From: Enterovibrio baiacu
GTDB taxonomy: Bacteria; Pseudomonadota; Gammaproteobacteria; Enterobacterales; Vibrionaceae
Assembly (NCBI RefSeq): GCF_004120195.1
Contig: NZ_SCHN01000005.1
Coordinates: 1-64,000, forward strand
Length of the DNA: 64,000 nt
Direction: 5' to 3'
Shown here: in pieces, positions 1-64,000 of the stretch
Layout of the letters: each line of letters opens with the position of its first letter
How positions within the stretch are numbered: the first letter of the stretch is position 1
Notes under the pieces: model-generated
Told to the model about the DNA's origin: nothing
Databases searched by the model: none
Seen by the model: only the letters and a program-made list of their open reading frames with translations
Program-made: the position numbers and the translations under genes

Positions 1-3000
1 GCGGGCTATGAAATTTATACCCGGTATGACTCAGCGGGACGTGTACTGGAAACGCAAGGTAACGGACAGCACAAGCGCTACACCTATGACAGTTTTGGTA
101 ACAAGCAAGCAGATATCTTGCTGTACGGTGGGAGCGAGCGCGCGAGAAAAACGTCAGTCTATGATGCGTTCGGCAAACTCAGCACCGAGACCCTGTATGA
201 CGGGAGTGTGGTGGAGCACCATTATGATAAGTATGGGCAATTGGATGAGAAAGCCGGTGCCATTAGCATTAACTATCACTATTACGGAAATGGATTACTG
301 GCGTGGCAGCAGACGGGCAGCAAGAGAGAATCATACACCTACAACGCTGACGGCAAAGAGACGCGCCGAACCCTGCAAGATGGTGATACGACACTCGTTA
401 CGACAACACAATGGGATAACTTGGGGCGCATAGCGAAAGTGACCGCGAGCCAGATATCCTTGATCCAAGAGGTGGACGAGTACGAATTCAGATGGCCTGT
501 GGGCCGAGTGAAAAAACCTGATATTGCTCACTCATTATCAACATCAAGTGTGTCGTATCATTATGACGAAGTAGGTAACCGCCGGAAAATCATCACCACG
601 GGCGAGCAAAACAGTACCCGTTGGTACCACTATGACAAAGACAACCGCATGGTGGGGTCACATACCCGCAGCAGTGATGTTGATTTTGACAGCATTGGCA
701 ACCGAGCCGGTGACCGCAAAATCACGTACAACACGTTGGGGCAGAAAGAAGTAGAGCATCGCTGGGAGAATAAAACCCGCGACGGTGCAACGGCGCTGAT
801 TAATACGTATGAAAAGTTCGGCTATGACGAACATGGGCACCTCAATCGGTTAGAAGCCTATGAAGGGAGCTATCAAACTCGTTTGATGACTCAGGAAAAC
901 AACCGTATGGGGTACGCACTCTACCAGACCGACTTGAACTATGAGTTCAACTATAACAACGGTCACATCAGTAGTCGTTCTGGGTTTAAAACCACGCAAA
1001 CACAGTTTGGTTATCGTGATGGTCGTTTAAGTTCGCAGGTTGTGAGAGAAGCTAGCCAGTCAGTCTATTCGCTTTACTTTGATTATCACTTCAGCGGACA
1101 GATGCATCAGCAAAGGACCGTTTATCATAAAGATGACGGCGGTGTTGATACCCTTACGTATGCTTATAAAGGCCGCGAGAGCTTCCAGAAAAATACCATT
1201 ACCGCGAACTCCACTCGAGAAGGCAATGGGAGTGGCTTTAAGGCGGGTACGACCACTTACGCGTACAATAGTGCGGGTCAGCTTAGCGGCATCACCAGTA
1301 CCCGAGAAGAGAGTGAACGTAAGCTCCTTACTGATTTCAACGGACAAATCGCGCTGCAGCTGGATGTTGAGGAAAACACACTGCTAGCGAACCTCACGAC
1401 CTCGGGCAACCCACTAGCAACCATCTCCAAAGGCAAAGTCGATGCCGACCTTCTCGATGACAGCGGCAGCAGCGCAGGCCAACAACCTGGCACCTATACC
1501 GTGGGCGCCAATGACACCCTGCAACGCATCTCCCAGATGGTGTACGGCGACAGCCGCTATTGGTACTTGATAGCTGATGCCAATGGCCTATCACCGACAG
1601 AGCCACTCACCGAAGGCAAACTGCTGGTCATTCCGAACCAACACACCCAAACCTTTAACGGCGCAGAGAGCTTCAAGCCGTATAACGAAAGTGAAATATT
1701 GGGCAATGTAAACCCAGACCCGATTGCCCTGCCACCACCGAAGAAGAGCTGTAACCCGATTGCGATGATCGTGATGGTTGTGGTCGCAGTTGTAGTGACA
1801 TATTTCACAGCAGGTGCTGCAGGCCCAGCCTTTGCGAGTGCGTTTGGAGCAATCGGTGCAGGGATTGGCACAGCGGCTGGTGTTGGTATCAGCGCTGCCT
1901 CTGCAGCGGGGTTTGTCGCTGGTGCTGCAGTCGGAGCCGCTGCCGGCTCAGCGGCTTCTCAGCTTGTGGGCAAAGCCCTTGGCGTGGTTGACGATTTTTC
2001 TTGGAAACAAGTCGCGTTAAGTGGTCTAGCTGGCGGCGTAACTGCCGGAATGACGACGGCATTAAATCTAGGTGCACTTTCAATTCCTGGTGGGGCGGTG
2101 GGCGAGGGACTTACTCGCTCTGCAGTGTCATATGGCACACGCTATCTGGGAAGCAAAGCATTGGGGGTAGATACCTCTTTTAGTTGGACGAACTTGGCTG
2201 CATCTGCAGCGAGTGCGATAGCAAGTGTGGGATCTGCTGACTTAACCAGTGATATCGGTGTCGATATTATTAGTGACACTATCAATGGTTTTGTTGGAAG
2301 CGCAGCCGCTCTAGTCGTGAGTGGCGGCTCCTTTAGTGACAATGCAGGTTCATTAGCTCTTGATGCATTTGGGAATGCGTTGGGGAATGAAGTTGTTGGT
2401 CAGATTGAAAACTATGAATTGAGAGAATGGTTAGAAAGTCATAATAGTGAATCAATCCCTCTTGGTGGCATCGGGATGATGGCGATGGCAGGTAGGATAC
2501 CAGCTAGAGTAATGCCTAAATTTGAAGAGTTAGATCACGACCAGCTTAACATGCTCAAACAACTGAAGAACATAGAAAATGCTGAAGGAGGGCTTAGTAC
2601 AAATTCAGTCGCGCAAGTGCTAGATGCAAGTCGGGGAGAAGATGGATCTCTTGATAATATCCAACTGGCTGAGAGTTTATCGAAGGCAATTGATAAGACA
2701 ATAGAGGGAGCTAAAACTGTTGCGGGCTTTGGTAAAGGCGTATTTGAATATGCTCGTGATAGTGTTGTTGGTGGTATTGAGGGCATATATGAGCTTGGAA
2801 AGTTTGCTGCGAGTTACGAGATAAATAGAGCTGCCTTCCTTCTTCATAACTCATCAAATATATTGGGCTTAGAAACAGACATCTTTGCAGCAGGGGCATC
2901 AGCTTTTGTTGAACAGAATCAGATGATAAGTGACGTCGTCAGGAATGCTCCTCAATTAGTAGAGGAAGCATTCATGTCTGGTATTGAAGGAGTTCAAAAT

Positions 3001-3717
3001 CGTTATGATGACATGATGGTAGCTTCTGATGCAGGAGAGTATTTTGACGCTGGGCGTCACGCGGGCTACCTTTTTGCAACTGGTGTTGGAGCGATTGCGA
3101 GCATTGCAACTGGTGGTGTCGCACTAGGTAGGGCATCATTGTCGCTAACGAATAAATTTGGTGGTACTTTAACCAAGTTGGGGAGGGGGGTTGAGGTTAG
3201 GGATGTTTCGAGCATAATAACAACTCGTAGCTTTGATAATCTTGATGATTTCAATTCTGCCGCAAACTCAGCATCTCCTAACACACGCTATGAATATGGT
3301 TCATATTCATGGTCCACAGATGACTCAGGTCGAGTAAATCAAGTGGAAGGTCAGTTAGTTCTTAGTTCTCATGGTAGGGTTGGGCAATCTCTTCAAACCA
3401 GAATAGGTAATGAAGGCTTGGATTCTGATGTTGGTTTCCATTTGATTGGAGATCAGTTTGATGGCCCTATTAACCGGTTGAATGTCGTTCAAGGTAATGG
3501 TAAGCCCGTTAATGGTTTGAAAAATTTGAACACCAGCGCTTACGCTAGACTTGAACGCTTATGGAAACAGGAGTTATTGGCAGGTAATTCTGTGAATGTA
3601 AGAATTAATACTTCATATAGTGGTAACTCTGTTAGACCTGATGATTTTTCTGTTTGGTATCAGATAGGAGATCAGCGGCCTCGGACAGCTACTTTGTTAA
3701 ATCAAGCGGGTCAGTAA
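1..3717 (+). CDS. YD-repeat (Rhs-like) polymorphic toxin with C-terminal nuclease domain, 5' end missing
   Basis: The frame is open from base 1, so the gene starts upstream; 1238 codons are visible before the TAA at 3715. Residues are numbered from base 1. Residues 1-470 carry degenerate YD repeats (YDKYGQ, YTYNADG, YHYDEVGN, YHYDKDN, FGYRDG, YAYNSAG), which build the shell that encapsulates the toxin. A LysM-like domain follows (about 496-546, from GTYTVGANDTL to LLVIPNQ). Next comes a very hydrophobic Ala/Gly-rich stretch (about 585-660), possibly a membrane-insertion or pre-toxin segment. The last ~140 residues resemble the DNA/RNA non-specific endonuclease family (Endonuclease_NS_2), with HLIGDQFDGP around His1147 and SVRPDDFSVWYQI near the end. 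By inference this is an antibacterial effector, protected by the next gene. The canonical Rhs core-ending motif before the toxin is not visible, so this is a YD/LysM architecture rather than a classical Rhs. The delivery route is outside the window. Confidence 0.85.
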   Translation, partial: AGYEIYTRYDSAGRVLETQGNGQHKRYTYDSFGNKQADILLYGGSERARKTSVYDAFGKLSTETLYDGSVVEHHYDKYGQLDEKAGAISINYHYYGNGLLAWQQTGSKRESYTYNADGKETRRTLQDGDTTLVTTTQWDNLGRIAKVTASQISLIQEVDEYEFRWPVGRVKKPDIAHSLSTSSVSYHYDEVGNRRKIITTGEQNSTRWYHYDKDNRMVGSHTRSSDVDFDSIGNRAGDRKITYNTLGQKEVEHRWENKTRDGATALINTYEKFGYDEHGHLNRLEAYEGSYQTRLMTQENNRMGYALYQTDLNYEFNYNNGHISSRSGFKTTQTQFGYRDGRLSSQVVREASQSVYSLYFDYHFSGQMHQQRTVYHKDDGGVDTLTYAYKGRESFQKNTITANSTREGNGSGFKAGTTTYAYNSAGQLSGITSTREESERKLLTDFNGQIALQLDVEENTLLANLTTSGNPLATISKGKVDADLLDDSGSSAGQQPGTYTVGANDTLQRISQMVYGDSRYWYLIADANGLSPTEPLTEGKLLVIPNQHTQTFNGAESFKPYNESEILGNVNPDPIALPPPKKSCNPIAMIVMVVVAVVVTYFTAGAAGPAFASAFGAIGAGIGTAAGVGISAASAAGFVAGAAVGAAAGSAASQLVGKALGVVDDFSWKQVALSGLAGGVTAGMTTALNLGALSIPGGAVGEGLTRSAVSYGTRYLGSKALGVDTSFSWTNLAASAASAIASVGSADLTSDIGVDIISDTINGFVGSAAALVVSGGSFSDNAGSLALDAFGNALGNEVVGQIENYELREWLESHNSESIPLGGIGMMAMAGRIPARVMPKFEELDHDQLNMLKQLKNIENAEGGLSTNSVAQVLDASRGEDGSLDNIQLAESLSKAIDKTIEGAKTVAGFGKGVFEYARDSVVGGIEGIYELGKFAASYEINRAAFLLHNSSNILGLETDIFAAGASAFVEQNQMISDVVRNAPQLVEEAFMSGIEGVQNRYDDMMVASDAGEYFDAGRHAGYLFATGVGAIASIATGGVALGRASLSLTNKFGGTLTKLGRGVEVRDVSSIITTRSFDNLDDFNSAANSASPNTRYEYGSYSWSTDDSGRVNQVEGQLVLSSHGRVGQSLQTRIGNEGLDSDVGFHLIGDQFDGPINRLNVVQGNGKPVNGLKNLNTSAYARLERLWKQELLAGNSVNVRINTSYSGNSVRPDDFSVWYQIGDQRPRTATLLNQAGQ

Positions 3718-3719
3718 AG

Positions 3720-4037
3720 ATGTTCAATAATTCAATGGAGATTTTCCAAAAAGTTGCAGAAATTATATCTGTGCAAATACCTGAGGTATGGAAGGAGGCT
3801 AACATCGAAGCAGAAATCGACGATGAAATCGCTGATTTGTGCGTGTGGTATTTTGATAGAAAAGGAAATGAAAAATACTTTGATGTTACTAGAGAGTTAA
3901 CAGATTGCTTTGTGAGTTTACGCCAGATTACTGGCAATAATGAAAAAGGCTTATGGACAAAATGTTTGTTTACTATCAGCGATGATGGAAAGTTCAAGAC
4001 CGACTTTTCTTATGAACCACCTCGGTGGGCATCTTAA
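3720..4037 (+). CDS. Immunity protein, YezG family (cognate of the upstream nuclease)
   Basis: This 105-residue protein starts 2 bases after the toxin stop codon; an in-frame ATG at 3735 is the alternative start. It has no signal peptide or membrane segment, as expected for a cytoplasmic inhibitor of a nuclease. It is acidic and resembles the YezG (formerly DUF600) immunity family: an N-terminal helix ending in IPEVWKEA, a central strand region (LCVWYFDRKGNEKYFDV) and the typical end GKFKTDFSYEPP. YezG-type immunity proteins are known partners of toxins with Endonuclease_NS_2-type domains, so the family match and the tight coupling support each other. The inhibition mechanism is inferred. Confidence 0.75.
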   Translation: MFNNSMEIFQKVAEIISVQIPEVWKEANIEAEIDDEIADLCVWYFDRKGNEKYFDVTRELTDCFVSLRQITGNNEKGLWTKCLFTISDDGKFKTDFSYEPPRWAS

Positions 4038-4061
4038 TTTCGCTCTATAAAGTTGAGCTAT

Positions 4062-4087
4062 AAAAGCCTAGGAAAAGCTAGGCTTTT
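4062..4087 (+). terminator. Rho-independent terminator after the toxin-immunity pair
   Basis: There is a perfect 10-bp stem (AAAAGCCTAG / CTAGGCTTTT) with a 6-base loop GAAAAG, 25 bases after the immunity stop. The stem itself ends in four T. Confidence 0.7.
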
Positions 4088-4459
4088 CAATATCATAAGA
4101 GTAATCAACATTAGAGATAAACAAGACGAAGAAAAACAGGGATATATGGATGCTCCCCGAACGTCAAGTCAATACGCTCTTGTCGCTTCGCGTAGCGAGA
4201 CGATATTGAGGCGCTTTTTACTACTGTGTCCAGCGTCTTGTGTTTCTAAGCTCATATACGCGAGCTGGAGATTACGGGTAAGTAATTGAACGATATTCTT
4301 TTCGTATCTCATCGCGTTCATCGCTCACTCCCATGTGGCTATGACAGCGAACCTCAACAAAGCTACTCTCATCGCCCATACAACAAGAAAAATACCGCTA
4401 TAGAAAACAAAAGAAAGGCGCATTTAAGCGCCTTTCTTTATTCAATACCTGGGTCTGTT
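4088..4459. other. Intergenic stretch without a supported gene
   Basis: Short open frames here lack a ribosome binding site and family resemblance. The only structure seen is a palindrome at 4410-4441 (AAGAAAGGCGC / GCGCCTTTCTT), flanked by T-runs on both strands. It probably terminates the rclC transcript coming from the right. Confidence 0.6.
4410..4441 (-). terminator. Terminator downstream of grxC-rclC
   Basis: An 11-12 bp stem with a short ATTTAA loop lies 20 bases past the rclC stop. On the minus strand it is followed by TTTTGTTTTC, so it fits the end of the grxC-rclC transcript. Confidence 0.7.
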
Positions 4460-4948
4460 TTACTCATCTCGAAGAAGTGCTTTGGCAAGCAGAGAGACTG
4501 CAGCTGACAACAATACAATGTCTTTCAGCAGGAATTGCCCAGGTACGACTGAGATTGCAGGGAAACCACCCAAACTTGCTTCGGCTATCGGTGCAGTGAA
4601 CAAGAAGCTTGTGGTAACAGCAAATGTCATTGTCGCGCCAGCCGCACCAATAATGGCGATAGTGCGATGAAACGGAGCAAGCAACAGAGCTACAGCGGTG
4701 GCAATTTCAACGGTACCAATCAAGTTAGAAGCGCCTTGTAAGCTGAATACGTTATAGAGCCAGCTTGTCAGTGGGCTTGAGGCGACAAGACCTTGGATCG
4801 CACCTGCTTCATAACCCGTAAATTTCATGGCACCAATCCATGCCAATACAATGACGATGGAAAAGCGCACTGCATTGTCTGCAATATGGTTGAGTGCGTG
4901 AGCGCGTTGGTTGTTGATTCGGCCGTGTACATTATTAATCGTTGTCAT
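4460..4948 (-). CDS. rclC: RclC/YkgB-type inner-membrane protein (DUF417)
   Basis: This 162-residue protein has four predicted membrane segments (about 27-46, 70-92, 97-120, 137-158) and the DUF417 pattern VLAWIGAMKFTGYEA near the N-terminus. In E. coli the family member RclC belongs to the reactive-chlorine-resistance operon controlled by RclR; its biochemical role is unknown. The ATG at 4948 has AGGAG 8 bases upstream. The gene lies 40 bases downstream of grxC on the same strand, so the two are probably co-transcribed. The divergent AraC-type gene next to them resembles RclR, supporting a hypochlorite/redox-stress module. RclA and RclB are not present here. Confidence 0.78.
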   Translation of the reverse strand: MTTINNVHGRINNQRAHALNHIADNAVRFSIVIVLAWIGAMKFTGYEAGAIQGLVASSPLTSWLYNVFSLQGASNLIGTVEIATAVALLLAPFHRTIAIIGAAGATMTFAVTTSFLFTAPIAEASLGGFPAISVVPGQFLLKDIVLLSAAVSLLAKALLRDE

Positions 4949-4988
4949 GATGCTTCTCCTAAAATTTTCGTTTTCTTAATGGGTTGGA

Positions 4989-5258
4989 TTAAACCGCGTT
5001 GGTTTGGCTTTCCAGAATCTTTTGAAACTGACCTTTTCTTATTGCGCTTTGTAAGTCGTCGTTACCGCCTACATGAATGTTTCCGACGAAGACTTGCGGC
5101 ACTGTTCGGCGTTGGCTTCGCGATGTCATTTCATTGAACAATGCTGCGTCATCACTCACTTCAATTTCGCGATAAGCAAGACCCATACGGCCTAATGTCT
5201 GTTTTGCTGCTCGGCAGTGAGGGCAGTAGCTCTTGGTGTAGATTTCAATCATCGGCAT
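4989..5258 (-). CDS. grxC: Glutaredoxin 3-type thiol-disulfide oxidoreductase
   Basis: This is an 89-residue single-domain glutaredoxin with the dithiol active site CPHC at residues 12-15, a TVPQVFV cis-proline segment and the GG motif HVGGNDDL that binds glutathione. It reduces disulfides and glutathione-mixed disulfides in the cytoplasm using glutathione. The ATG at 5258 has GGAG 8 bases upstream. It is the first gene of a likely operon with rclC, divergent from an RclR-like regulator 116 bases away, so it is probably induced by oxidants. CPHC differs from the CPYC found in many glutaredoxins. Confidence 0.88.
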   Translation of the reverse strand: MPMIEIYTKSYCPHCRAAKQTLGRMGLAYREIEVSDDAALFNEMTSRSQRRTVPQVFVGNIHVGGNDDLQSAIRKGQFQKILESQTNAV

Positions 5259-5374
5259 GGTTGTGCTCCGTCGTGTTTGTGTATGGTTCTACTTTAGGTG
5301 TTGCGCTTCGGACTATCTATGCACAATAATCTTGAATAAATACATCGATCGTATATTGGTAAGGAAGGTACACA

Positions 5375-6223
5375 ATGGAAGTGATGAGCGATATTCTCCG
5401 CGCCATCCGCGTGGTGGGCAGTGTGTATTTCTGTAGCCAGGTCGAGGCTCCGTGGACAAAAACGTTTCAGGATTTGGATTACGCCAGCTTCCACATGATT
5501 CGTCGTGGCGCATGTTGGGCGAATGTGGATGGGCAGATTGAAAAGCTAGAAGCCGGAGATTTGATTTTCCTCGGACCCGGCCAAAACCATGTTCTTTCCA
5601 GCCTTTCACCCGAGAAAAGAAAGCCGGATCTGGATGACACGACGCTACTGCTTTGCGGTTCATTCAGTTTCTCGCGCACGGCAACAACGCCATTGATAGA
5701 CGTGTTCCCCCGTATGACAATAGTGCGAGACCAAGACTTTCTCGATCACCCTTGGCTGCGCAGTACCTTTGATCAACTGAGTGCAGAATATATGTCGCAA
5801 GGGCCAGGCTCTGAGCTTATCGTCAACAAACTCACGGAGATCATACTGGTTGAGCTCATTCGGATTAATTTCGGGCGCAAGCAATCAAGCTCGTTTCTCG
5901 ATGCACTGAACGACAAACGCATCTCCCGTGCTCTGCAACTTCTTCACGATAATCCCGAGCAAAACTGGACGCTCGTGTCGGTTGCTAACCAGATCGGTAT
6001 GTCGCGTGCAGCTTTTGCTAGTCGGTTTTCTTCCTTGGTTGGTCAGCCAATGTTTGGTTACCTCACCAACCTTAGAATGCAAAAAGCGCAAGAATTACTG
6101 CGCGAGTCTTTGCTGCCGATTTATGACATTGCTGAACAGGTGGGGTATGACTCGGAGCGGGCGTTTACCTTGACGTTTAAGAAACGCATTGGCACAACGC
6201 CGAGGCAATTTCGGGCGCAGTAA
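5375..6223 (+). CDS. AraC-family regulator with N-terminal cupin, RclR-like
   Basis: This 282-residue regulator has an N-terminal cupin-like sensor (about 8-120, with the typical LEAGDLIFLGPGQNH turn) and a C-terminal AraC DNA-binding domain of two helix-turn-helix units (about 185-280, ending IAEQVGYDSERAFTLTFKKR and TPRQF). Cys20 and Cys94 (in LLLCGSF) sit at almost the same places as the two cysteines that, as I recall, E. coli RclR uses to sense hypochlorous acid (Cys21 and Cys89). The gene is divergent from grxC-rclC, which it probably activates. AAGGAAGG precedes the ATG. RclR is the best guess, but other cupin-AraC regulators share this layout. Confidence 0.75.
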   Translation: MEVMSDILRAIRVVGSVYFCSQVEAPWTKTFQDLDYASFHMIRRGACWANVDGQIEKLEAGDLIFLGPGQNHVLSSLSPEKRKPDLDDTTLLLCGSFSFSRTATTPLIDVFPRMTIVRDQDFLDHPWLRSTFDQLSAEYMSQGPGSELIVNKLTEIILVELIRINFGRKQSSSFLDALNDKRISRALQLLHDNPEQNWTLVSVANQIGMSRAAFASRFSSLVGQPMFGYLTNLRMQKAQELLRESLLPIYDIAEQVGYDSERAFTLTFKKRIGTTPRQFRAQ

Positions 6224-6336
6224 AAAGGGATTAGGTATCTAAAGATGAGTATCGTGCTGCCAGTTTCACGGCTTCGCGTTACTTGGTGAATGACAAGCAC
6301 TGCTCATCAGTGTCGATGTTCGCTTTTGATTTCCCC

Positions 6337-6813
6337 TTAAAACTTCATCGGTGCATTGGTTTTCACTTCTCTTACCACAAAGAAGGTTCGCGCTTGTCGA
6401 ACGCCGGGCAGGGCGATGAGATTCTGAGCGAGGAAGTGATGATAATCTTCCATGTCTTTCACGCGTAACCGCAACAAATAGTCAAAATCCCCCGCGACCA
6501 AATCGCAATCTAGAATGGCATCAAGCACATCAACAGCCGCTTCAAATGCGGCAATGCTTTCTGGTGTAGAACGGTCAAGCACAATGCCCACCATCACGAG
6601 CGTGTTTAAACCCAAACGTTTTGGATCCACCAACGCTCTCACACTTTTGATATAGCCTTCATCAAACAACCTCTGCGTGCGCCGGTGGCAGGTTGCCGCG
6701 CTCACGTTCACTCTCTGTGCCAACTCTGCATTGGTCAAACGTCCGTTGTCTTGAAGCAAACGAAGGATGTTGAGATCGATGCGGTCAATTTCTGATGCGT
6801 AATTATCTTTCAT
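6337..6813 (-). CDS. Lrp/AsnC-family transcriptional regulator (MdeR-like by context)
   Basis: The protein has 158 residues from the ATG at 6813. An upstream in-frame TTG at 6825 is possible, but Lrp proteins usually start just before the DRIDLNILRLLQDNGR motif. The N-terminal winged helix (about 8-60: LTNAELAQRVNVSAATCHRRTQRL) binds DNA, and the C-terminal RAM domain (about 70-145) binds an amino-acid effector. It is transcribed divergently from an orphan dehydrogenase E1 gene. This is the arrangement described for mdeR and mdeB of Pseudomonas putida, where MdeR responds to methionine. Regulation of the neighbour is inferred from divergence. Confidence 0.82.
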   Translation of the reverse strand: MKDNYASEIDRIDLNILRLLQDNGRLTNAELAQRVNVSAATCHRRTQRLFDEGYIKSVRALVDPKRLGLNTLVMVGIVLDRSTPESIAAFEAAVDVLDAILDCDLVAGDFDYLLRLRVKDMEDYHHFLAQNLIALPGVRQARTFFVVREVKTNAPMKF

Positions 6814-7036
6814 AAAACAACCCAAGAAATAGCAGATATTCCATTCATAAACTAAATACTACGTCATTAGGGAATTATCAATGTGAATTTGAAAGCACAT
6901 TTCAAACACTGATTGGTAGGATTTTTATAGGGTTCAGCAAGGGCGTTCTCTAAAAAATGCCGAGTCGACAGCATTCAATGCGTCTGGTTCTTCGCCTTGC
7001 TTGAATATTTCTCTACCGAAAATCAGGACGATTCAT
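6814..7036. promoter_or_regulatory. Divergent promoter region between the Lrp-type regulator and the E1 gene
   Basis: This 223-base AT-rich intergenic region must hold both promoters and any Lrp-type operator. No single clear palindrome stands out. For the E1 gene, AGGA at 7025-7028 lies 8 bases before the ATG at 7037; this decides that start over the in-frame TTG at 7001. Confidence 0.5.
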
Positions 7037-9709
7037 ATGCATGGAAACCGAGAGCAACAGAGCGACATTGATCCATCAGAAACACAGGAGTGGGTCGATT
7101 CACTGTTAAGTGTGAAACAAGAAGACGGCGTGGATCGCGCAAAGTACCTATTAAAGACGTTAGAAGACACTGCGCGTGTTGAAGGGCTGAATACGACAGA
7201 GCAACCTTACTCTTCTTATCGAAATACGATTTCTCTCGAACAGCAAGGTGTGTATCCAGGTGATCTTGCGGTTGAACATCGCCTAACTGCCATTATGCGC
7301 TGGAATGCGTTGGCAATCGTCGTGCGTGCCAATGAAGCTTATGGCGGGTTAGGGGGCCATGTTGCCAGTTATGCATCTGCGGCTGAAATCTTCGAAATGG
7401 GGTTTAACCATTTTTTCCGGGCTCGAACGGATACCTTTGGCGGGGATCTGGTTTACTACCAACCGCACTCAGCGCCAGGGGTGTATTCGCGCGCCTTCTT
7501 GGAAGGTCGGTTAACACGCACGCAAATCGACAACTATCGACAGGAGGTGGGGGGCAACGGCTTATGTTCTTACCCGCACCCATGGTTGATGCCTGATTTC
7601 TGGCAATTCCCAACAGGCTCCATGGGTATTGGCCCGTTGAATGCCGTCTATCAAGCGAGATACATGCGATACACACAAGCACGTGGTTTGTTGAACACAG
7701 ATGACCGCCATGTATGGGGTGTATTTGGGGATGGCGAGATGGATGAACCCGAATCCATTGCAGGGCTGACGCTAGCGGCACGCGAAGGGTTGGATAATCT
7801 AACGTTCATCGTGAACTGTAATTTGCAACGGCTTGATGGCCCTGTTCGGGGTAACGGGCAGGTTATTCAGGAACTGGAGTCGCTCTTCATTGGTGCGGGT
7901 TGGAATGTCATCAAAGTGCTTTGGGGATCAGAGTGGGATGACATTTTTGCGCGCGATAAAGACAATGTCTTGCTCCGCCGCTTTGCGAACACAGTCGATG
8001 GAGAGTATCAGAACCTTGGTGCGAAAGACGGCGATTACAACCGCGACAAATTCTTCAATACGGATCCGCGCAGTGCCTCCTTGGTATCACACTTGTCAGA
8101 TGACGAGATAAACAACCTTAAACGCGGTGGTCACGATTTTCGTAAGCTTCATGCTGCGTTTGCTGCGGCGAAAGCGCATAAAGGTCGTCCGACCGTGATC
8201 TTAGCAAAAACCAAAAAAGGCTTTGGCATGGGCGGTGCGGGTGAATCACGAATGATCGCTCACCAAGCTAAATCATTGGATACCGGTGCGCTTTATCAAT
8301 TTCGTGACCGCTTTAACCTTCCTATTTCGGACAGCGATGTTGAGAATCTCAACATTTTTGTGCCTGATGCTGACAGCGAAGAGATGACGTATTTGCATGC
8401 TCGCCGAAAAGCGCTGGGGGGCTATATGCCAGAACGGGTGCGGGTTGCGCCAAAAGAAACCTTAGTCGCGGTGCCCGATATCAATACCTACGGGAAATTC
8501 GCACTCAAGGCGGATGGAAAAGAGATGTCGACCACCATGGCGGCTGTTCGAATGATGGGAGGGTTGTTAAAAGATCCTGCGTTTGGACAGCGTGTTGTGC
8601 CGATTGTGGCGGACGAGGCGCGTACTTTTGGCATGAATAACTTGTTTCGTCAGATCGGTATTTACTCGCCAGATGGACAACAATATGAGCCTGAAGATGC
8701 GGGCTCAATGATGTACTACAAAGAATCATCCAGCGGCCAATTGTTAGAAGAAGGCATCACGGAGGCTGGGGCTCTTTCATCTTGGGCTGCGGCTGCCACG
8801 TCTTACTCTATTCACGGCATGCCCATGCTACCGATTTATATCTACTATTCGATGTTTGGTTTTCAACGTATTGGTGATTTGATCTGGGCGGCGGCAGACC
8901 AACGCGCGCGCGGTTTTTTGCTGGGCGCAACGGCTGGTCGAACGACGTTATCGGGTGAAGGACTGCAACACCAAGATGGGACGAGCCAGCTCATTGCATC
9001 AACCATTCCTAATTGCCGAAGCTATGACCCTGCGTTTGCCTGCGAGCTTGCTGTTATTTTTGATTACGGCACAAAACGAATGATGGAAGCGCAAATTGAC
9101 GAGTTCTATTACATCACGGTCATGAACGAAAACTACGCGCAGCCTTCGCTCACTGACGGCGATGAAGAAGACATCATCAAAGGGCTTTACGAACTGCGTG
9201 AATACGAACAGAGCAATGCCATGATCAATTTGGTGGGCGCTGGGACCATCATGATGGAGGTGATTGCGGCCGCTGAGCTGTTAAACGAAAAGTTCGATAT
9301 TCCAACCAAGGTGTTCAGTGCCACGAGCTTTTCAGAGCTGGCGCGTGATGCGGAACGTGTAGAGCGGCAGCGTCGACGAAACCTGGACGCGGCTTCGCCG
9401 ACGTCGCATGTGGAAAAAATTCTTGGCGCTACCTTACCCACGGTTGTTGCCACAGACTATGTGAGGGCAGTACCTCAGATGATCGCGCAATACCTTCCTC
9501 AGCGTTTTGTTGCGCTGGGTACGGATGGTTTTGGTCGCAGTGATCAACGAGAGAATCTTCGCGCGTTCTTTGAAGTTGATCGCTATAACATTGCTCTAAC
9601 AGCGATTGAAACTTTGGTGAGAGATGGGAAAGTGGATAGGTCTGTGCAAGCCGCGGCGATTAACGCCTTTAACCTAGAGCCAAACAAACCGGCATCTTGG
9701 ACACAATGA
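7037..9709 (+). CDS. Homodimeric-type 2-oxoacid dehydrogenase E1 (AceE-like; probably 2-oxobutyrate-preferring MdeB)
   Basis: This 890-residue thiamin-diphosphate enzyme is collinear with E. coli AceE (887 residues). It has the N-terminal DPSETQEWVDSL, the FFRARTDTFGGDLVYYQPH segment, the thiamin-binding GDGEMDEPES...NCNLQRLDGP region, RTFGMNNLFRQIGIYSPDGQQY, and the C-terminal LGTDGFGRSDQRENLR. E1 decarboxylates a 2-oxoacid and passes the acyl group to lipoyl-E2. No E2 or E3 gene lies nearby, so it would have to borrow subunits of the housekeeping complex. A divergent Lrp-family gene favours an MdeB-like role (2-oxobutyrate from methionine or threonine breakdown). A second pyruvate dehydrogenase E1 is the alternative. 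No methionine gamma-lyase gene is adjacent, unlike in Pseudomonas putida. Confidence 0.83.
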   Translation: MHGNREQQSDIDPSETQEWVDSLLSVKQEDGVDRAKYLLKTLEDTARVEGLNTTEQPYSSYRNTISLEQQGVYPGDLAVEHRLTAIMRWNALAIVVRANEAYGGLGGHVASYASAAEIFEMGFNHFFRARTDTFGGDLVYYQPHSAPGVYSRAFLEGRLTRTQIDNYRQEVGGNGLCSYPHPWLMPDFWQFPTGSMGIGPLNAVYQARYMRYTQARGLLNTDDRHVWGVFGDGEMDEPESIAGLTLAAREGLDNLTFIVNCNLQRLDGPVRGNGQVIQELESLFIGAGWNVIKVLWGSEWDDIFARDKDNVLLRRFANTVDGEYQNLGAKDGDYNRDKFFNTDPRSASLVSHLSDDEINNLKRGGHDFRKLHAAFAAAKAHKGRPTVILAKTKKGFGMGGAGESRMIAHQAKSLDTGALYQFRDRFNLPISDSDVENLNIFVPDADSEEMTYLHARRKALGGYMPERVRVAPKETLVAVPDINTYGKFALKADGKEMSTTMAAVRMMGGLLKDPAFGQRVVPIVADEARTFGMNNLFRQIGIYSPDGQQYEPEDAGSMMYYKESSSGQLLEEGITEAGALSSWAAAATSYSIHGMPMLPIYIYYSMFGFQRIGDLIWAAADQRARGFLLGATAGRTTLSGEGLQHQDGTSQLIASTIPNCRSYDPAFACELAVIFDYGTKRMMEAQIDEFYYITVMNENYAQPSLTDGDEEDIIKGLYELREYEQSNAMINLVGAGTIMMEVIAAAELLNEKFDIPTKVFSATSFSELARDAERVERQRRRNLDAASPTSHVEKILGATLPTVVATDYVRAVPQMIAQYLPQRFVALGTDGFGRSDQRENLRAFFEVDRYNIALTAIETLVRDGKVDRSVQAAAINAFNLEPNKPASWTQ

Positions 9710-9749
9710 AACAGTGTCGAGGCTGAGTGCGCTGTCGCTGGTATTGGGT

Positions 9750-11114
9750 TTACTGTCTTTGTTTCGCCTTGCTCGCCAACCTTTTCGCGGCTTCTCGATG
9801 GCGCGCGATCAATGCGTGTTTATCAACACCAAAAAGCTCGCCATTTTTCACACGCCACTCACCGTTAACCATGACATGGTCGGCGTGTTGAGCACCGCAA
9901 AGGACCAACGCGGCGAGAGGATCATGGCTCCCCGAAAATCGAATGTCATCAAGGGTAAACATGGCGATGTCTGCCATCATGCCGGGCGCAAGTGTGCCGA
10001 TATCGTTTCTGCCAATGTTGCGCGCCGAGCCTTGCGTGGCCCAGCGGAACGCATCCAAATGGCTCACGCTGGCAGAACCGTAACGCAGGCGTTGTATGTA
10101 GGTCGCCATGCGCAGTTCGTTGACCAAATTTGAACCATCATTGGACGCGGAGCCGTCTACGCCCAAGCCAACAGACGCGCCCGCAGCTTCGAGCTCTAAG
10201 TTTCGACAAATGCCCGATGCGAGCATCATGTTTGAACTCGGGCAATGGCAAATGCCGATGCCTGCCGCGCCTAAGCGAGTAATCTCTTCATCATTGAAAT
10301 GAATACCGTGCGCCAACCACGTTCGATCGTGCAACCAACCCACATCTTCTAGGTAATCAACGGGGCGTAAACCGAATTTTTCTAAGCAAAACGCTTCTTC
10401 ATCGATGGTTTCACACAAGTGGGTGTGAAGCATCACATTGTGCTGTTTGGCAACGCGCGCCGTTTCTTTCATCAAGTCGGTGGTGACGGAAAAGGGAGAG
10501 CAGGGCGCGAGCGCGATTTGTGTCATCCCGCCGTGTTCTGGCTGGTGGTAGCGATTGATCAAACGAATGCTGTCATCAATGATGGTTTGCTCGGTTTGAA
10601 TGGTATGTCTGGGTGGCAAGCCGCCCTGATCTTCGCCGAGGCTCATTGAACCGCGGGTCAGTACGGTGCGAATGCCCATTTTCTGCGTCGCTTCAATCTG
10701 TACATCAATGGCATGCTCTAGGCCAGTAGGAATTAAATAGTGATGATCAGAAGCCGTCGTGCAGCCTGAGAGTAATAATTCTGCAGAGGCAAGCTCGGTA
10801 CTCAGTTGCATCATTTCTTCATCAAGACAGGCCCAAACCGGATATAAGGCCTTAAGCCAATTGAACAACTCTTTGTCCAATGCGTCTGGGTAAGCTCGTG
10901 TGAGTGTTTGGTAGAAATGGTGGTGGGCGTTAACCAGCCCTGGAAGAACAACATGCTGGGAAGCATCCACTACGCAATCAATGGTTACAGAGGGTTGAGC
11001 TTCTTTTTCTAGCACCTCAACGATACACGCACCATCAACCACAATACCGCCTGATGCCTTGTGTTCCGTGCCAGTCCAAATGGCGAGCGGGTTCTTTATC
11101 CATGTTGTTGCCAT
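9750..11114 (-). CDS. 8-oxoguanine deaminase (amidohydrolase superfamily)
   Basis: This 454-residue metal-dependent amidohydrolase has the N-terminal metal motif NAHHHFYQTLTRAYPDA (His64/His66), which is typical of 8-oxoguanine deaminase and AtzB-like enzymes rather than of classical guanine deaminase. Further metal and substrate residues follow in HTHLCET, WLAHGIHF and VGLGVDGSASNDGSN. 8-oxoguanine deaminase converts 8-oxoguanine to urate and ammonia, exactly the substrate of the urate pathway encoded a few kilobases away. The ATG at 11114 has AAAGGA 8 bases upstream; a TTG two codons earlier is less likely. It converges on the E1 gene. A guanine or isocytosine deaminase activity cannot be excluded from sequence alone. 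Confidence 0.8.
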   Translation of the reverse strand: MATTWIKNPLAIWTGTEHKASGGIVVDGACIVEVLEKEAQPSVTIDCVVDASQHVVLPGLVNAHHHFYQTLTRAYPDALDKELFNWLKALYPVWACLDEEMMQLSTELASAELLLSGCTTASDHHYLIPTGLEHAIDVQIEATQKMGIRTVLTRGSMSLGEDQGGLPPRHTIQTEQTIIDDSIRLINRYHQPEHGGMTQIALAPCSPFSVTTDLMKETARVAKQHNVMLHTHLCETIDEEAFCLEKFGLRPVDYLEDVGWLHDRTWLAHGIHFNDEEITRLGAAGIGICHCPSSNMMLASGICRNLELEAAGASVGLGVDGSASNDGSNLVNELRMATYIQRLRYGSASVSHLDAFRWATQGSARNIGRNDIGTLAPGMMADIAMFTLDDIRFSGSHDPLAALVLCGAQHADHVMVNGEWRVKNGELFGVDKHALIARHREAAKRLASKAKQRQ

Positions 11115-11167
11115 AGCCAATGTCCTTTGGGTTCACGTTGTTGTTCGTTGAGCCGAGATGCATGAAA

Positions 11168-11195
11168 CACACCCTCTGTGAAGGAGGAGGGTGTG
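11168..11195 (-). terminator. Hairpin after the NCS2 permease gene
   Basis: A perfect 9-bp stem (CACACCCTC / GAGGGTGTG) lies 14 bases past the permease stop. Only a short T-run (TTTCAT) follows on the minus strand, so termination may be partial and read on into the deaminase gene. Confidence 0.5.
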
Positions 11196-11208
11196 AAACA
11201 GGTATAAC

Positions 11209-12654
11209 CTATTGAACAGGTTTTGTCGGGGAATCACCGTCTGGAGAAGACGTGTCAGGGTTCTTTGATAAGGCGGCTTGAGAATCAGTGTTGTCGTCAT
11301 CCAACGATGAGAAATCGCTGTTCTGTTGCGCGAGTTCTTCTTCCTCTGCTTCTTTTTCTGCCACCACGTCTTCTTTGGTTTTTGGCAATAAAAGGTTCAG
11401 CATCACCGCCACGATGGTGCCTGTGGTGATGCCAGAATGAAGCAATTGAGCAACGTCATGATGCAAGTGTTGAAGAATGTTGGGTTGAACAGTTACCGCA
11501 AGGCCTGAGGCGAGTGACACACAGATCACGAGCGCATTACGGCGTGTGTCTGCAGCTTTGATCAACATGCGAATACCGGCGTAGGCAATCATGCCGAACA
11601 TAATAAAGCCGACACCGCCGAGTACGGGTTTTGGAACGGTAACCGCCAGTGCACCAAATTTAGGGAATAGACCTGCGAGAATGAGCAATACGCCTGTTGC
11701 GCCCACCACGAATCGACTTGCCACACCTGTAATTCCCACAATGCCCACGTTTTGGCTGAATGATGCCAACGGCAATGCATTAAACATGGCACCGATGGCA
11801 CTACCAATCCCATCACCAAGCAGGCCCCGTTTCAGATCCTTTCCTGAAATGTTTTTATGGCAGTTACTGGCAAGCGCAAGGAAATCACCTGTCGCCTCTG
11901 CAATCACTACAATGTAGGCCAGCGACATACTCACGATGGCAGTGAGTGAAAACGTAAAGCCGTACTTGAACGGCTCAGGCGTGGCAAACCAGCCCGCATT
12001 GCTAATTTGCGTTAAATCCACCATGCCCATGCTCAAAGCAACCAAGTACCCGCCCGCGAGGCCAATCACAATGGCAGATGCCGCAACCGCACCTTTTGCA
12101 TAGGTTGAGACTAGCAGCACCACGGCAAGGGAAACGGCGGCTAGAAAGAGTTTTGGCAAGGTCGCAAAATGCTCGCTGCCAGCAGGCGCATCACCCACCC
12201 AATTCATGGCAACAGGCAGAATGGTTAAACCAATGAGGGTGACGACGACACCACTAACAACGGGAGGAAACAGTTTTCGTATTTGTTCCATAAAGAAACT
12301 GGCAATGATCACCAGAAACGCACCAACAAGGGAGGCCCCAAGAATGCCGGACATGCCATCGACTTTGCCGATGCCAATGGCAATCCCCAGAAAGGCAAAA
12401 CTCGAGCCCATGACGACGGGCAACCGAATGCCGACAGGCCCCAGTCCAAGACATTGAACAATGGTGATAGCACCTGAAACAAACAAGGCTGCGTTGATGA
12501 GTGTGACTATTTCAGCACCGGGAAGACCAATGGCAGAACCCACGATCAGCGGTACTGCGATTATCCCTCCAACGGATGCAAGCATGTGTTGAACTGCGAG
12601 CATGAAGGTGACGCCCGTGGGCGGCTTGTCATTCAATTGATATAAGAGCTTCAT
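11209..12654 (-). CDS. NCS2-family xanthine/uracil (probably urate or xanthine) permease
   Basis: This 481-residue inner-membrane nucleobase symporter has the usual 14 hydrophobic segments and the family signature ASFSQNVGIVGITG. It belongs to the UraA/XanQ/UacT branch and imports a purine or uracil with protons. Next to the urate pathway, urate or xanthine is the likely substrate. The C-terminal ~55 residues after the last membrane segment form an acidic Ser/Asp/Glu-rich cytoplasmic tail, longer than in E. coli homologues. Start: the ATG at 12654 (MKLLYQLND) has AAGGAAAG upstream; the longer frame beginning further upstream is not supported. A terminator separates it from azgA, so it probably has its own promoter. 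Confidence 0.85.
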   Translation of the reverse strand: MKLLYQLNDKPPTGVTFMLAVQHMLASVGGIIAVPLIVGSAIGLPGAEIVTLINAALFVSGAITIVQCLGLGPVGIRLPVVMGSSFAFLGIAIGIGKVDGMSGILGASLVGAFLVIIASFFMEQIRKLFPPVVSGVVVTLIGLTILPVAMNWVGDAPAGSEHFATLPKLFLAAVSLAVVLLVSTYAKGAVAASAIVIGLAGGYLVALSMGMVDLTQISNAGWFATPEPFKYGFTFSLTAIVSMSLAYIVVIAEATGDFLALASNCHKNISGKDLKRGLLGDGIGSAIGAMFNALPLASFSQNVGIVGITGVASRFVVGATGVLLILAGLFPKFGALAVTVPKPVLGGVGFIMFGMIAYAGIRMLIKAADTRRNALVICVSLASGLAVTVQPNILQHLHHDVAQLLHSGITTGTIVAVMLNLLLPKTKEDVVAEKEAEEEELAQQNSDFSSLDDDNTDSQAALSKNPDTSSPDGDSPTKPVQ

Positions 12655-12793
12655 CGTGCTTTCCTTCGTGAAACGATCTCGAATGGTTAAAGACACCGAC
12701 ACATGGTGTTGCCACATGTCGAGCTACGGTGGACGCGTTTCAGAGAGTACGGTTAAGTGTCTGAAGACGCGTTGTTTCTTTATCAATACGCTA

Positions 12794-12819
12794 AGAAAAA
12801 GGGGCGTATTGCCCCTTAA
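12794..12819 (-). terminator. Rho-independent terminator after azgA
   Basis: The stem AAGGGGC / GCCCCTT with loop GTATT is followed by TTTTTCTTAG on the minus strand, just past the azgA stop. Confidence 0.8.
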
Positions 12820-12824
12820 TTTAT

Positions 12825-14159
12825 CTATCCCAGTAGTACCAACTTGAATGCAAACAAGATGCTCAGTGCGTACATGGCAATGGATATGTCAGAGAACTTA
12901 CCCGTACCGGCTTTGAGCACGGTGTAGGTAATAAAGCCGAGTGCGATACCGTTTGAAATGGAGAAGGTCAACGGCATCATCAGTGCGGTGACTGCAGCGG
13001 GAACGGAGTCGGTGAAATCTTCCCAATTCACATTTTTAATGCTGCCCATCATAAGAAAAGCCACATAAATCAATGCACCTGCAGTGGCATAAGCAGGGAT
13101 CATGCCAGCAAGAGGAGAAAGGAAAATAGCGGCTAAGAATAGCAGGCCGACGATGATGGCAGACAAGCCTGTACGGGCGCCTGCAGAAACACCTGCAGCA
13201 CTTTCCACATAACTGGTGACAGGTGGACAACCGAAACATGCACCAATTACGCTCGACATACTGTCCGCTTTTAGTGCACGAGGTAGACCCTCGATTTTGC
13301 CTGTTTCTTTATTCATCAAATTGGCGCGCTCTGCGACACCCATCAATGTACCCGCGGTGTCGAACATGTTGACGAACAAGAAGGCGAGGATGATGCTGAT
13401 CATGCCAACATTCAGTGCGCCAGCGATGTCCATGGCCATAAACGTGGGCGCGATGCTTGGTGGCGCGGAGAAAATTCCGTTGTATTGGAACAAGTCCAGC
13501 CCCAACCCAATCAAAGTCACGCTGAAAATGCCGATCAGTACAGACCCAAACACTTGCTTAACGGAAAGCACTGAGATAATGAAAAAGCAGACTGCGGCGA
13601 GGATGGCTTCAGGTTTGGTGAAATCACCCAAGGTCACTAAGGTTGCTGAACTGCCTACGACGATACCGGCGCTTTTCAAGCCGATGATGCCGAGGAATAA
13701 GCCAACACCCGCCGTCATGGCATAGCGTAAACTGCTTGGAATACTGTCGATGATCCACTCACGAACACGAGAGACACTCAGGCCGACGAATATCACGCCA
13801 GAGATAAAGACTGCCCCTAGCGCGACTTGCCATGAATACCCCATTTCTCCAACGACAGTGAAGGCGAAGAAGGCATTCAAGCCCATGCCCGGAGCCAATC
13901 CAACGGGCCAATTGGCGAACAGTCCCATCATCAAGGTACCAATGGCTGCACCTATACAGGTTGCAACGAACAGTGCGCCCGGATCCATGCCAGATGCGGA
14001 CATGATGTTTGGGTTTACAAAGATGATGTAGGCCATGGTGGCGAAGGTGGTGACGCCACCTATCACCTCATTTTTAATGGTTGTGCCGTTTTGGCTTAAC
14101 TTAAACCAAGATTCAAGAAACCCTTTTGAGGTTGTCTCTGTCGCGTCTTGCTTTTCCAT
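12825..14159 (-). CDS. AzgA-type adenine/guanine/hypoxanthine permease
   Basis: This 444-residue NCS2-like permease of the AzgA/PurP branch has the N-terminal FKLSQNGTTIKNEVIGGVTT and the conserved GCPPVTSYVESAAGVSAGAR segment, with 12-13 membrane spans. It imports hypoxanthine, adenine or guanine by proton symport. Start: the ATG at 14159 (MEKQDATET) follows AAAGGACG with an 8-base gap; the upstream extension is rejected. It lies 117 bases downstream of uraH on the same strand and probably shares its promoter, linking purine import to purine breakdown. Confidence 0.87.
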   Translation of the reverse strand: MEKQDATETTSKGFLESWFKLSQNGTTIKNEVIGGVTTFATMAYIIFVNPNIMSASGMDPGALFVATCIGAAIGTLMMGLFANWPVGLAPGMGLNAFFAFTVVGEMGYSWQVALGAVFISGVIFVGLSVSRVREWIIDSIPSSLRYAMTAGVGLFLGIIGLKSAGIVVGSSATLVTLGDFTKPEAILAAVCFFIISVLSVKQVFGSVLIGIFSVTLIGLGLDLFQYNGIFSAPPSIAPTFMAMDIAGALNVGMISIILAFLFVNMFDTAGTLMGVAERANLMNKETGKIEGLPRALKADSMSSVIGACFGCPPVTSYVESAAGVSAGARTGLSAIIVGLLFLAAIFLSPLAGMIPAYATAGALIYVAFLMMGSIKNVNWEDFTDSVPAAVTALMMPLTFSISNGIALGFITYTVLKAGTGKFSDISIAMYALSILFAFKLVLLG

Positions 14160-14276
14160 GTGTATGCGTCCTTTTTTATTGATTTGGACAGAATGAATTC
14201 CTTTGTCCACGATGCTTTACATGCACATAGCGTGGTAGAGCATAAAAGTGATGTGCGCACGTAAGCTGTGTTTGTG

Positions 14277-14630
14277 TTAACTGCCCCGATACGTTGAAAA
14301 GCTGTAAGGAGAAACTAAAAGAGGGACATGGTAGTGGGCGTCACTATCATTAATACCAAAGCGGATCACGACATCATCTAAAAAAGGGATGTCATCTAAC
14401 TGAATGCCTTGGCGGATAAAATACTGCGCGGTGTTGAATTGGAGTTGGTATTTGCCAGGCTCCATATCGCTGTCTTCAAGGAGGGGAGAGTCAGTGCGCC
14501 CATCTTGGTTGGTGAGCGAACGCGTGATTGGAATAAGGCCAGCACTGGTATGGCGGAAGAGCGTGATTTCAATCTCTGCACCTGGTGTGCCATTTGCCGT
14601 GTCTAATACGTGTGTGGTGAGCCTTCCCAT
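14277..14630 (-). CDS. uraH: 5-hydroxyisourate hydrolase (transthyretin-like)
   Basis: This 117-residue member of the transthyretin-like family hydrolyses 5-hydroxyisourate to OHCU in urate degradation. Catalytic signatures are all present: His7 in TTHVLDT, the Arg in QDGRTDSPL, the His in AHYHVPLLVSPYSFSTY, and the diagnostic C-terminal tetrapeptide YRGS. It forms a cytoplasmic tetramer in this family. The start at 14630 (MGRLTTHVLD) matches the family length and has AAGGA upstream. It is divergent from puuE, with 416 bases of promoter DNA between them. Confidence 0.95.
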   Translation of the reverse strand: MGRLTTHVLDTANGTPGAEIEITLFRHTSAGLIPITRSLTNQDGRTDSPLLEDSDMEPGKYQLQFNTAQYFIRQGIQLDDIPFLDDVVIRFGINDSDAHYHVPLLVSPYSFSTYRGS

Positions 14631-14648
14631 TTCTTCAATCCTTGTATG

Positions 14649-14660
14649 ATTGTGTACATT
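14649..14660. promoter_or_regulatory. Operator-like site ATTGTGTACATT
   Basis: This is the first member of an exact inverted pair; its reverse complement occurs at 14745-14756. It lies 19 bases upstream of the uraH start codon, a position suited to repression. Confidence 0.45.
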
Positions 14661-14684
14661 CCTCGGATATATACAGTGGTAGCG

Positions 14685-14692
14685 TTGTACAA
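14685..14692. promoter_or_regulatory. Operator-like palindrome TTGTACAA
   Basis: An 8-base perfect palindrome with the same TGTACA core as its neighbours, 55 bases upstream of uraH. Confidence 0.35.
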
Positions 14693-14744
14693 ATAAGCGT
14701 TTATTTACCCGAATCATGGATATTGAATACATTGCGATTAACTA

Positions 14745-14756
14745 AATGTACACAAT
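14745..14756. promoter_or_regulatory. Operator-like site AATGTACACAAT
   Basis: The exact reverse complement of the site at 14649-14660. The paired arrangement suggests cooperative binding or looping across the divergent promoters. Confidence 0.45.
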
Positions 14757-14923
14757 AAATTTGCAGTGTGATGTGCTCCATTTTTGCGATTTTCGTAAAG
14801 TTAATGATGAGTCTACTGCTTTATAAACAAGGGATAAGCAGCGCATCAGGCAATGCTTTGTCGGATAAAGCGAGTTTTCAAAAACTTGATCACGATAACA
14901 ATCTGTTTACTTGTTCTTGTGGA

Positions 14924-14933
14924 TTGTATACAA
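14924..14933. promoter_or_regulatory. Operator-like palindrome TTGTATACAA
   Basis: A perfect 10-base palindrome about 114 bases upstream of puuE. It resembles the TTGTATACAA-type operators of GntR-family (FadR/VanR subgroup) regulators. Confidence 0.45.
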
Positions 14934-15046
14934 AATGCGGATACTTAATTTGTTCTTCGGTGTTAGAGCAAACATGCTTCGCGATAATCAGATCAAAAGA
15001 ACATGTCGCGACTGTTTAAGAACGTGAGTGTTGGAGAATTGGCGCT

Positions 15047-15988
15047 ATGAGTAGTGATTACCCAAGAGACTTGGTGGGTTATGGAGAGCATCCTCCCCAT
15101 CCCAGATGGCCTAACAATGCAAAGATCGCTTTATCCTTTGTGTTGAATTATGAAGAAGGTGGAGAACGTTGCGTTCTGCATGGAGACAAAGAATCTGAAG
15201 CATTTCTGTCCGAAATCCCCGGCGCACAGCCTTTGACTGGCGTGCGTCACATGAGCATGGAATCCATTTATGAATATGGATCGCGTGCGGGAGTATGGCG
15301 GGTATTGCGTTTGTTTAGACAGCAAGAAGTGCCCTTAACCATCTTTGCTGTGGGCATGGCTGTCGAACGGCACCCTGACGTGATCAAAGCAATGATGGCG
15401 GATGGGCATGAAATATGCAGTCATGGATACCGTTGGATCGATTATCAATATGTGCGTGAAGACGATGAAAGAGCGGATATGCAAAAAGCCATTGCCGCGA
15501 TTGAATCCGTCACTGGCGAGCGTCCTCTGGGATGGTACACAGGAAGAACGGGGCCGAATACGAGGAAACTCGTTGCCGAGGAGGGGGGATTTCTTTATGA
15601 CTCCGACGCTTATGACGATGATCTTCCTTACTGGCACGAAGAAGGCACCCAGCCTGGAAAACCACAATTGGTGATCCCCTATGCGTTGGATACGAATGAC
15701 ATGCGTTTTTCGACATCCCAAGGCTTTAATGCGGGCGAGCAGTTCTTCCAGTACCTAAAAGACAGCTTTGATGTGCTGTATGAAGAGGGGCAAGATGCAC
15801 CGAAAATGCTCTCCATTGGGCTTCATTGTCGATTGGTGGGTCGCCCTGGTCGGCTTGCAGCACTCAAACGTTTTGTTGAGTACGTGAAGCAGCATGACGA
15901 CGTCTGGATGACAAGGCGCATTGATATTGCGAAGCATTGGCACACGCATCATCCACATCCATCAATGAAGAAAACCAATGGACGCTGA
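15047..15988 (+). CDS. puuE: Allantoinase PuuE (polysaccharide-deacetylase fold)
   Basis: This 313-residue protein belongs to the PuuE group of the NodB/polysaccharide-deacetylase superfamily, which hydrolyses allantoin to allantoate without the dinuclear metal centre of classical allantoinases. Signature segments include MSSDYPRDLVGYGEHPPHPR at the N-terminus, VLNYEEGGE, TIFAVGMAVERHPD, SHGYRWIDYQ and GWYTGRTGPNTRKL. GGAG precedes the ATG at 15047. It is the first gene of a row of urate-pathway genes (puuE-uraD-alc-allA-puuD) transcribed away from the operator-rich region. Confidence 0.94.
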   Translation: MSSDYPRDLVGYGEHPPHPRWPNNAKIALSFVLNYEEGGERCVLHGDKESEAFLSEIPGAQPLTGVRHMSMESIYEYGSRAGVWRVLRLFRQQEVPLTIFAVGMAVERHPDVIKAMMADGHEICSHGYRWIDYQYVREDDERADMQKAIAAIESVTGERPLGWYTGRTGPNTRKLVAEEGGFLYDSDAYDDDLPYWHEEGTQPGKPQLVIPYALDTNDMRFSTSQGFNAGEQFFQYLKDSFDVLYEEGQDAPKMLSIGLHCRLVGRPGRLAALKRFVEYVKQHDDVWMTRRIDIAKHWHTHHPHPSMKKTNGR

Positions 15989-16026
15989 GTCTCAGCGTTA
16001 TATTGAGAAGTAAGGAGACTTCGTAC

Positions 16027-16542
16027 ATGGCACGTTTTACCCGTTGTGTTCCTAACCAAATGAATGAAGACGCATTTTTGAACGTGTTTGGTGGAATCTA
16101 CGAGCACAGCCCTTGGGTTGCGCAGCGCGTATTCGAAGCAGGGTTAACGGAAGATCACAACGACCATCATGGTCTTCATGACAGCATGGCTGAAGTCTTG
16201 AATAACGCGTCGCGGGAAGAGAAATTACAGGTGATCTTGGCGCACCCCGATTTAGCCGGTAAAGCCGCGGTCGCGGGAGAGTTAACGCCTGAATCCACGT
16301 CGGAGCAAGCAAGCGCTGGCATTAATCAGTGCAACGATGAAGAGTTCGCGCGTTTCACGCGCTTGAATGACCGCTATAAGGCGAAGTTTCAGTTTCCTTT
16401 CATCATGGCGGTGAAAGGTGCTAACAGGCATTTGATACTGTCGGCCTTTGAAGAACGTATTGAGAATGATCTAGACACAGAATTCGACACCGCAATCAAA
16501 GAAATCAACAAGATTGCTCTGTTTCGGCTGCAAGACTTGTAG
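16027..16542 (+). CDS. uraD: OHCU decarboxylase UraD
   Basis: This 171-residue cytoplasmic enzyme decarboxylates OHCU to (S)-allantoin. The family core is visible: EHSPWVAQRVFEAG, REEKLQVILAHPDLAGK with the conserved His, STSEQASAGI and FQFPFIMAVKGANR. The ATG at 16027 follows AAGGAG, and the gene starts 38 bases after puuE, so the two are probably co-transcribed. The first residues (MARFTRCVPNQMNED) replace the more common ...LN.L....F..... form but keep length and spacing. Confidence 0.93.
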   Translation: MARFTRCVPNQMNEDAFLNVFGGIYEHSPWVAQRVFEAGLTEDHNDHHGLHDSMAEVLNNASREEKLQVILAHPDLAGKAAVAGELTPESTSEQASAGINQCNDEEFARFTRLNDRYKAKFQFPFIMAVKGANRHLILSAFEERIENDLDTEFDTAIKEINKIALFRLQDL

Positions 16543-16761
16543 CCAACTCACTGCCGACAACAGTCGGTGCATTGAGCGTCTCGCAAATTGAAGCTGGACA
16601 GGCATGCATGAGGTGACATTACCGCTCATGTTTGACTGCACATAGTGAAAGGGGAAAAGACGCATCCTTTTTATCAATCATGGGGCAAGGTTTGCTTCTT
16701 CCTATTGAAGCTAATCCTTTGCTAGTGAGAGATAACGACAAAATGAAAGGAAGCAAACACC

Positions 16762-17763
16762 ATGGATCTAGCACTACCTGACTTCACCAAACTGGTTAAT
16801 CTCGCGAGTAGCCGTTTAGGTACGCAGGCCATTTATGCGACTGACGATTTCTTCGCAGACAAACAACGCTTGGTTGATGATAGCGCTGCTGAGTGGAAAG
16901 AAAATGTCTATGACGACAATGGCAAATGGATGGATGGCTGGGAATCACGCCGTAAGCGTGGGGAAGGTTACGATTACTGCATTGTTCGATTAGGGCTCGC
17001 TGGCGTCATTCACGGCATTGATATCGATACCTCCCATTTCACGGGCAATTTTCCGCCTTCTGCTTCACTGGATGCATGCTACTCACCCGACAGTGACCCG
17101 AGTGAAACCAGCGAGTGGCATGAAATTCAACCGTCGACCAGCCTTGCCGGCGACAGTCATCACTTTCTCCCTATCAGCGATAGGCGTGCGTTTACCCATG
17201 TTCGTTTGAACATCTACCCTGACGGCGGTGTTGCAAGGCTGCGTGTTTTTGGTCATCCCAACATGGATTGGTCTAACGTCGCGCCCTACGAAGAACTGGA
17301 TTTGGTCGCTGTTGAACACGGGGGCCGCGCTTTGGCGTGTAACGATCAACACTTTGGTCATATGCGAAACCTCATTATGCCGGGCCGTGGCATCAACATG
17401 GGGGATGGTTGGGAAACTGCACGTCGTCGTGAGCCGGGAAATGATTGGGTGATTCTCTCATTAGGCCACGCTGGCGATATCGCCCGCATCGTGGTTGATA
17501 CTGCGCACTTTAAAGGTAACTTCCCTGACAGCATGTCCATACAAGCCGCGAATGTGAAAGGCGGAACAGACGATCAGATCGCAACGCAAAGCTTGTTTTG
17601 GCGCGAGTTGCTTCCCAGTCAAAAACTTTCAGCGGACAACCTTCATGAGTATGCGGACCAAATCAATGACATCGGAACGGTGACACACGTTCGCGTGAAT
17701 ATTTTTCCCGATGGCGGAGTGAGTCGGATCCGATTGTTCGGCACCAAGGCGAGTACCGTCTGA
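16762..17763 (+). CDS. alc: Allantoicase
   Basis: This 333-residue enzyme hydrolyses allantoate to ureidoglycolate and urea. It consists of two homologous halves (about 28-165 and 192-331). The repeat is easy to see: GWESRRKR and GWETARRR, DTSHFTGNFP and DTAHFKGNFP, and THVRLNIYPDGGVARLRVFG and THVRVNIFPDGGVSRIRLFG. This duplication is characteristic of the allantoicase family. GGAAG precedes the ATG. A 219-base gap separates it from uraD, so an internal promoter is possible. Confidence 0.95.
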   Translation: MDLALPDFTKLVNLASSRLGTQAIYATDDFFADKQRLVDDSAAEWKENVYDDNGKWMDGWESRRKRGEGYDYCIVRLGLAGVIHGIDIDTSHFTGNFPPSASLDACYSPDSDPSETSEWHEIQPSTSLAGDSHHFLPISDRRAFTHVRLNIYPDGGVARLRVFGHPNMDWSNVAPYEELDLVAVEHGGRALACNDQHFGHMRNLIMPGRGINMGDGWETARRREPGNDWVILSLGHAGDIARIVVDTAHFKGNFPDSMSIQAANVKGGTDDQIATQSLFWRELLPSQKLSADNLHEYADQINDIGTVTHVRVNIFPDGGVSRIRLFGTKASTV

Positions 17764-17891
17764 GCCTTGAGCTGATTTTGTTGAGAAGATGTTCTGATAC
17801 TGGCGTGCCGTTGATGTAGCTGGCATTGAAAGCGGTATGTCGACAACGTGTGAACAGTGATATTTCAAAACCACAATTTAGAGAGTGGAAA

Positions 17892-18416
17892 ATGCGCAAC
17901 GAAGTCGTGTTAGAGATAGAGCCATTAACTCAAGCAGCGTTTGCTGAGTTTGGGGATGTTATCGAAACAGAAGATCGCGAGTTTTTCATGATCAACGGGG
18001 GCTCTACACGTCGTTATCATAAATTGGCGACGACCGAGGTAGATGACGGCTCTCGCGTCATCATCAATATCTTTGAAGCGACACCCCTGAAATATCCTCT
18101 TCACATTGCAATGTTGGAAAAGCACCCGAAAGGGTCGCAAGCTTTTTTTCCGTTACAATGTAACAATTATTTGGTTGTGGTTGCACCGCGTAGCAATTCG
18201 CCCTGTGTTGGGGGCATCCGTGCCTTCTATGCCAAAGGCACGCAGGGTGTTAATTATCACGCAGGTGTATGGCATCACCCTGTTTTGGCGTTATCAGACC
18301 GTGCTCAGTTTTTGGTTGTAGACCGAGAGGGTGAAGGCGGTAACTGCGATGAACACTTCTTTTCTGCTCAAACGAAGGTGGTTTTAGCGTTAGACGGGTT
18401 GAACATCTCTCAGTGA
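17892..18416 (+). CDS. allA: Ureidoglycolate lyase
   Basis: This 174-residue AllA-family protein has IEPLTQAAFAEFGDVIE at the N-terminus, RYHKLATTEV, LEKHPKGSQAFFPL, FYAKGTQGVNYHAGVWHHPV and FLVVDREGEGGNCDEHF. It splits ureidoglycolate into glyoxylate and urea, the last step of the route encoded here. The start at 17892 (MRNEVVLEIEPL) follows GAGAGTGGA; the 22-codon upstream extension lacks family resemblance. It is followed by puuD with 87 bases between. Confidence 0.93.
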   Translation: MRNEVVLEIEPLTQAAFAEFGDVIETEDREFFMINGGSTRRYHKLATTEVDDGSRVIINIFEATPLKYPLHIAMLEKHPKGSQAFFPLQCNNYLVVVAPRSNSPCVGGIRAFYAKGTQGVNYHAGVWHHPVLALSDRAQFLVVDREGEGGNCDEHFFSAQTKVVLALDGLNISQ

Positions 18417-18503
18417 TTGAAACCGTACTCGCGAGAAACCAAACAAAGACAGGATAAACAATGTAGGCGGCAGAAAGTGCCTGCGTTGATACAGGAGTTA
18501 TTT

Positions 18504-19700
18504 ATGGATCCGTATATCACAGAGTGGCTAAATCTGGCGATACGATGGGCACACATGATCACAGGTGTTGCTTGGATTGGCGCATCGTTTTATTTCGTTT
18601 GGCTAGAAAACAACTTAAACCGAGTCAACCCCAAAGACGGCTTATCAGGTGACCTGTGGGCCATTCATGGCGGTGGTATTTATCACCTCGAAAAATACAA
18701 ACTTGCGCCTCCGACCATGCCTGAAACCCTCCATTGGTTTAAATGGGAAGCATATTTCACTTGGTTAACCGGCGTCGCATTGCTCACCGTGGTGTTCTAC
18801 TCCAATGCCGATCTTTACTTGGTAAAACCGGGGTCGGGATTGTCATCTGGCACCGCGATAGCCATTGGTATTGGTGCGCTGGTGGCGGGTTGGTTTATCT
18901 ATGACCTTCTTTGTGATTCGCCGTTAGGTAAAAAGCCGCTATTGCTTGGTGTTGTTCTGTTTGCAGGTTTGGTTTTTGCGGCGTGGGCATTGAGCCTCGT
19001 ATTTAGCGGGCGAGGGGCATACATCCATGTAGGTGCCATCATAGGTACGATCATGGTCGGGAATGTTTTCCGTGTGATCATGCCAGCGCAGCGTGGTTTG
19101 GTTAAAGCCATAGAAGAAAACCGAGAGCCAGACCCTGCATTACCTGCGAAAGGGTTATTGCGTTCTCGTCACAACAATTACCTCACATTGCCTGTTCTGT
19201 TCATCATGATCAGTAATCACTTCCCAAGTACTTATGGGCATGAATATAACTGGGCGATTTTGGCTGCCTTGTCAGTGCTGAGTGTCATGGTTCGCCATTA
19301 CTTCAACACGCGCCATGGAAGCCAAAAGTTTGCGTGGACAATTCCAACGGCAGCATTGGGTTTGGTGTGCTTGGCGTTTGTATCATCGCCAGCGATGAAA
19401 TCAAGTGATGGCGTTATGGCCGCGCCAGTGCAGGTCGCACCTGTCTTTGTCGAAGTGAATAATATCATTGCTGAGCGCTGCACGGTTTGTCACTCGCAAA
19501 GCCCAACGCATCCCGCGTTTGCTGTTGCGCCTGCTGGCGTGGTGTTAGATACACCCGAACAAATACAGTTAGAAGCTGCACGAATCGTGGCGCAGTCGGT
19601 CACGACCAACATCATGCCGCTGGGTAACATGACGCAGATGACGGAAGACGAACGGTCTTTGATTGGGCAATGGGCGGAGAATGGGGCGCTGATTCAGTAA
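18504..19700 (+). CDS. puuD: Urate hydroxylase/dehydrogenase PuuD with C-terminal cytochrome c domain
   Basis: This 398-residue inner-membrane protein begins with the PuuD core: MDPYITEWLNLAIRW, HMITGVAWIGASFYFVWLEN, then about eight membrane spans with WFKWEAYFTW. It ends in a c-type cytochrome domain with one heme motif CTVCH (about residues 326-330) and a distal Met in TTNIMPLGN. PuuD oxidises urate to 5-hydroxyisourate and passes electrons through its cytochrome to the respiratory chain, so it replaces soluble urate oxidase. AGGAG lies 6 bases before the ATG at 18504; an upstream frame extension is rejected. It is followed by a strong terminator. Confidence 0.93.
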   Translation: MDPYITEWLNLAIRWAHMITGVAWIGASFYFVWLENNLNRVNPKDGLSGDLWAIHGGGIYHLEKYKLAPPTMPETLHWFKWEAYFTWLTGVALLTVVFYSNADLYLVKPGSGLSSGTAIAIGIGALVAGWFIYDLLCDSPLGKKPLLLGVVLFAGLVFAAWALSLVFSGRGAYIHVGAIIGTIMVGNVFRVIMPAQRGLVKAIEENREPDPALPAKGLLRSRHNNYLTLPVLFIMISNHFPSTYGHEYNWAILAALSVLSVMVRHYFNTRHGSQKFAWTIPTAALGLVCLAFVSSPAMKSSDGVMAAPVQVAPVFVEVNNIIAERCTVCHSQSPTHPAFAVAPAGVVLDTPEQIQLEAARIVAQSVTTNIMPLGNMTQMTEDERSLIGQWAENGALIQ

Positions 19701-19753
19701 AAGCTACTGATATAGTATGACATTCCCTAAATGTGAATTAACAGGCTGTTAAC

Positions 19754-19788
19754 AAAGTCGCCGTGCATTTCGGCGACTTTTCATTTTT
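19754..19788 (+). terminator. Rho-independent terminator after puuD
   Basis: A perfect 10-bp stem (AAAGTCGCCG / CGGCGACTTT) with loop TGCATTT is followed by TCATTTTT, 53 bases after the puuD stop. Confidence 0.85.
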
Positions 19789-20062
19789 GCGCACTATATC
19801 CTATAAAAGTTAAAGGGTTAGGCGCGCTGTCATAGTCATAAACAACGATGTTTTACTATAATATTGCTTGTCCGATAGCGTGAAAACGTAAATTCACGTA
19901 AAAAACACCAATTAGCAGACAAATAATTAACAATTCATAATTTCTTGCAACTAAAATTACTGTATACTCTTGCGCAATTTATGTTCAACGACACGTAAAT
20001 ACAGAAATATGTGGTCAATGAACAGCGCATTTTTAACGCCCAATAATCGAAAGGAACAAATC
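19789..20062. other. Leader region upstream of a 25-codon reading frame
   Basis: This AT-rich region contains a good -10 box TATACT at 19963-19968; no strong -35 sequence is seen at 16-18 bases. No further gene is supported. Confidence 0.4.
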
Positions 20063-20140
20063 GTGGAAACAGTACTGGTTATCGCATTTATCGTTGCAGC
20101 ATTCTTCATCGTTAAGAAAGAGCGCTCTTCACGCTCTTAA
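20063..20140 (+). CDS. 25-residue single-span membrane microprotein
   Basis: A GTG start with AAAGGAAC 7-8 bases upstream opens a 25-codon frame ending in TAA at 20138. The product has a short acidic N-terminus, one hydrophobic helix (VLVIAFIVAAFFIV) and a basic tail KKERSSRS, the layout of a small inner-membrane protein with its tail in the cytoplasm. A -10 box (TATACT, 19963) lies about 95 bases upstream, and a strong terminator lies 170 bases downstream. I do not recognise the family. The frame is too short to prove by itself; the ribosome binding site and transmembrane pattern are the support. Confidence 0.55.
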   Translation: METVLVIAFIVAAFFIVKKERSSRS

Positions 20141-20373
20141 GCGATACACACTGAATGATTTGCTGCTGATTGGCTTTTGACTACCACTTTTCAGTCGGCG
20201 ATAGGTTCAGTTTTACTATCGACCAGCGTTCCGATCATCGCTGGTGGGTTGGTGTCGTCTTTTCGCTTTCAATACATCGCTAAAGACTGACATTCGCCGA
20301 CAGTTGAGACAAAAAAAAGCAGAGCCCAAGGCTCTGCTTTTTGTTTTTGAATGCTTAGGTCGTTGTTTAAACG
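20141..20373. other. Structured region between the microprotein and the next gene
   Basis: Two hairpins follow the microprotein: CGATAG / CTATCG (about 20199-20221) and CCAGCG / CGCTGG (about 20223-20244). They are followed by a strong terminator at 20312-20346. The stretch could be the 3' untranslated part of the microprotein mRNA or a small RNA. Confidence 0.4.
20312..20346. terminator. Bidirectional Rho-independent terminator
   Basis: The stem AAAAAGCAGAGCC / GGCTCTGCTTTTT with loop CAA has T-runs on both strands. It serves the rightward microprotein transcript and the leftward gene at 20374-20886. Confidence 0.85.
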
Positions 20374-20886
20374 TTATTCGCTGACGATGGTATCTGCAGA
20401 TGTTGAGATTGACACATGCGCTAACATTGCACGTTTAGCATCTTCGTTTTCACCAAACACATCGTATATTCCCGCAACACTTCCCGTCTCTTCTTCACTG
20501 GTAAACACCATACCGGTCGCAACAGGCGTTCCCTGCGACATGGCTACATACAAGGTAATGTCAGTGCCCGGCGCTGGATCGATGTCTGTGAGAGAAAGTT
20601 GAGAGAGGAACTCAAGCATTAACGCGCGATCAGACTCAGGCCATTTCTGTGCCAGTGTTTTGGCATAGCGAACCATGAGAGGGTGGCAATCGACAGCGTA
20701 AACAGAGATACCTTCAACAGGGGCGTACGAGCCGTCGGCATCGTGAAGGGTAGGAAGAGATTCAGCCCCTTTGTATATCGCCAACCCCTGTTTACTTTCT
20801 GCTGTAGGAAATTGCGCAGCGTTTATATGACTCGCCATCCACGCTTGTTTTTTGTGGAAGTGCGAAAGAATTGCCGTGTCAGCCAT
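20374..20886 (-). CDS. Uncharacterised protein, possible GNAT-type acetyltransferase
   Basis: This 170-residue cytoplasmic protein has no signal peptide. The segment ITLYVAMSQGTPVATGMVFTSEEE...GSVAGIYDVF resembles the central strands of GNAT acetyltransferases, where an exchange such as GxPVGTGxxF is followed by AGIYxV. The acetyl-CoA motif (Q/RxxGxG/A) is not clear, so this could be a degenerate or non-catalytic member. AGGAG lies 6 bases before the ATG at 20886. It is divergent from the sgrR-like gene with 215 bases between, and may be its regulatory target. Confidence 0.6.
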   Translation of the reverse strand: MADTAILSHFHKKQAWMASHINAAQFPTAESKQGLAIYKGAESLPTLHDADGSYAPVEGISVYAVDCHPLMVRYAKTLAQKWPESDRALMLEFLSQLSLTDIDPAPGTDITLYVAMSQGTPVATGMVFTSEEETGSVAGIYDVFGENEDAKRAMLAHVSISTSADTIVSE

Positions 20887-21101
20887 GCGGGCTCCTGCTG
20901 CTTTGCCTGAAATGCGTAATGCATGTGAGCCTCGATAATAGCGATCTAGAACAAAATAACAATGCTCGAATTCGAAATAGGGGAAATAAACTGTGAGTGC
21001 GATCTCGCTATAACCCCTTGATTGTGTGAGGCGAACACACTGAATTTCGGTTAAAATAGGAAATCTAAGCGTTATTTTTTCTGAATTTGGGTTCCTCTTT
21101 T

Positions 21102-22835
21102 ATGTCAGGCCAACGTCTTCAAGCGCAATTTTCCAAAATCTATGCGCACTTTCACGGTAAAGACAGCGACACAAACCTCCAAGATATGTCGGAAATCTTG
21201 TTCTGTACCCGCCGCAATGCACGCATGGTATTGAACAAAATGGCCGAGCAGGGGTGGTTAACGTGGGACCCTGCGGTTGGCCGAGGAAAGCAAAGCCGAT
21301 TGACCTTCCATCGCTCGCAGTCAGATCTCCAAATGAAGCGGGTGCGCGAATGGGTAAAAGACGGAAAACTGGATGCGGCACTCGAGCAACTCGATAACGA
21401 TGCTTCTAAGCTTGCGCAATTAATTCAAGAACAATTGGGTGTGACGACGCAGGAAGGCAAGCAGATCATACGTTTGCCTTACTACCGCGCGTTTCCAAGT
21501 TTGAACCCAGCAAAACCGCTTCGACGCTCTGAGCAGCATTTGATCACGCAAATCTTTAACGGTCTGACTCGTATCAACGAACGCACTAACGATGTTGAGC
21601 CGGATTTGGCACACCATTGGGAAGCACTGAGTGATTGCCACTGGCGTTTCTATCTGCGCCCTGCAGTGAAGTTTCATGATGGCAGCTTGCTGAGTGCCGC
21701 CGACGTGATTGCGTCGTTAGAAAATCTGCTTGAGAACGCCTACTTTTCCCACATAGAAAAAATCGAATCGCCTGCTGAGAATGCCGTGGACATCTATCTG
21801 CATTCACCCGATTGTCGCCTTCATGAAACCTTGGCGGTTCCTATGGCGGCAATTCAATCCAGATCTTCAATGGGCACAAAGAACGCAGAACGTTTCCCGA
21901 TTGGTACGGGTCCTTATCTGGTGGCGGAAAACAACAGCCGCCAGTTAGTTTTGCGCGCGCACGATCAATACTTCGGGTTTCGTGCACTCACAGATGAAAT
22001 TGAAATTTGGGTCTTGGACAGCGCAGCAATGTGTTACTTACAGCCGACAGCGTCGCTTGATCCCACTGTGTTGGATTCCCGGCAGGGTGCGTTGCACCAA
22101 AGCGCGATAAGCAATGGTGAACACGATCGTTTGGCTTTGGATGAAGGGTGTAACTACCTTTTGCTAAACCGACGCACTGGTATTGCCAAAGATCCGCGTT
22201 GGGCGGAGTACCTGCATTCCCGCATCGCTTCTTTCTCTTTAATGCCTTATTTGGCGCAAGATGGTATTGGTGAATATCGCCTTACCAATGCTTATGGATT
22301 GGTGCCGGGGTGGGTGCACACCAATGCCGGCTCGACGCAACTTACTGCACCCGCAGTAACCCGTCTGCGTTTGGTACACCAAGGGGACAATCCGCTATTT
22401 CCGAAATTGGCACATGCACTGAAAGCCATGCTCGCCGCTGATCATGTAGCCCTCGATATTGATGTATTAAGTTACGAAGACATGATGCAAGGGAAGTCAG
22501 CGAAGAAGGTCGATATTTGGCTTTGTGGGATGAGTTTGGGCAATCAACGCAGCGATGCGATGCTGCCATGGCTGATGAATTTCAATCATATGTCGGTGGC
22601 AATGCCTGAGGAAGATTATGCAAAACTGGAAGAGAGCATGATGACGTGGCGCAGGACGCCAAACAAGGTGTTCCCTGCTGAAACCTTGGGTCGAATGATC
22701 GTGGAACAACGTCAGATCATTCCCTTATTCCATATCTGGTTAGGTGTGGTGGACGGGCGTGATTTGGAAGATGTTTCTTCAAACAACGTGGGTTGGTTCG
22801 ATTTTAAATCTGTGTGGAAGAAACCCAGCTTCTAA
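21102..22835 (+). CDS. SgrR-family transcriptional regulator with solute-binding domain
   Basis: The protein has 577 residues. The N-terminal ~115 residues form the SgrR winged-helix DNA-binding domain (LQAQFSKIYAHF, LFCTRRNARMVLNKMAEQGW, GRGKQSRLTFHRS). Residues ~160-570 resemble periplasmic oligopeptide-binding proteins (SBP_bac_5: LTRINERTNDVEPDLAHHWE, KFHDGSLLSAADVI) but lack a signal peptide, as expected for a cytoplasmic sensor. E. coli SgrR responds to sugar-phosphate stress. The ligand here is unknown, and no SgrS-like RNA is recognised next to it. The ATG at 21102 is preferred over an in-frame TTG at 21087. Confidence 0.85.
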   Translation: MSGQRLQAQFSKIYAHFHGKDSDTNLQDMSEILFCTRRNARMVLNKMAEQGWLTWDPAVGRGKQSRLTFHRSQSDLQMKRVREWVKDGKLDAALEQLDNDASKLAQLIQEQLGVTTQEGKQIIRLPYYRAFPSLNPAKPLRRSEQHLITQIFNGLTRINERTNDVEPDLAHHWEALSDCHWRFYLRPAVKFHDGSLLSAADVIASLENLLENAYFSHIEKIESPAENAVDIYLHSPDCRLHETLAVPMAAIQSRSSMGTKNAERFPIGTGPYLVAENNSRQLVLRAHDQYFGFRALTDEIEIWVLDSAAMCYLQPTASLDPTVLDSRQGALHQSAISNGEHDRLALDEGCNYLLLNRRTGIAKDPRWAEYLHSRIASFSLMPYLAQDGIGEYRLTNAYGLVPGWVHTNAGSTQLTAPAVTRLRLVHQGDNPLFPKLAHALKAMLAADHVALDIDVLSYEDMMQGKSAKKVDIWLCGMSLGNQRSDAMLPWLMNFNHMSVAMPEEDYAKLEESMMTWRRTPNKVFPAETLGRMIVEQRQIIPLFHIWLGVVDGRDLEDVSSNNVGWFDFKSVWKKPSF

Positions 22836-22885
22836 GCCTTATCCGAATTAGCAAAAATCGGTTTGCACAAGCACAGGCTCCACGC

Positions 22886-23767
22886 TTAAAACCATGCAAA
22901 TGCAATATACAGCAAAGCAGGAAGCGTAATAATGGTTAGGAAGTTGCCAAACAACACCATAGAGGCAACTTCATCCGCGCCAGCATCATAACGTTGCGCC
23001 AATAAAAAGTTCATCACGGCGGGTGGTAACATGGTGAACAGCACCATCATCCTCATGTGTTCTGAGGGTAAAGGAATGAACGCATAGATGGTTGCAAATG
23101 CAATTGCCCCTGTAGCAAGGCTTAGCACAGTGCTTAGCATGCCAATTCTTAAACCACTCCATCGTATCGCGGTAAGCTGAACCCCAAGTGAAAGCAGCAT
23201 GACAGGTACGGCAGCATTTCCGAGCAACACCATGGCTTCATGAAGTGGCGGCCACACTTTTATGTCTGCGAAATTTGCGGTTAGCGCCAAACACGCAGCG
23301 ATGAGCAACGGCGTTTTTAATATTGAGAGAAAGCGCTGAGATTGATTGCTTAGAAGCGAAATGCCCACCGTGGTGTGCAGGACAACCGAGACCAGAAACA
23401 GCATGATGGCAGGGGCTTCGGCGCTTTGACCAAAGGCATAACCAAACAGAGGAATGGCGAGATTCCCGCTGTTTCGGAACATCTGTGCGGGGCCCCATAC
23501 GCGAAAAGGCATATTACAGAATTGGGCGAGAACCGCCATGAGCACGCCAGGTAATAGCACAGCGACAACGGCTGCGATGATCAGTGAAGACTGCTCCATG
23601 CCAAGCGGCATTACAGACAAAGTAGAGAAAACCAAACATGGCACCATGACATCTATGTTAATTCGATTGATGGGACCCATATCTGGCTTAAACGTTTTCC
23701 CTACGATAAACCCTGCCACCACGACGGCAAAAACGGGGAAGAGAATACTAATGACTTTTTCGAGCAT
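22886..23767 (-). CDS. AEC-family transporter (auxin efflux carrier type)
   Basis: This 293-residue inner-membrane protein has ten hydrophobic segments in two five-span halves. It carries the family features VPCLVFSTLSV in the first half, RNSGNLAIPLFGYAFG in the middle, and LPPAVMNFLLAQRYDA in the second half. AEC members export or import small organic acids and amino acids by proton coupling; the substrate cannot be told. It converges on sgrR with 50 bases between stops, and no strong terminator is visible there. Confidence 0.85.
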   Translation of the reverse strand: MLEKVISILFPVFAVVVAGFIVGKTFKPDMGPINRINIDVMVPCLVFSTLSVMPLGMEQSSLIIAAVVAVLLPGVLMAVLAQFCNMPFRVWGPAQMFRNSGNLAIPLFGYAFGQSAEAPAIMLFLVSVVLHTTVGISLLSNQSQRFLSILKTPLLIAACLALTANFADIKVWPPLHEAMVLLGNAAVPVMLLSLGVQLTAIRWSGLRIGMLSTVLSLATGAIAFATIYAFIPLPSEHMRMMVLFTMLPPAVMNFLLAQRYDAGADEVASMVLFGNFLTIITLPALLYIAFAWF

Positions 23768-23966
23768 CCAAGCCCCGCGTTAAAGAGAAATGACGTTGTA
23801 AATCAAAGATACAGTGAGCCTACCGACTTTGTATACACCCAAACAAGATCAAGATGACTGGTCAATGAGAATTCATGCGTTTCATGGGCGGATAAGATGT
23901 GATATCACCTCGTCATGTGCGATGTATCTTCGCCGACGTCAGCAGGTGATGAGAACGCGGGATAGA

Positions 23967-24620
23967 TTAGACGCGGGTAAGCGGATAAACCGCTGATAGC
24001 ATGAGGTATTTAAACAATGGAAGCCCGTCGCGTTGGCGGTGAAAAGGGTGGAATATACGGTGCAGACCATCGTGCAATCGACAATCGTTTTGAAGATCGA
24101 CCGCAAGAGAGTTTGGCGAATCCACGAGTTTGATCCCTTGCGCAACAAATTCTGGCAGGTGAATAGGCTGATGTCCTAACCACCAACTGGGAATGGATTT
24201 ACTCGCTGCTGAACGGTCAATCCAATGGTCGGAAATAATGATGAGCCGTTTTTCTTTTTTATCGTTTACGTCCAGTCGATCCAGCATCCAGCAAGTGTCT
24301 TTTACCAAACCACGACGACAAGCGACGTTGGCGCTAATTAAGTTGTGCGCAACGATATATATTTGGTGCTCGGGGGAATCAACGCGGAATACCATTTGTT
24401 TTAATGAAGACGCATCTTCAAGTTGAACAAAACTCGCAGGAATATCGATATTATCGTATGAGTGGATAAGCCGACGAGACAATGCCTTGCCAAGGTGGCT
24501 TTCTTTCATTCCACGGTTATGAATCGTAGGATAATGTTGTTCACAGAAACGTAAACAATCAGACTGAAAGTCACGTAGACTCTGCGAGATAATTTCATCC
24601 AGCAAAAACGCCCACTCCAA
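23967..24620 (-). CDS. Uncharacterised cytoplasmic protein
   Basis: This 217-residue product belongs to no family I recognise. It has no signal peptide or membrane span. The first half holds a helical region and HLGKALSRRLIHSYD; the middle has QIYIVAHNLISANVACRRGL and KRLIIISDHWIDRS, alternating strands and helices reminiscent of an alpha/beta fold. An in-frame stop lies just upstream, so translation must begin at the TTG at 24620 or at the first ATG at 24509; the ribosome binding site is poor for both. Neighbours (AEC transporter, msrPQ) give no clear functional hint. Confidence 0.6.
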   Translation of the reverse strand: MEWAFLLDEIISQSLRDFQSDCLRFCEQHYPTIHNRGMKESHLGKALSRRLIHSYDNIDIPASFVQLEDASSLKQMVFRVDSPEHQIYIVAHNLISANVACRRGLVKDTCWMLDRLDVNDKKEKRLIIISDHWIDRSAASKSIPSWWLGHQPIHLPEFVAQGIKLVDSPNSLAVDLQNDCRLHDGLHRIFHPFHRQRDGLPLFKYLMLSAVYPLTRV

Positions 24621-24721
24621 AAATAAGAACGACTACATAGGGTTGCCTTAAAGTATGGCAAAAATTATGAGAATTCTAGAAATAGTTAACTCAATTAGGA
24701 GATATGGGTCAAAATAGGACA

Positions 24722-25339
24722 TTAAGTACGACGAATGGCTGGGCGAATAACGATCCTTTTAATCGATTTCCAACGAACTGCGAGTAATCCCACAGACAAT
24801 AAAATATAGATCGCAGGTTCAATAAGACCAGATTTCACCGACCAGTAATAGTGAATTGGCACTAATAGCGCAGCGAGATAAACCGTATTGTGCAGTTTCT
24901 GCCACTTCGCGCCCATCTTGCGTTGAATGGCACTGGTGGATGTCACCGTTAGCGCCAGCAAAATAAGCCATCCTACTGCACCTACCGTCATGTAAGGGCG
25001 AGTGACGATTTCTTCCCACAGAAACGCAAAGTTGAATGCCAAATCCAGCGCGAAGAAGGTTGCCATGTGCAGCGTTGCCCAAACAAAGCTGTAGATGCCG
25101 ACGACACGGCGACACCTAACCAACATCCCTTGTTTGGCAAATTTTGCGATAGGGCTAATAAGTAGGGCGACCACCAAGGTATTAAGTGCGGCAATGCCAG
25201 TAAAGTGCGTAATTCCTTCGACAGGATCTGCCCCAAAACCATTATTAAAGGTCAGCCAGACCAAATTGATGAAGAAACCAAGGCTGATGAGATGCACACC
25301 CGCCTTGATACCCCGAATGTGTTTCTGCGTTAATCGCAT
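24722..25339 (-). CDS. msrQ: MsrQ, heme-containing membrane subunit of the MsrPQ methionine sulfoxide reductase
   Basis: This 205-residue protein has six hydrophobic segments and conserved heme-ligand histidines (HFTGIAALNTL, ATLHMATFF, KLHNTVYLAALLVPIHYYW). It takes electrons from the respiratory chain and passes them to periplasmic MsrP. Its ATG (25337-25339) overlaps the msrP stop by one base (TGATG), so the two are translationally coupled. Confidence 0.93.
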   Translation of the reverse strand: MRLTQKHIRGIKAGVHLISLGFFINLVWLTFNNGFGADPVEGITHFTGIAALNTLVVALLISPIAKFAKQGMLVRCRRVVGIYSFVWATLHMATFFALDLAFNFAFLWEEIVTRPYMTVGAVGWLILLALTVTSTSAIQRKMGAKWQKLHNTVYLAALLVPIHYYWSVKSGLIEPAIYILLSVGLLAVRWKSIKRIVIRPAIRRT

Positions 25340-26364
25340 CAATAATTAGCTCGCAAGTCCATGCCAGAATACAAGCTCGCGACTTCTTCTCCGTAGCCAT
25401 TAAACATGGCGGTAGGTTTTCTGCGCGAACTGAAGATAGAACCTTCACCAATAAAGCGTTCTGAAGATTGACTCCAACGTGGATGGTCAACTTGCGGGTT
25501 CACGTTGGCAAAGAAGCCGTATTCGTGACGCGCCAGTAAGTTCCACGTCGTCGGCGGTTGTGCTTCAAGCAAGTGGATTTTGACCACAGACTTGATGCCT
25601 TTGAAGCCATATTTCCAAGGTACAACCAAGCGAACAGGCGCACCATTTTGTGGGGCAAGGGTTTGACCATAGAGACCCACGCTAAGCATGGTCAATGGGT
25701 GCATGGCTTCGTCAAGACGCAAGCCCTCTACATACGGATAATCAATACCGCCCCCCACGAACTGCGAGCGCTGCCCCGGCATTTGGTCTGGGTCATACAG
25801 GGTTTCGAAGGCGACATATTTTGCACTGCCAAGCGGATCCGCTTCTTTGAGTAATGCTGCAAGGGAGAAGCCAATCCATGGGATGTTCATTGACCAGGCT
25901 TCGACACAGCGCATGCGGTATAAACGCTCTTCAAGCGGGAAGCGCTTGAGTAGGTCGTCGTAACCTAAAGTAATAGGGTTGTTGACCAAACCTGTCACTT
26001 CAAGTTTCCAAGGGTCAACCTTGAACCCTTGGCTGTTCTCAACCGGGTCACCTTTCCCCGTACCAAACTCGTAGAAGTTATTGTAATTCAACACTTTGGT
26101 TTCTGGCGTTAGCTCAATGCCTGCGCCATAGGCGTTGTTCTTAGGGGCGACGATTGGAGAGCGCTGAAAAATAGCACTTGATTCGCTTTTCTTGTCATCG
26201 CCGCCGAAGATATCAAAAATACTGGCTTGGCTCTGTGCTGCAAAAGGCAATCCAGCAGTAACAATACCCAGCTTTTTTAGAATCTCACGGCGCGATTTAT
26301 AAACCGACTCTGGCGTCAGGTCGCTTTCCTTTAGCTCAGATTTTTTCGTTCTACGGATCAACAT
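25339..26364 (-). CDS. msrP: MsrP, periplasmic molybdopterin methionine sulfoxide reductase
   Basis: This 341-residue protein starts with a Tat signal containing [10 protein letters not shown] (residues 24-33). Cys153 in [10 protein letters not shown] is the expected molybdenum ligand. Further family motifs are [22 protein letters not shown] and [17 protein letters not shown]. MsrP repairs oxidised methionines of periplasmic proteins; hypochlorite induces the system in E. coli. GAGGAG lies before the ATG at 26364. The grxC/rclC/rclR group 20 kb away is another likely chlorine-stress module in this window. Confidence 0.95.
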
Positions 26365-26799
26365 GCCCGCTATCTCCTCAAACTAGATGCATCCAACACA
26401 CCCGCAACTGCAGGTTGCTTGGGTATAGACCTATTAAACGTTGTTTTTCTTTCATTAGTTTATGTCTATTACGAGTAAATGATTGTTTTGTCGCGTTGAA
26501 CATGGTGTTCAATACCAAACATTGGACGATCAACCGCTTAGACCCAAACGACTTATGAATTGGCGCATCTACAGGCCGTTTGGGTATACGTTTGAAATTG
26601 CACCTAGGCTTGAATGCGCGTTAGACCATTGGAATTGAGGCATTGATGGTAAATTGACTGCATGACGCTGGTTTAACCTAGACCCGCAAGGTAAAGTGAT
26701 TCGGCTGATTCTCGACGAATGATATAGCGCATTTTAAGCATCAGACTTGTTGGCTCGCATTTTTTTGCTGACGGTGAATTTTTAGATATGGATAGAGTA
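26365..26799. other. Intergenic region without a recognised gene
   Basis: This AT-rich 435-base stretch must hold the msrP promoter (leftward) and that of the next small secreted protein (rightward). One long-range inverted repeat is visible: ACCCAAACG at 26542-26550 and CGTTTGGGT at 26577-26585. No reading frame is convincing. Confidence 0.5.
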
Positions 26800-27210
26800 A
26801 TGAAAAGGGTTCTTCTTTTACTGGCACTGGCTTCGCCAATGTCCACAATGGCCGCTCAAGGGTTTTCGGCTGGCGTATTTTTGGGTACGCCGATGTCTGG
26901 GGTGACAGTGTCACAAGATGCCATTCGATTGTCATTCGGCATTGAAGAAACAGGCGTCGCGATTGATGGGCTTTGGAACCTTGGCGATTGGTTAGCAAGA
27001 CCTGAATTTGCGCCAATCTATGGTTATACGGGCTTTCAATGGGTAGACGATGAACACCATGAATGGGGGCCTCGTGCAGGGTTGGGCTTGGCGGTTCCAT
27101 TGGGCCACGGTAATGTGGAACTATACGGAGAAGCGGGTTCAACTTGGTATTGGCAGGAAGAATCAGATTTCGAATTTGAAGGCTCATTGGGCGTTCGTAT
27201 GTATTTTTAA
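26800..27210 (+). CDS. Small secreted, probably outer-membrane protein
   Basis: The protein has 136 residues from the ATG at 26800 (an ATG four codons earlier, at 26788, is equally possible). It has a clear Sec signal peptide (MKRVLLLLALASPMSTMA, then AQG). The mature part is rich in aromatic and alternating residues (FQWVDDEHHEWGPRAGLGLA, VELYGEAGSTWYW) and ends in the terminal aromatic strand GSLGVRMYF, typical of small beta-barrels. Family unknown. It contains a matS site at 26902. Confidence 0.7.
   Translation: MKRVLLLLALASPMSTMAAQGFSAGVFLGTPMSGVTVSQDAIRLSFGIEETGVAIDGLWNLGDWLARPEFAPIYGYTGFQWVDDEHHEWGPRAGLGLAVPLGHGNVELYGEAGSTWYWQEESDFEFEGSLGVRMYF
26902..26914. other. matS site 1 (GTGACAGTGTCAC)
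   Basis: An exact match to the MatP-binding consensus GTGACRNYGTCAC, inside a coding region. MatP organises the terminus macrodomain. Confidence 0.8.
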
Positions 27211-27238
27211 AGGTAGGATGTTTTTCCACCGATCCTAA

Positions 27239-27260
27239 AAGAGCACCGAGAGGTGCTCTT
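27239..27260 (+). terminator. Hairpin after the small secreted protein gene
   Basis: The stem AAGAGCACC / GGTGCTCTT with loop GAGA lies 29 bases after the stop; a weak T-run (CACGTTTTG) follows. Confidence 0.6.
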
Positions 27261-27399
27261 CACGTTTTGTGTCATTCACAAGAATTGCGTACCGATTTAC
27301 CCACTCTCCCGAAATGTTAGGCACGAGCAAAGGTCGTATTGCGTGATATCTTTAATACAGAGAAACACCACGGACAACGAACAAAGAGATTTCAGTTAG

Positions 27400-28338
27400 A
27401 TGAAAAGCTTTAGATTACTGCTTGCGATGACGTTCAGTGCATTGCTTGTCACCAACGCGCAAGCGACACAATACGCTTGGCCCGAGGCAAATACGCGTTT
27501 GGTTGGGGAAAACCCTGTGCATGTCGTTCAACAGGGCGAGCATCTAGAAAAGATTGCTAAACAGTACAATGTTGGCTTTCTCGCGCTTTTATCTGCTAAC
27601 CCAGGTGTTGACCCATACCTTCCAAAAGCGGGCACATTTGTCACGATTCCCCAACAGCTTTTGCTTCCCGACGTCGACTATGACGGCATCGTGATCAACC
27701 TTGCTGAGTTACGTTTGTATTACTTTGATAAAGCCGCGAAGGAAATGTTCATCTTTCCCATTGGGATTGGCCGAATTGGTCGCGATACACCGATCATGAC
27801 GACCAAAATCAGCCAGAAGCGTGAAAACCCAACATGGACACCGCCACAAAGTATTCGCAAAGAGTATTTGGAAACGAAAAACATTGTGTTGCCGGACGTC
27901 GTGCCTGCCGGACCTGAGAATCCGTTAGGCCTGCATGCGTTGCGCTTAGCGTATGGTACGGGAACGTATTTGATTCACGGTACCAACAAAGATTTTGGTA
28001 TTGGGCTTAGAGTAAGCTCTGGGTGTATTCGCATGCGCCCCTCAGACATTGCGTGGTTGTTCAATCGCGTCAGTGTGGGTGAGAAAGTGCGTGTGATTAA
28101 CCAGCCAGTAAAAACGAGCTTCGAGCCAGATGGCGCTGTGTACGTTGAAGTGCATCGTCCATTGTCCGCTGACGAATCTCAAGCAGGACAGCGTTTGTTG
28201 ACGCAGCCTGATGAGCGTGTTTCTACATGGTTGACGTCAAACCACATGAATGAGCGTCGTTACCGTGCAGCCTTGGCAATCCAATCGGGTATGCCTATCG
28301 AAATGGGACAACAAATTCTCGCTGACAACGACATTTAA
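27400..28338 (+). CDS. L,D-transpeptidase (YkuD family) with LysM
   Basis: This 312-residue periplasmic protein has a signal peptide (1-22, ending NAQA), a LysM-like domain (about 39-87: HVVQQGEHLEKIAKQYN) that binds peptidoglycan, and the YkuD catalytic domain (about 95-235). The active-site motif has His193 (HGTN) and the catalytic Cys209 in SSGCIRM. The family (E. coli LdtA/B/C/E) attaches Braun lipoprotein to meso-diaminopimelate or makes 3-3 crosslinks. An lpp-type lipoprotein gene 360 bases away suggests the first role. Confidence 0.92.
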   Translation: MKSFRLLLAMTFSALLVTNAQATQYAWPEANTRLVGENPVHVVQQGEHLEKIAKQYNVGFLALLSANPGVDPYLPKAGTFVTIPQQLLLPDVDYDGIVINLAELRLYYFDKAAKEMFIFPIGIGRIGRDTPIMTTKISQKRENPTWTPPQSIRKEYLETKNIVLPDVVPAGPENPLGLHALRLAYGTGTYLIHGTNKDFGIGLRVSSGCIRMRPSDIAWLFNRVSVGEKVRVINQPVKTSFEPDGAVYVEVHRPLSADESQAGQRLLTQPDERVSTWLTSNHMNERRYRAALAIQSGMPIEMGQQILADNDI

Positions 28339-28699
28339 TCGGTCGTTGGACTCCCTTAATAAACGCGTTGTTCGCATGACGAGCAGCGTGTTTTTCTTTT
28401 CCGTGACGCCGCTTTCTGCGTTCTGCTTCTTACTTTTCATCGTCGCCGCAAGGTTCTAGTGCTTTGAATTCACCGTGCATGCACACTAGGTCGAGTATCG
28501 TATTCTCATCTCATGACCGATGAAGTGTTCCGAGCCAATCTAGAAAAACTAAGACTGATGTCTTGATCTGAAATCAATGGAAATGGAAGCGAAGAGTAAC
28601 GGCTCGTGGCGTTGAGGTTGAGGGAGGTTTACGTGGCGTATAAATAGCTGCGGCACCCGAAGGTGCCGCAGAATCATAGGGGGTGTTACTTGCTAAATC
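28339..28699. other. Intergenic region between convergent ldt and lpp genes
   Basis: No supported reading frame. The only feature is the lpp terminator hairpin at 28650-28673. Confidence 0.5.
28650..28673 (-). terminator. Terminator of the lpp-like gene
   Basis: A 10-bp GC-rich stem (CTGCGGCACC / GGTGCCGCAG) with loop CGAA lies about 27 bases past the lipoprotein stop on the minus strand, followed by CTATTTATA. Confidence 0.65.
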
Positions 28700-28945
28700 T
28701 TACTTAGTGTAAGACTGAGCCATGTTGTCGATACGCTCGTTAGCGCGTGCTGCTTCGTCATAAGAAAGCGCTGACGCCGCTGCTACATCTGATACATCGC
28801 CTTGTAGAGCTGAAACCTGGTTAGATAGAGAATCTACTTTAGACGAAAGATCAGCAACACTCTGCTCTAGTGATGAGCTGCCTGAACAACCTACCAATAC
28901 TGCACTAGAAGCGATTGCCGCTAAAGTTAGAAGACGCATTTTCAT
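28700..28945 (-). CDS. lpp: Lpp-type major outer-membrane lipoprotein
   Basis: The protein has 81 residues: a lipoprotein signal with lipobox LVGC (acylated Cys20), then a Ser-rich linker. The helical coiled-coil heptads (LEQSVADLSSKVDSLSNQVS) follow, and the C-terminal lysine (QSYTK) is the usual site of peptidoglycan attachment. The mature length of ~62 residues is close to that of E. coli Lpp (58). The protein ties the outer membrane to the cell wall as a trimer. The ATG at 28945 follows GAGG; a TTG two codons earlier is less likely. Confidence 0.88.
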   Translation of the reverse strand: MKMRLLTLAAIASSAVLVGCSGSSSLEQSVADLSSKVDSLSNQVSALQGDVSDVAAASALSYDEAARANERIDNMAQSYTK

Positions 28946-29132
28946 AGTCAAAACCTCATTGTTTTTGTTTAGATGCCGAACTGCTTTTTACCTGTTTAAC
29001 AACTGGCTGCAGTTTAACAATAGACCGCGATTGTCTATTCTGCCGCCTTAGGTAGACATCGGTGCGACTCATTTTTGATACAGCACAAAAACTAAGCCTG
29101 ATGTCAGCCTAAAAGTTTAGAATTTTAGGAGT

Positions 29133-29597
29133 TTAGTGGTGATCTTTCTTTTTGTGCTTATGCATCTTACTCACCATAATCTTCTTTACGGGTATGTTTT
29201 GGTTGATTTTTGACCCGTCTGAAAACATCAAAGAGAGCGATACTTCGTCGCCTTCTTTCATTGGCGAGGTCAAATCAAAAAACATGACGTGCAAACCACC
29301 CGGTTCCAATACCACTTTGCCATTGGCTGGCACTTCAATCTCTTTCACTTGACGCATTTTCATCATGCCGTCATGCATTTCGTGATTATGCAACTCGACC
29401 TTGCCTGCAGCAGGGGATGTCGCGCTAATCAGTGAAATATCGTTGTTCGTCGAGTTCTCGATGGTCATGAACGCTGCGCTGTTCGGGGCACTTGGTGGCA
29501 TCGCACGTGCGTAAGCGTCATGAATATCAACACTTGCAAATGCTGAGAGTGAAGCGAAGCTCAGTGTTAACCCGAGTAGCGAAGAACGATATTTCAT
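29133..29597 (-). CDS. PCu(A)C periplasmic copper chaperone
   Basis: The protein has 154 residues with a signal peptide (1-22, ending AFA) and the PCu(A)C copper site: His and Met residues in VELHNHEMHDGMMKMRQV, and the downstream HVMF motif in PGGLHVMFFDL. The C-terminus is His/Lys-rich (MHKHKKKDHH), probably adding metal binding. Together with Sco it delivers copper to the CuA centre of cytochrome oxidase. GGAGT precedes the ATG at 29597; upstream in-frame codons are not needed. It lies 75 bases downstream of sco in the same direction. Confidence 0.9.
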   Translation of the reverse strand: MKYRSSLLGLTLSFASLSAFASVDIHDAYARAMPPSAPNSAAFMTIENSTNNDISLISATSPAAGKVELHNHEMHDGMMKMRQVKEIEVPANGKVVLEPGGLHVMFFDLTSPMKEGDEVSLSLMFSDGSKINQNIPVKKIMVSKMHKHKKKDHH

Positions 29598-29672
29598 TAA
29601 GTGACTCCGTTTGTATGTCAATAATAGCGATAAAAATGAAGAATGTAGGCTAAATTTCGTCACTATTTTTGG

Positions 29673-30272
29673 TTATTGTGTTTGCGTTTTTGTTGTGAGT
29701 CGAGAAATGGCATCAGACACCATATTTGGATTGAGTGTGTGAGGCACTTTCTCTAGCAAATTCCCGTTTGGCGCTAGGAAGTAAAAGTAGGAGCTGTGGT
29801 CAACGGCATACTCCATTGCTGAATCTTCAAGCGCTGAAATCTGGTAAAGCACGCCATACTTTTTAGCGAGCGCATCAATCGCATCTTGTGAGCCGCTGCT
29901 GCCTTCAATGCGCGGGTGAAAGTAGCCCGCATATTCTTGTGCGGCATCGCCATCATCGCGTTCAGGATCCAGCGTGACGAAAACAGGGCGAACTTTATCG
30001 AGTGTTTCATCGGGCAGTGATTTAAGCGCGGCAGAAAGGATAGCCAAAGATGTTGGGCAAACGTCGGGGCAATGCGTATAGCCAAAGTAAACCACACGTA
30101 CGCGTTCATCGGCATTATCGAAAAGGTTGATGGTGTCCTGTCCACTTTGAAGCAACCCAAGATTGACGTTGGAAGAGGCAACAGGTTCATCTGCTGCGTT
30201 CTGTTCAACGAAATAACGGGCTCCGAGTCCGGCGAGTAGCGCCGTGGCGAGCACAAGGATCTTTATCTTCAT
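29673..30272 (-). CDS. Sco1/SenC-family copper-binding thioredoxin-fold protein
   Basis: This 199-residue protein is anchored or exported by an N-terminal hydrophobic helix (1-20). It has the copper motif CPDVC (Cys68, Cys72) in YFGYTHCPDVCPTSL, and the third ligand His in the family motif VDHSSYFYFLAP. Sco proteins assemble the CuA site of cytochrome c oxidase and act in thiol redox. It overlaps the preceding membrane-anchored gene by four bases (ATGA) and is followed by the PCuAC chaperone gene. Confidence 0.92.
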   Translation of the reverse strand: MKIKILVLATALLAGLGARYFVEQNAADEPVASSNVNLGLLQSGQDTINLFDNADERVRVVYFGYTHCPDVCPTSLAILSAALKSLPDETLDKVRPVFVTLDPERDDGDAAQEYAGYFHPRIEGSSGSQDAIDALAKKYGVLYQISALEDSAMEYAVDHSSYFYFLAPNGNLLEKVPHTLNPNMVSDAISRLTTKTQTQ

Positions 30273-30718
30273 CGCACCATTCTTACGTCAATGGGAAGAG
30301 AAATAGACTTATCAGGGCTGCTAATGGTGCCTCGCCATGTCATTTCTGCATCCATGCAAATTGGCAACATCACATCACCTTGAAATTGGTTTTTGTTGGT
30401 TTTCGCCAACTTTAACTTGTAGATACCCATGTTCATTTCTACACCCTCAAGCTCAACGAGCAAGTAGGGCGCTTCGCTTTCCGTGTTCACACTCAGCGTG
30501 GAAGGCACAAGCGGTTCTACGGTGTCATTTTCCAAGGTCGCCGTAGCATTGGTGAAATCACAGGCTGTGGTGCTTAATACGCAATCTGATGCGATGTCGT
30601 TTTGTTCATTTGCAGAGGCAAACAAAAAGCTGTCTGCAAAAAAGTAACCAATCCAAACACATGCAAAGAGAGAAAATACACTGACAAAACGGCGAAGAGG
30701 GTGTTGCGAACTTTTCAT
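30269..30718 (-). CDS. Uncharacterised membrane-anchored protein of the sco operon
   Basis: The protein has 149 residues from the ATG at 30718 (an ATG at 30745 would add nine residues; neither has a strong ribosome binding site). A basic N-terminus and one hydrophobic helix (about 12-33) anchor a periplasmic domain with a Cys pair in SDCVLSTTACDF and the segment MLPICMDAEMTWRGTI. It overlaps sco by four bases and so is translationally coupled to it. A role in copper or oxidase assembly is inferred from context only. Confidence 0.65.
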   Translation of the reverse strand: MKSSQHPLRRFVSVFSLFACVWIGYFFADSFLFASANEQNDIASDCVLSTTACDFTNATATLENDTVEPLVPSTLSVNTESEAPYLLVELEGVEMNMGIYKLKLAKTNKNQFQGDVMLPICMDAEMTWRGTISSPDKSISLPIDVRMVR

Positions 30719-30804
30719 TAGGTGATGTTTTAGTAGTGAATACATCAAAAAGCTTACCACCAATTGTTATAAATCTGTGTGAGGGATGTCTTGAAATTTC
30801 GCCT

Positions 30805-30832
30805 ATAAAAAAGGGCCGCATTACGCAGCCCT
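30805..30832 (-). terminator. Rho-independent terminator after popT
   Basis: The stem GGGCTGC / GCGGCCC (one G-T pair) with a 5-base loop is followed by TTTTTTATA on the minus strand, 26 bases past the stop. Confidence 0.8.
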
Positions 30833-30857
30833 AGGTGTTTGGTTGAATAGTGAACAA

Positions 30858-31781
30858 TTAGTCAGCGAGTTTCTCAGAAACCTTCTCTAATCCAATCACG
30901 ATACCAAAGCCAATAATCATCATTACAATGGCGATCATCAGTTGAGAAGGTTGACCGGTTGCTGCTTCAAACGCAGAAGGGGAAAGCACTTTTTCCACCA
31001 ATGGCACTTTCTCGCCCGAGGAATTGATGCGGAAGCTAATGGCTTCTTTCCACGGCCATACTTTACCCAGCGCGCCAATCAAAAGACCGGTTAGGAAGGC
31101 AATGGTCAGGCTGCGATAGTTATTTAGAAGCCAAGACAGCACATGAGAGAAAGAGAGAATACCGACCACGCAGCCGAGCGCAAACAGCGCAAGGATAGGC
31201 AAATTAAAGCTCTTCACTGCATCGAGCACGGGTGCATACATACCAAGAAGAAGCAGAATGAAGCTGCCTGAAATGCCTGGCAGGATCATGGCGCAGATAG
31301 CGATTGAACCTGCAATGAACACCGTCAGCATGCTGAATTCAAGCGTAATAGGGTTTGCAACGGTAATGCCGTAGGCAAATACGGCCCCGCCGATTGCCAA
31401 TGCGATTTCACCGATTGCCCAGCGATCGACTTGTTTAATCATGTGAATGGCAGATGCCACGATCAAACCGAAGAAGAATGCCCAAATGATGACAGGGTGT
31501 TCAGTGAGTGCGTAAGAAACCGCTTTTGCGAGCGTGAGAATCGCCGTCAAAATACCCGCCAGCAAAGAACATAAAAATGTGCCGTTAACGTGTGTCCAAA
31601 CAGCTGCGAAGCCTTCTTTGCGCCATTTGGAAAACAGCGATGGGTTTACACGGCGAATGCTTTCTAGCAGCGTGTCGTAGATACCGGTGATGAATGCGAT
31701 GGTACCGCCTGAAACACCAGGGACAACGTCTGCTGCACCCATGGCCATACCTTTGAAAAAGGTGAGAATATTTTGCTTCAT
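30858..31781 (-). CDS. DUF368 polyprenyl-phosphate flippase (PopT-like)
   Basis: This 307-residue inner-membrane protein has about eight hydrophobic segments. It shows the family's diagnostic N-terminal GMAMGAADVVPGVSGGTIAFITGIYD and the second half-motif MILPGISGSFILLLLGMY. DUF368 proteins were recently shown to recycle undecaprenyl phosphate across the membrane for cell-wall and surface-polymer synthesis; a Vibrio cholerae member encoded on chromosome 2 was one of the founding examples. The ATG at 31781 has only a weak ribosome binding site. It is transcribed alone. Confidence 0.88.
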   Translation of the reverse strand: MKQNILTFFKGMAMGAADVVPGVSGGTIAFITGIYDTLLESIRRVNPSLFSKWRKEGFAAVWTHVNGTFLCSLLAGILTAILTLAKAVSYALTEHPVIIWAFFFGLIVASAIHMIKQVDRWAIGEIALAIGGAVFAYGITVANPITLEFSMLTVFIAGSIAICAMILPGISGSFILLLLGMYAPVLDAVKSFNLPILALFALGCVVGILSFSHVLSWLLNNYRSLTIAFLTGLLIGALGKVWPWKEAISFRINSSGEKVPLVEKVLSPSAFEAATGQPSQLMIAIVMMIIGFGIVIGLEKVSEKLAD

Positions 31782-31950
31782 GAATAGTTAATTTCTGCTG
31801 TTGAGAGAAAATTGCGCGTCATTATATACACAAACAACTTCAAGATGCTTGTTTAACAAAACTCGCCCTATGGGTACCTCTGAATCCTGCATCTTTAGGG
31901 GGTTGGGTATAACGTGTTTAGCACTAAAGGGGTTGAACAACGTGCTGTGT

Positions 31951-32631
31951 TCAGTGTCCGAGTAGCCATGCGTAGGCATGAGCCAGTTTCTTTTTACCGT
32001 CGAACCATATGGGATCTCCATGTACAGGCAATATGTGCTCAAACGGCCATGTTAAGATTTCTTGGAGTGACCATCGAAGCAGATTTCGTTCTTTCACGGA
32101 CATTTGGTGATAGAAAGGAATGGCCGCTTCATTGTGGCAACCCAACAGCTTTCCCGCCAATTGTCGGCCCAGTGATCCTTCGTTTAACCAAAGAATACTC
32201 TCTCCAAAGAGTAATGTTTTACTCAAAGGGTCACAAAAAACGACGTCTTCGCTGCAATCATTGCCGCGCATGATGGTTTGATAGAGTTGTCCTTTCCAGC
32301 GAGGTGAGGTGGTCGAGTTTAATGTGCCATCAAAGCCAATGTCTGTTCGAACGGATGCGAGGCCAGGTGCGGAGTAAAAGTACGCATCGGGGTAAGCAAG
32401 CCACCAATCGGACAATGCAGCATGAAGGTGGTTATTAACGGTAGTGATGATGCTGACAGTGCCCAGTTTCGCGATGTGTTGACGAATGTCTTCTGTCAAT
32501 GTGGTGGGGTTGTGAATGAGCAACTCGCCGTTGTCCAAACGAACAATCATCATTCGCTGGCCAATATTCACGCCGAAGCAACGGTAATCATCAGATTGAT
32601 ACCAAAGGCGGTTAGCTTGCCACTCGATCAT
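31951..32631 (-). CDS. DUF4336 family protein
   Basis: This 226-residue cytoplasmic protein belongs to the DUF4336 family, a relative of the metallo-beta-lactamase fold. It has MMIVRLDNGELLIHNPTTL near the N-terminus, TVNNHLHAALSDWWLAYPDA (His positions of a degenerate HxHxDH-like motif) and ILPVHGDPIWFDGK near the end. The function is unknown. It is divergent from the pirin gene with 264 bases between. Confidence 0.65.
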   Translation of the reverse strand: MIEWQANRLWYQSDDYRCFGVNIGQRMMIVRLDNGELLIHNPTTLTEDIRQHIAKLGTVSIITTVNNHLHAALSDWWLAYPDAYFYSAPGLASVRTDIGFDGTLNSTTSPRWKGQLYQTIMRGNDCSEDVVFCDPLSKTLLFGESILWLNEGSLGRQLAGKLLGCHNEAAIPFYHQMSVKERNLLRWSLQEILTWPFEHILPVHGDPIWFDGKKKLAHAYAWLLGH

Positions 32632-32895
32632 GTGTATTCATCCGTGATTAACCTTGTTGTTCGATAAATATCAAAAATTGTACGATCCACAAAGAGAATC
32701 TTTTCGCTCCCCAAAAGCAAAAAGCTTTATGGAGACGATCTGCACGTTTCTTCCACAACGCGATGCAACGTTCTTTACCGATAATTTTGTTGGTGAGAGG
32801 TGTGTTGTTCGAATAACTTGAATGACTTGTTCTTATCTCGGTGGTGTTGTCTCTCTGCGCTCCTTCGTAAACTGGGTGCAACTAAGGAGAGAACA

Positions 32896-33735
32896 ATGAC
32901 AACAAGAAATGTAACTCGCATCATTCGCTCACATGCTTCTAAAGACGGTGACGGTGTAAAAATTAACCGAGTACATGGCTTTAACGATGCAAAGTTCAGC
33001 CCGTTCTTATTGGTCGATGAGCTGAAAAGCGAAAATCCTGATGATTATATTGGCGGTTTTCCACCGCACCCACACCGTGGTATTGAAACACTGACCTACA
33101 TGCTGACAGGCCATTTCCAACACCGTGACCACATGGGCAATGTGGGCGAATTGAAAACAGGTGGCGCACAATGGATGTCTGCGGGTAAAGGCGTGATCCA
33201 CAGTGAAATGCCAATCATGAGCGAAGGTGGTCTGCATGGTTTCCAGATTTGGATTAACTTGCCTGCCGCCAAGAAAATGAACCCCGCGCAGTACCATGAT
33301 TTTCAGACAGAAGAGATCAATGAGTACGGTTCAAACAAGAACTTGCTTCGTGTGATTTCAGGCAACCTCACCGAAAACGGTGATGCGCTAACAGGTCCGC
33401 TTCAAAAAACGGGCGTTGAAACTGTCGTCGCTGATTGGCGCGCGAATGAAGGTGAAACGCGCAGATTGAATATATCAGAACGCTATCAAGTGAACCTGTT
33501 TGTTTATCGCGGTGATATTGATGTTGAAGGTACGACGGTGCCTCAAGGGCATTTTGCACAGCTTTCTGCAGGTGAGACCATTTCTCTCACAGCGCAGAAA
33601 AAAGCGGGTGTGTTGATTCTGGCAGGTGAACCCATCAACGAACCTGTGGTGCATTATGGCCCGTTCGTCATGAATACTATGGAGGAAATTAACCAAGCCA
33701 TGCGTGATTATGAAAACGGCGTGCTGACGGATTAA
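32896..33735 (+). CDS. Pirin family protein
   Basis: This 279-residue bicupin protein has the N-terminal cupin metal motif GGFPPHPHRGIETLTYMLTGH and HRDHMGN, then SAGKGVIHSEMP. The second cupin is more degenerate. The bacterial pirin YhhW has quercetinase activity; others modulate metabolism by protein contact. An iron-bound cupin is expected from the four ligand residues. AAGGAGAG lies before the ATG at 32896; the upstream frame extension is rejected. A terminator follows. Confidence 0.9.
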   Translation: MTTRNVTRIIRSHASKDGDGVKINRVHGFNDAKFSPFLLVDELKSENPDDYIGGFPPHPHRGIETLTYMLTGHFQHRDHMGNVGELKTGGAQWMSAGKGVIHSEMPIMSEGGLHGFQIWINLPAAKKMNPAQYHDFQTEEINEYGSNKNLLRVISGNLTENGDALTGPLQKTGVETVVADWRANEGETRRLNISERYQVNLFVYRGDIDVEGTTVPQGHFAQLSAGETISLTAQKKAGVLILAGEPINEPVVHYGPFVMNTMEEINQAMRDYENGVLTD

Positions 33736-33771
33736 GTCAGCCTAAACACCCTATCAACAGCGTAAAATCGT

Positions 33772-33798
33772 AAAGAGGAGCTTGGCTCCTCTTTTTGT
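33772..33798 (+). terminator. Rho-independent terminator after the pirin gene
   Basis: The stem AAGAGGAGC / GCTCCTCTT with loop TTG is followed by TTTG, 37 bases past the stop. Confidence 0.8.
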
Positions 33799-33911
33799 TG
33801 GGATGCAAGTGCCTTCACATCTAGGGCGCAAAAGCCAAACAAAACGTTGAATGTTTTCGGGTCATTTGTTTAATTTGAATAAGACATGACCCAAAAAGAG
33901 AGAATTCAAGC

Positions 33912-34148
33912 GTGCTGATAGTTATCGCGCAGGCAGTTGAAACGGTTTTACTGGTCTCTGGCATTGTGATGCTGGTGCGCTGTGCGTTTCAATATGCGGC
34001 GAGAACGGACAATTGGCATCAAGTGAATGTGGTTCTTTTTCGTGTTCGAAGCCTTTCAAATGACGAGTTGAAGTGGTGGTATGCTGCCATGATCAGTTTG
34101 TCCCTCGGGTTGATGATTAAAGTACTGATGCTTTTTCTTGCGCATTGA
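33912..34148 (+). CDS. Small two-span membrane protein, uncharacterised
   Basis: The product has 78 residues from a GTG with AGAGAG about 8 bases upstream. There are two hydrophobic helices (about 2-25 and 56-77) with a basic/polar loop between (QYAARTDNWHQVNVVLFRVR). I do not recognise the family. It precedes the 5'-nucleotidase-like gene by 117 bases in the same direction. Confidence 0.55.
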   Translation: MLIVIAQAVETVLLVSGIVMLVRCAFQYAARTDNWHQVNVVLFRVRSLSNDELKWWYAAMISLSLGLMIKVLMLFLAH

Positions 34149-34265
34149 TTCACCCATCAAGCTAATGTCTCCCTGCAATCAAACGGTTTAACTAAAATGT
34201 GATGTATGTGAACGAGGCTTAGATTCTGATACCATCTCGTTTTGTGCACTGCATCAAAGGGAATC

Positions 34266-36008
34266 ATGCCTAAAGTCACTCATTTCACGCTCTCAATTGC
34301 ACACATCAACGATACGCACTCCCATTTTGAGCCAACACCTGTTTCGCTGTCTGTAAAAGGGCAGGAAAAGCGTGTCTATGCGACAAGCGGCGGTTTTGCA
34401 CGTATCAAAACGGTGGCAACACAATTCCGTGAAAATGCTGAACGCGATGGGAATGCGTTTTTATTCCTACATGCTGGGGACTGCTTTCAAGGCACCTTGT
34501 ACTACAACCTTTTTAAAGGCGATGCCAACGCCAAACTGCTGAACATGCTTGATCTCGATGCCATGGCGTTGGGGAATCATGAATTAGATTTGGGCAACGC
34601 CGCGGTATCTAAATTCCTTGATCACATCTCCTTCCCATTGCTGGCTGGCAACTGGGATTTAAGCCAAGAAATTCAGGACAAGCCTTGCCCGCTAAAGGGA
34701 AAGCCCTTGTTGTATGACTTCGATACACAAGAACAGCGCGCGAAAGTGCTGGTGAAAACGTTCGGCGATCATCAAGTGGCTATATTTGGTGTCTCTATTG
34801 ATAAAATGGCACAAATCGCCATGCCGGATGCTGATACGCCTTTCCTCGAATCAAAAATGGTGGTGTTGAATACCCTTGCCTACATTCGCAACACCTTAGG
34901 GATACGCAATATCGTTCTGCTTAGCCACCTTGGGTATGACCAAGATTTGAAAATGGCGGAAGAAGTAGAGGGCCTCTCCGTGATTGTGGGTGGGCACAGC
35001 CATGTCTTACAGGGGGATTTCAGTAATGTCGGTTTGGGCAATTCTGAGCCTTATGGCCGTAAGATTAACAACACGCTGGTGGTACAAGCGGGGTGTCATG
35101 CTTTAGCCATTGGCAAGCTTGATGTCACATTAGACAGTGATGGTCATGTTTTGTCGCACACGGGTGATAACTACTTGATGCTCGGCCGTGGTTTGGCGTT
35201 GGATGCCTCTTGGGATATGGCGCTTGATGAGCATGATTTTGATGCGGCAAAGACTTATCTTGCTGAACAATCGAATGTTTTACACTGTCGTGGTGACAAA
35301 GAGGTGAAAGCTTTACTGAACACGGAGTACCGTCCAGCCGTCTTAGCTATGCGCAGTGACGTTGTCACTAAATTGACTGATCGACTCCGCCATATTCGTG
35401 TCCCTGACGAAAAAGGACCGAGCCAAATTGCGCCGCTGGTCTGCGAAGGTTTGCTTTATTCCGCCAATATCCGTGGTCATGGGGTGGATTTCGCCATTCA
35501 CAATGCTGGCGGTGTGCGTGTGTCGCTTGAAGCAGGAAAACTTACCGCGGCAGATGTTGCTGGGCGACTGTTGCCGTTCGCCATCGATTTGATGGTGTAT
35601 GAACCAACGGGCGCGCAGGTCAAAGCCGCTTTAGAAGGGGCGATCAATAACGCGACCAACAACGGCGTTGAAGGGACGGGCGATGGCAGTTTCCCTTATA
35701 CCGCTGGGTTGCGGTATACCTATGAATGCAACATGCCAGAAGGTCAGCGAATCACTCAGCTTCAATACCAGCTTGTGTCTGGGGAATGGCTCGATGTAGC
35801 GTTAGAGAAAACCTACCGTGCCGTGTCGTCTGCCTACACATCGCAAGGAAAGGAAGGGTATGACGCCTTGAAGAACCTCGGTTCTCAGCCTGTGTCTATT
35901 GGCGTTATTTTGTCGGACAGTTTTATTGAATATGCCCGCGCCAATGACAATCTACGTGCGCCTAAAGAAACGCTTCAACACTACGTGCCTTGTGCTGAAT
36001 CGAACTGA
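34266..36008 (+). CDS. 5'-nucleotidase/UshA-type metallophosphoesterase without signal peptide
   Basis: This 580-residue two-domain enzyme has the dinuclear-metal motifs AHINDTHSHF, HAGDCFQGTLYYNLF, ALGNHELDLG and VGGHSHVL in the N-terminal metallophosphatase domain. The C-terminal 5'-nucleotidase domain has IHNAGGVRVSLEAGKLT and DGSFPYTAGLRYTYE. The family hydrolyses nucleotides or UDP-sugars. Most members are periplasmic, but here MPKVTHFTLSIAHINDTHSH leaves no room for a signal peptide, and AAAGGGAATC right before this ATG supports the start. A cytoplasmic location is therefore inferred. It contains a matS site at 35356. Confidence 0.85.
   Translation: MPKVTHFTLSIAHINDTHSHFEPTPVSLSVKGQEKRVYATSGGFARIKTVATQFRENAERDGNAFLFLHAGDCFQGTLYYNLFKGDANAKLLNMLDLDAMALGNHELDLGNAAVSKFLDHISFPLLAGNWDLSQEIQDKPCPLKGKPLLYDFDTQEQRAKVLVKTFGDHQVAIFGVSIDKMAQIAMPDADTPFLESKMVVLNTLAYIRNTLGIRNIVLLSHLGYDQDLKMAEEVEGLSVIVGGHSHVLQGDFSNVGLGNSEPYGRKINNTLVVQAGCHALAIGKLDVTLDSDGHVLSHTGDNYLMLGRGLALDASWDMALDEHDFDAAKTYLAEQSNVLHCRGDKEVKALLNTEYRPAVLAMRSDVVTKLTDRLRHIRVPDEKGPSQIAPLVCEGLLYSANIRGHGVDFAIHNAGGVRVSLEAGKLTAADVAGRLLPFAIDLMVYEPTGAQVKAALEGAINNATNNGVEGTGDGSFPYTAGLRYTYECNMPEGQRITQLQYQLVSGEWLDVALEKTYRAVSSAYTSQGKEGYDALKNLGSQPVSIGVILSDSFIEYARANDNLRAPKETLQHYVPCAESN
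35356..35368. other. matS site 2 (GTGACGTTGTCAC)
   Basis: An exact match to GTGACRNYGTCAC, within the 5'-nucleotidase-like gene. Confidence 0.85.
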
Positions 36009-36320
36009 GCACTGAATGCTTCCATTAATACCTAAGATTACGGAACTGACTTCTCCGTAATCTTAAAACCATCTATTGCTTTACTTTCCCCATTGAACAC
36101 TTCTCGCGCAATGTGTGCCCGCTTTTTGCATATAAGAACGTAGAGGAACAAATCGGCGAATATTTGCCGCTCAACGCGACGTGTTCATGCAGTGTCAATC
36201 ATTCCTCCGAAAACCTAATTAACGGCCGCATCATCGGAAAATGTTTCACGGGTGTTGGAAAACGTAAAGTTTCTTCGTGGCATGCCGATATCAAAAACAG
36301 GCTTTCCTTAGGGGGATACT
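36009..36320. other. Intergenic region before the 32-residue microprotein
   Basis: A perfect 12-bp hairpin lies at 36033-36065 (TAAGATTACGGA / TCCGTAATCTTA, 9-base loop) just after the 5'-nucleotidase-like gene. It has no T-run, so it may be an RNA-stability element. A 74-codon frame at 36113-36337 has no resemblance to any family and overlaps the better-supported microprotein. Confidence 0.5.
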
Positions 36321-36419
36321 ATGGTGGAAAAGCGTGATTGGTTAGATTTTGGATTAATTGCCTTTTGGATCGTTGCTTGGGCGTCGCTCGTTTACTTCGT
36401 TCCAGCCACTGGCATGTGA
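36321..36419 (+). CDS. 32-residue single-span membrane microprotein
   Basis: An ATG preceded by the strong ribosome binding site AGGGGGA (spacing about 5) opens a 32-codon frame ending in TGA at 36417. The product has a charged N-terminus MVEKRDWLDF, one hydrophobic helix LIAFWIVAWASLVYFV and a short PATGM tail. A Rho-independent terminator starts 6 bases after the stop, so the gene forms a compact unit. Family not recognised. Confidence 0.7.
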   Translation: MVEKRDWLDFGLIAFWIVAWASLVYFVPATGM

Positions 36420-36424
36420 AGATG

Positions 36425-36460
36425 CTCCCGCCTCGCTACGTGCAGGCGGGCCTTCTTATT
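36425..36460 (+). terminator. Rho-independent terminator of the 32-codon gene
   Basis: The 7-bp GC stem CCCGCCT / AGGCGGG (36427-36433 and 36444-36450) is followed by CCTTCTTATT. Confidence 0.75.
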
Positions 36461-36496
36461 GCTCGATAAAGCAAGCGTTTCTATCAACTTGCATCG

Positions 36497-37420
36497 TTAG
36501 GTGCGTTGTAGCTTTTGATGTCGTTTAAGCAGAAAGCGAATAACGATAGGCTGCATATAAGTAGGTAGCTGTAATGCACCGATAAGTGGCAGATAAAGTG
36601 GCCCCAGGAATGCGCCCGCCACGGAATAGGTCAGTAACACATTCCTGTTTCCTGCAGTAATCGCAGCGACAAATGCCTCTTCCTTTCCATGCTTTCGATA
36701 ACAAACAAATCCCACGATGAAAAACAGTACGCAAATTGCTAATGCGAGAAAGAACATCGCAATGGCAAATTCGCGATCACTGTTCCACAGCCATCGATAT
36801 TGACCTGCCAGTCCAAACGGAAAACTGAAAACCAAAAGCACCGTAAATTGCGCCAACTTGCCATGAACACGCGTAAGGCGGTCTTTCGACACGTTTTTGT
36901 GTATCAGGAAAGACAACCCCATTGGGCCGAAGATGAACACCGCCAACCGAAGACAATAGCTTTTCATATCAAGCGCGAAGTTGTCGCCGCTGAACAACGT
37001 CAGATTGACATAAAGGATCACGGGCATCATGAGGGTGCTGGCAATGGTAAATGCCATTGCTTTCAGCGGCTCAAAGCCCATGGAACGAACAATGGCTGGG
37101 GTGGCGAAGAGGCTGCCCGTGGCACATACGGCGGTGAGTGCAAGCAATAACGCTGAACTTGCATTGAAGACGAGCGCGATACTCGCCACGATCACTGTTG
37201 TGACGCCACCATGCAAGAGGGCATAAAGCCACGCCTCTTTTTTAAATAAAGCTTTAACGAGAAGAGGTTGATCGATACCTATGAGGGTAAACAGCATTAG
37301 AACAAACAATATGTAGGGCAGAAAAGGCAACGCAGCTTGAGATAAATCCGGAAGTAAAAAGCCGAACACTGCTGCCAATGCGAGAAGGGAGGATGAATGT
37401 TTACTCAGAAATGCTAACAA
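36497..37420 (-). CDS. BASS/SBF-like membrane transporter
   Basis: This protein of about 307 residues has nine to ten hydrophobic segments and resembles the bile acid:sodium symporter superfamily (LTAVCATGSLFATPAIVRSMGF; AAITAGNRNVLLTYSVAGAF, with the second-half glycine/asparagine motif). The substrate is unknown. There is no ATG near the N-terminus. The TTG at 37420 has TGAGG 5 bases upstream and gives MLAFLSKHSSS, while another TTG at 37450 would add ten residues. I chose the former on the ribosome binding site, with low certainty. Confidence 0.7.
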   Translation of the reverse strand: MLAFLSKHSSSLLALAAVFGFLLPDLSQAALPFLPYILFVLMLFTLIGIDQPLLVKALFKKEAWLYALLHGGVTTVIVASIALVFNASSALLLALTAVCATGSLFATPAIVRSMGFEPLKAMAFTIASTLMMPVILYVNLTLFSGDNFALDMKSYCLRLAVFIFGPMGLSFLIHKNVSKDRLTRVHGKLAQFTVLLVFSFPFGLAGQYRWLWNSDREFAIAMFFLALAICVLFFIVGFVCYRKHGKEEAFVAAITAGNRNVLLTYSVAGAFLGPLYLPLIGALQLPTYMQPIVIRFLLKRHQKLQRT

Positions 37421-37678
37421 AGAAGCCTCAGAAGGAATCGTTAAAGCCAAATGCTATCAAATTGTAATCAGTATGATAAATAAAAATTAATAATGTCTCA
37501 TTGGGCGAAATTTGGGTGAGAAATTCTGTTTATACAGGTAAGTATGTAGATTGCGTGTATCTGAAATATTCATTCGCATTAGATAATCTAATTCAAAGTC
37601 GAAAAAATAGTCATTATGAACAATGCGATTAAATGACTAGAATTTGCACAGTAAAGTCAATCACATAGCGAGCATAAA

Positions 37679-37870
37679 ATGACACAGGCAGTTGATTTCG
37701 GTCACGTTGTTACTTCTGTTGATAACTCTCAAAAAAGCTATGCGGTTTCTCTCAAAGGATTGTTTGCCCATGCAATGGATATTTTGCAAACACGTCAAGT
37801 AAACAAAACGTTGCTTTCAACGTCTGATTTACCAGATCACATCAAGCGTGACATCGGGCTGATCCGCTAG
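37679..37870 (+). CDS. DUF1127-like small protein
   Basis: The protein has 63 residues. The last ~20 (LLSTSDLPDHIKRDIGLIR) fit the short DUF1127 motif (LS.rdL.DIGL.R) found in many small proteobacterial proteins, where it mediates RNA or regulatory interactions in the few cases studied. The N-terminal 40 residues are unremarkable. A strong terminator follows, so the gene is monocistronic. Confidence 0.7.
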   Translation: MTQAVDFGHVVTSVDNSQKSYAVSLKGLFAHAMDILQTRQVNKTLLSTSDLPDHIKRDIGLIR

Positions 37871-37895
37871 GTTTATTGAAGACCTATCATCGATA

Positions 37896-37926
37896 AAAGC
37901 GTTGGTTTTTAACCAGCGCTTTTTTG
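37896..37926 (+). terminator. Rho-independent terminator after the DUF1127-like gene
   Basis: A 12-bp stem AAAGCGTTGGTT / AACCAGCGCTTT (one G-T pair) with a TTT loop is followed by TTT. Confidence 0.85.
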
Positions 37927-38189
37927 TACTTGTTGAATATTTAAGTGACGCTGTCACTTGCATCTCAAACCTACTTATCCCTCTCTATTCTTAGACTTTT
38001 ATGGTCTATCATATTGATTAACTATTCTCATCCACGTCACGCTCACCGCCTATTTCCTTTATTGAACAAATAATTATGTCGTTGAGTGATGGCATTTAGT
38101 CATGATTAAACATCATGCGGAAAGAGGCTAGACAAGGCGTTCTCAGTTCGTCACTATGATTCAAAGACAACAAAAAAGAGTGATTTAAC
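37927..38189. other. Intergenic region with a matS site
   Basis: No reading frame is supported. The region contains matS site 3 at 37945 and the promoter of the HlyU-family gene. Confidence 0.5.
37945..37957. other. matS site 3 (GTGACGCTGTCAC), extended palindrome
   Basis: An exact match to GTGACRNYGTCAC. Here the palindrome extends two bases further on each side (AAGTGAC...GTCACTT), and the site lies between genes. Confidence 0.88.
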
Positions 38190-38465
38190 GTGGGTCTATT
38201 TAATTGGTTGTTTGGTAGCAATGAACAAGGGAAAAGTGCTGTTGAGCCAACTGAGTACAAAGGCTACCTCATTTACCCAGAGCCAAAAGCAGAAGGCGGA
38301 CAGTTTCGAATTGCTGGACGTATATGCAAAGAGATGGATGGCGAAATAAAGGAGCATATTTTCATTCGCTCAGACTTACTTCCAGGTGAAGAAAGCGCGA
38401 AAGATCTCATGCTTCAAAAAGCCCACACGTTTATCGATCAAATGGGCGACAGAATGTTTGGCTAA
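38190..38465 (+). CDS. HlyU family protein
   Basis: This 91-residue protein matches the PF10115-type 'HlyU' family: EYKGYLIYPEPKAEGGQFRI, EHIFIRSDLLPGEESAKDL and AHTFIDQMGDRMF. Despite the name, this family is distinct from the ArsR-type HlyU virulence regulator of Vibrio, and its function is unclear. GTG start; AAAGAG lies about 9 bases upstream. Confidence 0.8.
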   Translation: MGLFNWLFGSNEQGKSAVEPTEYKGYLIYPEPKAEGGQFRIAGRICKEMDGEIKEHIFIRSDLLPGEESAKDLMLQKAHTFIDQMGDRMFG

Positions 38466-38789
38466 CTGACCGAGATCAAAGCAAAATTTCGCAATTTCGG
38501 TCAAAAAATAGCCCTAGAAAAACGCTTGATTGATCTTGTTCGGAACGATGAAAGCGTGTTTTTACGCTAAATGAGCCTTTAATCAATAGCTTGAAACAGA
38601 AAAGTTATGAGAGGTCTGACCTCTGTCCATGGCTGAATTACGTTATTTTCTTACTAAAACTCGTTAGTATGGCTTTAAATCTCGTTTGATCATTGATTGT
38701 TTTAGTATTTTTCCTACATATATCTTGATTGAGCGCTTTGAGTGCATTACAAACAATTTACTTACACTGCCAATAGTCAGGGATTAACT
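38466..38789. other. Intergenic region upstream of pntA
   Basis: An imperfect hairpin GACCGAGA / TTTCGGTC (38468-38501) follows the HlyU-family gene, without a T-run on the plus strand. The remainder is AT-rich promoter DNA for pntAB; no reading frame is supported. Confidence 0.45.
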
Positions 38790-40343
38790 ATGCAAATTGG
38801 TGTACCAAAAGAAATACTTGCGCATGAAACGCGAGTTGCTGCCACACCGAAAACGGTCGAGCAGCTATTAAAAATGGGCTTCGACGTTGTCGTCGAGCGC
38901 GATGCAGGTCTGCTTGCCAGTTTTGACAATACTGCTTTTGAACAAGCAGGTGCCAAAGTGGTTGATGCCGAATCCGTTTGGCAATCAGACATCATTTTCA
39001 AAGTTAATGCCCCTGCTGAGGTAGAAGGGAATAACGAGTTTGAGAGCCTAAAAGAAGGCACAACACTTGTTAGTTTCATTTGGCCTGCGCAAAACGAAGC
39101 ATTGATGGAAAAGCTTGCAGCGAAAAATATCAATGTGTTGGCGATGGATGCGGTTCCACGTATTTCACGCGCACAAGCCTTGGATGCATTGAGCTCAATG
39201 GCAAACATCGCGGGTTACCGTGCTGTTGTTGAAGCTGCTCATGAGTTTGGCCGTTTCTTTACGGGCCAAATTACGGCGGCAGGTAAAGTCCCACCAGCGA
39301 AAGTCTTCGTTGCGGGCGCAGGTGTTGCTGGCCTTGCGGCTATCGGTGCTGCGGGTAGCCTAGGTGCTATTGTTCGCGCATTCGACGTTCGTCCTGAAGT
39401 AAAAGAGCAGGTCGAAAGTATGGGTGCTGACTTCCTTCAAGTGGCTTTTGAAGAGCAAGCAGGAAGCGGTGACGGTTATGCGAAAGAAATGTCTGATGAC
39501 TTTAATCGCAAAGCTGCTGAGCTATACGCCGAGCAAGCGAAAGACGTTGATATCATCATCACGACCGCACTGATTCCAGGTCGTCCAGCACCTAAACTGA
39601 TCACCAAAGAAATGGTCGACTCAATGAAGTCGGGCAGTGTGATCGTTGACTTGGCCGCGGCAAATGGCGGTAACTGTGAATACACAGAAGCCGACAAAGT
39701 TGTGCTAACGGACAACGGCGTAAAAATCATCGGTTATACCGACATGGTTGGTCGTCTTCCTACCCAATCTTCACAACTCTACGGTACTAACCTCGTTAAC
39801 TTGATGAAGCTGCTTTGCAAAGAAAAAGACGGCAACATCGACATCGACTTTGAAGATGTTGTGTTACGTGGCGTTACCGTGATCAAAGAGGGCGAGGTCA
39901 CTTGGCCAGCGCCACCAATTCAAGTTTCTGCACAACCGCAGGCGAAGCCAAAAGCACAACCTGCCGCAAAAGTTGAGAAAGTTGAAGAACCTACGTCTCC
40001 AGTGAAAAAAGTCGTCGGCCTTGCTGCGGCTGTGGGTGCATTTGCTTGGGTTGCTTCTATTGCGCCAGCTGCATTCTTGTCTCACTTCACCGTATTTATC
40101 CTTGCTTGTGTGATTGGTTATTACGTGGTTTGGAACGTAACACATGCGCTTCATACGCCTTTGATGTCAGTAACGAATGCAATTTCCGGCATTATCGTTG
40201 TTGGTGCACTTCTTCAAATTGGTCAAGGCAACGGGGTGGTTTCCTTCCTCGCGTTTATTGCCGTTTTGATTGCGAGCATCAATATCTTTGGCGGTTTCAC
40301 AGTCACCAAGCGCATGCTTGAAATGTTCCGTAGAGATAAGTAG
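38790..40343 (+). CDS. pntA: NAD(P) transhydrogenase alpha subunit
   Basis: This 517-residue protein starts [20 protein letters not shown]. It contains the NAD-binding motif [18 protein letters not shown] (about 176-193), [12 protein letters not shown] and [12 protein letters not shown], then an Ala/Pro/Lys linker (about 375-410) and four membrane segments at the C-terminus. With PntB it forms the proton-pumping transhydrogenase that makes NADPH from NADH. The ATG at 38790 fits the family start; a longer upstream frame is rejected. pntB follows after 12 bases. Confidence 0.97.
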
Positions 40344-40355
40344 GAGTAGCCGATA

Positions 40356-41750
40356 ATGTCTGAAGGTTTAACACAAGCGGCATATATTGTAGCTGCTCTC
40401 TTTTTCATCTTGAGTTTGGCAGGTCTGTCAAAACAAGAGTCTGCGCGTACTGGTAACTACTTCGGTATTGCAGGTATGGCGATTGCTCTGATTGCGACCA
40501 TTTTTGGTCCTGACGCACAAGGCATCGCGTGGATCATCGTTGCAATGGTAATTGGTGGTGGTATCGGTATTTACTACGCAAAACGCGTGGAAATGACCGA
40601 AATGCCAGAACTGGTTGCTGTGCTTCATAGCTTCGTAGGTTTGGCGGCGGTATTGGTAGGCTACAACAGCTTTATCGAGCCACCAGCAATGAACCTTGCG
40701 AACCCTGCTGAAATGCATGCTGCGCATGTCATCCACATGGTTGAAGTGTTCTTGGGCGTGTTCATCGGTGCGGTGACCTTTACGGGTTCAATCGTTGCAT
40801 TTGGTAAACTGCGCGGCATCATCTCTTCGTCTGCACTGAACATTCCACATAAGCATAAGTGGAACCTTGCTGCGATCTTAGTCTCAACGGCACTCATGAT
40901 TTACTTCGTGAAAGCAGACGGCAGCATGTTTGCTCTGATTGTGATGACATTGATTGCGTTCGCATTTGGCTATCACTTAGTGGCCTCAATCGGTGGTGCA
41001 GATATGCCAGTGGTTGTGTCGATGCTGAACTCATACTCGGGTTGGGCAGCGGCAGCAGCGGGTTTCATGCTGGCAAACGATCTTCTGATTGTAACTGGTG
41101 CGTTGGTCGGTTCTTCAGGTGCGATTCTGTCTTACATCATGTGTAAAGCAATGAACCGTTCTTTCATCAGTGTTATCGCCGGTGGCTTCGGTCAAACCGT
41201 ATCGGTATCAAGTGACGAAGAAGAAGGTGAGCACCGTGAAGTGAGCGCTGAAGACGTAGCAGAAATGCTGAAAGATTCTCGCTCAGTCATCATCACTCCA
41301 GGATACGGCATGGCGGTTGCGCAAGCGCAATACCCAGTGCACGAAATCACTGAGAAACTGCGTGCGAAAGGTATCGACGTTCGTTTTGGTATTCACCCAG
41401 TAGCGGGTCGTCTACCTGGTCACATGAACGTGCTTCTGGCAGAAGCGAAAGTACCGTATGACATCGTTCTAGAAATGGACGAGATCAACGAAGACTTCCC
41501 TGAGACAGACACTGTGCTTGTTATTGGCGCGAACGACACGGTTAACCCAGCAGCGATGGAAGATCCAAACAGCCCAATCGCGGGTATGCCTGTCCTTGAA
41601 GTGTGGAATGCGAAAAACGTTATCGTCTTTAAGCGTTCAATGAACACAGGTTACGCGGGTGTTCAAAACCCACTGTTCTTTAAAGAGAACACAGCGATGT
41701 TGTTCGGCGATGCAAAAGCATCGGTAGATGCGATTTCTAAAGCAATCTAA
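40356..41750 (+). CDS. pntB: NAD(P) transhydrogenase beta subunit
   Basis: The 464-residue protein has an N-terminal half of about nine membrane spans, with the channel region ALIAT...[20 protein letters not shown] and [15 protein letters not shown]. The C-terminal NADP-binding domain has [37 protein letters not shown] and [12 protein letters not shown]. It is the partner of PntA in the same operon and is followed by a strong terminator. Confidence 0.97.
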
Positions 41751-41785
41751 TCTGCTTATAACGCAAAACATACATCATTGACGAG

Positions 41786-41813
41786 AAAGCCAGCATCTTG
41801 CTGGCTTTTTTTT
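41786..41813 (+). terminator. Rho-independent terminator of pntAB
   Basis: A 9-bp stem AAAGCCAGC / GCTGGCTTT with loop ATCTT is followed by TTTTT. Confidence 0.9.
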
Positions 41814-41889
41814 ATGCAAACGTCAGCAATGGTATCGCTCTCTTACAAAATGCTGACATTTCAAAATGTTTTGGTGCTAATCTCACGCT

Positions 41890-43329
41890 ATGCGAATGTT
41901 TCTTCTTACCTTTCTTCTCTCTGTTAGCGGTTTTGCGATGGCAGAGGCGTCTTTCCCTGAACAGCTAAATGCGTTCAGAGCATCGCTATTGGAAGAAAAC
42001 CCCGTCGCTAGTTACGAACTCAATGCCATTCATAGCGAATACCCCAAAGCACTGTTGGTGCCAGACAGTCTTCTTCCTCAGTCGGCGTCATACCCGCTCA
42101 AAGATTTGAAGCGCCTTTATCAAGCATCTGAGAAGTGTCAGGGGCCTTGGCCGGTGAGCCCGCTTGTTACCGATCCTTTGGTTTTTACTCGGGCGTTGTG
42201 CTTCAACACGCGCCTTCCTCCAGTCTGGTTTTCGCGTTCTAATTTAATCCATCCCGGCGGCGGTAGTTACGCCGCTAAGTTCGTCGAAAAATATCCGGAT
42301 GTGCGTGATGATCTATTACGTTTCTTTCATATCAAGGAACGTTTATTATCCCCGCCAGACACATTGCTCGGACGTTTACAAAGGATGTCTGAAAATGGCA
42401 TCAATGCATTGAATGGCGGCGCAGAATTCATACTCTCTGGTGACGAATTGTGGGTTCGCCAAGGTAGTGACTATGAGATCTATTCCGCTGAAGAGTGGTT
42501 AGCGCCACTTGGACGTGCAGATTTGTTGATAGCATCGACAGGATCTGAAAATTACTGCTTATCGCGTATCGGTAATGTTTGTTGGAATATCGAGCGTGCC
42601 CCTTCTTATTGGTCGCAGCTTGTTTTAGGGCTAGGTGCGATTAACTTAGTCTGGTTTGGTGTTTGGGTATTTAACCGTTGGGCGATCAAACGACGCTTGA
42701 TGCAAGAGCGTATGTTGGTGTTGCAGATCTTAACGCATGAATTGCGTACACCGATTGCGAGCTTGTCGATGACGGTTGAAGGCTTTCGTCGAAAATTCGA
42801 TAGTCTCCCAGAACCTTTGTATGATGAATTCCGACGCCTATGTGAAGATTCGATGCGATTGAAGCAACTTGCTGAAGCCAGTAAGGATTATCTTCAATCG
42901 AATCAACAGCAACTTTATCGCGAACACATTCCTTCCTATGTGGAATGGCTTTCTTTCATTTGTGAAGAGCGAGAAGTTGAATTGATAGTGGGAGAGGACG
43001 CTGAAATCGCGGTCAATGTGTATTGGCTAACGACCTCTCTCGACAACTTGATAAGTAACGCCAAGAAATACGGTATTGCACCGGTTAACGTCATGGCGGA
43101 AATCAATGGCGGTCTCCTGACAATCAAAGTGCAGGATCAAGGACAGTTATCCGCAAAAGACTGGAAGACAATAAGAAAACCGTTTGTGAGTGAAAAAGGC
43201 CTCGGCCTTGGCCTCACGATCGTTGAATCAATGATTGATAGGATGGGGGGTCGATTAACCTTAGTTGGACCGCCTACCACGTTTATTCTGGAGATACCTT
43301 GTGACCCAAACGACACTGCTGCTCGTTGA
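41890..43329 (+). CDS. vxrA: Sensor histidine kinase VxrA (WigK)
   Basis: The protein has 479 residues: a signal peptide/first helix (1-19), a ~230-residue periplasmic sensor domain, a transmembrane helix (about 240-262: LVLGLGAINLVWFGVWVF), then the HisKA box with His283 in ILTHELRTPIASLS. The ATPase motifs LDNLISNAKKYG and GLGLGLTIVESM follow. In Vibrio cholerae VxrAB responds to cell-wall damage and controls peptidoglycan synthesis, type VI secretion and biofilm. Identity rests on domain layout plus the pntAB-vxrA-vxrB-vxrC gene order, which I recall for V. cholerae chromosome 2. vxrB overlaps its 3' end. Confidence 0.88.
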   Translation: MRMFLLTFLLSVSGFAMAEASFPEQLNAFRASLLEENPVASYELNAIHSEYPKALLVPDSLLPQSASYPLKDLKRLYQASEKCQGPWPVSPLVTDPLVFTRALCFNTRLPPVWFSRSNLIHPGGGSYAAKFVEKYPDVRDDLLRFFHIKERLLSPPDTLLGRLQRMSENGINALNGGAEFILSGDELWVRQGSDYEIYSAEEWLAPLGRADLLIASTGSENYCLSRIGNVCWNIERAPSYWSQLVLGLGAINLVWFGVWVFNRWAIKRRLMQERMLVLQILTHELRTPIASLSMTVEGFRRKFDSLPEPLYDEFRRLCEDSMRLKQLAEASKDYLQSNQQQLYREHIPSYVEWLSFICEEREVELIVGEDAEIAVNVYWLTTSLDNLISNAKKYGIAPVNVMAEINGGLLTIKVQDQGQLSAKDWKTIRKPFVSEKGLGLGLTIVESMIDRMGGRLTLVGPPTTFILEIPCDPNDTAAR

Positions 43330-43972
43330 GGATGACGCAAACTTAGCAGATGGCCTATTGGCGAGTCTGGAGCAAAATGGCTACAAATGTTTATACGCTG
43401 ACTGTGCTGAAAAAGTGGAAGCTTTGTGGGCAGATGCGGACTTAGTGGTACTTGATCGCCAATTGCCTGAAGGCGATTCAATGGATTGGCTTCCTAACTG
43501 GAAAAAGATCAAAGACGTTCCAATTATCATGCTGACAGCCATGGTATCTGTACGTGATCGCGTTGGCGGTTTGGATTCAGGCGCGACAGATTACATGACC
43601 AAACCCTTTGCTGAGGCTGAGTTGCTTGCGCGTATTCGTGTGCATTTACGTCGCCCAGTGACGGAAGGCGATAGCGTGTCTGAAGATGACATCATCGTTG
43701 GTACTTTGCGCATTAACATGGCACAACGCAGTGTGATTTGTTCGGGCAGTGAAGTGATCTTAACCCGTACAGAGTTTGACCTCTTGGCTTTCTTGGCGAA
43801 AAACGCAGGACGTGTATTCACGCGTGATGAATTGCTTGATCAAGTGTGGGGTTACAACCATTACCCAACAACGCGAACGGTCGATACGCACGTACTTCAG
43901 CTTCGCCAAAAACTCCCTGAAATTGAAATAGAGACGTTGCGTGGCGTTGGCTACCGCATGAAGGTGCAATGA
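43301..43972 (+). CDS. vxrB: OmpR-type response regulator VxrB (WigR)
   Basis: This 223-residue response regulator has the receiver acidic pair EDD (10-12), the phosphorylated Asp52 in VVLDRQLPEG and the conserved Lys in YMTKPF. The winged-helix domain is at about 130-220 (RTEFDLLAFLAKNAGRVFTR, RTVDTHVLQLRQKL). The GTG start at 43301 with GGAG upstream overlaps vxrA by 29 bases, so the genes are translationally coupled. The longer frame from 43265 would place residues before the receiver domain and is rejected. Confidence 0.9.
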   Translation: MTQTTLLLVEDDANLADGLLASLEQNGYKCLYADCAEKVEALWADADLVVLDRQLPEGDSMDWLPNWKKIKDVPIIMLTAMVSVRDRVGGLDSGATDYMTKPFAEAELLARIRVHLRRPVTEGDSVSEDDIIVGTLRINMAQRSVICSGSEVILTRTEFDLLAFLAKNAGRVFTRDELLDQVWGYNHYPTTRTVDTHVLQLRQKLPEIEIETLRGVGYRMKVQ

Positions 43973-44841
43973 TTTTTAGGCTTGCTTGTTTCTTCCTTTT
44001 CTTAACGACGTCGTTCTCTGCAACGGCGGCGTGGTTTAGTGGTTCTGATGCGTTGACCTCAGCACATCAGCGATTACTCGAAGGCGAAACAGCAGCCAGT
44101 TTTGATGCCATGGTTGAAGCTTGGCAACAAGTTAAGAACGACACCGAAGAACGCCACTTGGCAGAACTACTTTCGTTAGCGATCAATGAAGATTGTGGTC
44201 GGAGCCTGAGCACGCTTTCGTTGCCAAGTTGGCTTCAAAGCGTGGTCGTGCGTCGAGAAACGGTTCAAACGCCTAACCGTGTTTACTATCAGTTTTCTCT
44301 GTATGGCACGTCTAAGCAGGGTATTGGTAAAGTGTCGTTTTCTGCCTGGCCAGATCGTCCATTAGTGCTGGTCGATTTGCCCGAAGACAAAGCCAACGAT
44401 TTTAAGTTAGAAATCGAGGGGCTATCTCGTGCGGTCAAATCGGGGCTCTACAAGCTCGAGCTCACCTCGTTGACTGGCGAAGTGTGGTCGTCATGGGTGA
44501 TCGTGAGTCAGCCCGAGCCGATTCAAAAAATCAGTTGGAAAGACAGCCGCAGTTGGCGAATATCGCCACCGACCGATCTCAAGGGGTCGTGTCCAAGACC
44601 TTTCCTTTCGATGAACCTTTATCGCCAAGATACTGACGATTCAGCACCGATATGGTCTGAGGAAAAAGACAAAAACCTACCGACATCTTTGCCGGTTCTT
44701 GATGTTACAGATGGCCAATATTGGCTGACTGTAGCCTTGATAGAACGTCGTTGGCAGGGCGCCATTTTGTTTGAAGAAGTACAGCGAATAGGCCGTGCTA
44801 TTGATCTTCCTGACATCGATTTACGCACACTTTCTCCCTAA
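43969..44841 (+). CDS. vxrC: VxrC, DUF2861 periplasmic protein
   Basis: This 290-residue protein has a signal peptide (1-20, ending TAA) and the DUF2861 family pattern. Its mature part begins WFSGSDALTSAHQRLLEGETAASFDAM and contains two strand-rich halves (KVSFSAWPDRPLVLVDLPED; ISWKDSRSWRISPPTDLKG). The ATG overlaps the vxrB stop (ATGA). The family accompanies vxrAB in Vibrionaceae and probably modulates sensing. vxrD and vxrE, which I recall following vxrC in V. cholerae, are not present downstream here. Confidence 0.85.
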   Translation: MIFRLACFFLFLTTSFSATAAWFSGSDALTSAHQRLLEGETAASFDAMVEAWQQVKNDTEERHLAELLSLAINEDCGRSLSTLSLPSWLQSVVVRRETVQTPNRVYYQFSLYGTSKQGIGKVSFSAWPDRPLVLVDLPEDKANDFKLEIEGLSRAVKSGLYKLELTSLTGEVWSSWVIVSQPEPIQKISWKDSRSWRISPPTDLKGSCPRPFLSMNLYRQDTDDSAPIWSEEKDKNLPTSLPVLDVTDGQYWLTVALIERRWQGAILFEEVQRIGRAIDLPDIDLRTLSP

Positions 44842-44850
44842 TTTTCATTA

Positions 44851-44880
44851 CGTAACCTGAATGTTATTCAGGTTACTCTT
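44851..44880 (+). terminator. Rho-independent terminator after vxrC
   Basis: A stem GTAACCTGAAT / ATTCAGGTTAC with a very short loop (GTT) lies 10 bases past the vxrC stop; TCTT follows. Confidence 0.65.
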
Positions 44881-45068
44881 CCGAATCATCTCTCTAAAAT
44901 GCTCGGTGCTTTGTTTAATTCCTGTATTAACCTTTGAATAGCGTCACACCTTAGAGACACGTCGTCATCATCTTAAATCGCCTCGACTAGTATCAGTAAA
45001 AGAACTTAGGCAGTGTGCTTCCTTAGCGCGATTGCTTGTAACTGGCACTTGGAGATGGATTTCAAATC

Positions 45069-46226
45069 ATGAAAAAAAGTATTGTGGCGCTCAGCGTAGC
45101 TTTTGCTTCTTTCTCAACCTATGCCGCCAACTACAGTGTTGACGCGCGTATCGATGCTATGGGTGGCGCTGGCACTGCAGCCGCAGATTATTTGGCCGCA
45201 GGTTTTCACAACCCAGCATTGGTAGCGCTAGAGCCAACCAGCGCGTTTGGCATTTTGTTCCCGACAATTGGTATCCAATTTCGCGACCCTGATGAGCTGG
45301 TGGATGGTCTCGAAGACTTTGGCGATGTGTACGATAATTTCCAAAACAACCCGACCAATTCGGACAACCAGACCAACACCGCGAATGCATTGAGAAACCT
45401 CGACGGTCGTGTTGCGTATATCAGCGGCGGTATTGGTGGTGCGGTTGCTATCCCTACTAACACGGTTTCGGGTAACTTCTTTGTAAAAGGGTATACCGAA
45501 GCCATTGTCCTTCCGGAAATTTCAGATTCCGACATCTCTGCCATTGAAAATGGTACGTCTACGTCACTGTCATCGAATGCACGTGTTCTTGCATTTGGCG
45601 TGGTTGATGTGGGTCTAGCTCTTGCTGGCAATGTTGAATTGGCGGGGCAACGGATCGCTGTTGGCGTGACGCCAAAATCCCAAAAACTGTATACCTATCA
45701 CTATGAAGTGTCGGTAGATGATTTTGATGTGGATGATTGGGATGCCGATGAACACCGAACAGAAGACAGTGCCTTTAACATGGACATTGGTGTGGCATGG
45801 CAGAATGGACCTTTTCGTGTCGCGCTTGCCGGTAAAAACTTGATTTCGAATGACATCAAAACTGCTTTCCGTACCCGTGAATATACCTACCATGTTGATC
45901 CGCTTTATACACTGGGTACAGCTTATGTCACTGATCTTGCGACCTTCGCGTTAGACATTGATTTGAATGATCAGACGCGTTTTTCTGGCTCTGGCCCTGA
46001 GATCAAAGACAACACGCAGCTCGTTCGTGTCGGTGCTGAGTTTAATGCATGGGGCTGGGCGCAACTTCGTGGCGGTTACATCAACGATCTAGAAGACACG
46101 CTAGACGGCACCTTAACCTTGGGTCTGGGCTTGTCCCCAGCTAACACTGTGCACTTTGATATTTCAGCGTCGATCATTGATACCAATAGCTATGGGGCAT
46201 CGGCGCAGCTCGCCTTTATGTTCTAA
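45069..46226 (+). CDS. TraF-family (PF13729-like) outer-membrane beta-barrel protein
   Basis: This 385-residue protein has a signal peptide (1-19, ending TYA) and the segment DARIDAMGGAGTAAADYLAAGFHNPALVAL typical of the chromosomal 'conjugal transfer protein TraF' family of Vibrionaceae, despite the plasmid-derived name. The repeated strand patterns and the terminal ASAQLAFMF indicate a FadL-like or porin-like barrel. The function is unknown, and no conjugation genes are nearby. A purine-rich GGAGATGG precedes the ATG. Confidence 0.75.
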   Translation: MKKSIVALSVAFASFSTYAANYSVDARIDAMGGAGTAAADYLAAGFHNPALVALEPTSAFGILFPTIGIQFRDPDELVDGLEDFGDVYDNFQNNPTNSDNQTNTANALRNLDGRVAYISGGIGGAVAIPTNTVSGNFFVKGYTEAIVLPEISDSDISAIENGTSTSLSSNARVLAFGVVDVGLALAGNVELAGQRIAVGVTPKSQKLYTYHYEVSVDDFDVDDWDADEHRTEDSAFNMDIGVAWQNGPFRVALAGKNLISNDIKTAFRTREYTYHVDPLYTLGTAYVTDLATFALDIDLNDQTRFSGSGPEIKDNTQLVRVGAEFNAWGWAQLRGGYINDLEDTLDGTLTLGLGLSPANTVHFDISASIIDTNSYGASAQLAFMF

Positions 46227-46325
46227 GACGTTACAAAAGTAGTGAGTTGGAAAGGCGAACAGTGACAACTGCCTAAGTCGGCATTAGAATACGCGGCATC
46301 CTAACTGATAGATTTGAGATCGCCA

Positions 46326-46478
46326 ATGAACAATATGCCGACGCTAACGCACAGTGAACAACAAGAAGCCGCTGAGCGAATTCACGCATTAATGGCGACA
46401 GGAATGAGTAGTGGCGAAGCCATTATGATCGTTGCTAATGAAATCCGTGAACGTGAAGCAGCGAAGAAAGACGATTAA
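46326..46478 (+). CDS. yoaH: YoaH family protein (UPF0181)
   Basis: This 50-residue cytoplasmic protein matches E. coli YoaH in [20 protein letters not shown] and [20 protein letters not shown]. The function is unknown. It is too short for many gene finders but has strong family resemblance, and a perfect terminator follows directly. Confidence 0.9.
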
Positions 46479-46481
46479 TGT

Positions 46482-46513
46482 GAAAACGGCCAATTTATTG
46501 GCCGTTTTCTTTT
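46482..46513 (+). terminator. Rho-independent terminator after yoaH
   Basis: The stem AAAACGGCCA / TGGCCGTTTT with loop ATTTAT is followed by CTTTTT. Confidence 0.9.
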
Positions 46514-46737
46514 TCAATTCCCCTCAAAATGTCGGAAAATTAGCCACATACCAATACCCAAACCAACTGCGATGACAACGTCAGCGCTTTACATCACGTT
46601 CGATGTAAAACTGCGAGGTTTTCACGTTATTCTGCCCCTGAGCGGAACGATTTGAAGCCCTGTAGCGTGAATGAGTCTGTGTTTTTAAGTTACTTGGGTA
46701 CAACATCTCTAAATCATCGTCTTTGTAGGGAAAGCGC

Positions 46738-47262
46738 TTGAACGATCGATTGCTACTCGCCAGAACTTTTGCTCGTGCACGCCATGAAGGACAGTGGTAT
46801 GGCGAATTTCCTTATCATGTTCATTTGGATGATGTAGAGCGCCTAGCTCAACCGTTCGGCATGAATGCCATGATCATCGCACAGCTTCATGATGTGCTTG
46901 AAGACACGACAACCAGCATCGACGAAATCGTTCACGACTTCGGTGAACTCATTGCACTGTCGGTAAGCTATGTGACCGATCCGATCGCCAGCGATAGGGC
47001 AACACGCAAACAGCAGTTGAACGCCCGTTTACGATTGCTCGACGAAAATGAAGATGCCGCAAAGCTCGCACTCATTGTCAAAGCGTGTGATCGACTGGCG
47101 AACGTCAAAACTTGCCGATTGTTTAGCCCCGACAAATTCGTGATGTATCAATCTGAACATGCGGAATTTAGAAAAGCTGCGTATCGACACGGTATGTGTG
47201 AAATGGTGTGGTGGGAGCTGGACATGTTAATTGAGGTGGGAGACAAACTCGCGCGATTTTAA
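46738..47262 (+). CDS. HD-domain hydrolase, possible small alarmone (ppGpp) hydrolase
   Basis: This 174-residue protein is a stand-alone HD domain close to the SpoT/MESH1 hydrolase type. It has ARARHEGQWYGEFPYHVHLDDV (motif with metal His), AQLHDVLEDTT (HDxxED catalytic motif), FGELIALSVSYVTDP and KACDRLANVKTC. The size fits a single-domain alarmone hydrolase. The TTG start at 46738 follows AGGGAAAG. A bidirectional terminator follows. The ppGpp substrate is inferred; other nucleotides are possible. Confidence 0.72.
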   Translation: MNDRLLLARTFARARHEGQWYGEFPYHVHLDDVERLAQPFGMNAMIIAQLHDVLEDTTTSIDEIVHDFGELIALSVSYVTDPIASDRATRKQQLNARLRLLDENEDAAKLALIVKACDRLANVKTCRLFSPDKFVMYQSEHAEFRKAAYRHGMCEMVWWELDMLIEVGDKLARF

Positions 47263-47290
47263 AACGCAGTTTATACAACGAATAACGTAA

Positions 47291-47322
47291 AAACGCCTGT
47301 TGTAAGACAGGCGTTTCTTGTT
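47291..47322. terminator. Bidirectional terminator between the HD gene and nadE
   Basis: A 10-bp stem AAACGCCTGT / ACAGGCGTTT with loop TGTAAG is followed by CTTGTTTTT on the plus strand. Confidence 0.8.
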
Positions 47323-47345
47323 TTTGCTGATTACTTGATGAGCGA

Positions 47346-48182
47346 TTATTCGTCGTCGTAAATCGTCGGAATAGGTTGGCGTTTGTGTTGCGTCATCTTG
47401 TAGATTGAAACTAAGCGCTCAGAGACACGCGCTTCCACATCTTTGCCTTCCAAGAAATCATCGATTTCATCGTAAGTCAGCTGAAGTGCATCTTCATCTG
47501 CTTTTTGCGGTGCCAATTCTTCCAAATCTGCTGTCGGTGTTTTCACCACTAACAATTCTGGCGCCCCCATGAAAGCCGCAAGCTGGCGGACTTGGCGTTT
47601 GCTTAAACCAAACAAAGGGGCAAGGTCGCAAGCGCCGTCGCCAAACTTGGTGTAGAAACCCGTGATGTTTTCTGCTGAATGGTCAGTACCCAGCACGAGG
47701 CCGCCAACAAGCCCTGCAATTTCGTATTGTGCAACCATGCGAGCACGGGCTTTAACGTTGCCTTTCACGAAATCTACTTTTGCATCGTCTTGTGGAATAA
47801 GACCGGTATTTGCTAGCGCAGAAAGGGAAGACGCGTGAAGCCCGTCAACACCCTCTTTAATGTTAACGCTAACGGAGTGTGTCGGCTGAATGAAGCTAAG
47901 TGCAAGTTGGGCTTCGTCTTCATCTTGCTGAATACCGTAAGGAAGGCGAACAGCAATAAACTGGTAATCCGTTGAGCCGGTTTCTTGATTTAGCTGATCC
48001 ACCGCCAATTGTGCGAGTCGACCACAGGTTGAAGAATCCACACCGCCACTGATGCCCAACACGAGTGAACGTGTGAAAGAGGCTTTGAGTCGGTTCTTGA
48101 TAAAGTTAACACGGCGCTCAACTTCAAAGGCAGGGTCAATTGACGGGAGTACTTGCATCTCTGCGCGGATAGCTTGTTCCAT
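47346..48182 (-). CDS. nadE: Ammonia-dependent NAD(+) synthetase
   Basis: This 278-residue enzyme of the ATP-pyrophosphatase family has the P-loop [13 protein letters not shown] (about 44-56), [44 protein letters not shown] and [10 protein letters not shown]. It amidates nicotinate adenine dinucleotide to NAD. The ATG at 48182 ([12 protein letters not shown]) follows GAGGAA; the 12-codon extension to 48218 is less likely. It is divergent from nadD, the preceding step of the pathway. Confidence 0.95.
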
Positions 48183-48484
48183 TTCGCGGGTTTCCTCATT
48201 TTCGCTTTCGCTGAACAATTCAGACTATTTTGCAATATCTTGACGACAAAATCATGTTCATTCATGGGTAAAACTGTCATTACGAACGATTTATACGCGA
48301 ATTCAATGAATTTAGTTTCTTGGCTATTTGTTGCTTAAAAAGAAAATAATAACGCGCGTTGCAGTTTTGTGCGTTAATTCATCAGTTGAGCCATTGAGAG
48401 GCCTCAAAATAGATAAATCGACTTCTCCTTGATCATGAACTGTGTCAGATTAAGGACTACTAACAAATTGATAAACATTTTGAA
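48183..48484. promoter_or_regulatory. Divergent region between nadE and nadD
   Basis: 302 AT-rich bases hold the promoters of two NAD-biosynthesis genes. No clear operator palindrome was recognised. Confidence 0.4.
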
Positions 48485-49012
48485 ATGACTGAGAAGAATC
48501 CCCCCAAACAAATTGCTATATTTGGTAGCGCATTTAATCCGCCGAGCCTTGGTCATCTCAGTGTTATTCAGCGACTCTCTCATTTCGACCGTGTCTTACT
48601 TGTCCCCAACTATGCGCACGCATGGGGCAAGAAAATGGCGGACTTTGAAAAACGGTGTGCGTGGGTAACGGCATTTATTCAAGATGCAGCCCTCGATAAC
48701 ATTATGCTGTGTTCGGATGAGAGGGATATAGCCGGGGGAGAAGCGGTAACAACGTGGGCGTTGTTAAACCATCTTCAGAACCAATATCCCACTTCTGAAC
48801 TGACGTTTGTGCTTGGGCCTGATAATTTCCTAAGCTTTGCAAAGTTCCATAAGTCTGCAGAAATTATGGCGCGATGGAACATTTTGGCTTGCCCCGAAAC
48901 GGTGAATGTCCGAAGTACGCATATTCGAGAGCGCTTAGGTTCAGAAGATGACGTGTCTTCATTAACGACACCAACATTGGCAAGACAGTTAACGAAGAAG
49001 GATTTTGATTAG
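48485..49012 (+). CDS. nadD: Nicotinate-nucleotide adenylyltransferase (NadD-like)
   Basis: This 175-residue protein has the nucleotidyltransferase motif IFGSAFNPPSLGHL near the N-terminus and VRSTHIRERL (the SxxxR motif) near the C-terminus, with VLGPDNFLSFAKFH in between. It transfers adenylate to nicotinate mononucleotide. It is slightly shorter than E. coli NadD (213 residues). If another nadD exists on the main chromosome, this would be a paralogue pairing with the divergent nadE. Confidence 0.82.
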   Translation: MTEKNPPKQIAIFGSAFNPPSLGHLSVIQRLSHFDRVLLVPNYAHAWGKKMADFEKRCAWVTAFIQDAALDNIMLCSDERDIAGGEAVTTWALLNHLQNQYPTSELTFVLGPDNFLSFAKFHKSAEIMARWNILACPETVNVRSTHIRERLGSEDDVSSLTTPTLARQLTKKDFD

Positions 49013-49099
49013 ATTTACCTGCCCAGGTATGGCAATCATCTGATGCTTTCGTTTTTTTAAAAGAATAACAATATTCAATATTTACGGGATCTTTGTACT

Positions 49100-49579
49100 G
49101 TGTTGAAACACTTTGTATGTGCAAGCCTCACTTTATGCACGCTTGTGACGCCGTCACTTTTACATGCAGCTTATTCTCCCGAACATGCATCATCACAAAC
49201 CGTCATTACAGACGGTGGTAAGTATCAGCTAAACACCGATTTTGGTCGTCGATCTGATTTGATGGAATGGAGAGTTGAAGACGTCGAGCTTCCTAATATT
49301 TGGGATGGCTGGCGTTATGGTTTGGATGCACCCAATTATCTCACCGCGGAGGCGGGGAACAGTTATTACGGATTCGGCGTTTGGAAACCCGAAGAACTTG
49401 AAGAATACAGCTTGGGTTCTGATGGTGTGAGCACACAAGAGTGGTTAATGAACCACGGATTGAATTTTAGCTTTGGTACTGAGTCCGTCGACGGAAGTGC
49501 CAGATATCGGTTTGACGTGCGTTGGCATGAACAAACCGATACCGAATTTATGTTGCAACTTCAGGTTCCCTTTCAGTAA
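49100..49579 (+). CDS. Secreted protein of unknown function
   Basis: The protein has 159 residues from a GTG (a TTG one codon later is equally possible), with a Sec signal peptide (1-23, ending LHA). The mature protein is aromatic and acidic (MEWRVEDVELPNIWDGWRYG, SYYGFGVWKPEELEEYSLG) and ends in MLQLQVPF, compatible with a beta-rich periplasmic or outer-membrane domain. Family not recognised. Its 3' end overlaps the converging gene by seven bases. A matS site lies in its signal-peptide codons. Confidence 0.6.
   Translation: MLKHFVCASLTLCTLVTPSLLHAAYSPEHASSQTVITDGGKYQLNTDFGRRSDLMEWRVEDVELPNIWDGWRYGLDAPNYLTAEAGNSYYGFGVWKPEELEEYSLGSDGVSTQEWLMNHGLNFSFGTESVDGSARYRFDVRWHEQTDTEFMLQLQVPFQ
49145..49157. 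other. matS site 4 (GTGACGCCGTCAC)
   Basis: An exact match to GTGACRNYGTCAC, within the 5' part of the secreted-protein gene. Confidence 0.85.
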
Positions 49580-50238
49580 CCCGCAATCGCTTTCAGCTTG
49601 GCGGCCACTTCTTCTTCATTGAGTGACGCCTTGCTCGCTATCTTCGCCACTTTTTGACCAGACTTTATTGCACGCACCCATTCTCGCACCAAAAGTTGGT
49701 CTGAAAGTGCATCGACGGAAAGTTGCAACGACAGTTCCAGTGCATTGTTCTCTGCAATGTCACCCAACTGGCCCTTTGCTAACTTATCAATCGCCTTTTC
49801 TAACAAAGCCGTTTCTTTCGAGATGCCCTGCAAAGGCGGGTGGATGGTGACATAGTCACGTAAACAACGCAGCAAACGACCATAGGCAGAATCCCAGTCG
49901 GTTGTGCCGAGTTTTTGATGGTGACCGAGCTCTGCCATCAGCCCATCTAACAACGGAGAAGGCGAGAAGAAACCTGATTGCGTTGGAAGCGCGACAATCG
50001 TTCGTACTGAAAAGTCCAACGTGGACACGTCAGAACCTTGCAATATCGTTACCGCATTCAAACAACCAGACGGAAGCCAGTAGCTTTGGCCTGCACACAC
50101 TGGAAACTCGTTTTTGCCGAGTCGAATTAGGGCCGCGCCTTTATGCACATAAAGGAAAGTGGCGTGAGGCTGTGCTTTGCGTCCGCCCACAAAAAGTGTA
50201 TCGGCTTGATGAAAGTGAAATTCGATGGCTTGCTTCAT
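49573..50238 (-). CDS. AraC-like cupin regulator with degenerate DNA-binding domain
   Basis: The protein has 221 residues. The N-terminal ~95 form an AraC-type cupin (ATFLYVHKGAALIRLGKNEF, AGQSYWLPSGCLNAVTIL), as in proteins of the AraC family that protect small molecules or regulate efflux. The C-terminal half is helical (SLQLSVDALSDQLLVREWVR, KVAKIASKASLNEEEVAAKL) and contains at most one helix-turn-helix-like unit instead of two. It may bind DNA poorly or need a partner. The ATG at 50238 is preceded by GAGA. Its 3' end overlaps the converging secreted-protein gene by seven bases. Confidence 0.65.
   Translation of the reverse strand: MKQAIEFHFHQADTLFVGGRKAQPHATFLYVHKGAALIRLGKNEFPVCAGQSYWLPSGCLNAVTILQGSDVSTLDFSVRTIVALPTQSGFFSPSPLLDGLMAELGHHQKLGTTDWDSAYGRLLRCLRDYVTIHPPLQGISKETALLEKAIDKLAKGQLGDIAENNALELSLQLSVDALSDQLLVREWVRAIKSGQKVAKIASKASLNEEEVAAKLKAIAGY
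49847..49859. other. matS-like site with one deviation (GTGACATAGTCAC)
   Basis: Both conserved arms are exact, but the central triplet ATA departs from RNY at one position. It lies in the AraC-like gene. Confidence 0.5.
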
Positions 50239-50459
50239 GTAATGATTCTCTTGTTACAAGGCGCACATACTCATTGGTTTTGCCGATGAGATCAAGCAAC
50301 TCGGTATTTGATTGGAGAAGAAATAGTCAGCTTGTTACATTCTTTGTATATTAACTTGTGGTTAGACCTCCAACCTCTCAGGATTTATGATCAAAACAAT
50401 GTTTGAAATTCTTTATCCACGTAGAATGGCGTGGTTTTCAACGGAGTAAGTAGAGTCTC

Positions 50460-51572
50460 GTGCAACAAACTAATGATCCTTTCTCAGAAATCCGTCCTTT
50501 TCGTGATGACGAAGTACCTGGCGCACTCGAGCGCTTGGTGAATGACGAAGAGTTTATCAATGCAATTCTTAAATATCGTTTTCCACAAATCTCGGGTGTA
50601 GCAGGTTGGTTAATCAAACCTTTCCTTAAACACTACCTCCGCTCTAAGTGGAAAAAGATCTCGACGATAAGTGATGTGCAATTACATGTCGCGAAATACA
50701 TGGAATCAATGATAAAAAACACGTCGGAAGGATTGTCGACGAGTGGCCTCGATAAACTTGATCCTAACCAAAGCTATTTGTTTGTATCCAACCACCGCGA
50801 TATTGCGATGGATCCAGCAATGGTTAACTGGTGTTTGCATAATAATCAGTTCGACACAGTGCGTATCGCGATTGGCGATAACCTACTGAAGAAACCGTGC
50901 GCAACTGAATTAATGAAATTGAACAAAAGCTTCATCGTTAAGCGTTCGGCAAAAGCGCCGCGTGAAATGATGAAAGCACTCTCGCAATTGTCTGCGTATA
51001 TCAAATCATCGCTCGATGAAAAGCAATCTATTTGGATTGCGCAGAAAGAAGGGCGTGCAAAAGACGGCGACGATAAAACGGATCCAGCGATCTTAAAAAT
51101 GTTTTCGTTGGAAGGCCGTCGTCAGAAAGTTGATTTTGCTGACTACATTTCTCAGCTACGTATCGTGCCAGTGACAATCTCTTACGAGAATGATCCGTGT
51201 GACGCCGCGAAAGCGAATGAGCTATTTCAAAAAGAAACAGCCGGTGCGTATGAGAAAGGTGAATTCGAGGATATCGAAAGCATCGTTCAAGGCATTGTTG
51301 GACAGAAACGTCGCATTCATGTCGCGTTCGGTGATGTGATTGGTAACGAGTTCGATACACCGGAAACACTGGCTGCGGAAATTGATCGCCAAATCTACAA
51401 GAACTATCATTTGTTCCCGTCCAACTACATTGCTGCAGGCCGTGAACACGAGTCAGTGACAGACAAAGAGCGCGTGCAATTTGATTCTAAGTTGTCAGCA
51501 TTGCCAGAAGGTGTTGCTGAAATCGTGCGAGCGATGTACGCGATGCCAACAGGTAAAAAAGCAGATATTTAA
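50460..51572 (+). CDS. PlsC-type glycerophospholipid acyltransferase
   Basis: This 370-residue protein of the 1-acyl-glycerol-3-phosphate acyltransferase superfamily has the catalytic block FVSNHRDIAMDPAMVNW (NHxxxxD), then KSFIVKRSAKAPREMMKALSQL and IWIAQKEGRAKDGDDKTDPA, corresponding to motifs II and III (EGxR). A single hydrophobic segment at most suggests peripheral membrane attachment. It is longer than PlsC (245 residues) because of an N-terminal ~95-residue and a C-terminal extension. The substrate is unknown. GTG start with GGAG upstream. Confidence 0.82.
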   Translation: MQQTNDPFSEIRPFRDDEVPGALERLVNDEEFINAILKYRFPQISGVAGWLIKPFLKHYLRSKWKKISTISDVQLHVAKYMESMIKNTSEGLSTSGLDKLDPNQSYLFVSNHRDIAMDPAMVNWCLHNNQFDTVRIAIGDNLLKKPCATELMKLNKSFIVKRSAKAPREMMKALSQLSAYIKSSLDEKQSIWIAQKEGRAKDGDDKTDPAILKMFSLEGRRQKVDFADYISQLRIVPVTISYENDPCDAAKANELFQKETAGAYEKGEFEDIESIVQGIVGQKRRIHVAFGDVIGNEFDTPETLAAEIDRQIYKNYHLFPSNYIAAGREHESVTDKERVQFDSKLSALPEGVAEIVRAMYAMPTGKKADI

Positions 51573-51614
51573 CGCTCTGTTCTATACGTAACATATTGTT
51601 ATATAGGGTATTAT

Positions 51615-51660
51615 AAAAAAAGCGGATTTAGTGACAACGTCACTAAATCCGCTTTTTGTT
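51615..51660. terminator. Bidirectional terminator with matS site 5 in its stem
   Basis: A perfect 19-bp stem (51617-51635 and 51639-51657) with a 3-base AAC loop has A/T-runs at both ends. It separates converging acyltransferase and LysR genes. The upper part of the stem, GTGACAACGTCAC, is itself a perfect matS site. Confidence 0.9.
51631..51643. other. matS site 5 (GTGACAACGTCAC)
   Basis: An exact match to GTGACRNYGTCAC, located at the tip of the terminator hairpin. Confidence 0.85.
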
Positions 51661-51688
51661 TGTCTATAGCGTGAGTGAAAAAGGCTGT

Positions 51689-52615
51689 TTATAGCTGTCC
51701 GTCACTCAATGGCGCTAGCGCTGAACGTTCAATGTTCTCCGCAAGGAAGTCGACAAAACGGCGTACCTTGGGTGCTAAATATTCGCGACGAGGATAAACA
51801 GCATAGATCGGCAGTTTCAATGTTGGCTTCCAATCCGACATCAATACCTTGAGCTTTCCTTCCTGCAACTCGCTCCCAAGCAGGTAAGTCGCAATGTAGG
51901 CGATACCGACACCTGACTTTGCTGCCTCTAACACCGCAGGGGCATTATTGATTCGATAACCGCCACGCACGGTAACTGACTGATCGCTGCCATCGCGAGA
52001 GAATGGCCATTGGTCGTAGGTGCGCTGAACACTTTGATAGGTTATGCAGTTATGGTCACGAAGATCAGAAGGGTGAGATGGCATGCCATGTTCTTCGATA
52101 TAAGCCGGTGATGCGACCAATTTAAACTGACAGTCCGCCAACTTTTTCGCCACCATACCTTCAGGTAAATTTTCATGAATCGCTAGCCAACAGTCGAAGC
52201 CATCTTCCAGAAGATTAGGGCGATGATCGAACAAATGCACTTCTAATTCGAGGGAAGGGTTTTGCTGTTGGAAGGCAGACAGTAGGCGAGTGATTTGCAC
52301 ATTTCCAAAAGATTGCGCAATGCCAATCTTTAGCCTTCCGGACACTTCATTTCTGTACCCAGCAACCATTGCTTCGGCATCTTGCATGGTCTCCATCAGC
52401 TTTCGCCCATAAGCGGCATACTGTTCGCCAGCTTCTGTTAACGAAACCGAGCGTGTATTTCTCTGAACAAGCTGAACACCAAGGCGTTCTTCAAGGTAGC
52501 GGATTTGTTTGCTGACTTGAGATTTTGAAATCCCCAAGAATTCTGCTGCACGGGTGAAGTGCTGTTCGTGTGCAACGGTCGCCAGTACGACCATTTGCTG
52601 AAGGTTATCTAACAT
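51689..52615 (-). CDS. LysR-family transcriptional regulator
   Basis: This 308-residue regulator has an N-terminal winged helix (about 3-62: HEQHFTRAAEFLGISKSQVSKQIRYLEERLG) and a C-terminal periplasmic-binding-protein-like effector domain (about 90-295). It belongs to the CrgA/AaeR-like group judging by the QNPSLELEVHLFDHRPNLLEDGFD segment. Target genes are unknown; chrA lies beyond a long intergenic region. Confidence 0.88.
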   Translation of the reverse strand: MLDNLQQMVVLATVAHEQHFTRAAEFLGISKSQVSKQIRYLEERLGVQLVQRNTRSVSLTEAGEQYAAYGRKLMETMQDAEAMVAGYRNEVSGRLKIGIAQSFGNVQITRLLSAFQQQNPSLELEVHLFDHRPNLLEDGFDCWLAIHENLPEGMVAKKLADCQFKLVASPAYIEEHGMPSHPSDLRDHNCITYQSVQRTYDQWPFSRDGSDQSVTVRGGYRINNAPAVLEAAKSGVGIAYIATYLLGSELQEGKLKVLMSDWKPTLKLPIYAVYPRREYLAPKVRRFVDFLAENIERSALAPLSDGQL

Positions 52616-53232
52616 GCGGTAATTAGGTCACTGATAAGATAGAGGATAAGACTACCACATTTCTCTGTTTATTCATGAGTGACGTTGTCACATGAAGAAT
52701 CTAATCGCCATTGGTGATGATAGGCTGTGATCTGTCTATCTATAGCAAACAACCGACCAACAATTTTCACGCATTTTTACCTTCCATTCTTTTCCTGCCT
52801 TCAATGCAAATCATCAAAAGGGATGTGCCGTCTTTCTTACATCGTCGATCTTACTTTTAGGCGTGTTAGTGGGCGAGAGATCGATAAATAGGTGAGATGT
52901 AAGTGACTTTCAATCATGTTCCGGCTTTCTCCTGTTACTCTCTAAGGCTTTTAAAGCTATTTAAAACAATGATATAGGTGCTTTGTTGATTTCTGGAAAC
53001 AATACGCCGGTAAGTTAGTGTGCACTCACATACATTTGTAGTAAAGATACAGATCCACACGATCTTTACCCGAATAACTGCGGTTTAAAGGGATCTTGTT
53101 CGTGCAGGAAACACAGCTAAACCGGTAATGCTTACTCATCGATGAGGTTAATAACCTTGATTAGTACAAAGTGTTTTCATTGATGGGATAGCCTCCGTTA
53201 AAATTGGCGGCATAAATGGAGGTACACGAACA
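52616..53232. other. 617-base intergenic region with one matS site
   Basis: No reading frame with family resemblance or ribosome binding site was found. It contains matS site 6 (52679), the lysR promoter and, at the right end, the chrA ribosome binding site GGAGGT. The length is unusual for this gene-dense window, so it may carry an unseen small RNA or small gene. Confidence 0.5.
52679..52691. other. matS site 6 (GTGACGTTGTCAC)
   Basis: An exact match to GTGACRNYGTCAC, 64 bases upstream of the lysR start. Confidence 0.85.
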
Positions 53233-54387
53233 ATGTTTGAAGTTTTTTATCGTTTCTTTGTTTTGGGCTGTATGAGTTTTGGTGGCCCAGTTGCTCACAT
53301 CGGATATTTCCAACGAGAGTTTGTGGAGAAACGTCATTGGATAGAAGAAGAGACGTTTTCGACGGGGTTAAGCCTTTGTCAGTTTCTACCTGGACCTGCA
53401 AGTAGCCAGTTAGGCATGTACATTGGTTATCACAGAGCTGGGTACTTAGGTGCGTTAGCAGCGTTTGTCGGTTTTACCTTTCCCTCTTTCGCGTTGTTAA
53501 CACTGGCTGCGGTATACAGTGCAAAACTGGGCGATTCGACGGTTCTGGCTCTACTGATTTCAGCGGCGAAATTATTGGCGGTTGTTGTCGTTGCGGATGC
53601 AATTTGGACGATGGCGAAGAAGTTTCTCACTGATGCTGTGACCGCGCTGGTGTGTTTTGTGTCAGCGGCATGGATCTTGTGGCAAACCGGACTGGTTGCG
53701 CAGCTGATGCCTATCGTAATTGCTGGCGTGTTAGGGTGGGTATTCATAAGAAAGCCCGAGTCAACCGCACCTAAAGCGCGTGAAGGCGTGAATCTGACAC
53801 AAACGCTTGTTCTATTTGGTGTGTTTGCAGCCTTGTTGGTGCTTCCTGCATTGGCGAGCGGTTCTGGCCTTATCACCTTATTCAATCACTTCTATCAAGC
53901 GGGTAGCTTTGTATTTGGTGGTGGTCACGTCGTGCTGCCGTTGTTACAGCCCTTAATTGGCGACGCAGTGTCGGGTGATGCCTTGGTTGAAGGCTATGCG
54001 GCAGCACAATTGGTTCCGGGCCCTATGTTTACCATTGCAAGCTATATTGGTGCTTCAATGGAAGGGATCCACCCTGTGCTTGGCAGCGTCGTTGCAACCT
54101 TGGCGATATTTCTGCCTGGCGCGTTGTTGTTGTTCGCTGCATTGCCTGTATGGCAGGCAGTGATGAGTCATCATAAGTTTGCTGGCGCTGTAACACTGAT
54201 TAATGCGGCGGTAGTGGGCTTATTGGTGGCAGCCTTCTACCAGCCTGTTTGGGTGTCTGCCGTCCACGGTATTGCTGACATCGTTGCAGTCGTTGTTGGC
54301 TTCGCGGTGATGCGTAAATTCAATATCTCGGTGTTCTGGTTGCTGGGTGGCATGTTGGTGTATGTTGTTGCCAGCTCGATGATTTGA
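53233..54387 (+). CDS. chrA: Chromate transporter ChrA
   Basis: This 384-residue, two-domain CHR protein has the duplicated signature SFGGPVAHIGYFQREFVE with CQFLPGPASSQLG in the first half, and SFVFGGGHVVLPLLQ with AAQLVPGPMFTIASYIG in the second, and about ten membrane spans. It exports chromate (and possibly sulfate) by antiport. AATGGAGGT lies before the ATG. A strong terminator follows. Confidence 0.92.
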   Translation: MFEVFYRFFVLGCMSFGGPVAHIGYFQREFVEKRHWIEEETFSTGLSLCQFLPGPASSQLGMYIGYHRAGYLGALAAFVGFTFPSFALLTLAAVYSAKLGDSTVLALLISAAKLLAVVVVADAIWTMAKKFLTDAVTALVCFVSAAWILWQTGLVAQLMPIVIAGVLGWVFIRKPESTAPKAREGVNLTQTLVLFGVFAALLVLPALASGSGLITLFNHFYQAGSFVFGGGHVVLPLLQPLIGDAVSGDALVEGYAAAQLVPGPMFTIASYIGASMEGIHPVLGSVVATLAIFLPGALLLFAALPVWQAVMSHHKFAGAVTLINAAVVGLLVAAFYQPVWVSAVHGIADIVAVVVGFAVMRKFNISVFWLLGGMLVYVVASSMI

Positions 54388-54428
54388 TTTACCGAAAACT
54401 CAGATTTATCTGAACCATGTTGATACCT

Positions 54429-54457
54429 AAAGCCTGCCTTTGTGCAGGCTTTTTTTC
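54429..54457 (+). terminator. Rho-independent terminator of chrA
   Basis: A 9-bp stem AAAGCCTGC / GCAGGCTTT with loop CTTTGT is followed by TTTT. Confidence 0.9.
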
Positions 54458-54661
54458 GTTATAACAGGCTGTTAAGTGGCAGAAAGAGCATCTCATAATG
54501 CACTATAACTTATATGTAGTGGCGAATTTATAAAATGATTGGGTGTGATGTATTCATGGGTGCCGGGCAGCAAAAGCAAGGAAGGATGTGCAGTTTGGTT
54601 ACGAGAGTGGAACCCTAAGCAGCGTCTATCAACGCGCTGGCATTATTAACACGGTGAGCGC

Positions 54662-54695
54662 TGTATCTCGGTGAGTGTTGTATCTCGGTGAGTTT
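54662..54695. repeat. Short tandem repeat, unit about 17 bases
   Basis: TGTATCTCGGTGAGTGT is followed at once by TGTATCTCGGTGAGTTT, differing at one base. The origin is unknown. Confidence 0.7.
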
Positions 54696-54744
54696 TGGAG
54701 GAGAAGGGCCAGTACTCGCGGGTGTTCGGCTTATAAGGGTTAAC

Positions 54745-54779
54745 AAAAAAGCGCCGAGGCTAATCGACAGCCTCGGCAC
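54745..54779 (-). terminator. Rho-independent terminator of the oxidoreductase gene
   Basis: An 11-bp stem with one mismatch (GCGCCGAGGCT / AGCCTCGGCAC) is followed by TTTTTTG on the minus strand. Confidence 0.85.
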
Positions 54780-54850
54780 TTTTTACTTTTCTTTAATTGT
54801 ATCTACGTCGTGATAACCCTGTGGGCCAGGCTTTCGCGACAAGCGCGGGA

Positions 54851-55879
54851 TTAGAATTCCCAGCGTTCTGTCTTGCCTGCATCTGACGAATGTTGGGCGA
54901 GTTCCAGTGCGTAGATAACTTTAACTGCATCATACGCATCAATCGGTGATGAACCCGCATTCAGTATGGCGTGAGCAAGCTCTGCGAAGAGTTGACTATA
55001 ACTACCGAATTCAAGGTCGATCACTTTATCAGTGACGCTGTCACCGATTTCAAGCTTACCTTGGTGTTGTTGGCGGCCAAATTCTGAATAGGTGATAGTG
55101 ACACCGTCACGCAATTGCTGTTCTTGGATGTCTAATCCACTGCATGAAAAGGTAGCGCGTTCTCCTTGCACAACAAATCGTGTTCCTGTCCCAGAACGAT
55201 AAGGGCTAGATGATAGCATCACGTCTTTATCAGGGTAGTGAAGTGTCATGTTGAAGTAATCGTTGGTTTGAGACTGCTTACGAATGGCCTTGCAGGTTGC
55301 CGTGATTGAATCAGGGTCACCGAACAACACCAACGCCTGATCAACCAAGTGAGAACCCAGGTCGTACAGAATGCCAGCACCATCACCCGGCTGTTCACGC
55401 CAGCGAGGACGCACATCGGGGCGGAATCTATCAAAATGCGATTCAAAGACGCGTACTGCGCCGAGCTCGCCAGATTCAATCAATGCTTTTGCGGTAAGGA
55501 AGTCACCGTCCCAGCGTCGGTTTTGATACGGACAAAGGATCTTGCCACGTTCTTTCGCGATTTTGATGAGATCGAGACCTTGGCCACTTTTCACGACGAA
55601 GGGCTTTTCGAGCAATACGTGGCAATCGGCTTCAAGCGCCTGACGTGCGAAATCGTAATGCGTGTGGTTTGGAGTGGTGATAACGACCAAATCGAGGTCA
55701 GCTTCACTGAGCATCTCTTCGATTGAGCCATAGAGCCCAGCATTAGGGAGGGCGTGATGAACCGCGTCACGTTGCGTTGATACAACCGCCACAGGTTCGA
55801 AATCTGGTAGTACTGAGAGAAAAGGGAGATGGAATGTTTGCGCTGACAAACCAAAACCGACAATACCCGTCCGAATCAT
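54851..55879 (-). CDS. Gfo/Idh/MocA-family oxidoreductase, YdgJ-like
   Basis: This 342-residue NAD(P)-dependent oxidoreductase has an N-terminal Rossmann motif (GIVGFGLSAQTFHLPFL), the catalytic-lysine motif EKPFVVKS (about Lys93), CPYQNRRWDGDF, and YDLGSHLVDQALVLFG in the second domain. It resembles E. coli YdgJ. The sugar or polyol substrate is unknown. A purine-rich AAGGAT precedes the ATG at 55879. Two matS sites lie within the gene. Confidence 0.88.
   Translation of the reverse strand: MIRTGIVGFGLSAQTFHLPFLSVLPDFEPVAVVSTQRDAVHHALPNAGLYGSIEEMLSEADLDLVVITTPNHTHYDFARQALEADCHVLLEKPFVVKSGQGLDLIKIAKERGKILCPYQNRRWDGDFLTAKALIESGELGAVRVFESHFDRFRPDVRPRWREQPGDGAGILYDLGSHLVDQALVLFGDPDSITATCKAIRKQSQTNDYFNMTLHYPDKDVMLSSSPYRSGTGTRFVVQGERATFSCSGLDIQEQQLRDGVTITYSEFGRQQHQGKLEIGDSVTDKVIDLEFGSYSQLFAELAHAILNAGSSPIDAYDAVKVIYALELAQHSSDAGKTERWEF
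55032..55044. other. matS site 7 (GTGACGCTGTCAC)
   Basis: An exact match to GTGACRNYGTCAC, in the oxidoreductase gene. Confidence 0.85.
55098..55110. other. matS site 8 (GTGACACCGTCAC)
   Basis: An exact match to GTGACRNYGTCAC, 66 bases from site 7. Confidence 0.85.
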
Positions 55880-55982
55880 TCTCGTATCCTTGCTTGTGAT
55901 TTAATTTCGGCGACCTAAAAACTATAAGGTATCTCGGTGTAACCAAGCAACCTGAAGGTGAAGGATACCTGTTCTCCCGAGG

Positions 55983-56020
55983 TTAAAAAAAACAAAGCCC
56001 TCATGAAGAGAGCTTTGTTG
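55983..56020 (-). terminator. Rho-independent terminator after hutD
   Basis: The stem AACAAAGC / GCTTTGTT, with a further CTC/GAG pairing, is followed by TTTTTTTTAACC on the minus strand, past the end of the tonB-exbBD-hutBCD row. Confidence 0.8.
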
Positions 56021-56107
56021 ATGACGTGCTATGTGCGGCATTCGCGCGATCATATCGCTCGCGCAGCTTGCCAAATCGGTAGGACACTTAGCCAAATCGA
56101 TAGGGCG

Positions 56108-56872
56108 TTATGCCAATACGACCGGATATGCTTCTTGCGGGTGAGGGATAACTTGTACCGCCCAGCCGTACACATTCTCGATATTGCTTGGTGTGAGCAC
56201 TTGGCGTGGCGAGCCATCTGCCACGATGTGTCCGTTATTCAGCATCATAATGCGGTCGGCATATTGCGCAGCGAGATTAAGATCGTGGATCACGGCGATC
56301 ACCGTCGATCCCTCTGAGGCCAACTGCTTAGCCAATCGCAATGTCTTGTGTTGGTGTCCGATATCCAGTGCCGATGTGGGCTCATCCAACATCAATACGG
56401 TGTCTCTTGGCGATTGAGAAAGCTGCGTCAATACGCGCGCTAAATGCACTCGCTGTTTTTCACCGCCAGACAGACTTGGATAGAGACGCTCTGCGAGATG
56501 CAATACATCTGTCACCTGCATTTTCTCTTCTGCAATCGCAGATAGGGTCTTTTGAGAGGCGCGTAAGGCAAGGCCGCCCAGTTCAACCACTTCTCTTACC
56601 GTGAAAGCAAAGGTCAACGAACTGTACTGTGGAAGAATACCCACAGATTCCGCCAATTCTGCCGGTTTCCACGCTTTTACTGATTTGCCATAAAAAGACA
56701 GCTCACCGTTACACGGCCACTCCTGACTGAAGAGTTTGAGCAGGGAGCTTTTTCCTGTGCCGTTTGGACCAAGGATGATGGTGAGCTCGCCACCATTGAT
56801 GGCAGTGCTGAAATTATCCAGCAACACCTTGTTGCCAAGAGTTAACGACGCGTTCTTTATCTCGATACTCAT
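56108..56872 (-). CDS. hutD: Heme ABC importer ATP-binding protein
   Basis: This 254-residue ABC ATPase has Walker A GPNGTGKSS, signature LSGGEKQR, Walker B VLMLDEPT, and the switch His in AVIHDLNLAAQY. The FecE/HmuV type is seen in the signature ILPQYSSLTFAFTVREVVELG. Its start codon overlaps the hutC stop by one base (TAATG). It powers heme import with HutB and HutC and ends the six-gene operon. Confidence 0.95.
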   Translation of the reverse strand: MSIEIKNASLTLGNKVLLDNFSTAINGGELTIILGPNGTGKSSLLKLFSQEWPCNGELSFYGKSVKAWKPAELAESVGILPQYSSLTFAFTVREVVELGGLALRASQKTLSAIAEEKMQVTDVLHLAERLYPSLSGGEKQRVHLARVLTQLSQSPRDTVLMLDEPTSALDIGHQHKTLRLAKQLASEGSTVIAVIHDLNLAAQYADRIMMLNNGHIVADGSPRQVLTPSNIENVYGWAVQVIPHPQEAYPVVLA

Positions 56873-57915
56873 TATGCCAAACGTCCTCGTTGTTTCAGGA
56901 GCAAGCCCAAAAAGAATGGGGCACCGATCGCCGCGGTAATAATGCCGACAGGGATTTCAAGCGGTGCAACGATGGTACGCGCAATCATGTCTGAAACCAG
57001 CAATACCAAGCCACCCAACAACATCGAGACTGGAAGCAGGGTGCGGTGGTCAGGGCCTGTCAGCATGCGCCCGATGTGAGGAACAACAAGACCAATAAAG
57101 CCAATCATGCCTGATAGCGCAACGGTGACGCCCACACCTGCAGCGGTCAGCAAAATCAGCGTGCGCTTGAGTGTTTGTACGTTGATGCCTAAGTGACGTG
57201 CTTCTGCTTCACCTAATAGCAACGCATTCAAGTGTTTCGCATGACGCTGGTAAAGGAATGCAAGAATCGCGAGAGAGGCGTAAGCCAGAATGATCGCATC
57301 CCACGTTGCGCCAGCCAGTGAGCCCATGGTCCACAAAGACAAATCACGCAGTGCTTGATCATCCGCGAAGTAATTCAGCAAGCCCATGCCAGCACCTGCA
57401 ATTGCGCCGAGCGCCACGCCTGCAAGCAGCATAATGGTCACAGACGTGCCGTTGCTGCTTGTACCTAGGAAGTAAATGGCATACGTCGCCAATGCACCGC
57501 CGAGGAACGCGAACACAGGCACAGTCCCTAAAACAAGGAATGCTGTGTGGCCAATCATGCCGCCAAACAGCACAATGGCAATCGCTGCCCCCAACGAGGC
57601 ACCGGCGGACACACCAATAATGCCTGGGTCAGCCAGCGGGTTGCGGAACAAGCCCTGCATGACGGTGCCACACATGGCAAGAATGCCACCAATTGCAATC
57701 GCCAACAGGGTGCGCGGTAAACGCACCTGTTGGATGATCACGGTCGCGTAAGCAGGAAGGTCAGCTTCAATAGGAAGAAGCGCTTTTAAACTGTCGCTGA
57801 AACCAATGTTCATTGGCCCCAAAGTGATGGAGCTAACAACGGCGATATACAGCAAGATCGTCGCCATCATCATCAGCATTTTTGCTGGTAAGCGACGAAT
57901 CATCATATCGTTCAT
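56872..57915 (-). CDS. hutC: Heme ABC importer permease
   Basis: This 347-residue BtuC/FecCD-type permease has about ten membrane spans. Its family motifs are RLPRTLLAIAIGGILAMCG, QGLFRNPLADPGIIGVSAGA, LLLGEAEARHLGIN and GLVVPHIGRMLTGPDHR. It forms the membrane channel of the heme importer. It starts 12 bases after hutB and overlaps hutD by one base. Confidence 0.95.
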   Translation of the reverse strand: MNDMMIRRLPAKMLMMMATILLYIAVVSSITLGPMNIGFSDSLKALLPIEADLPAYATVIIQQVRLPRTLLAIAIGGILAMCGTVMQGLFRNPLADPGIIGVSAGASLGAAIAIVLFGGMIGHTAFLVLGTVPVFAFLGGALATYAIYFLGTSSNGTSVTIMLLAGVALGAIAGAGMGLLNYFADDQALRDLSLWTMGSLAGATWDAIILAYASLAILAFLYQRHAKHLNALLLGEAEARHLGINVQTLKRTLILLTAAGVGVTVALSGMIGFIGLVVPHIGRMLTGPDHRTLLPVSMLLGGLVLLVSDMIARTIVAPLEIPVGIITAAIGAPFFLGLLLKQRGRLA

Positions 57916-57927
57916 GGGATATCCAAA

Positions 57928-58812
57928 TTACTCAGCAGCGACGAAACGGCCATTCAATGATGTAGCCAGCTCAAGGCTCGCCAAACCGAAACCACCCAAA
58001 ATCGAATAACCATTGATGGCAATGATTCGGTTGTTTTGCGCGGCAGGCGTTGCAGCAAGCAGCGGTTGTTGCTTCAACACGCCTTCAATACCACCCACTT
58101 GATCAAGCGTACGCTGAGAAATCAAAATGAATTCAGGCTGCATTTGCACAATGGCTTCGCTTGAAAGCTGTTTATAGCTGGTGGTTGATGCAGCGGCAGG
58201 GTTTACACCTCCTGCCAGCTCAATCACGGTATTGACCGTGGTTTCATCGCCCGCAACGGTCAAAGGGCGACCATCTGACAGCATCATGAACATCACACTC
58301 GGCTTTTTCGCAGGTGCGTTCTTCTTCAGTTGCAGAATGTGGGTTGCGACATCGGTTTTAATTTCTTCGCCTTTTTCTTCGGTGTGGGTAAGTGAAGAAA
58401 GGGCATCAACGCGCGTATTGAAATCTTGCAGCGTGTTGCCCGTTGGCAGCGCTTCAACTTTTACGTCTGCCGCTTGAAGCAGAGACAAGGTCGAATCTGG
58501 GCCCATTTCAGCAGAACCGATCAAGTGAGAAGGCCTCAATGCAAGGAGGCTCTCAGGTGCAAGTTGACGGTGATACCCCATTACTGGGATGTCACGCCCA
58601 TCGAGGTAATGACGGCTGGTGAGATCAACGGCGACCACGTTGTTGTCTGCACCCAATGCGAACAGCAATTCAGTCACTGTTGAACCGGCACTGACGATAC
58701 GCACATCTTTCGTAGCAGAAGCCTTGTTATCGTTTGCCATAGAAAAAGGAGAAACCAAGGCGGCAAGGAGAAGAGAGGCCGCTTTCATTGACGTTTTGTG
58801 AGATTTTTTCAT
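57928..58812 (-). CDS. hutB: Periplasmic heme-binding protein
   Basis: This 294-residue class III substrate-binding protein has a Sec signal (1-26), VRIVSAGSTVTELLFALG, VMGYHRQLAPESLLALRPSHLIG (the Tyr/His region used for heme), VMFMMLSDGRPLTVAG, and ELAGGVNP near the C-terminus. It delivers heme to HutCD. It overlaps exbD by four bases (ATGA). Confidence 0.95.
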   Translation of the reverse strand: MKKSHKTSMKAASLLLAALVSPFSMANDNKASATKDVRIVSAGSTVTELLFALGADNNVVAVDLTSRHYLDGRDIPVMGYHRQLAPESLLALRPSHLIGSAEMGPDSTLSLLQAADVKVEALPTGNTLQDFNTRVDALSSLTHTEEKGEEIKTDVATHILQLKKNAPAKKPSVMFMMLSDGRPLTVAGDETTVNTVIELAGGVNPAAASTTSYKQLSSEAIVQMQPEFILISQRTLDQVGGIEGVLKQQPLLAATPAAQNNRIIAINGYSILGGFGLASLELATSLNGRFVAAE

Positions 58813-59225
58813 TGTTCTTCCATAACGATATTGGTGGCGTTGATGTTGTTGTTCTGCATAAAGGCGAGAACTTTCAACATGCTTTCGACGCTCGCTTGTT
58901 TGTCGGCTGCAATCACAACCGGCTTATTCGGGTTGGCTTTGATCAGTTCAAGCAGTGCATGGGTGAACAGTTGCCATTCAGGGATCGCTTCACCTTGTAA
59001 TGCCCAAGATGGCGAGCCGTTGAGAACAGTAATCGCAATCACATCCTGGTTCGGCGACTCAAGCACCGCCGAATCCGAAGTTTGCGGGATCGCCACTTCC
59101 ATGGTTTTGATTTGAATGTTCGCGGTCAGCAGCAGGAAAACCATCACGATGAAAATGATGTCCAACAGCGGCGTCAAATCCGGTGTAAACGAACTGGCTT
59201 CTTGTTGAGGTTGAGAACGGATCAT
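58809..59225 (-). CDS. exbD: ExbD biopolymer transporter (TonB system 1)
   Basis: This 138-residue protein has a single membrane helix after DLTPLLDIIFIVMVFLLLTA, which contains the essential Asp of the proton pathway, and a C-terminal periplasmic domain (PVVIAADKQASVESMLKVLAFM). With ExbB it converts the proton gradient into TonB motion. It overlaps exbB and hutB by four bases each. Confidence 0.95.
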   Translation of the reverse strand: MIRSQPQQEASSFTPDLTPLLDIIFIVMVFLLLTANIQIKTMEVAIPQTSDSAVLESPNQDVIAITVLNGSPSWALQGEAIPEWQLFTHALLELIKANPNKPVVIAADKQASVESMLKVLAFMQNNNINATNIVMEEQ

Positions 59226-59959
59226 GCGTTCGCTTCCGACATTTTCACGCCGTTAGAGGCAGCGTCTTGCTGATTGTCACAATTCGATGGGCACACCTTG
59301 GTGCAACAAATACCTTTCTCATCCACTGACACACCCGCAAGGTGCAAGTTGAAGTGGTTCAATACGTATTCGATTTTCGCCAAGGTGCGATCTGCCCACA
59401 GGCTAAACAGCTGAGAGGCCGCAATAGCAGGAAGGGCAATCAACAGGCCGGCAGCCGTGGTAGACATGGCTAAGCCCAAACCGTCAGCAAGTTCTGATGG
59501 AGAAATCGCGCCTTGTGTGACCGACAGCCCTTTAAACATTTCGATCAGGCCAATCACAGTACCCAGCAAACCAATGAGCGGGCTCAGTACGCCGATGACA
59601 TTCAATAGCTTTAGGCCAGAGGTAAATTGGCGACGTTTCTTTTGTAGCCAAATGCTCACCGCTTCTTCACGCAATGATTTGGTGAATTGACGGTGGCTAA
59701 TCAACATACAAAGGCCTTGAGACAAGGTGGCTTTGTCTTGGTGATGTGCTTTAACGTATTGCTCTAGCTGCTTGTCGTCAGTCAGTGAAAGGGTATAGAT
59801 CTCTTGCTGAAGGCTCTTACTGCGCGTTTTTGTGTTCAGCGCAGCAAAGATGGAACGTTCGAAAATGAGCATAAGCATCAGTGCTGACAACAGTGTCAGA
59901 GGCCAAGTCATGATGCCAAGTTGTGCGTGAATGGAGGAGAAAAATTGTAGATCCAACAT
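59222..59959 (-). CDS. exbB: ExbB, proton-channel subunit (TonB system 1) with cysteine-rich tail
   Basis: This 245-residue MotA/TolQ/ExbB-family protein has three membrane helices (about 15-35, 120-145, 165-190), with VLSPLIGLLGTVIGLIEMF and SELADGLGLAMSTTAAGLLIALPA. After the core it carries a C-terminal extension with four cysteines, CCTKVCPSNC (about residues 219-228), in a cytoplasmic tail; I do not recall this tail in E. coli ExbB. It starts 2 bases after tonB and overlaps exbD. Confidence 0.93.
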   Translation of the reverse strand: MLDLQFFSSIHAQLGIMTWPLTLLSALMLMLIFERSIFAALNTKTRSKSLQQEIYTLSLTDDKQLEQYVKAHHQDKATLSQGLCMLISHRQFTKSLREEAVSIWLQKKRRQFTSGLKLLNVIGVLSPLIGLLGTVIGLIEMFKGLSVTQGAISPSELADGLGLAMSTTAAGLLIALPAIAASQLFSLWADRTLAKIEYVLNHFNLHLAGVSVDEKGICCTKVCPSNCDNQQDAASNGVKMSEANA

Positions 59960-59961
59960 GA

Positions 59962-60732
59962 TTAATCCAGATTAAAACGAACAGGAATTCTTACTCGGTG
60001 TGCTAAGGCTACACCGTCATTTTTGTAACCGTTAAAGTGCCATTTCTTCACCGCCTTCAACGCGGCGTCGTCTAATTCATTGAAGCCAGAACTTTGCAAA
60101 ATATTCTGTTTGGTTTGGTTACCTTCTTCATCAAGCCAGACTTCAATCAACACATTGCCTTCCATCCCTTTGCGCTTTGCAATGCGCGGGTATTTCGGTT
60201 GGCTAGGACGAACCTTGAAAGTAGGGCGCTGAACCAATACTGGGGCACTGTTCTTTGCCTGGTTTACCTGCGCATCAGCCTTGTTGACGGTAGTTTTATT
60301 TTCTACCTGTTTTTCCTCTTTCGGTTTCTTTTCAACAGGCTTCTTCTCGACAGGCTTAGGTTTCGGCGCGATCTTTTTATCAATCGGCTTTTTCACCTCG
60401 GGCGCTTTCTTAACCACTGGCTGTTTAACCACGGGCTTCTTAACGTCTGTTTTCTTCACAACGGGTTTCTTGATCGTCGGTTTCTTCTCGACAACAGGCT
60501 CTTTCACCACAGGCTGTTCAACAGGTGGTTTTTCAATGAGTTTGGGTTTGATTTTTTCAGGTGAGGGTTCAGGCTCCGGCTGGGGTGCAGCAACAAGTTG
60601 TATTGCGACACGTGTGCCCGTGTCGGCATCATTCATCGAAAATTGGGGTGGTGGCGGTGTTTGAGCGGAAAGCGCCAAACTGTGTAGTGCAACTGAAACG
60701 ACACCACAAACAACGTACCGTCGAGCGTTCAC
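59962..60732 (-). CDS. tonB: TonB energy transducer (system 1)
   Basis: The protein has 256 residues from a GTG (AGGAGA lies 6 bases upstream; the longer frame is rejected). The N-terminal membrane helix VVCGVVSVALHSLAL carries the SxxxH motif (Ser13, His17). A long Pro/Lys spacer follows (about 55-160, repeats such as KKPVVKK). The C-terminal TonB domain has QPKYPRIAKRKGMEGNVLIE and LKAVKKWHF. It couples ExbBD to outer-membrane receptors and is the first gene of the operon, divergent from hutW. Confidence 0.93.
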   Translation of the reverse strand: MNARRYVVCGVVSVALHSLALSAQTPPPPQFSMNDADTGTRVAIQLVAAPQPEPEPSPEKIKPKLIEKPPVEQPVVKEPVVEKKPTIKKPVVKKTDVKKPVVKQPVVKKAPEVKKPIDKKIAPKPKPVEKKPVEKKPKEEKQVENKTTVNKADAQVNQAKNSAPVLVQRPTFKVRPSQPKYPRIAKRKGMEGNVLIEVWLDEEGNQTKQNILQSSGFNELDDAALKAVKKWHFNGYKNDGVALAHRVRIPVRFNLD

Positions 60733-60786
60733 ACTTTTCTCCTGCTTCGTGAAAACGACTGAAACTATGTGCATTATGCATGAAAT

Positions 60787-60805
60787 GCAAATGATATCAA
60801 TTATC
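60787..60805. promoter_or_regulatory. Fur-box-like sequence in the tonB/hutW divergent promoter
   Basis: GCAAATGATATCAATTATC agrees with the 19-base Fur consensus GATAATGATAATCATTATC at 14 of 19 positions by my count. It lies 55 bases upstream of tonB and about 95 bases upstream of hutW, so it could control both directions by iron. Confidence 0.65.
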
Positions 60806-60898
60806 AGTTGCATTATAATTCGTTATGCATAAGATAGAACACGAATTGAAGACAGCCCGAAGTGTGGCGCTGTTATCTGTATAAGGTCGTTTTCGGCG

Positions 60899-62413
60899 AT
60901 GAAGTTTGATTTAAGCAACGTTGAACTGGTTGGCCAACGCACACCAGATCCACTCCGTTTTGCCTTCCAACGCAAAAAAAGCCCGCATGCTGGTGGCATG
61001 ATGCACGCAGTAAAAGGGGATGATATTCAGTCTTCTCTTGCAGCTGCACATTCACTGGTACCAGCGAATCGCTTCGCACCGCGCTGTCTGTATATCCATA
61101 TTCCTTTTTGTCGCGTGCGTTGTACTTACTGTAATTTCTTCCAATATGCGTCGAGCAAAAACCTGATCGACAGCTACGTGGATGCGCTTCGTAAAGAGAT
61201 CGAATGGAAAGCGGCCCAAGCGTGGACGCAAGGCGCGCCTTTTCAAGCGGTTTACATTGGCGGTGGCACACCGACTGACATTTCAGCGGCACAGATCCAC
61301 ACCATTGTTTCGGACATTCGTCGACTATTCCCGCTAACGCCAGATTGCGAAATCACCCTTGAAGGGCGCATTAACCGCTTTGGTACGGATAAGTTTGAAG
61401 CGGCACTGGAAGCGGGTGTAAACCGTTTCTCATTCGGTGTACAGAGCTTCAACACCCAAGTACGCCGCAGTGCGAAACGCCTTGATGATCGCGAAGTTGT
61501 CATCGAAAAAATCCAACAATTGGTGTCATACAATGCCGCACCGATTGTTCTCGATCTTCTTTACGGACTGCCTTACCAAACGCTAGATGTGTGGCAGCAA
61601 GATCTTGAAGATTACTTAGAGACTGGCGCACACGGCGTTGACTTATACCAATTGATTGAGATGCAAGGTTTGCCAATGGCCAAAATGGTCGAACAGGGCA
61701 AGCTACCGCATCCTGCTGATACCCAAATGAAAGCGACCATGTTTGAAATGGGCGTGAACTTCATGGCGAAACACCACCAAAAACGTTTGAGTGTGAACCA
61801 TTGGGCATCAGATAACCGCGAACGCAGTATCTACAACTCGCTTGCTAAAACCACCGCAGAAATCATGCCGTTAGGCGCGGGTGCGGGTGGCAACGTGAAC
61901 GGGTGCCAGATGATGCAAACCCGTGACATGGATACCTATATCGCGGCGATCAACGAGAACCGTTACCCTGTCACTATGATGACCATGGCACCCACCAATA
62001 AAGAGGTGGCTGCTGAAGTGAAATCTGCCTTCGATGCAGGCGTCGTGGCGGAACACAAGCTTGATAAGGTGGCTGGTAAAGGCACTTTTAACGCACTGAT
62101 CCCACTGTTTGAAGCGTGGGAAGAAAATGGCTTGGTCTACCTTGAAAGAAGCGATGCCGAGTTCACCAATCGTGGCTACTTGAAGCTCACGCTGGCAGGG
62201 CAATTCTGGGCTGTTACGCTTGCACAGAACCTGATTGAAGTGATTCAAGGCAGTGCACCAAAAGCCTCCGGCGCGACGGCACCTAGGATCATGGGTGGAA
62301 TGGCAATGCCAAAAATGGGCATGCCGGGCGCCTTGATGCCTAGCGACGAAAAGAAAACAACATCAGAAGACCAAAAAGAATTAGAAAGTAAAGCGGCTCA
62401 CGTCGCTGCATAG
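60899..62413 (+). CDS. hutW: HutW, radical SAM protein of anaerobic heme degradation
   Basis: This 504-residue protein resembles HemN/ChuW. It has the radical-SAM motif CRVRCTYC (Cys71, Cys75, Cys78), YIGGGTPTDISAAQI, GVNRFSFGVQSFN and a C-terminal extension (about 455-504) that is Met/Gly-rich then charged (GMAMPKMGMPG). ChuW-type enzymes open heme by a radical methyl transfer and release iron without oxygen. It leads the operon hutW-hutX-hutZ. Confidence 0.93.
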   Translation: MKFDLSNVELVGQRTPDPLRFAFQRKKSPHAGGMMHAVKGDDIQSSLAAAHSLVPANRFAPRCLYIHIPFCRVRCTYCNFFQYASSKNLIDSYVDALRKEIEWKAAQAWTQGAPFQAVYIGGGTPTDISAAQIHTIVSDIRRLFPLTPDCEITLEGRINRFGTDKFEAALEAGVNRFSFGVQSFNTQVRRSAKRLDDREVVIEKIQQLVSYNAAPIVLDLLYGLPYQTLDVWQQDLEDYLETGAHGVDLYQLIEMQGLPMAKMVEQGKLPHPADTQMKATMFEMGVNFMAKHHQKRLSVNHWASDNRERSIYNSLAKTTAEIMPLGAGAGGNVNGCQMMQTRDMDTYIAAINENRYPVTMMTMAPTNKEVAAEVKSAFDAGVVAEHKLDKVAGKGTFNALIPLFEAWEENGLVYLERSDAEFTNRGYLKLTLAGQFWAVTLAQNLIEVIQGSAPKASGATAPRIMGGMAMPKMGMPGALMPSDEKKTTSEDQKELESKAAHVAA

Positions 62414-62426
62414 GAGTAGTAACACA

Positions 62427-62951
62427 ATGCAACAAGCGATTATCGTCACCTCAGAAACCAAACAGCGCGTTGCTGAATACCTTGAGCAAGATATTCATAC
62501 CCCTGTTTCGAACATGGTAGACAGTCTGAAATTGACGGAAGGCGAAATCACGCTGGCACTGCCAGAAGAAATGATCGCGCGCGCAGATGGCGCATTGGCA
62601 CAAAGCATTCTTGAAGTGATGCCAACGTGGGGCAAAGTGACCACCATCGTGCATTCTGGTGGTTCAGTTTTCGAATTTAAAGCGGCATTCCCTAAAGGCA
62701 AACTTGCTCACGGTTACTACAACCTGATGGGCCGCGAAGGCCAACTGCACGGCCATCTTCGTCTTGAGCTTGTGTCTGACATCGTGTTCGTCAGCAAACC
62801 ATTCCGTGGTACAGAAAGTCACTACATTGGTTTCTTCGACAGCACAGGTCATTGTGTATTCAAGATCTACCTGGGTCGCGACAAAAAGCGTCAACTATTC
62901 CCAGAGCAAATTGAACTGTTTAATGCCATGAAACAGGAGTTGGCAAAATGA
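62427..62951 (+). CDS. hutX: HutX, cytoplasmic heme-carrier protein
   Basis: This 174-residue protein of the HutX/HugX family has ITLALPEEMIARADG, HGYYNLMGREGQLHGHLRLE and ESHYIGFFDSTGHCVFKIYLGR. It receives heme and passes it to HutZ, and in other bacteria also handles products of HutW/ChuW. AGGAG precedes the ATG, and it overlaps hutZ by four bases. Confidence 0.95.
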   Translation: MQQAIIVTSETKQRVAEYLEQDIHTPVSNMVDSLKLTEGEITLALPEEMIARADGALAQSILEVMPTWGKVTTIVHSGGSVFEFKAAFPKGKLAHGYYNLMGREGQLHGHLRLELVSDIVFVSKPFRGTESHYIGFFDSTGHCVFKIYLGRDKKRQLFPEQIELFNAMKQELAK

Positions 62952-63478
62952 TCGATAAGGCAGAACGTCTACAAAACCGTCTAGGTCCAGAAATCCAAGA
63001 ATTCCGCGATGCGCGCAAAACGCTGCAATTGGGTACTGTTGATAAAGATGGCAAACCGCATACCAGTTATGCACCGTTCGCATTTTCAGAGCAGGGTTAC
63101 TACATCCTAGTGAGTGACCTTGCTACTCACGGTCAAAACCTAAAGCACAGCAAAGCCGTATCGATCATGATGATCGAAGACGAAAACGAAGCACGCTCTA
63201 TCTTTGCGCGCCGCCGTTTGTCATTCGACACCAATGCAGAGCTTATTGAGCGTGAATCAGCGCTTTGGCAGCAGGGCATCGACGTGATGCAAACGCGCCT
63301 TGGCGAGATGATCGACAACCTTAGCCAGCTAGGTGACTTCCGCCTATACCGCTTAAACCCAGTGATTGGTCGTTACGTGAAGGGCTTCGGTCAAGCCTTC
63401 GACGTAACAGGTGAAGATCTGCTTTCTATCGTGCACCTGAATGAAGGTCACGTTCAGAAAATGAAAGAAGGCATGTAA
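62948..63478 (+). CDS. hutZ: HutZ, heme-degrading/utilisation protein
   Basis: This 176-residue pyridoxamine-phosphate-oxidase-like split-barrel protein has FRDARKTLQLGTVDKDGKPH, YAPFAFSEQGYYILVSDLATH and RLYRLNPVIGRYVKGFGQAF. In Vibrio cholerae HutZ binds heme and opens it in the cytoplasm. The ATG overlaps the hutX stop. A weak hairpin follows. Confidence 0.95.
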   Translation: MIDKAERLQNRLGPEIQEFRDARKTLQLGTVDKDGKPHTSYAPFAFSEQGYYILVSDLATHGQNLKHSKAVSIMMIEDENEARSIFARRRLSFDTNAELIERESALWQQGIDVMQTRLGEMIDNLSQLGDFRLYRLNPVIGRYVKGFGQAFDVTGEDLLSIVHLNEGHVQKMKEGM

Positions 63479-63490
63479 CGCTTTCTACTG

Positions 63491-63520
63491 AGGCTCTGAG
63501 TCCTTTAGAGCCTTTCATTA
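63491..63520 (+). terminator. Weak hairpin between hutZ and the receptor gene
   Basis: The stem AGGCTCT / AGAGCCT with a 9-base loop is followed by TTCATTAT. It may only partly stop transcription, so the receptor could be co-expressed. Confidence 0.5.
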
Positions 63521-63592
63521 TAAAAATAACAATTTTTTCGTGCTGAATTCAGCGTGAGCGGCCTTTTATTGCCTAAAGAAAGAGTGAAGGTT

Positions 63593-64000
63593 ATGACAAT
63601 TAAGAAAAACAAACTGGCACTACTCGTCAGTCTTTTCTGCGCGGGAAGTGCTGCCGCACAGGAAGTGTACACGTTTGATGAAGTGGTTGTTTCAGCCACC
63701 CGCAGTGAACAAAACATCAGTGATGTTGCGGTGTCCGTCGATGTTGTTGATAGCAAAAATATCGAAGAAGACCTAGCGCAAGATCTAGAACAAGCCATTG
63801 CCAATGAGCCGGGCGTTTCTATGCCAGGTACTGGCCGCTTTGGTAATTCAGGCTTCAACATTCGTGGCTTGAGCGAGAACTATGTAAAAACCATGGTTGA
63901 TGGCGTCGAACAGCCTGCTTCTTTCGACCCAGGCGCAGATGTCATGCGCAAATATAACAACAACGTAGAAACCGACACACTTCAGCGCATTGAAATCAAT
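63593..64000 (+). CDS. TonB-dependent heme receptor, 3' end outside window
   Basis: 136 residues are visible. A signal peptide (1-22, ending SAAA) is followed by a TonB box-like FDEVVVSAT and the plug domain (VDVVDSKNIEEDLAQDLEQA, GFNIRGLSENYVKTMVDG). The style fits heme/hemoglobin receptors of the HutA/HutR group, and the position directly after hutZ supports heme as substrate. GAAGG precedes the ATG. Which of HutA or HutR it is cannot be decided from this part. Confidence 0.82.
   Translation, partial: MTIKKNKLALLVSLFCAGSAAAQEVYTFDEVVVSATRSEQNISDVAVSVDVVDSKNIEEDLAQDLEQAIANEPGVSMPGTGRFGNSGFNIRGLSENYVKTMVDGVEQPASFDPGADVMRKYNNNVETDTLQRIEIN

What the first reader, a model, noticed from the sequence alone, without database searches (positions are those of the whole stretch)
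26902..55110. Dense cluster of exact matS sites: the window lies in the terminus macrodomain
Eight exact copies of the 13-base MatP-binding motif GTGACRNYGTCAC (26902, 35356, 37945, 49145, 51631, 52679, 55032, 55098), plus one with a single central deviation (49847), lie between 26.9 and 55.1 kb. I saw none in 1-26.9 kb or 55.1-64 kb. For uniform base composition about 0.02 copies would be expected in 64 kb. All eight have an RNY centre. Both intergenic and coding copies occur, so codon use alone does not explain them. Adjacent pntAB and vxrABC, which I recall near the terminus of V. cholerae chromosome 2, agree with this placing. One site per ~3.5 kb is far denser than the ~1 per 35 kb known for the E. 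coli Ter domain.
Basis: partly seen in the sequence, partly recalled or inferred. Interest (0 to 1): 0.8.

Follow-up and report, generated by a model that had tools for sequence, protein, structure and literature searches.

The report
MatP-site cluster beside chromosome-2 terminus
The window carries a real, evolutionarily conserved cluster of docking sites for MatP, the protein that organises the part of a bacterial chromosome where copying ends; the system is known, but a pair of sites written into a gene's codons and one site built into a likely transcription stop signal are unusual.

Summary
The genome has 40 sites; 29 lie in two zones making up 7.4% of it, on contigs C5 (the window's) and C17. 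Each zone holds a dif-like site, with converging KOPS and a GC-skew reversal nearby. matP and mukB are present. The window is the origin-side flank of the second terminus. The C5 zone's density (9.2 per 100 kb) exceeds E. coli's but lies within published Vibrionales values (PMC10945525, Table 1).

New detail: several sites keep their place across the genus. A doublet 66 bp apart inside an oxidoreductase gene is exact in 11 of the 13 genus genomes with the gene, and its framing codons show almost no synonymous change (0 of 1,000,000 resamplings as low). The site at 51631 is the invariant tip of a terminator-like hairpin whose outer stem covaries. So the sites are selected as DNA. MatP binding, MukBEF unloading and termination are inferred. 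Known kind, with fine structure that my literature searches did not turn up.

The parts
26902..26914 (.). matS site, GTGACAGTGTCAC
   Evidence: overlaps a poorly supported ORF (26741-27229 -, no family hit); relatives G019 and G013 have a matS in the same interval, G008 one in the aligned ORF
34242..36008 (+). 5'-nucleotidase-family gene that contains a matS
   Evidence: Pfam PF02872 and PF00149
35356..35368 (.). matS site in 5'-nucleotidase codons 372-376
   Evidence: exact matS at the same codon in 7 of 9 genomes; Asp373, Val374 and Val375 codons identical in 9 of 9
37945..37957 (.). matS site, intergenic
   Evidence: of the 8 relatives compared, found only in the closest, G008
38742..41750 (+). 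pntA and pntB, transhydrogenase subunits
   Evidence: Pfam PF05222, PF01262, PF12769 and PF02233
41890..43972 (+). DUF3404 histidine kinase and response regulator (vxrAB-like)
   Evidence: Pfam PF11884, PF00486 and PF00072; the name vxr is recalled
49145..49157 (.). matS site near the 5' end of ORF 49100-49579
   Evidence: same place in 4 of 9 genomes
49847..49859 (.). off-consensus near-matS, GTGACATAGTCAC
51617..51657 (.). two-way intrinsic-terminator-like hairpin (19 bp stem) between convergent genes
   Evidence: folding energy -26.2 and -27.1 kcal/mol on the two strands
51631..51643 (.). matS site forming the invariant top of that hairpin
   Evidence: exact in 8 of 9 genomes; G001 keeps the hairpin with a one-base variant
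52679..52691 (.). matS site 64 bp upstream of a LysR-type gene (51689-52615 -)
   Evidence: exact at 61-64 bp upstream in 8 of 9 genomes; one-base variant in G003
54851..55879 (-). Gfo/Idh/MocA oxidoreductase gene that carries the matS doublet
   Evidence: Pfam PF01408 and PF02894; PRK11579-like, below that family's cut-off
55032..55044 (.). matS doublet, site A (codons 279-283)
   Evidence: 12 of 13 genomes with the gene; synonymous constraint
55098..55110 (.). matS doublet, site B (codons 257-261), start 66 bp from the start of site A
   Evidence: 12 of 13 genomes with the gene; synonymous constraint

Best explanation
The window is the origin-side flank of the terminus (Ter2) macrodomain of the smaller chromosome of a Vibrionaceae bacterium, and the palindromes are MatP-binding sites (matS). 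MatP made from the single matP gene on the other terminus-bearing contig would bind them as a dimer. By analogy with E. coli it would unload or exclude the condensin MukBEF from the terminus, and by analogy with V. cholerae it would keep sister termini near midcell until XerCD/FtsK have finished at dif. The core of the cluster (49.1-55.1 kb) is largely kept at orthologous places across the genus. It includes two sites 66 bp apart in codons of an oxidoreductase gene and one site built into a two-way terminator-like hairpin, so selection acts on the DNA sites themselves. Shown here: site positions, concentration at both termini, dif, skew and KOPS, presence of matP and mukB, cross-species conservation, synonymous constraint and hairpin covariation. 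Inferred: that this is chromosome 2, MatP binding, MukBEF unloading, midcell anchoring, termination by the hairpin, and that close packing matters for function.
For: Exact sites far beyond chance. Genome-wide concentration, 29 of 40 sites in 398.6 kb (the zone edges were drawn from the sites themselves). dif-like sites inside both zones. GC-skew reversal and KOPS convergence: on C5, 4 of 4 KOPS left of dif on + and 29 of 31 to its right on -. matP over the curated cut-off in 17 of 17 genus genomes, matching MatP chains of solved structures (7nyw, 4d8j, 3vea). In the 3-contig genome G017, 17 of 21 sites on C1 lie at 1.69-2.08 Mb around a dif at 1.88 Mb, and 15 of 20 on C2 lie at 0.61-0.88 Mb around a dif at 0.84 Mb. 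Doublet in 11 of 13 gene-bearing genus genomes. Only 2 of 1014 windows of the gene keep a 5-3-5 word in at least 12 of 13 sequences, and they are the two matS. The six framing codons are less diverse than all of 1,000,000 resamplings. Hairpin arms change on both sides at 10 of 16 pairs while the five matS pairs never vary in 8 sequences.
Against: No binding data were seen for this organism. The in vivo looping assay in E. coli was negative for MatP (PMC8053113, passages), so bridging between close sites is not established. Bunching inside the zone is only weakly non-random. Two of the eight window sites (26902, 37945) are poorly conserved and 49145 is in 4 of 9. Eleven of 40 sites lie outside the two zones. 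The C17 dif-like site departs from the typed pattern at 3 positions, and the C17 skew changes sign near 260 kb, about 16 kb past it. Sequences are related, so conservation counts are not independent, although four-fold codons elsewhere in the gene are near saturation (mean pairwise difference 0.62). One of five hairpin measures, the number of further pair types, is reached by 45 of 500 shuffles. The doublet was not found in 180 other genomes of the family. rctB was not located and zapB was not tested.
Confidence: 0.93

Rival explanations
1. The palindromes are operators of local regulators (for example the LysR-type regulator at 51689-52615, or another palindrome-binding factor), not MatP sites.
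For: The site at 52679 lies 61-64 bp upstream of the LysR-type gene in 8 of 9 genomes, a plausible promoter position.
Against: The same 13-mer is concentrated at both termini of the genome, and lies inside coding sequence and in a convergent-gene terminator-like hairpin, where an operator makes little sense. Of the 19 copies on C5 with both five-base arms intact, 18 have the RNY centre of the matS consensus.
Confidence: 0.03
2. The motif is a by-product of codon use, terminator structure or base composition and has no function of its own.
For: Two of the 18 exact C5 sites lie in strong hairpins (51631 and 125269), and five of the eight window sites overlap ORFs.
Against: Expected 0.01 in shuffles. 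The reversed-pattern control finds 2 in the genome against 40. Synonymous freeze at exactly the framing codons. The outer hairpin arms vary while the matS part does not.
Confidence: 0.02
3. The close doublet and the 6-kb core form a specialised high-occupancy MatP anchor (cooperative binding or a MukBEF unloading hub) rather than ordinary dispersed sites.
For: Doublet and neighbouring sites are retained across much of the genus, with the doublet 16-32 kb from dif in the nine genomes compared. In E. coli, dense matS inhibit MukBEF better than the same number dispersed (PMC10945525, passages).
Against: No measurement of cooperativity. The 66-bp spacing is fixed simply because the protein has no indels. 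No in vivo looping by E. coli MatP in one assay (PMC8053113, passages).
Confidence: 0.3

Closest known systems
MatP/matS Ter macrodomain of Escherichia coli (Mercier 2008, recalled; PMC10945525, passages seen)
   Same: Same 13-bp motif, one matP gene, sites concentrated in the dif-containing terminus, mukB present.
   Different: Two termini with sites; about 9 per 100 kb in the C5 zone against 3 per 100 kb; a conserved 66-bp doublet and a terminator-embedded site.
Vibrio cholerae TerI/TerII MatP domains (Demarre 2014, PMC4177673, passages and one section seen)
   Same: Two chromosomes each with dif and matS; one MatP; the TerII contact domain is also lopsided about dif2 (from 9 kb to one side to 152 kb to the other).
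   Different: The doublet was not found in the 180 other genomes of the family examined here (unnamed, so whether V. cholerae is among them is not known). Site-by-site comparison with V. cholerae was not made.
Vibrionales matS distributions tabulated in PMC10945525 (Aliivibrio, Photobacterium, Salinivibrio, V. cholerae)
   Same: High densities (3.1 to 18.8 per 100 kb of Ter), highest near dif.
   Different: That paper counts sites per species; the passages I saw do not address position-by-position conservation, codon constraint or terminators.
Plesiomonas shigelloides chromid terminus (PMC8826520, passages seen)
   Same: matS sites and dif on a Vibrio-related secondary replicon.
   Different: A different order and a 299-kb chromid.

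Membership tests
MatP/matS Ter macrodomain | matS consensus GTGACRNYGTCAC present far above chance | tested here: met
   8 in the window, expected 0.01; 40 in the genome against 2 for the reversed control
MatP/matS Ter macrodomain | Sites concentrated in the terminus region | tested here: met
   29 of 40 in two zones containing dif-like sites; same in the 3-contig relative G017
MatP/matS Ter macrodomain | Terminus markers: dif, GC-skew reversal, KOPS convergence | tested here: met
   for this genome; dif in relatives
MatP/matS Ter macrodomain | A matP gene in the genome | tested here: met
   NF003471, 231 bits, one copy; 16 of 16 relatives
MatP/matS Ter macrodomain | MukBEF present as the target of MatP | tested here: met
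   mukB only: PF04310 over cut-off in 15 of 17 genomes, G000 included; no match in G004 and G014. mukE and mukF not searched
MatP/matS Ter macrodomain | ZapB link to the divisome | not tested
   no search made
MatP/matS Ter macrodomain | MatP binds these sites in vivo and alters domain folding | not testable with these tools
   needs ChIP-seq and Hi-C
Intrinsic (Rho-independent) terminator, 51617-51657 | GC-containing stem-loop followed by a U tract, conserved as a structure | tested here: met
   19-bp stem, 7 G-C pairs; folding z -8.6 and -9.7; 94.5% of cells paired with changes on both sides at 10 of 16 pairs in 8 sequences; four of five measures reached by at most 3 of 500 shuffles, the fifth (further pair types) by 45 of 500
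Intrinsic (Rho-independent) terminator, 51617-51657 | Stops transcription from both sides | not testable with these tools
   needs a termination assay or RNA-seq

The most novel reading that the evidence does not exclude
The core of Ter2 in this genus is a dual-coded MatP anchor: a matS doublet frozen into the codons of a metabolic gene and a matS that doubles as the tip of a two-way transcription terminator, packed within about 6 kb and kept in register across species. It would act as a high-occupancy point for MukBEF unloading or terminus tethering, with the terminator placing MatP where converging RNA polymerases stop.
Probability: 0.3. Interest if true: 0.6.

Novelty: new member of a known kind. 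Interest (0 to 1): 0.42.

Why it matters
It places the window at the second terminus and extends MatP/matS biology to a genus that no tool here names. Position-by-position conservation and codon freeze give sequence-only evidence that individual matS sites, not just their number, are selected. [quoted passage not shown] this conserved doublet and tight core are a natural test case. A terminator-like hairpin whose tip is a MatP site raises the testable idea that MatP sites are kept where transcription will not strip the protein off.

Tried and rejected
rctB (the chromosome-2 initiator) was looked for in seven ORFs at the two ends of G017:C2 and not found, so 'chromosome 2' rests on two dif-bearing zones, matP on the larger G017 contig, and recall that pntAB/vxr lie on chromosome 2 in V. 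cholerae. LysR operator and codon-use explanations were considered and rejected (see rivals). The doublet was not found in 180 other genomes of the family; whether those genomes have the gene was not tested. Ten of the 80 loci were checked for matS at the window's positions: eight carried sites, six of these Vibrio or Photobacterium; none falls at a conserved position of the window, but two Photobacterium loci (L023, L033) share a site in the vxrB-like gene at codon 160. PADLOC gave nothing for three ORFs at the left edge. The genus is not named by any tool; genome sizes suggested Enterovibrio/Grimontia to me, which is a guess.

Selection to tell: the eight relatives fetched for the 9-genome comparison all have the exact doublet, so 9 of 9 for the doublet there means nothing; the unselected figure is 11 of 13 genomes with the gene (17 searched). 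For the other sites this choice may also bias counts upward; G006, G015, G016 and G018, which also have the gene, were not fetched for it. Only C17:80001-400000 of 478,561 bases was read for skew and KOPS. The hairpin alignment holds 8 of 9 sequences; G001, whose matS has one changed base, was left out and reported separately. Codons were scored only where at least 11 of 13 sequences share the residue. The count of hairpins on C5 (70, two with the motif) rests on my own threshold of a 9-bp perfect stem with an A- or T-rich flank.
Full report
Observation. The near-copy at 49847 is real, and one-mismatch copies lie at 2930, 12239 and 61962.

Genome-wide test. The window is bases 1-64000 of contig C5 (537,295 bases) of a 5.37-Mb assembly in 52 contigs. 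The genome holds 40 exact sites against 2 for the reversed-pattern control. Eighteen are on C5, 17 of them between 26.9 and 211.2 kb. Thirteen are on C17, 12 of them between 161.9 and 376.3 kb. The remaining nine are spread over five other contigs. The two zones make up 7.4% of the genome and hold 29 of 40 sites (binomial 2e-24, zone edges chosen after seeing the sites).

Terminus markers. A dif-like site lies at C5:83450 and another, with 3 mismatches to my typed pattern, at C17:243765. On C5 the GC skew is positive from 1 to 70 kb, mixed to 100 kb and negative thereafter (one 10-kb bin excepted). KOPS GGGNAGGG are on the + strand in 4 of 4 cases left of dif and on the - strand in 29 of 31 cases right of it. 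On C17 (80-400 kb read) the same switch occurs: KOPS on + in 10 of 11 cases left of dif and on - in 9 of 9 to its right, with the skew turning negative from 260 kb. One matP gene is at C17:229032-229475; its protein matches MatP chains of solved structures. mukB is at C17:40928. The window is thus the left flank of a terminus, with dif 28 kb to the right of the last window site.

Relatives. Genus-mates of 5.4-5.7 Mb carry 38-46 sites (G001, G003, G006, G007, G008). G017 (three contigs) has 21 sites on a 3.76-Mb contig, 17 of them within 1.69-2.08 Mb around a dif at 1.88 Mb, and 20 on a 1.76-Mb contig, 15 of them within 0.61-0.88 Mb around a dif at 0.84 Mb. Its matP is on the larger contig and the window's orthologous cluster on the smaller, hence Ter2. 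Smaller genomes differ: 21 sites in G005 (4.0 Mb), 8 in G002 (3.7 Mb) and 1 in G004 (2.1 Mb).

Density. The C5 zone has 9.2 sites per 100 kb and the window cluster 28 per 100 kb. PMC10945525 (abstract and passages) tabulates 3 per 100 kb for E. coli and 3.1-18.8 for Vibrionales chromosomes, with density rising towards dif; its consensus and zone rule differ from mine, so the comparison is rough. The zone density is ordinary for the order. Given 17 sites in the zone, a bunch of eight in 28 kb is not rare (6%), and five in 6 kb is mildly unusual (2%). Here the bunch is not at dif but 28-57 kb to one side.

Position-by-position conservation. I fetched 100 kb around the orthologous region from eight relatives (all chosen among genomes with the doublet) and mapped sites to the window's genes. 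The site between the convergent acyltransferase-like and LysR-type genes (51631) is exact in 8 of 9 genomes. The site 61-64 bp upstream of the LysR-type gene (52679) is exact in 8 of 9. The site at codon 374 of the 5'-nucleotidase gene (35356) is exact in 7 of 9. The site at codon 18 of ORF 49100-49579 (49145) is exact in 4 of 9. A site at codon 135 of the chromate-transporter gene, absent from the window's genome, is present in 5 of 9. The window sites 26902 and 37945 are poorly conserved.

The doublet. Sites 55032 and 55098 lie 66 bp apart in a Gfo/Idh/MocA oxidoreductase gene. The exact doublet pattern occurs in 11 of 17 genus genomes, and the gene in 13 of 17; in 180 other genomes of the family it occurs in none. 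Each site taken alone is exact in 12 of 13 genes. Among sequences that share the residue, the codons that frame the two sites show no synonymous change, apart from one GTA among 13 at codon 260; two sequences change a residue (Arg257 in G018, Val282 in G006). Four-fold codons of the gene have mean pairwise difference 0.62. Only 2 of 82 four-fold codons and 1 of 62 six-fold codons show no synonymous change, and all three are framing codons (279, 282 and 257). Resampling six codons of the same degeneracy gave 0 of 1,000,000 as low. Among 1014 windows of the gene only two keep a 5-3-5 word in at least 12 of 13 sequences, and they are the two matS. The 5'-nucleotidase site shows the same freeze (Asp, Val and Val codons identical in 9 of 9), whereas the chromate-transporter codons, where 4 of 9 genomes lack the exact site, do not. 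The 66-bp distance itself is uninformative, since all 13 proteins are 342 residues long.

The terminator. Site 51631 is the top of a 41-nt inverted repeat with A and T tracts, between convergent genes. It has the longest stem of 14 terminator-like hits in 48-57 kb, where shuffles give 9.0 hits, and folds at -26 to -27 kcal/mol on both strands. In eight species the outer stem changes on both sides at 10 of 16 pairs (94.5% of cells paired, covariation 0.625 against 0.233 in shuffles and 0.11-0.28 when slid), while the five matS pairs never vary; one of five measures, further pair types, is matched by 45 of 500 shuffles. A ninth species, G001, keeps the hairpin with one changed matS base. Another C5 site, 125269, is also the tip of such a hairpin; of 70 strong hairpins on C5 by my threshold these two carry the motif. 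A near-copy at C17:244296 sits in a similar inverted repeat beside the C17 dif-like site. Hairpin and protein site therefore seem to be kept by separate constraints. Actual termination is not shown.

Mechanism. From homology: MatP binds matS as a dimer (recalled), removes or blocks MukBEF in the terminus, and holds termini near midcell. In E. coli, inhibition of MukBEF grows with the number and local density of matS (PMC10945525, passages). In V. cholerae, MatP confines TerII sisters and causes their contacts at division over a 160-kb region lopsided about dif2 (PMC4177673, passages and section 15). Bridging of sites is seen in crystals but a looping assay in E. coli was negative (PMC8053113, passages), so I do not claim that the doublet loops. 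One observation fits the MukBEF role: the reduced 2.1-Mb genome G004 has no mukB match, keeps matP and has a single exact matS left. General genome erosion could explain it as well, and the other genome without a mukB match, G014, was not counted for single sites.

Literature. Nine searches listed no paper whose title or abstract start treats orthologous conservation of single matS sites, codon constraint at matS, or matS in terminators; the lists were capped at 10-20 rows, I saw passages of five papers and the full text of none. Subscription papers are mostly not in the library.

Verdict. A correct and well-read observation of a known system in a further genus, with fine structure that seems new and is worth testing.

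Noticed in passing
G003 C1:113443 and C23:173546; G001 C6:468715 and C50:165666; compare L016 and L017: The six-base core between the Xer arms of dif appears exchanged between chromosomes in two relatives. In G000, G006, G007, G008 and G017 the matP contig has TGTATA and the Ter2 contig TCTATC. G003 has TCTATC on the matP contig and TGTATA at Ter2; G001 (6% contamination estimate) has TCTATC on the matP contig and TTTATA at Ter2. G005 has TGTATA and TACATC.
   Followed up: partly
G019 C38 (3,233,652 bases): matP at 104910, dif at about 98770, Ter2 cluster near 1.53 Mb: Both termini lie on one 3.2-Mb contig, and the Ter2 dif core there is TGTATC, intermediate between the two types: a natural chromosome fusion or an assembly join.
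   Followed up: partly
G004 C2:274770-275778 (L214): A reduced 2.1-Mb genome without a mukB match keeps matP but only one exact matS, about 0.55 kb upstream of matP inside the divergent neighbouring ORF. G000 also has matS about 0.6 kb upstream of its matP.
   Followed up: partly
C17:244296: A GTGACCCTGTCAC near-matS at the tip of a long inverted repeat (one mismatch) about 0.5 kb from the dif-like site of the other terminus.
   Followed up: no
L023:13445 and L033:13485: Two Photobacterium loci share a matS at codon 160 of the vxrB-like response-regulator gene, a position without matS in the window: another candidate for codon-embedded conservation.
   Followed up: no
window 118-3717: A large ORF with RHS repeats and a C-terminal DNA/RNA non-specific endonuclease domain, resembling a polymorphic toxin of interbacterial competition; three nearby ORFs sent to PADLOC (this one included) had no match.
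   Followed up: no
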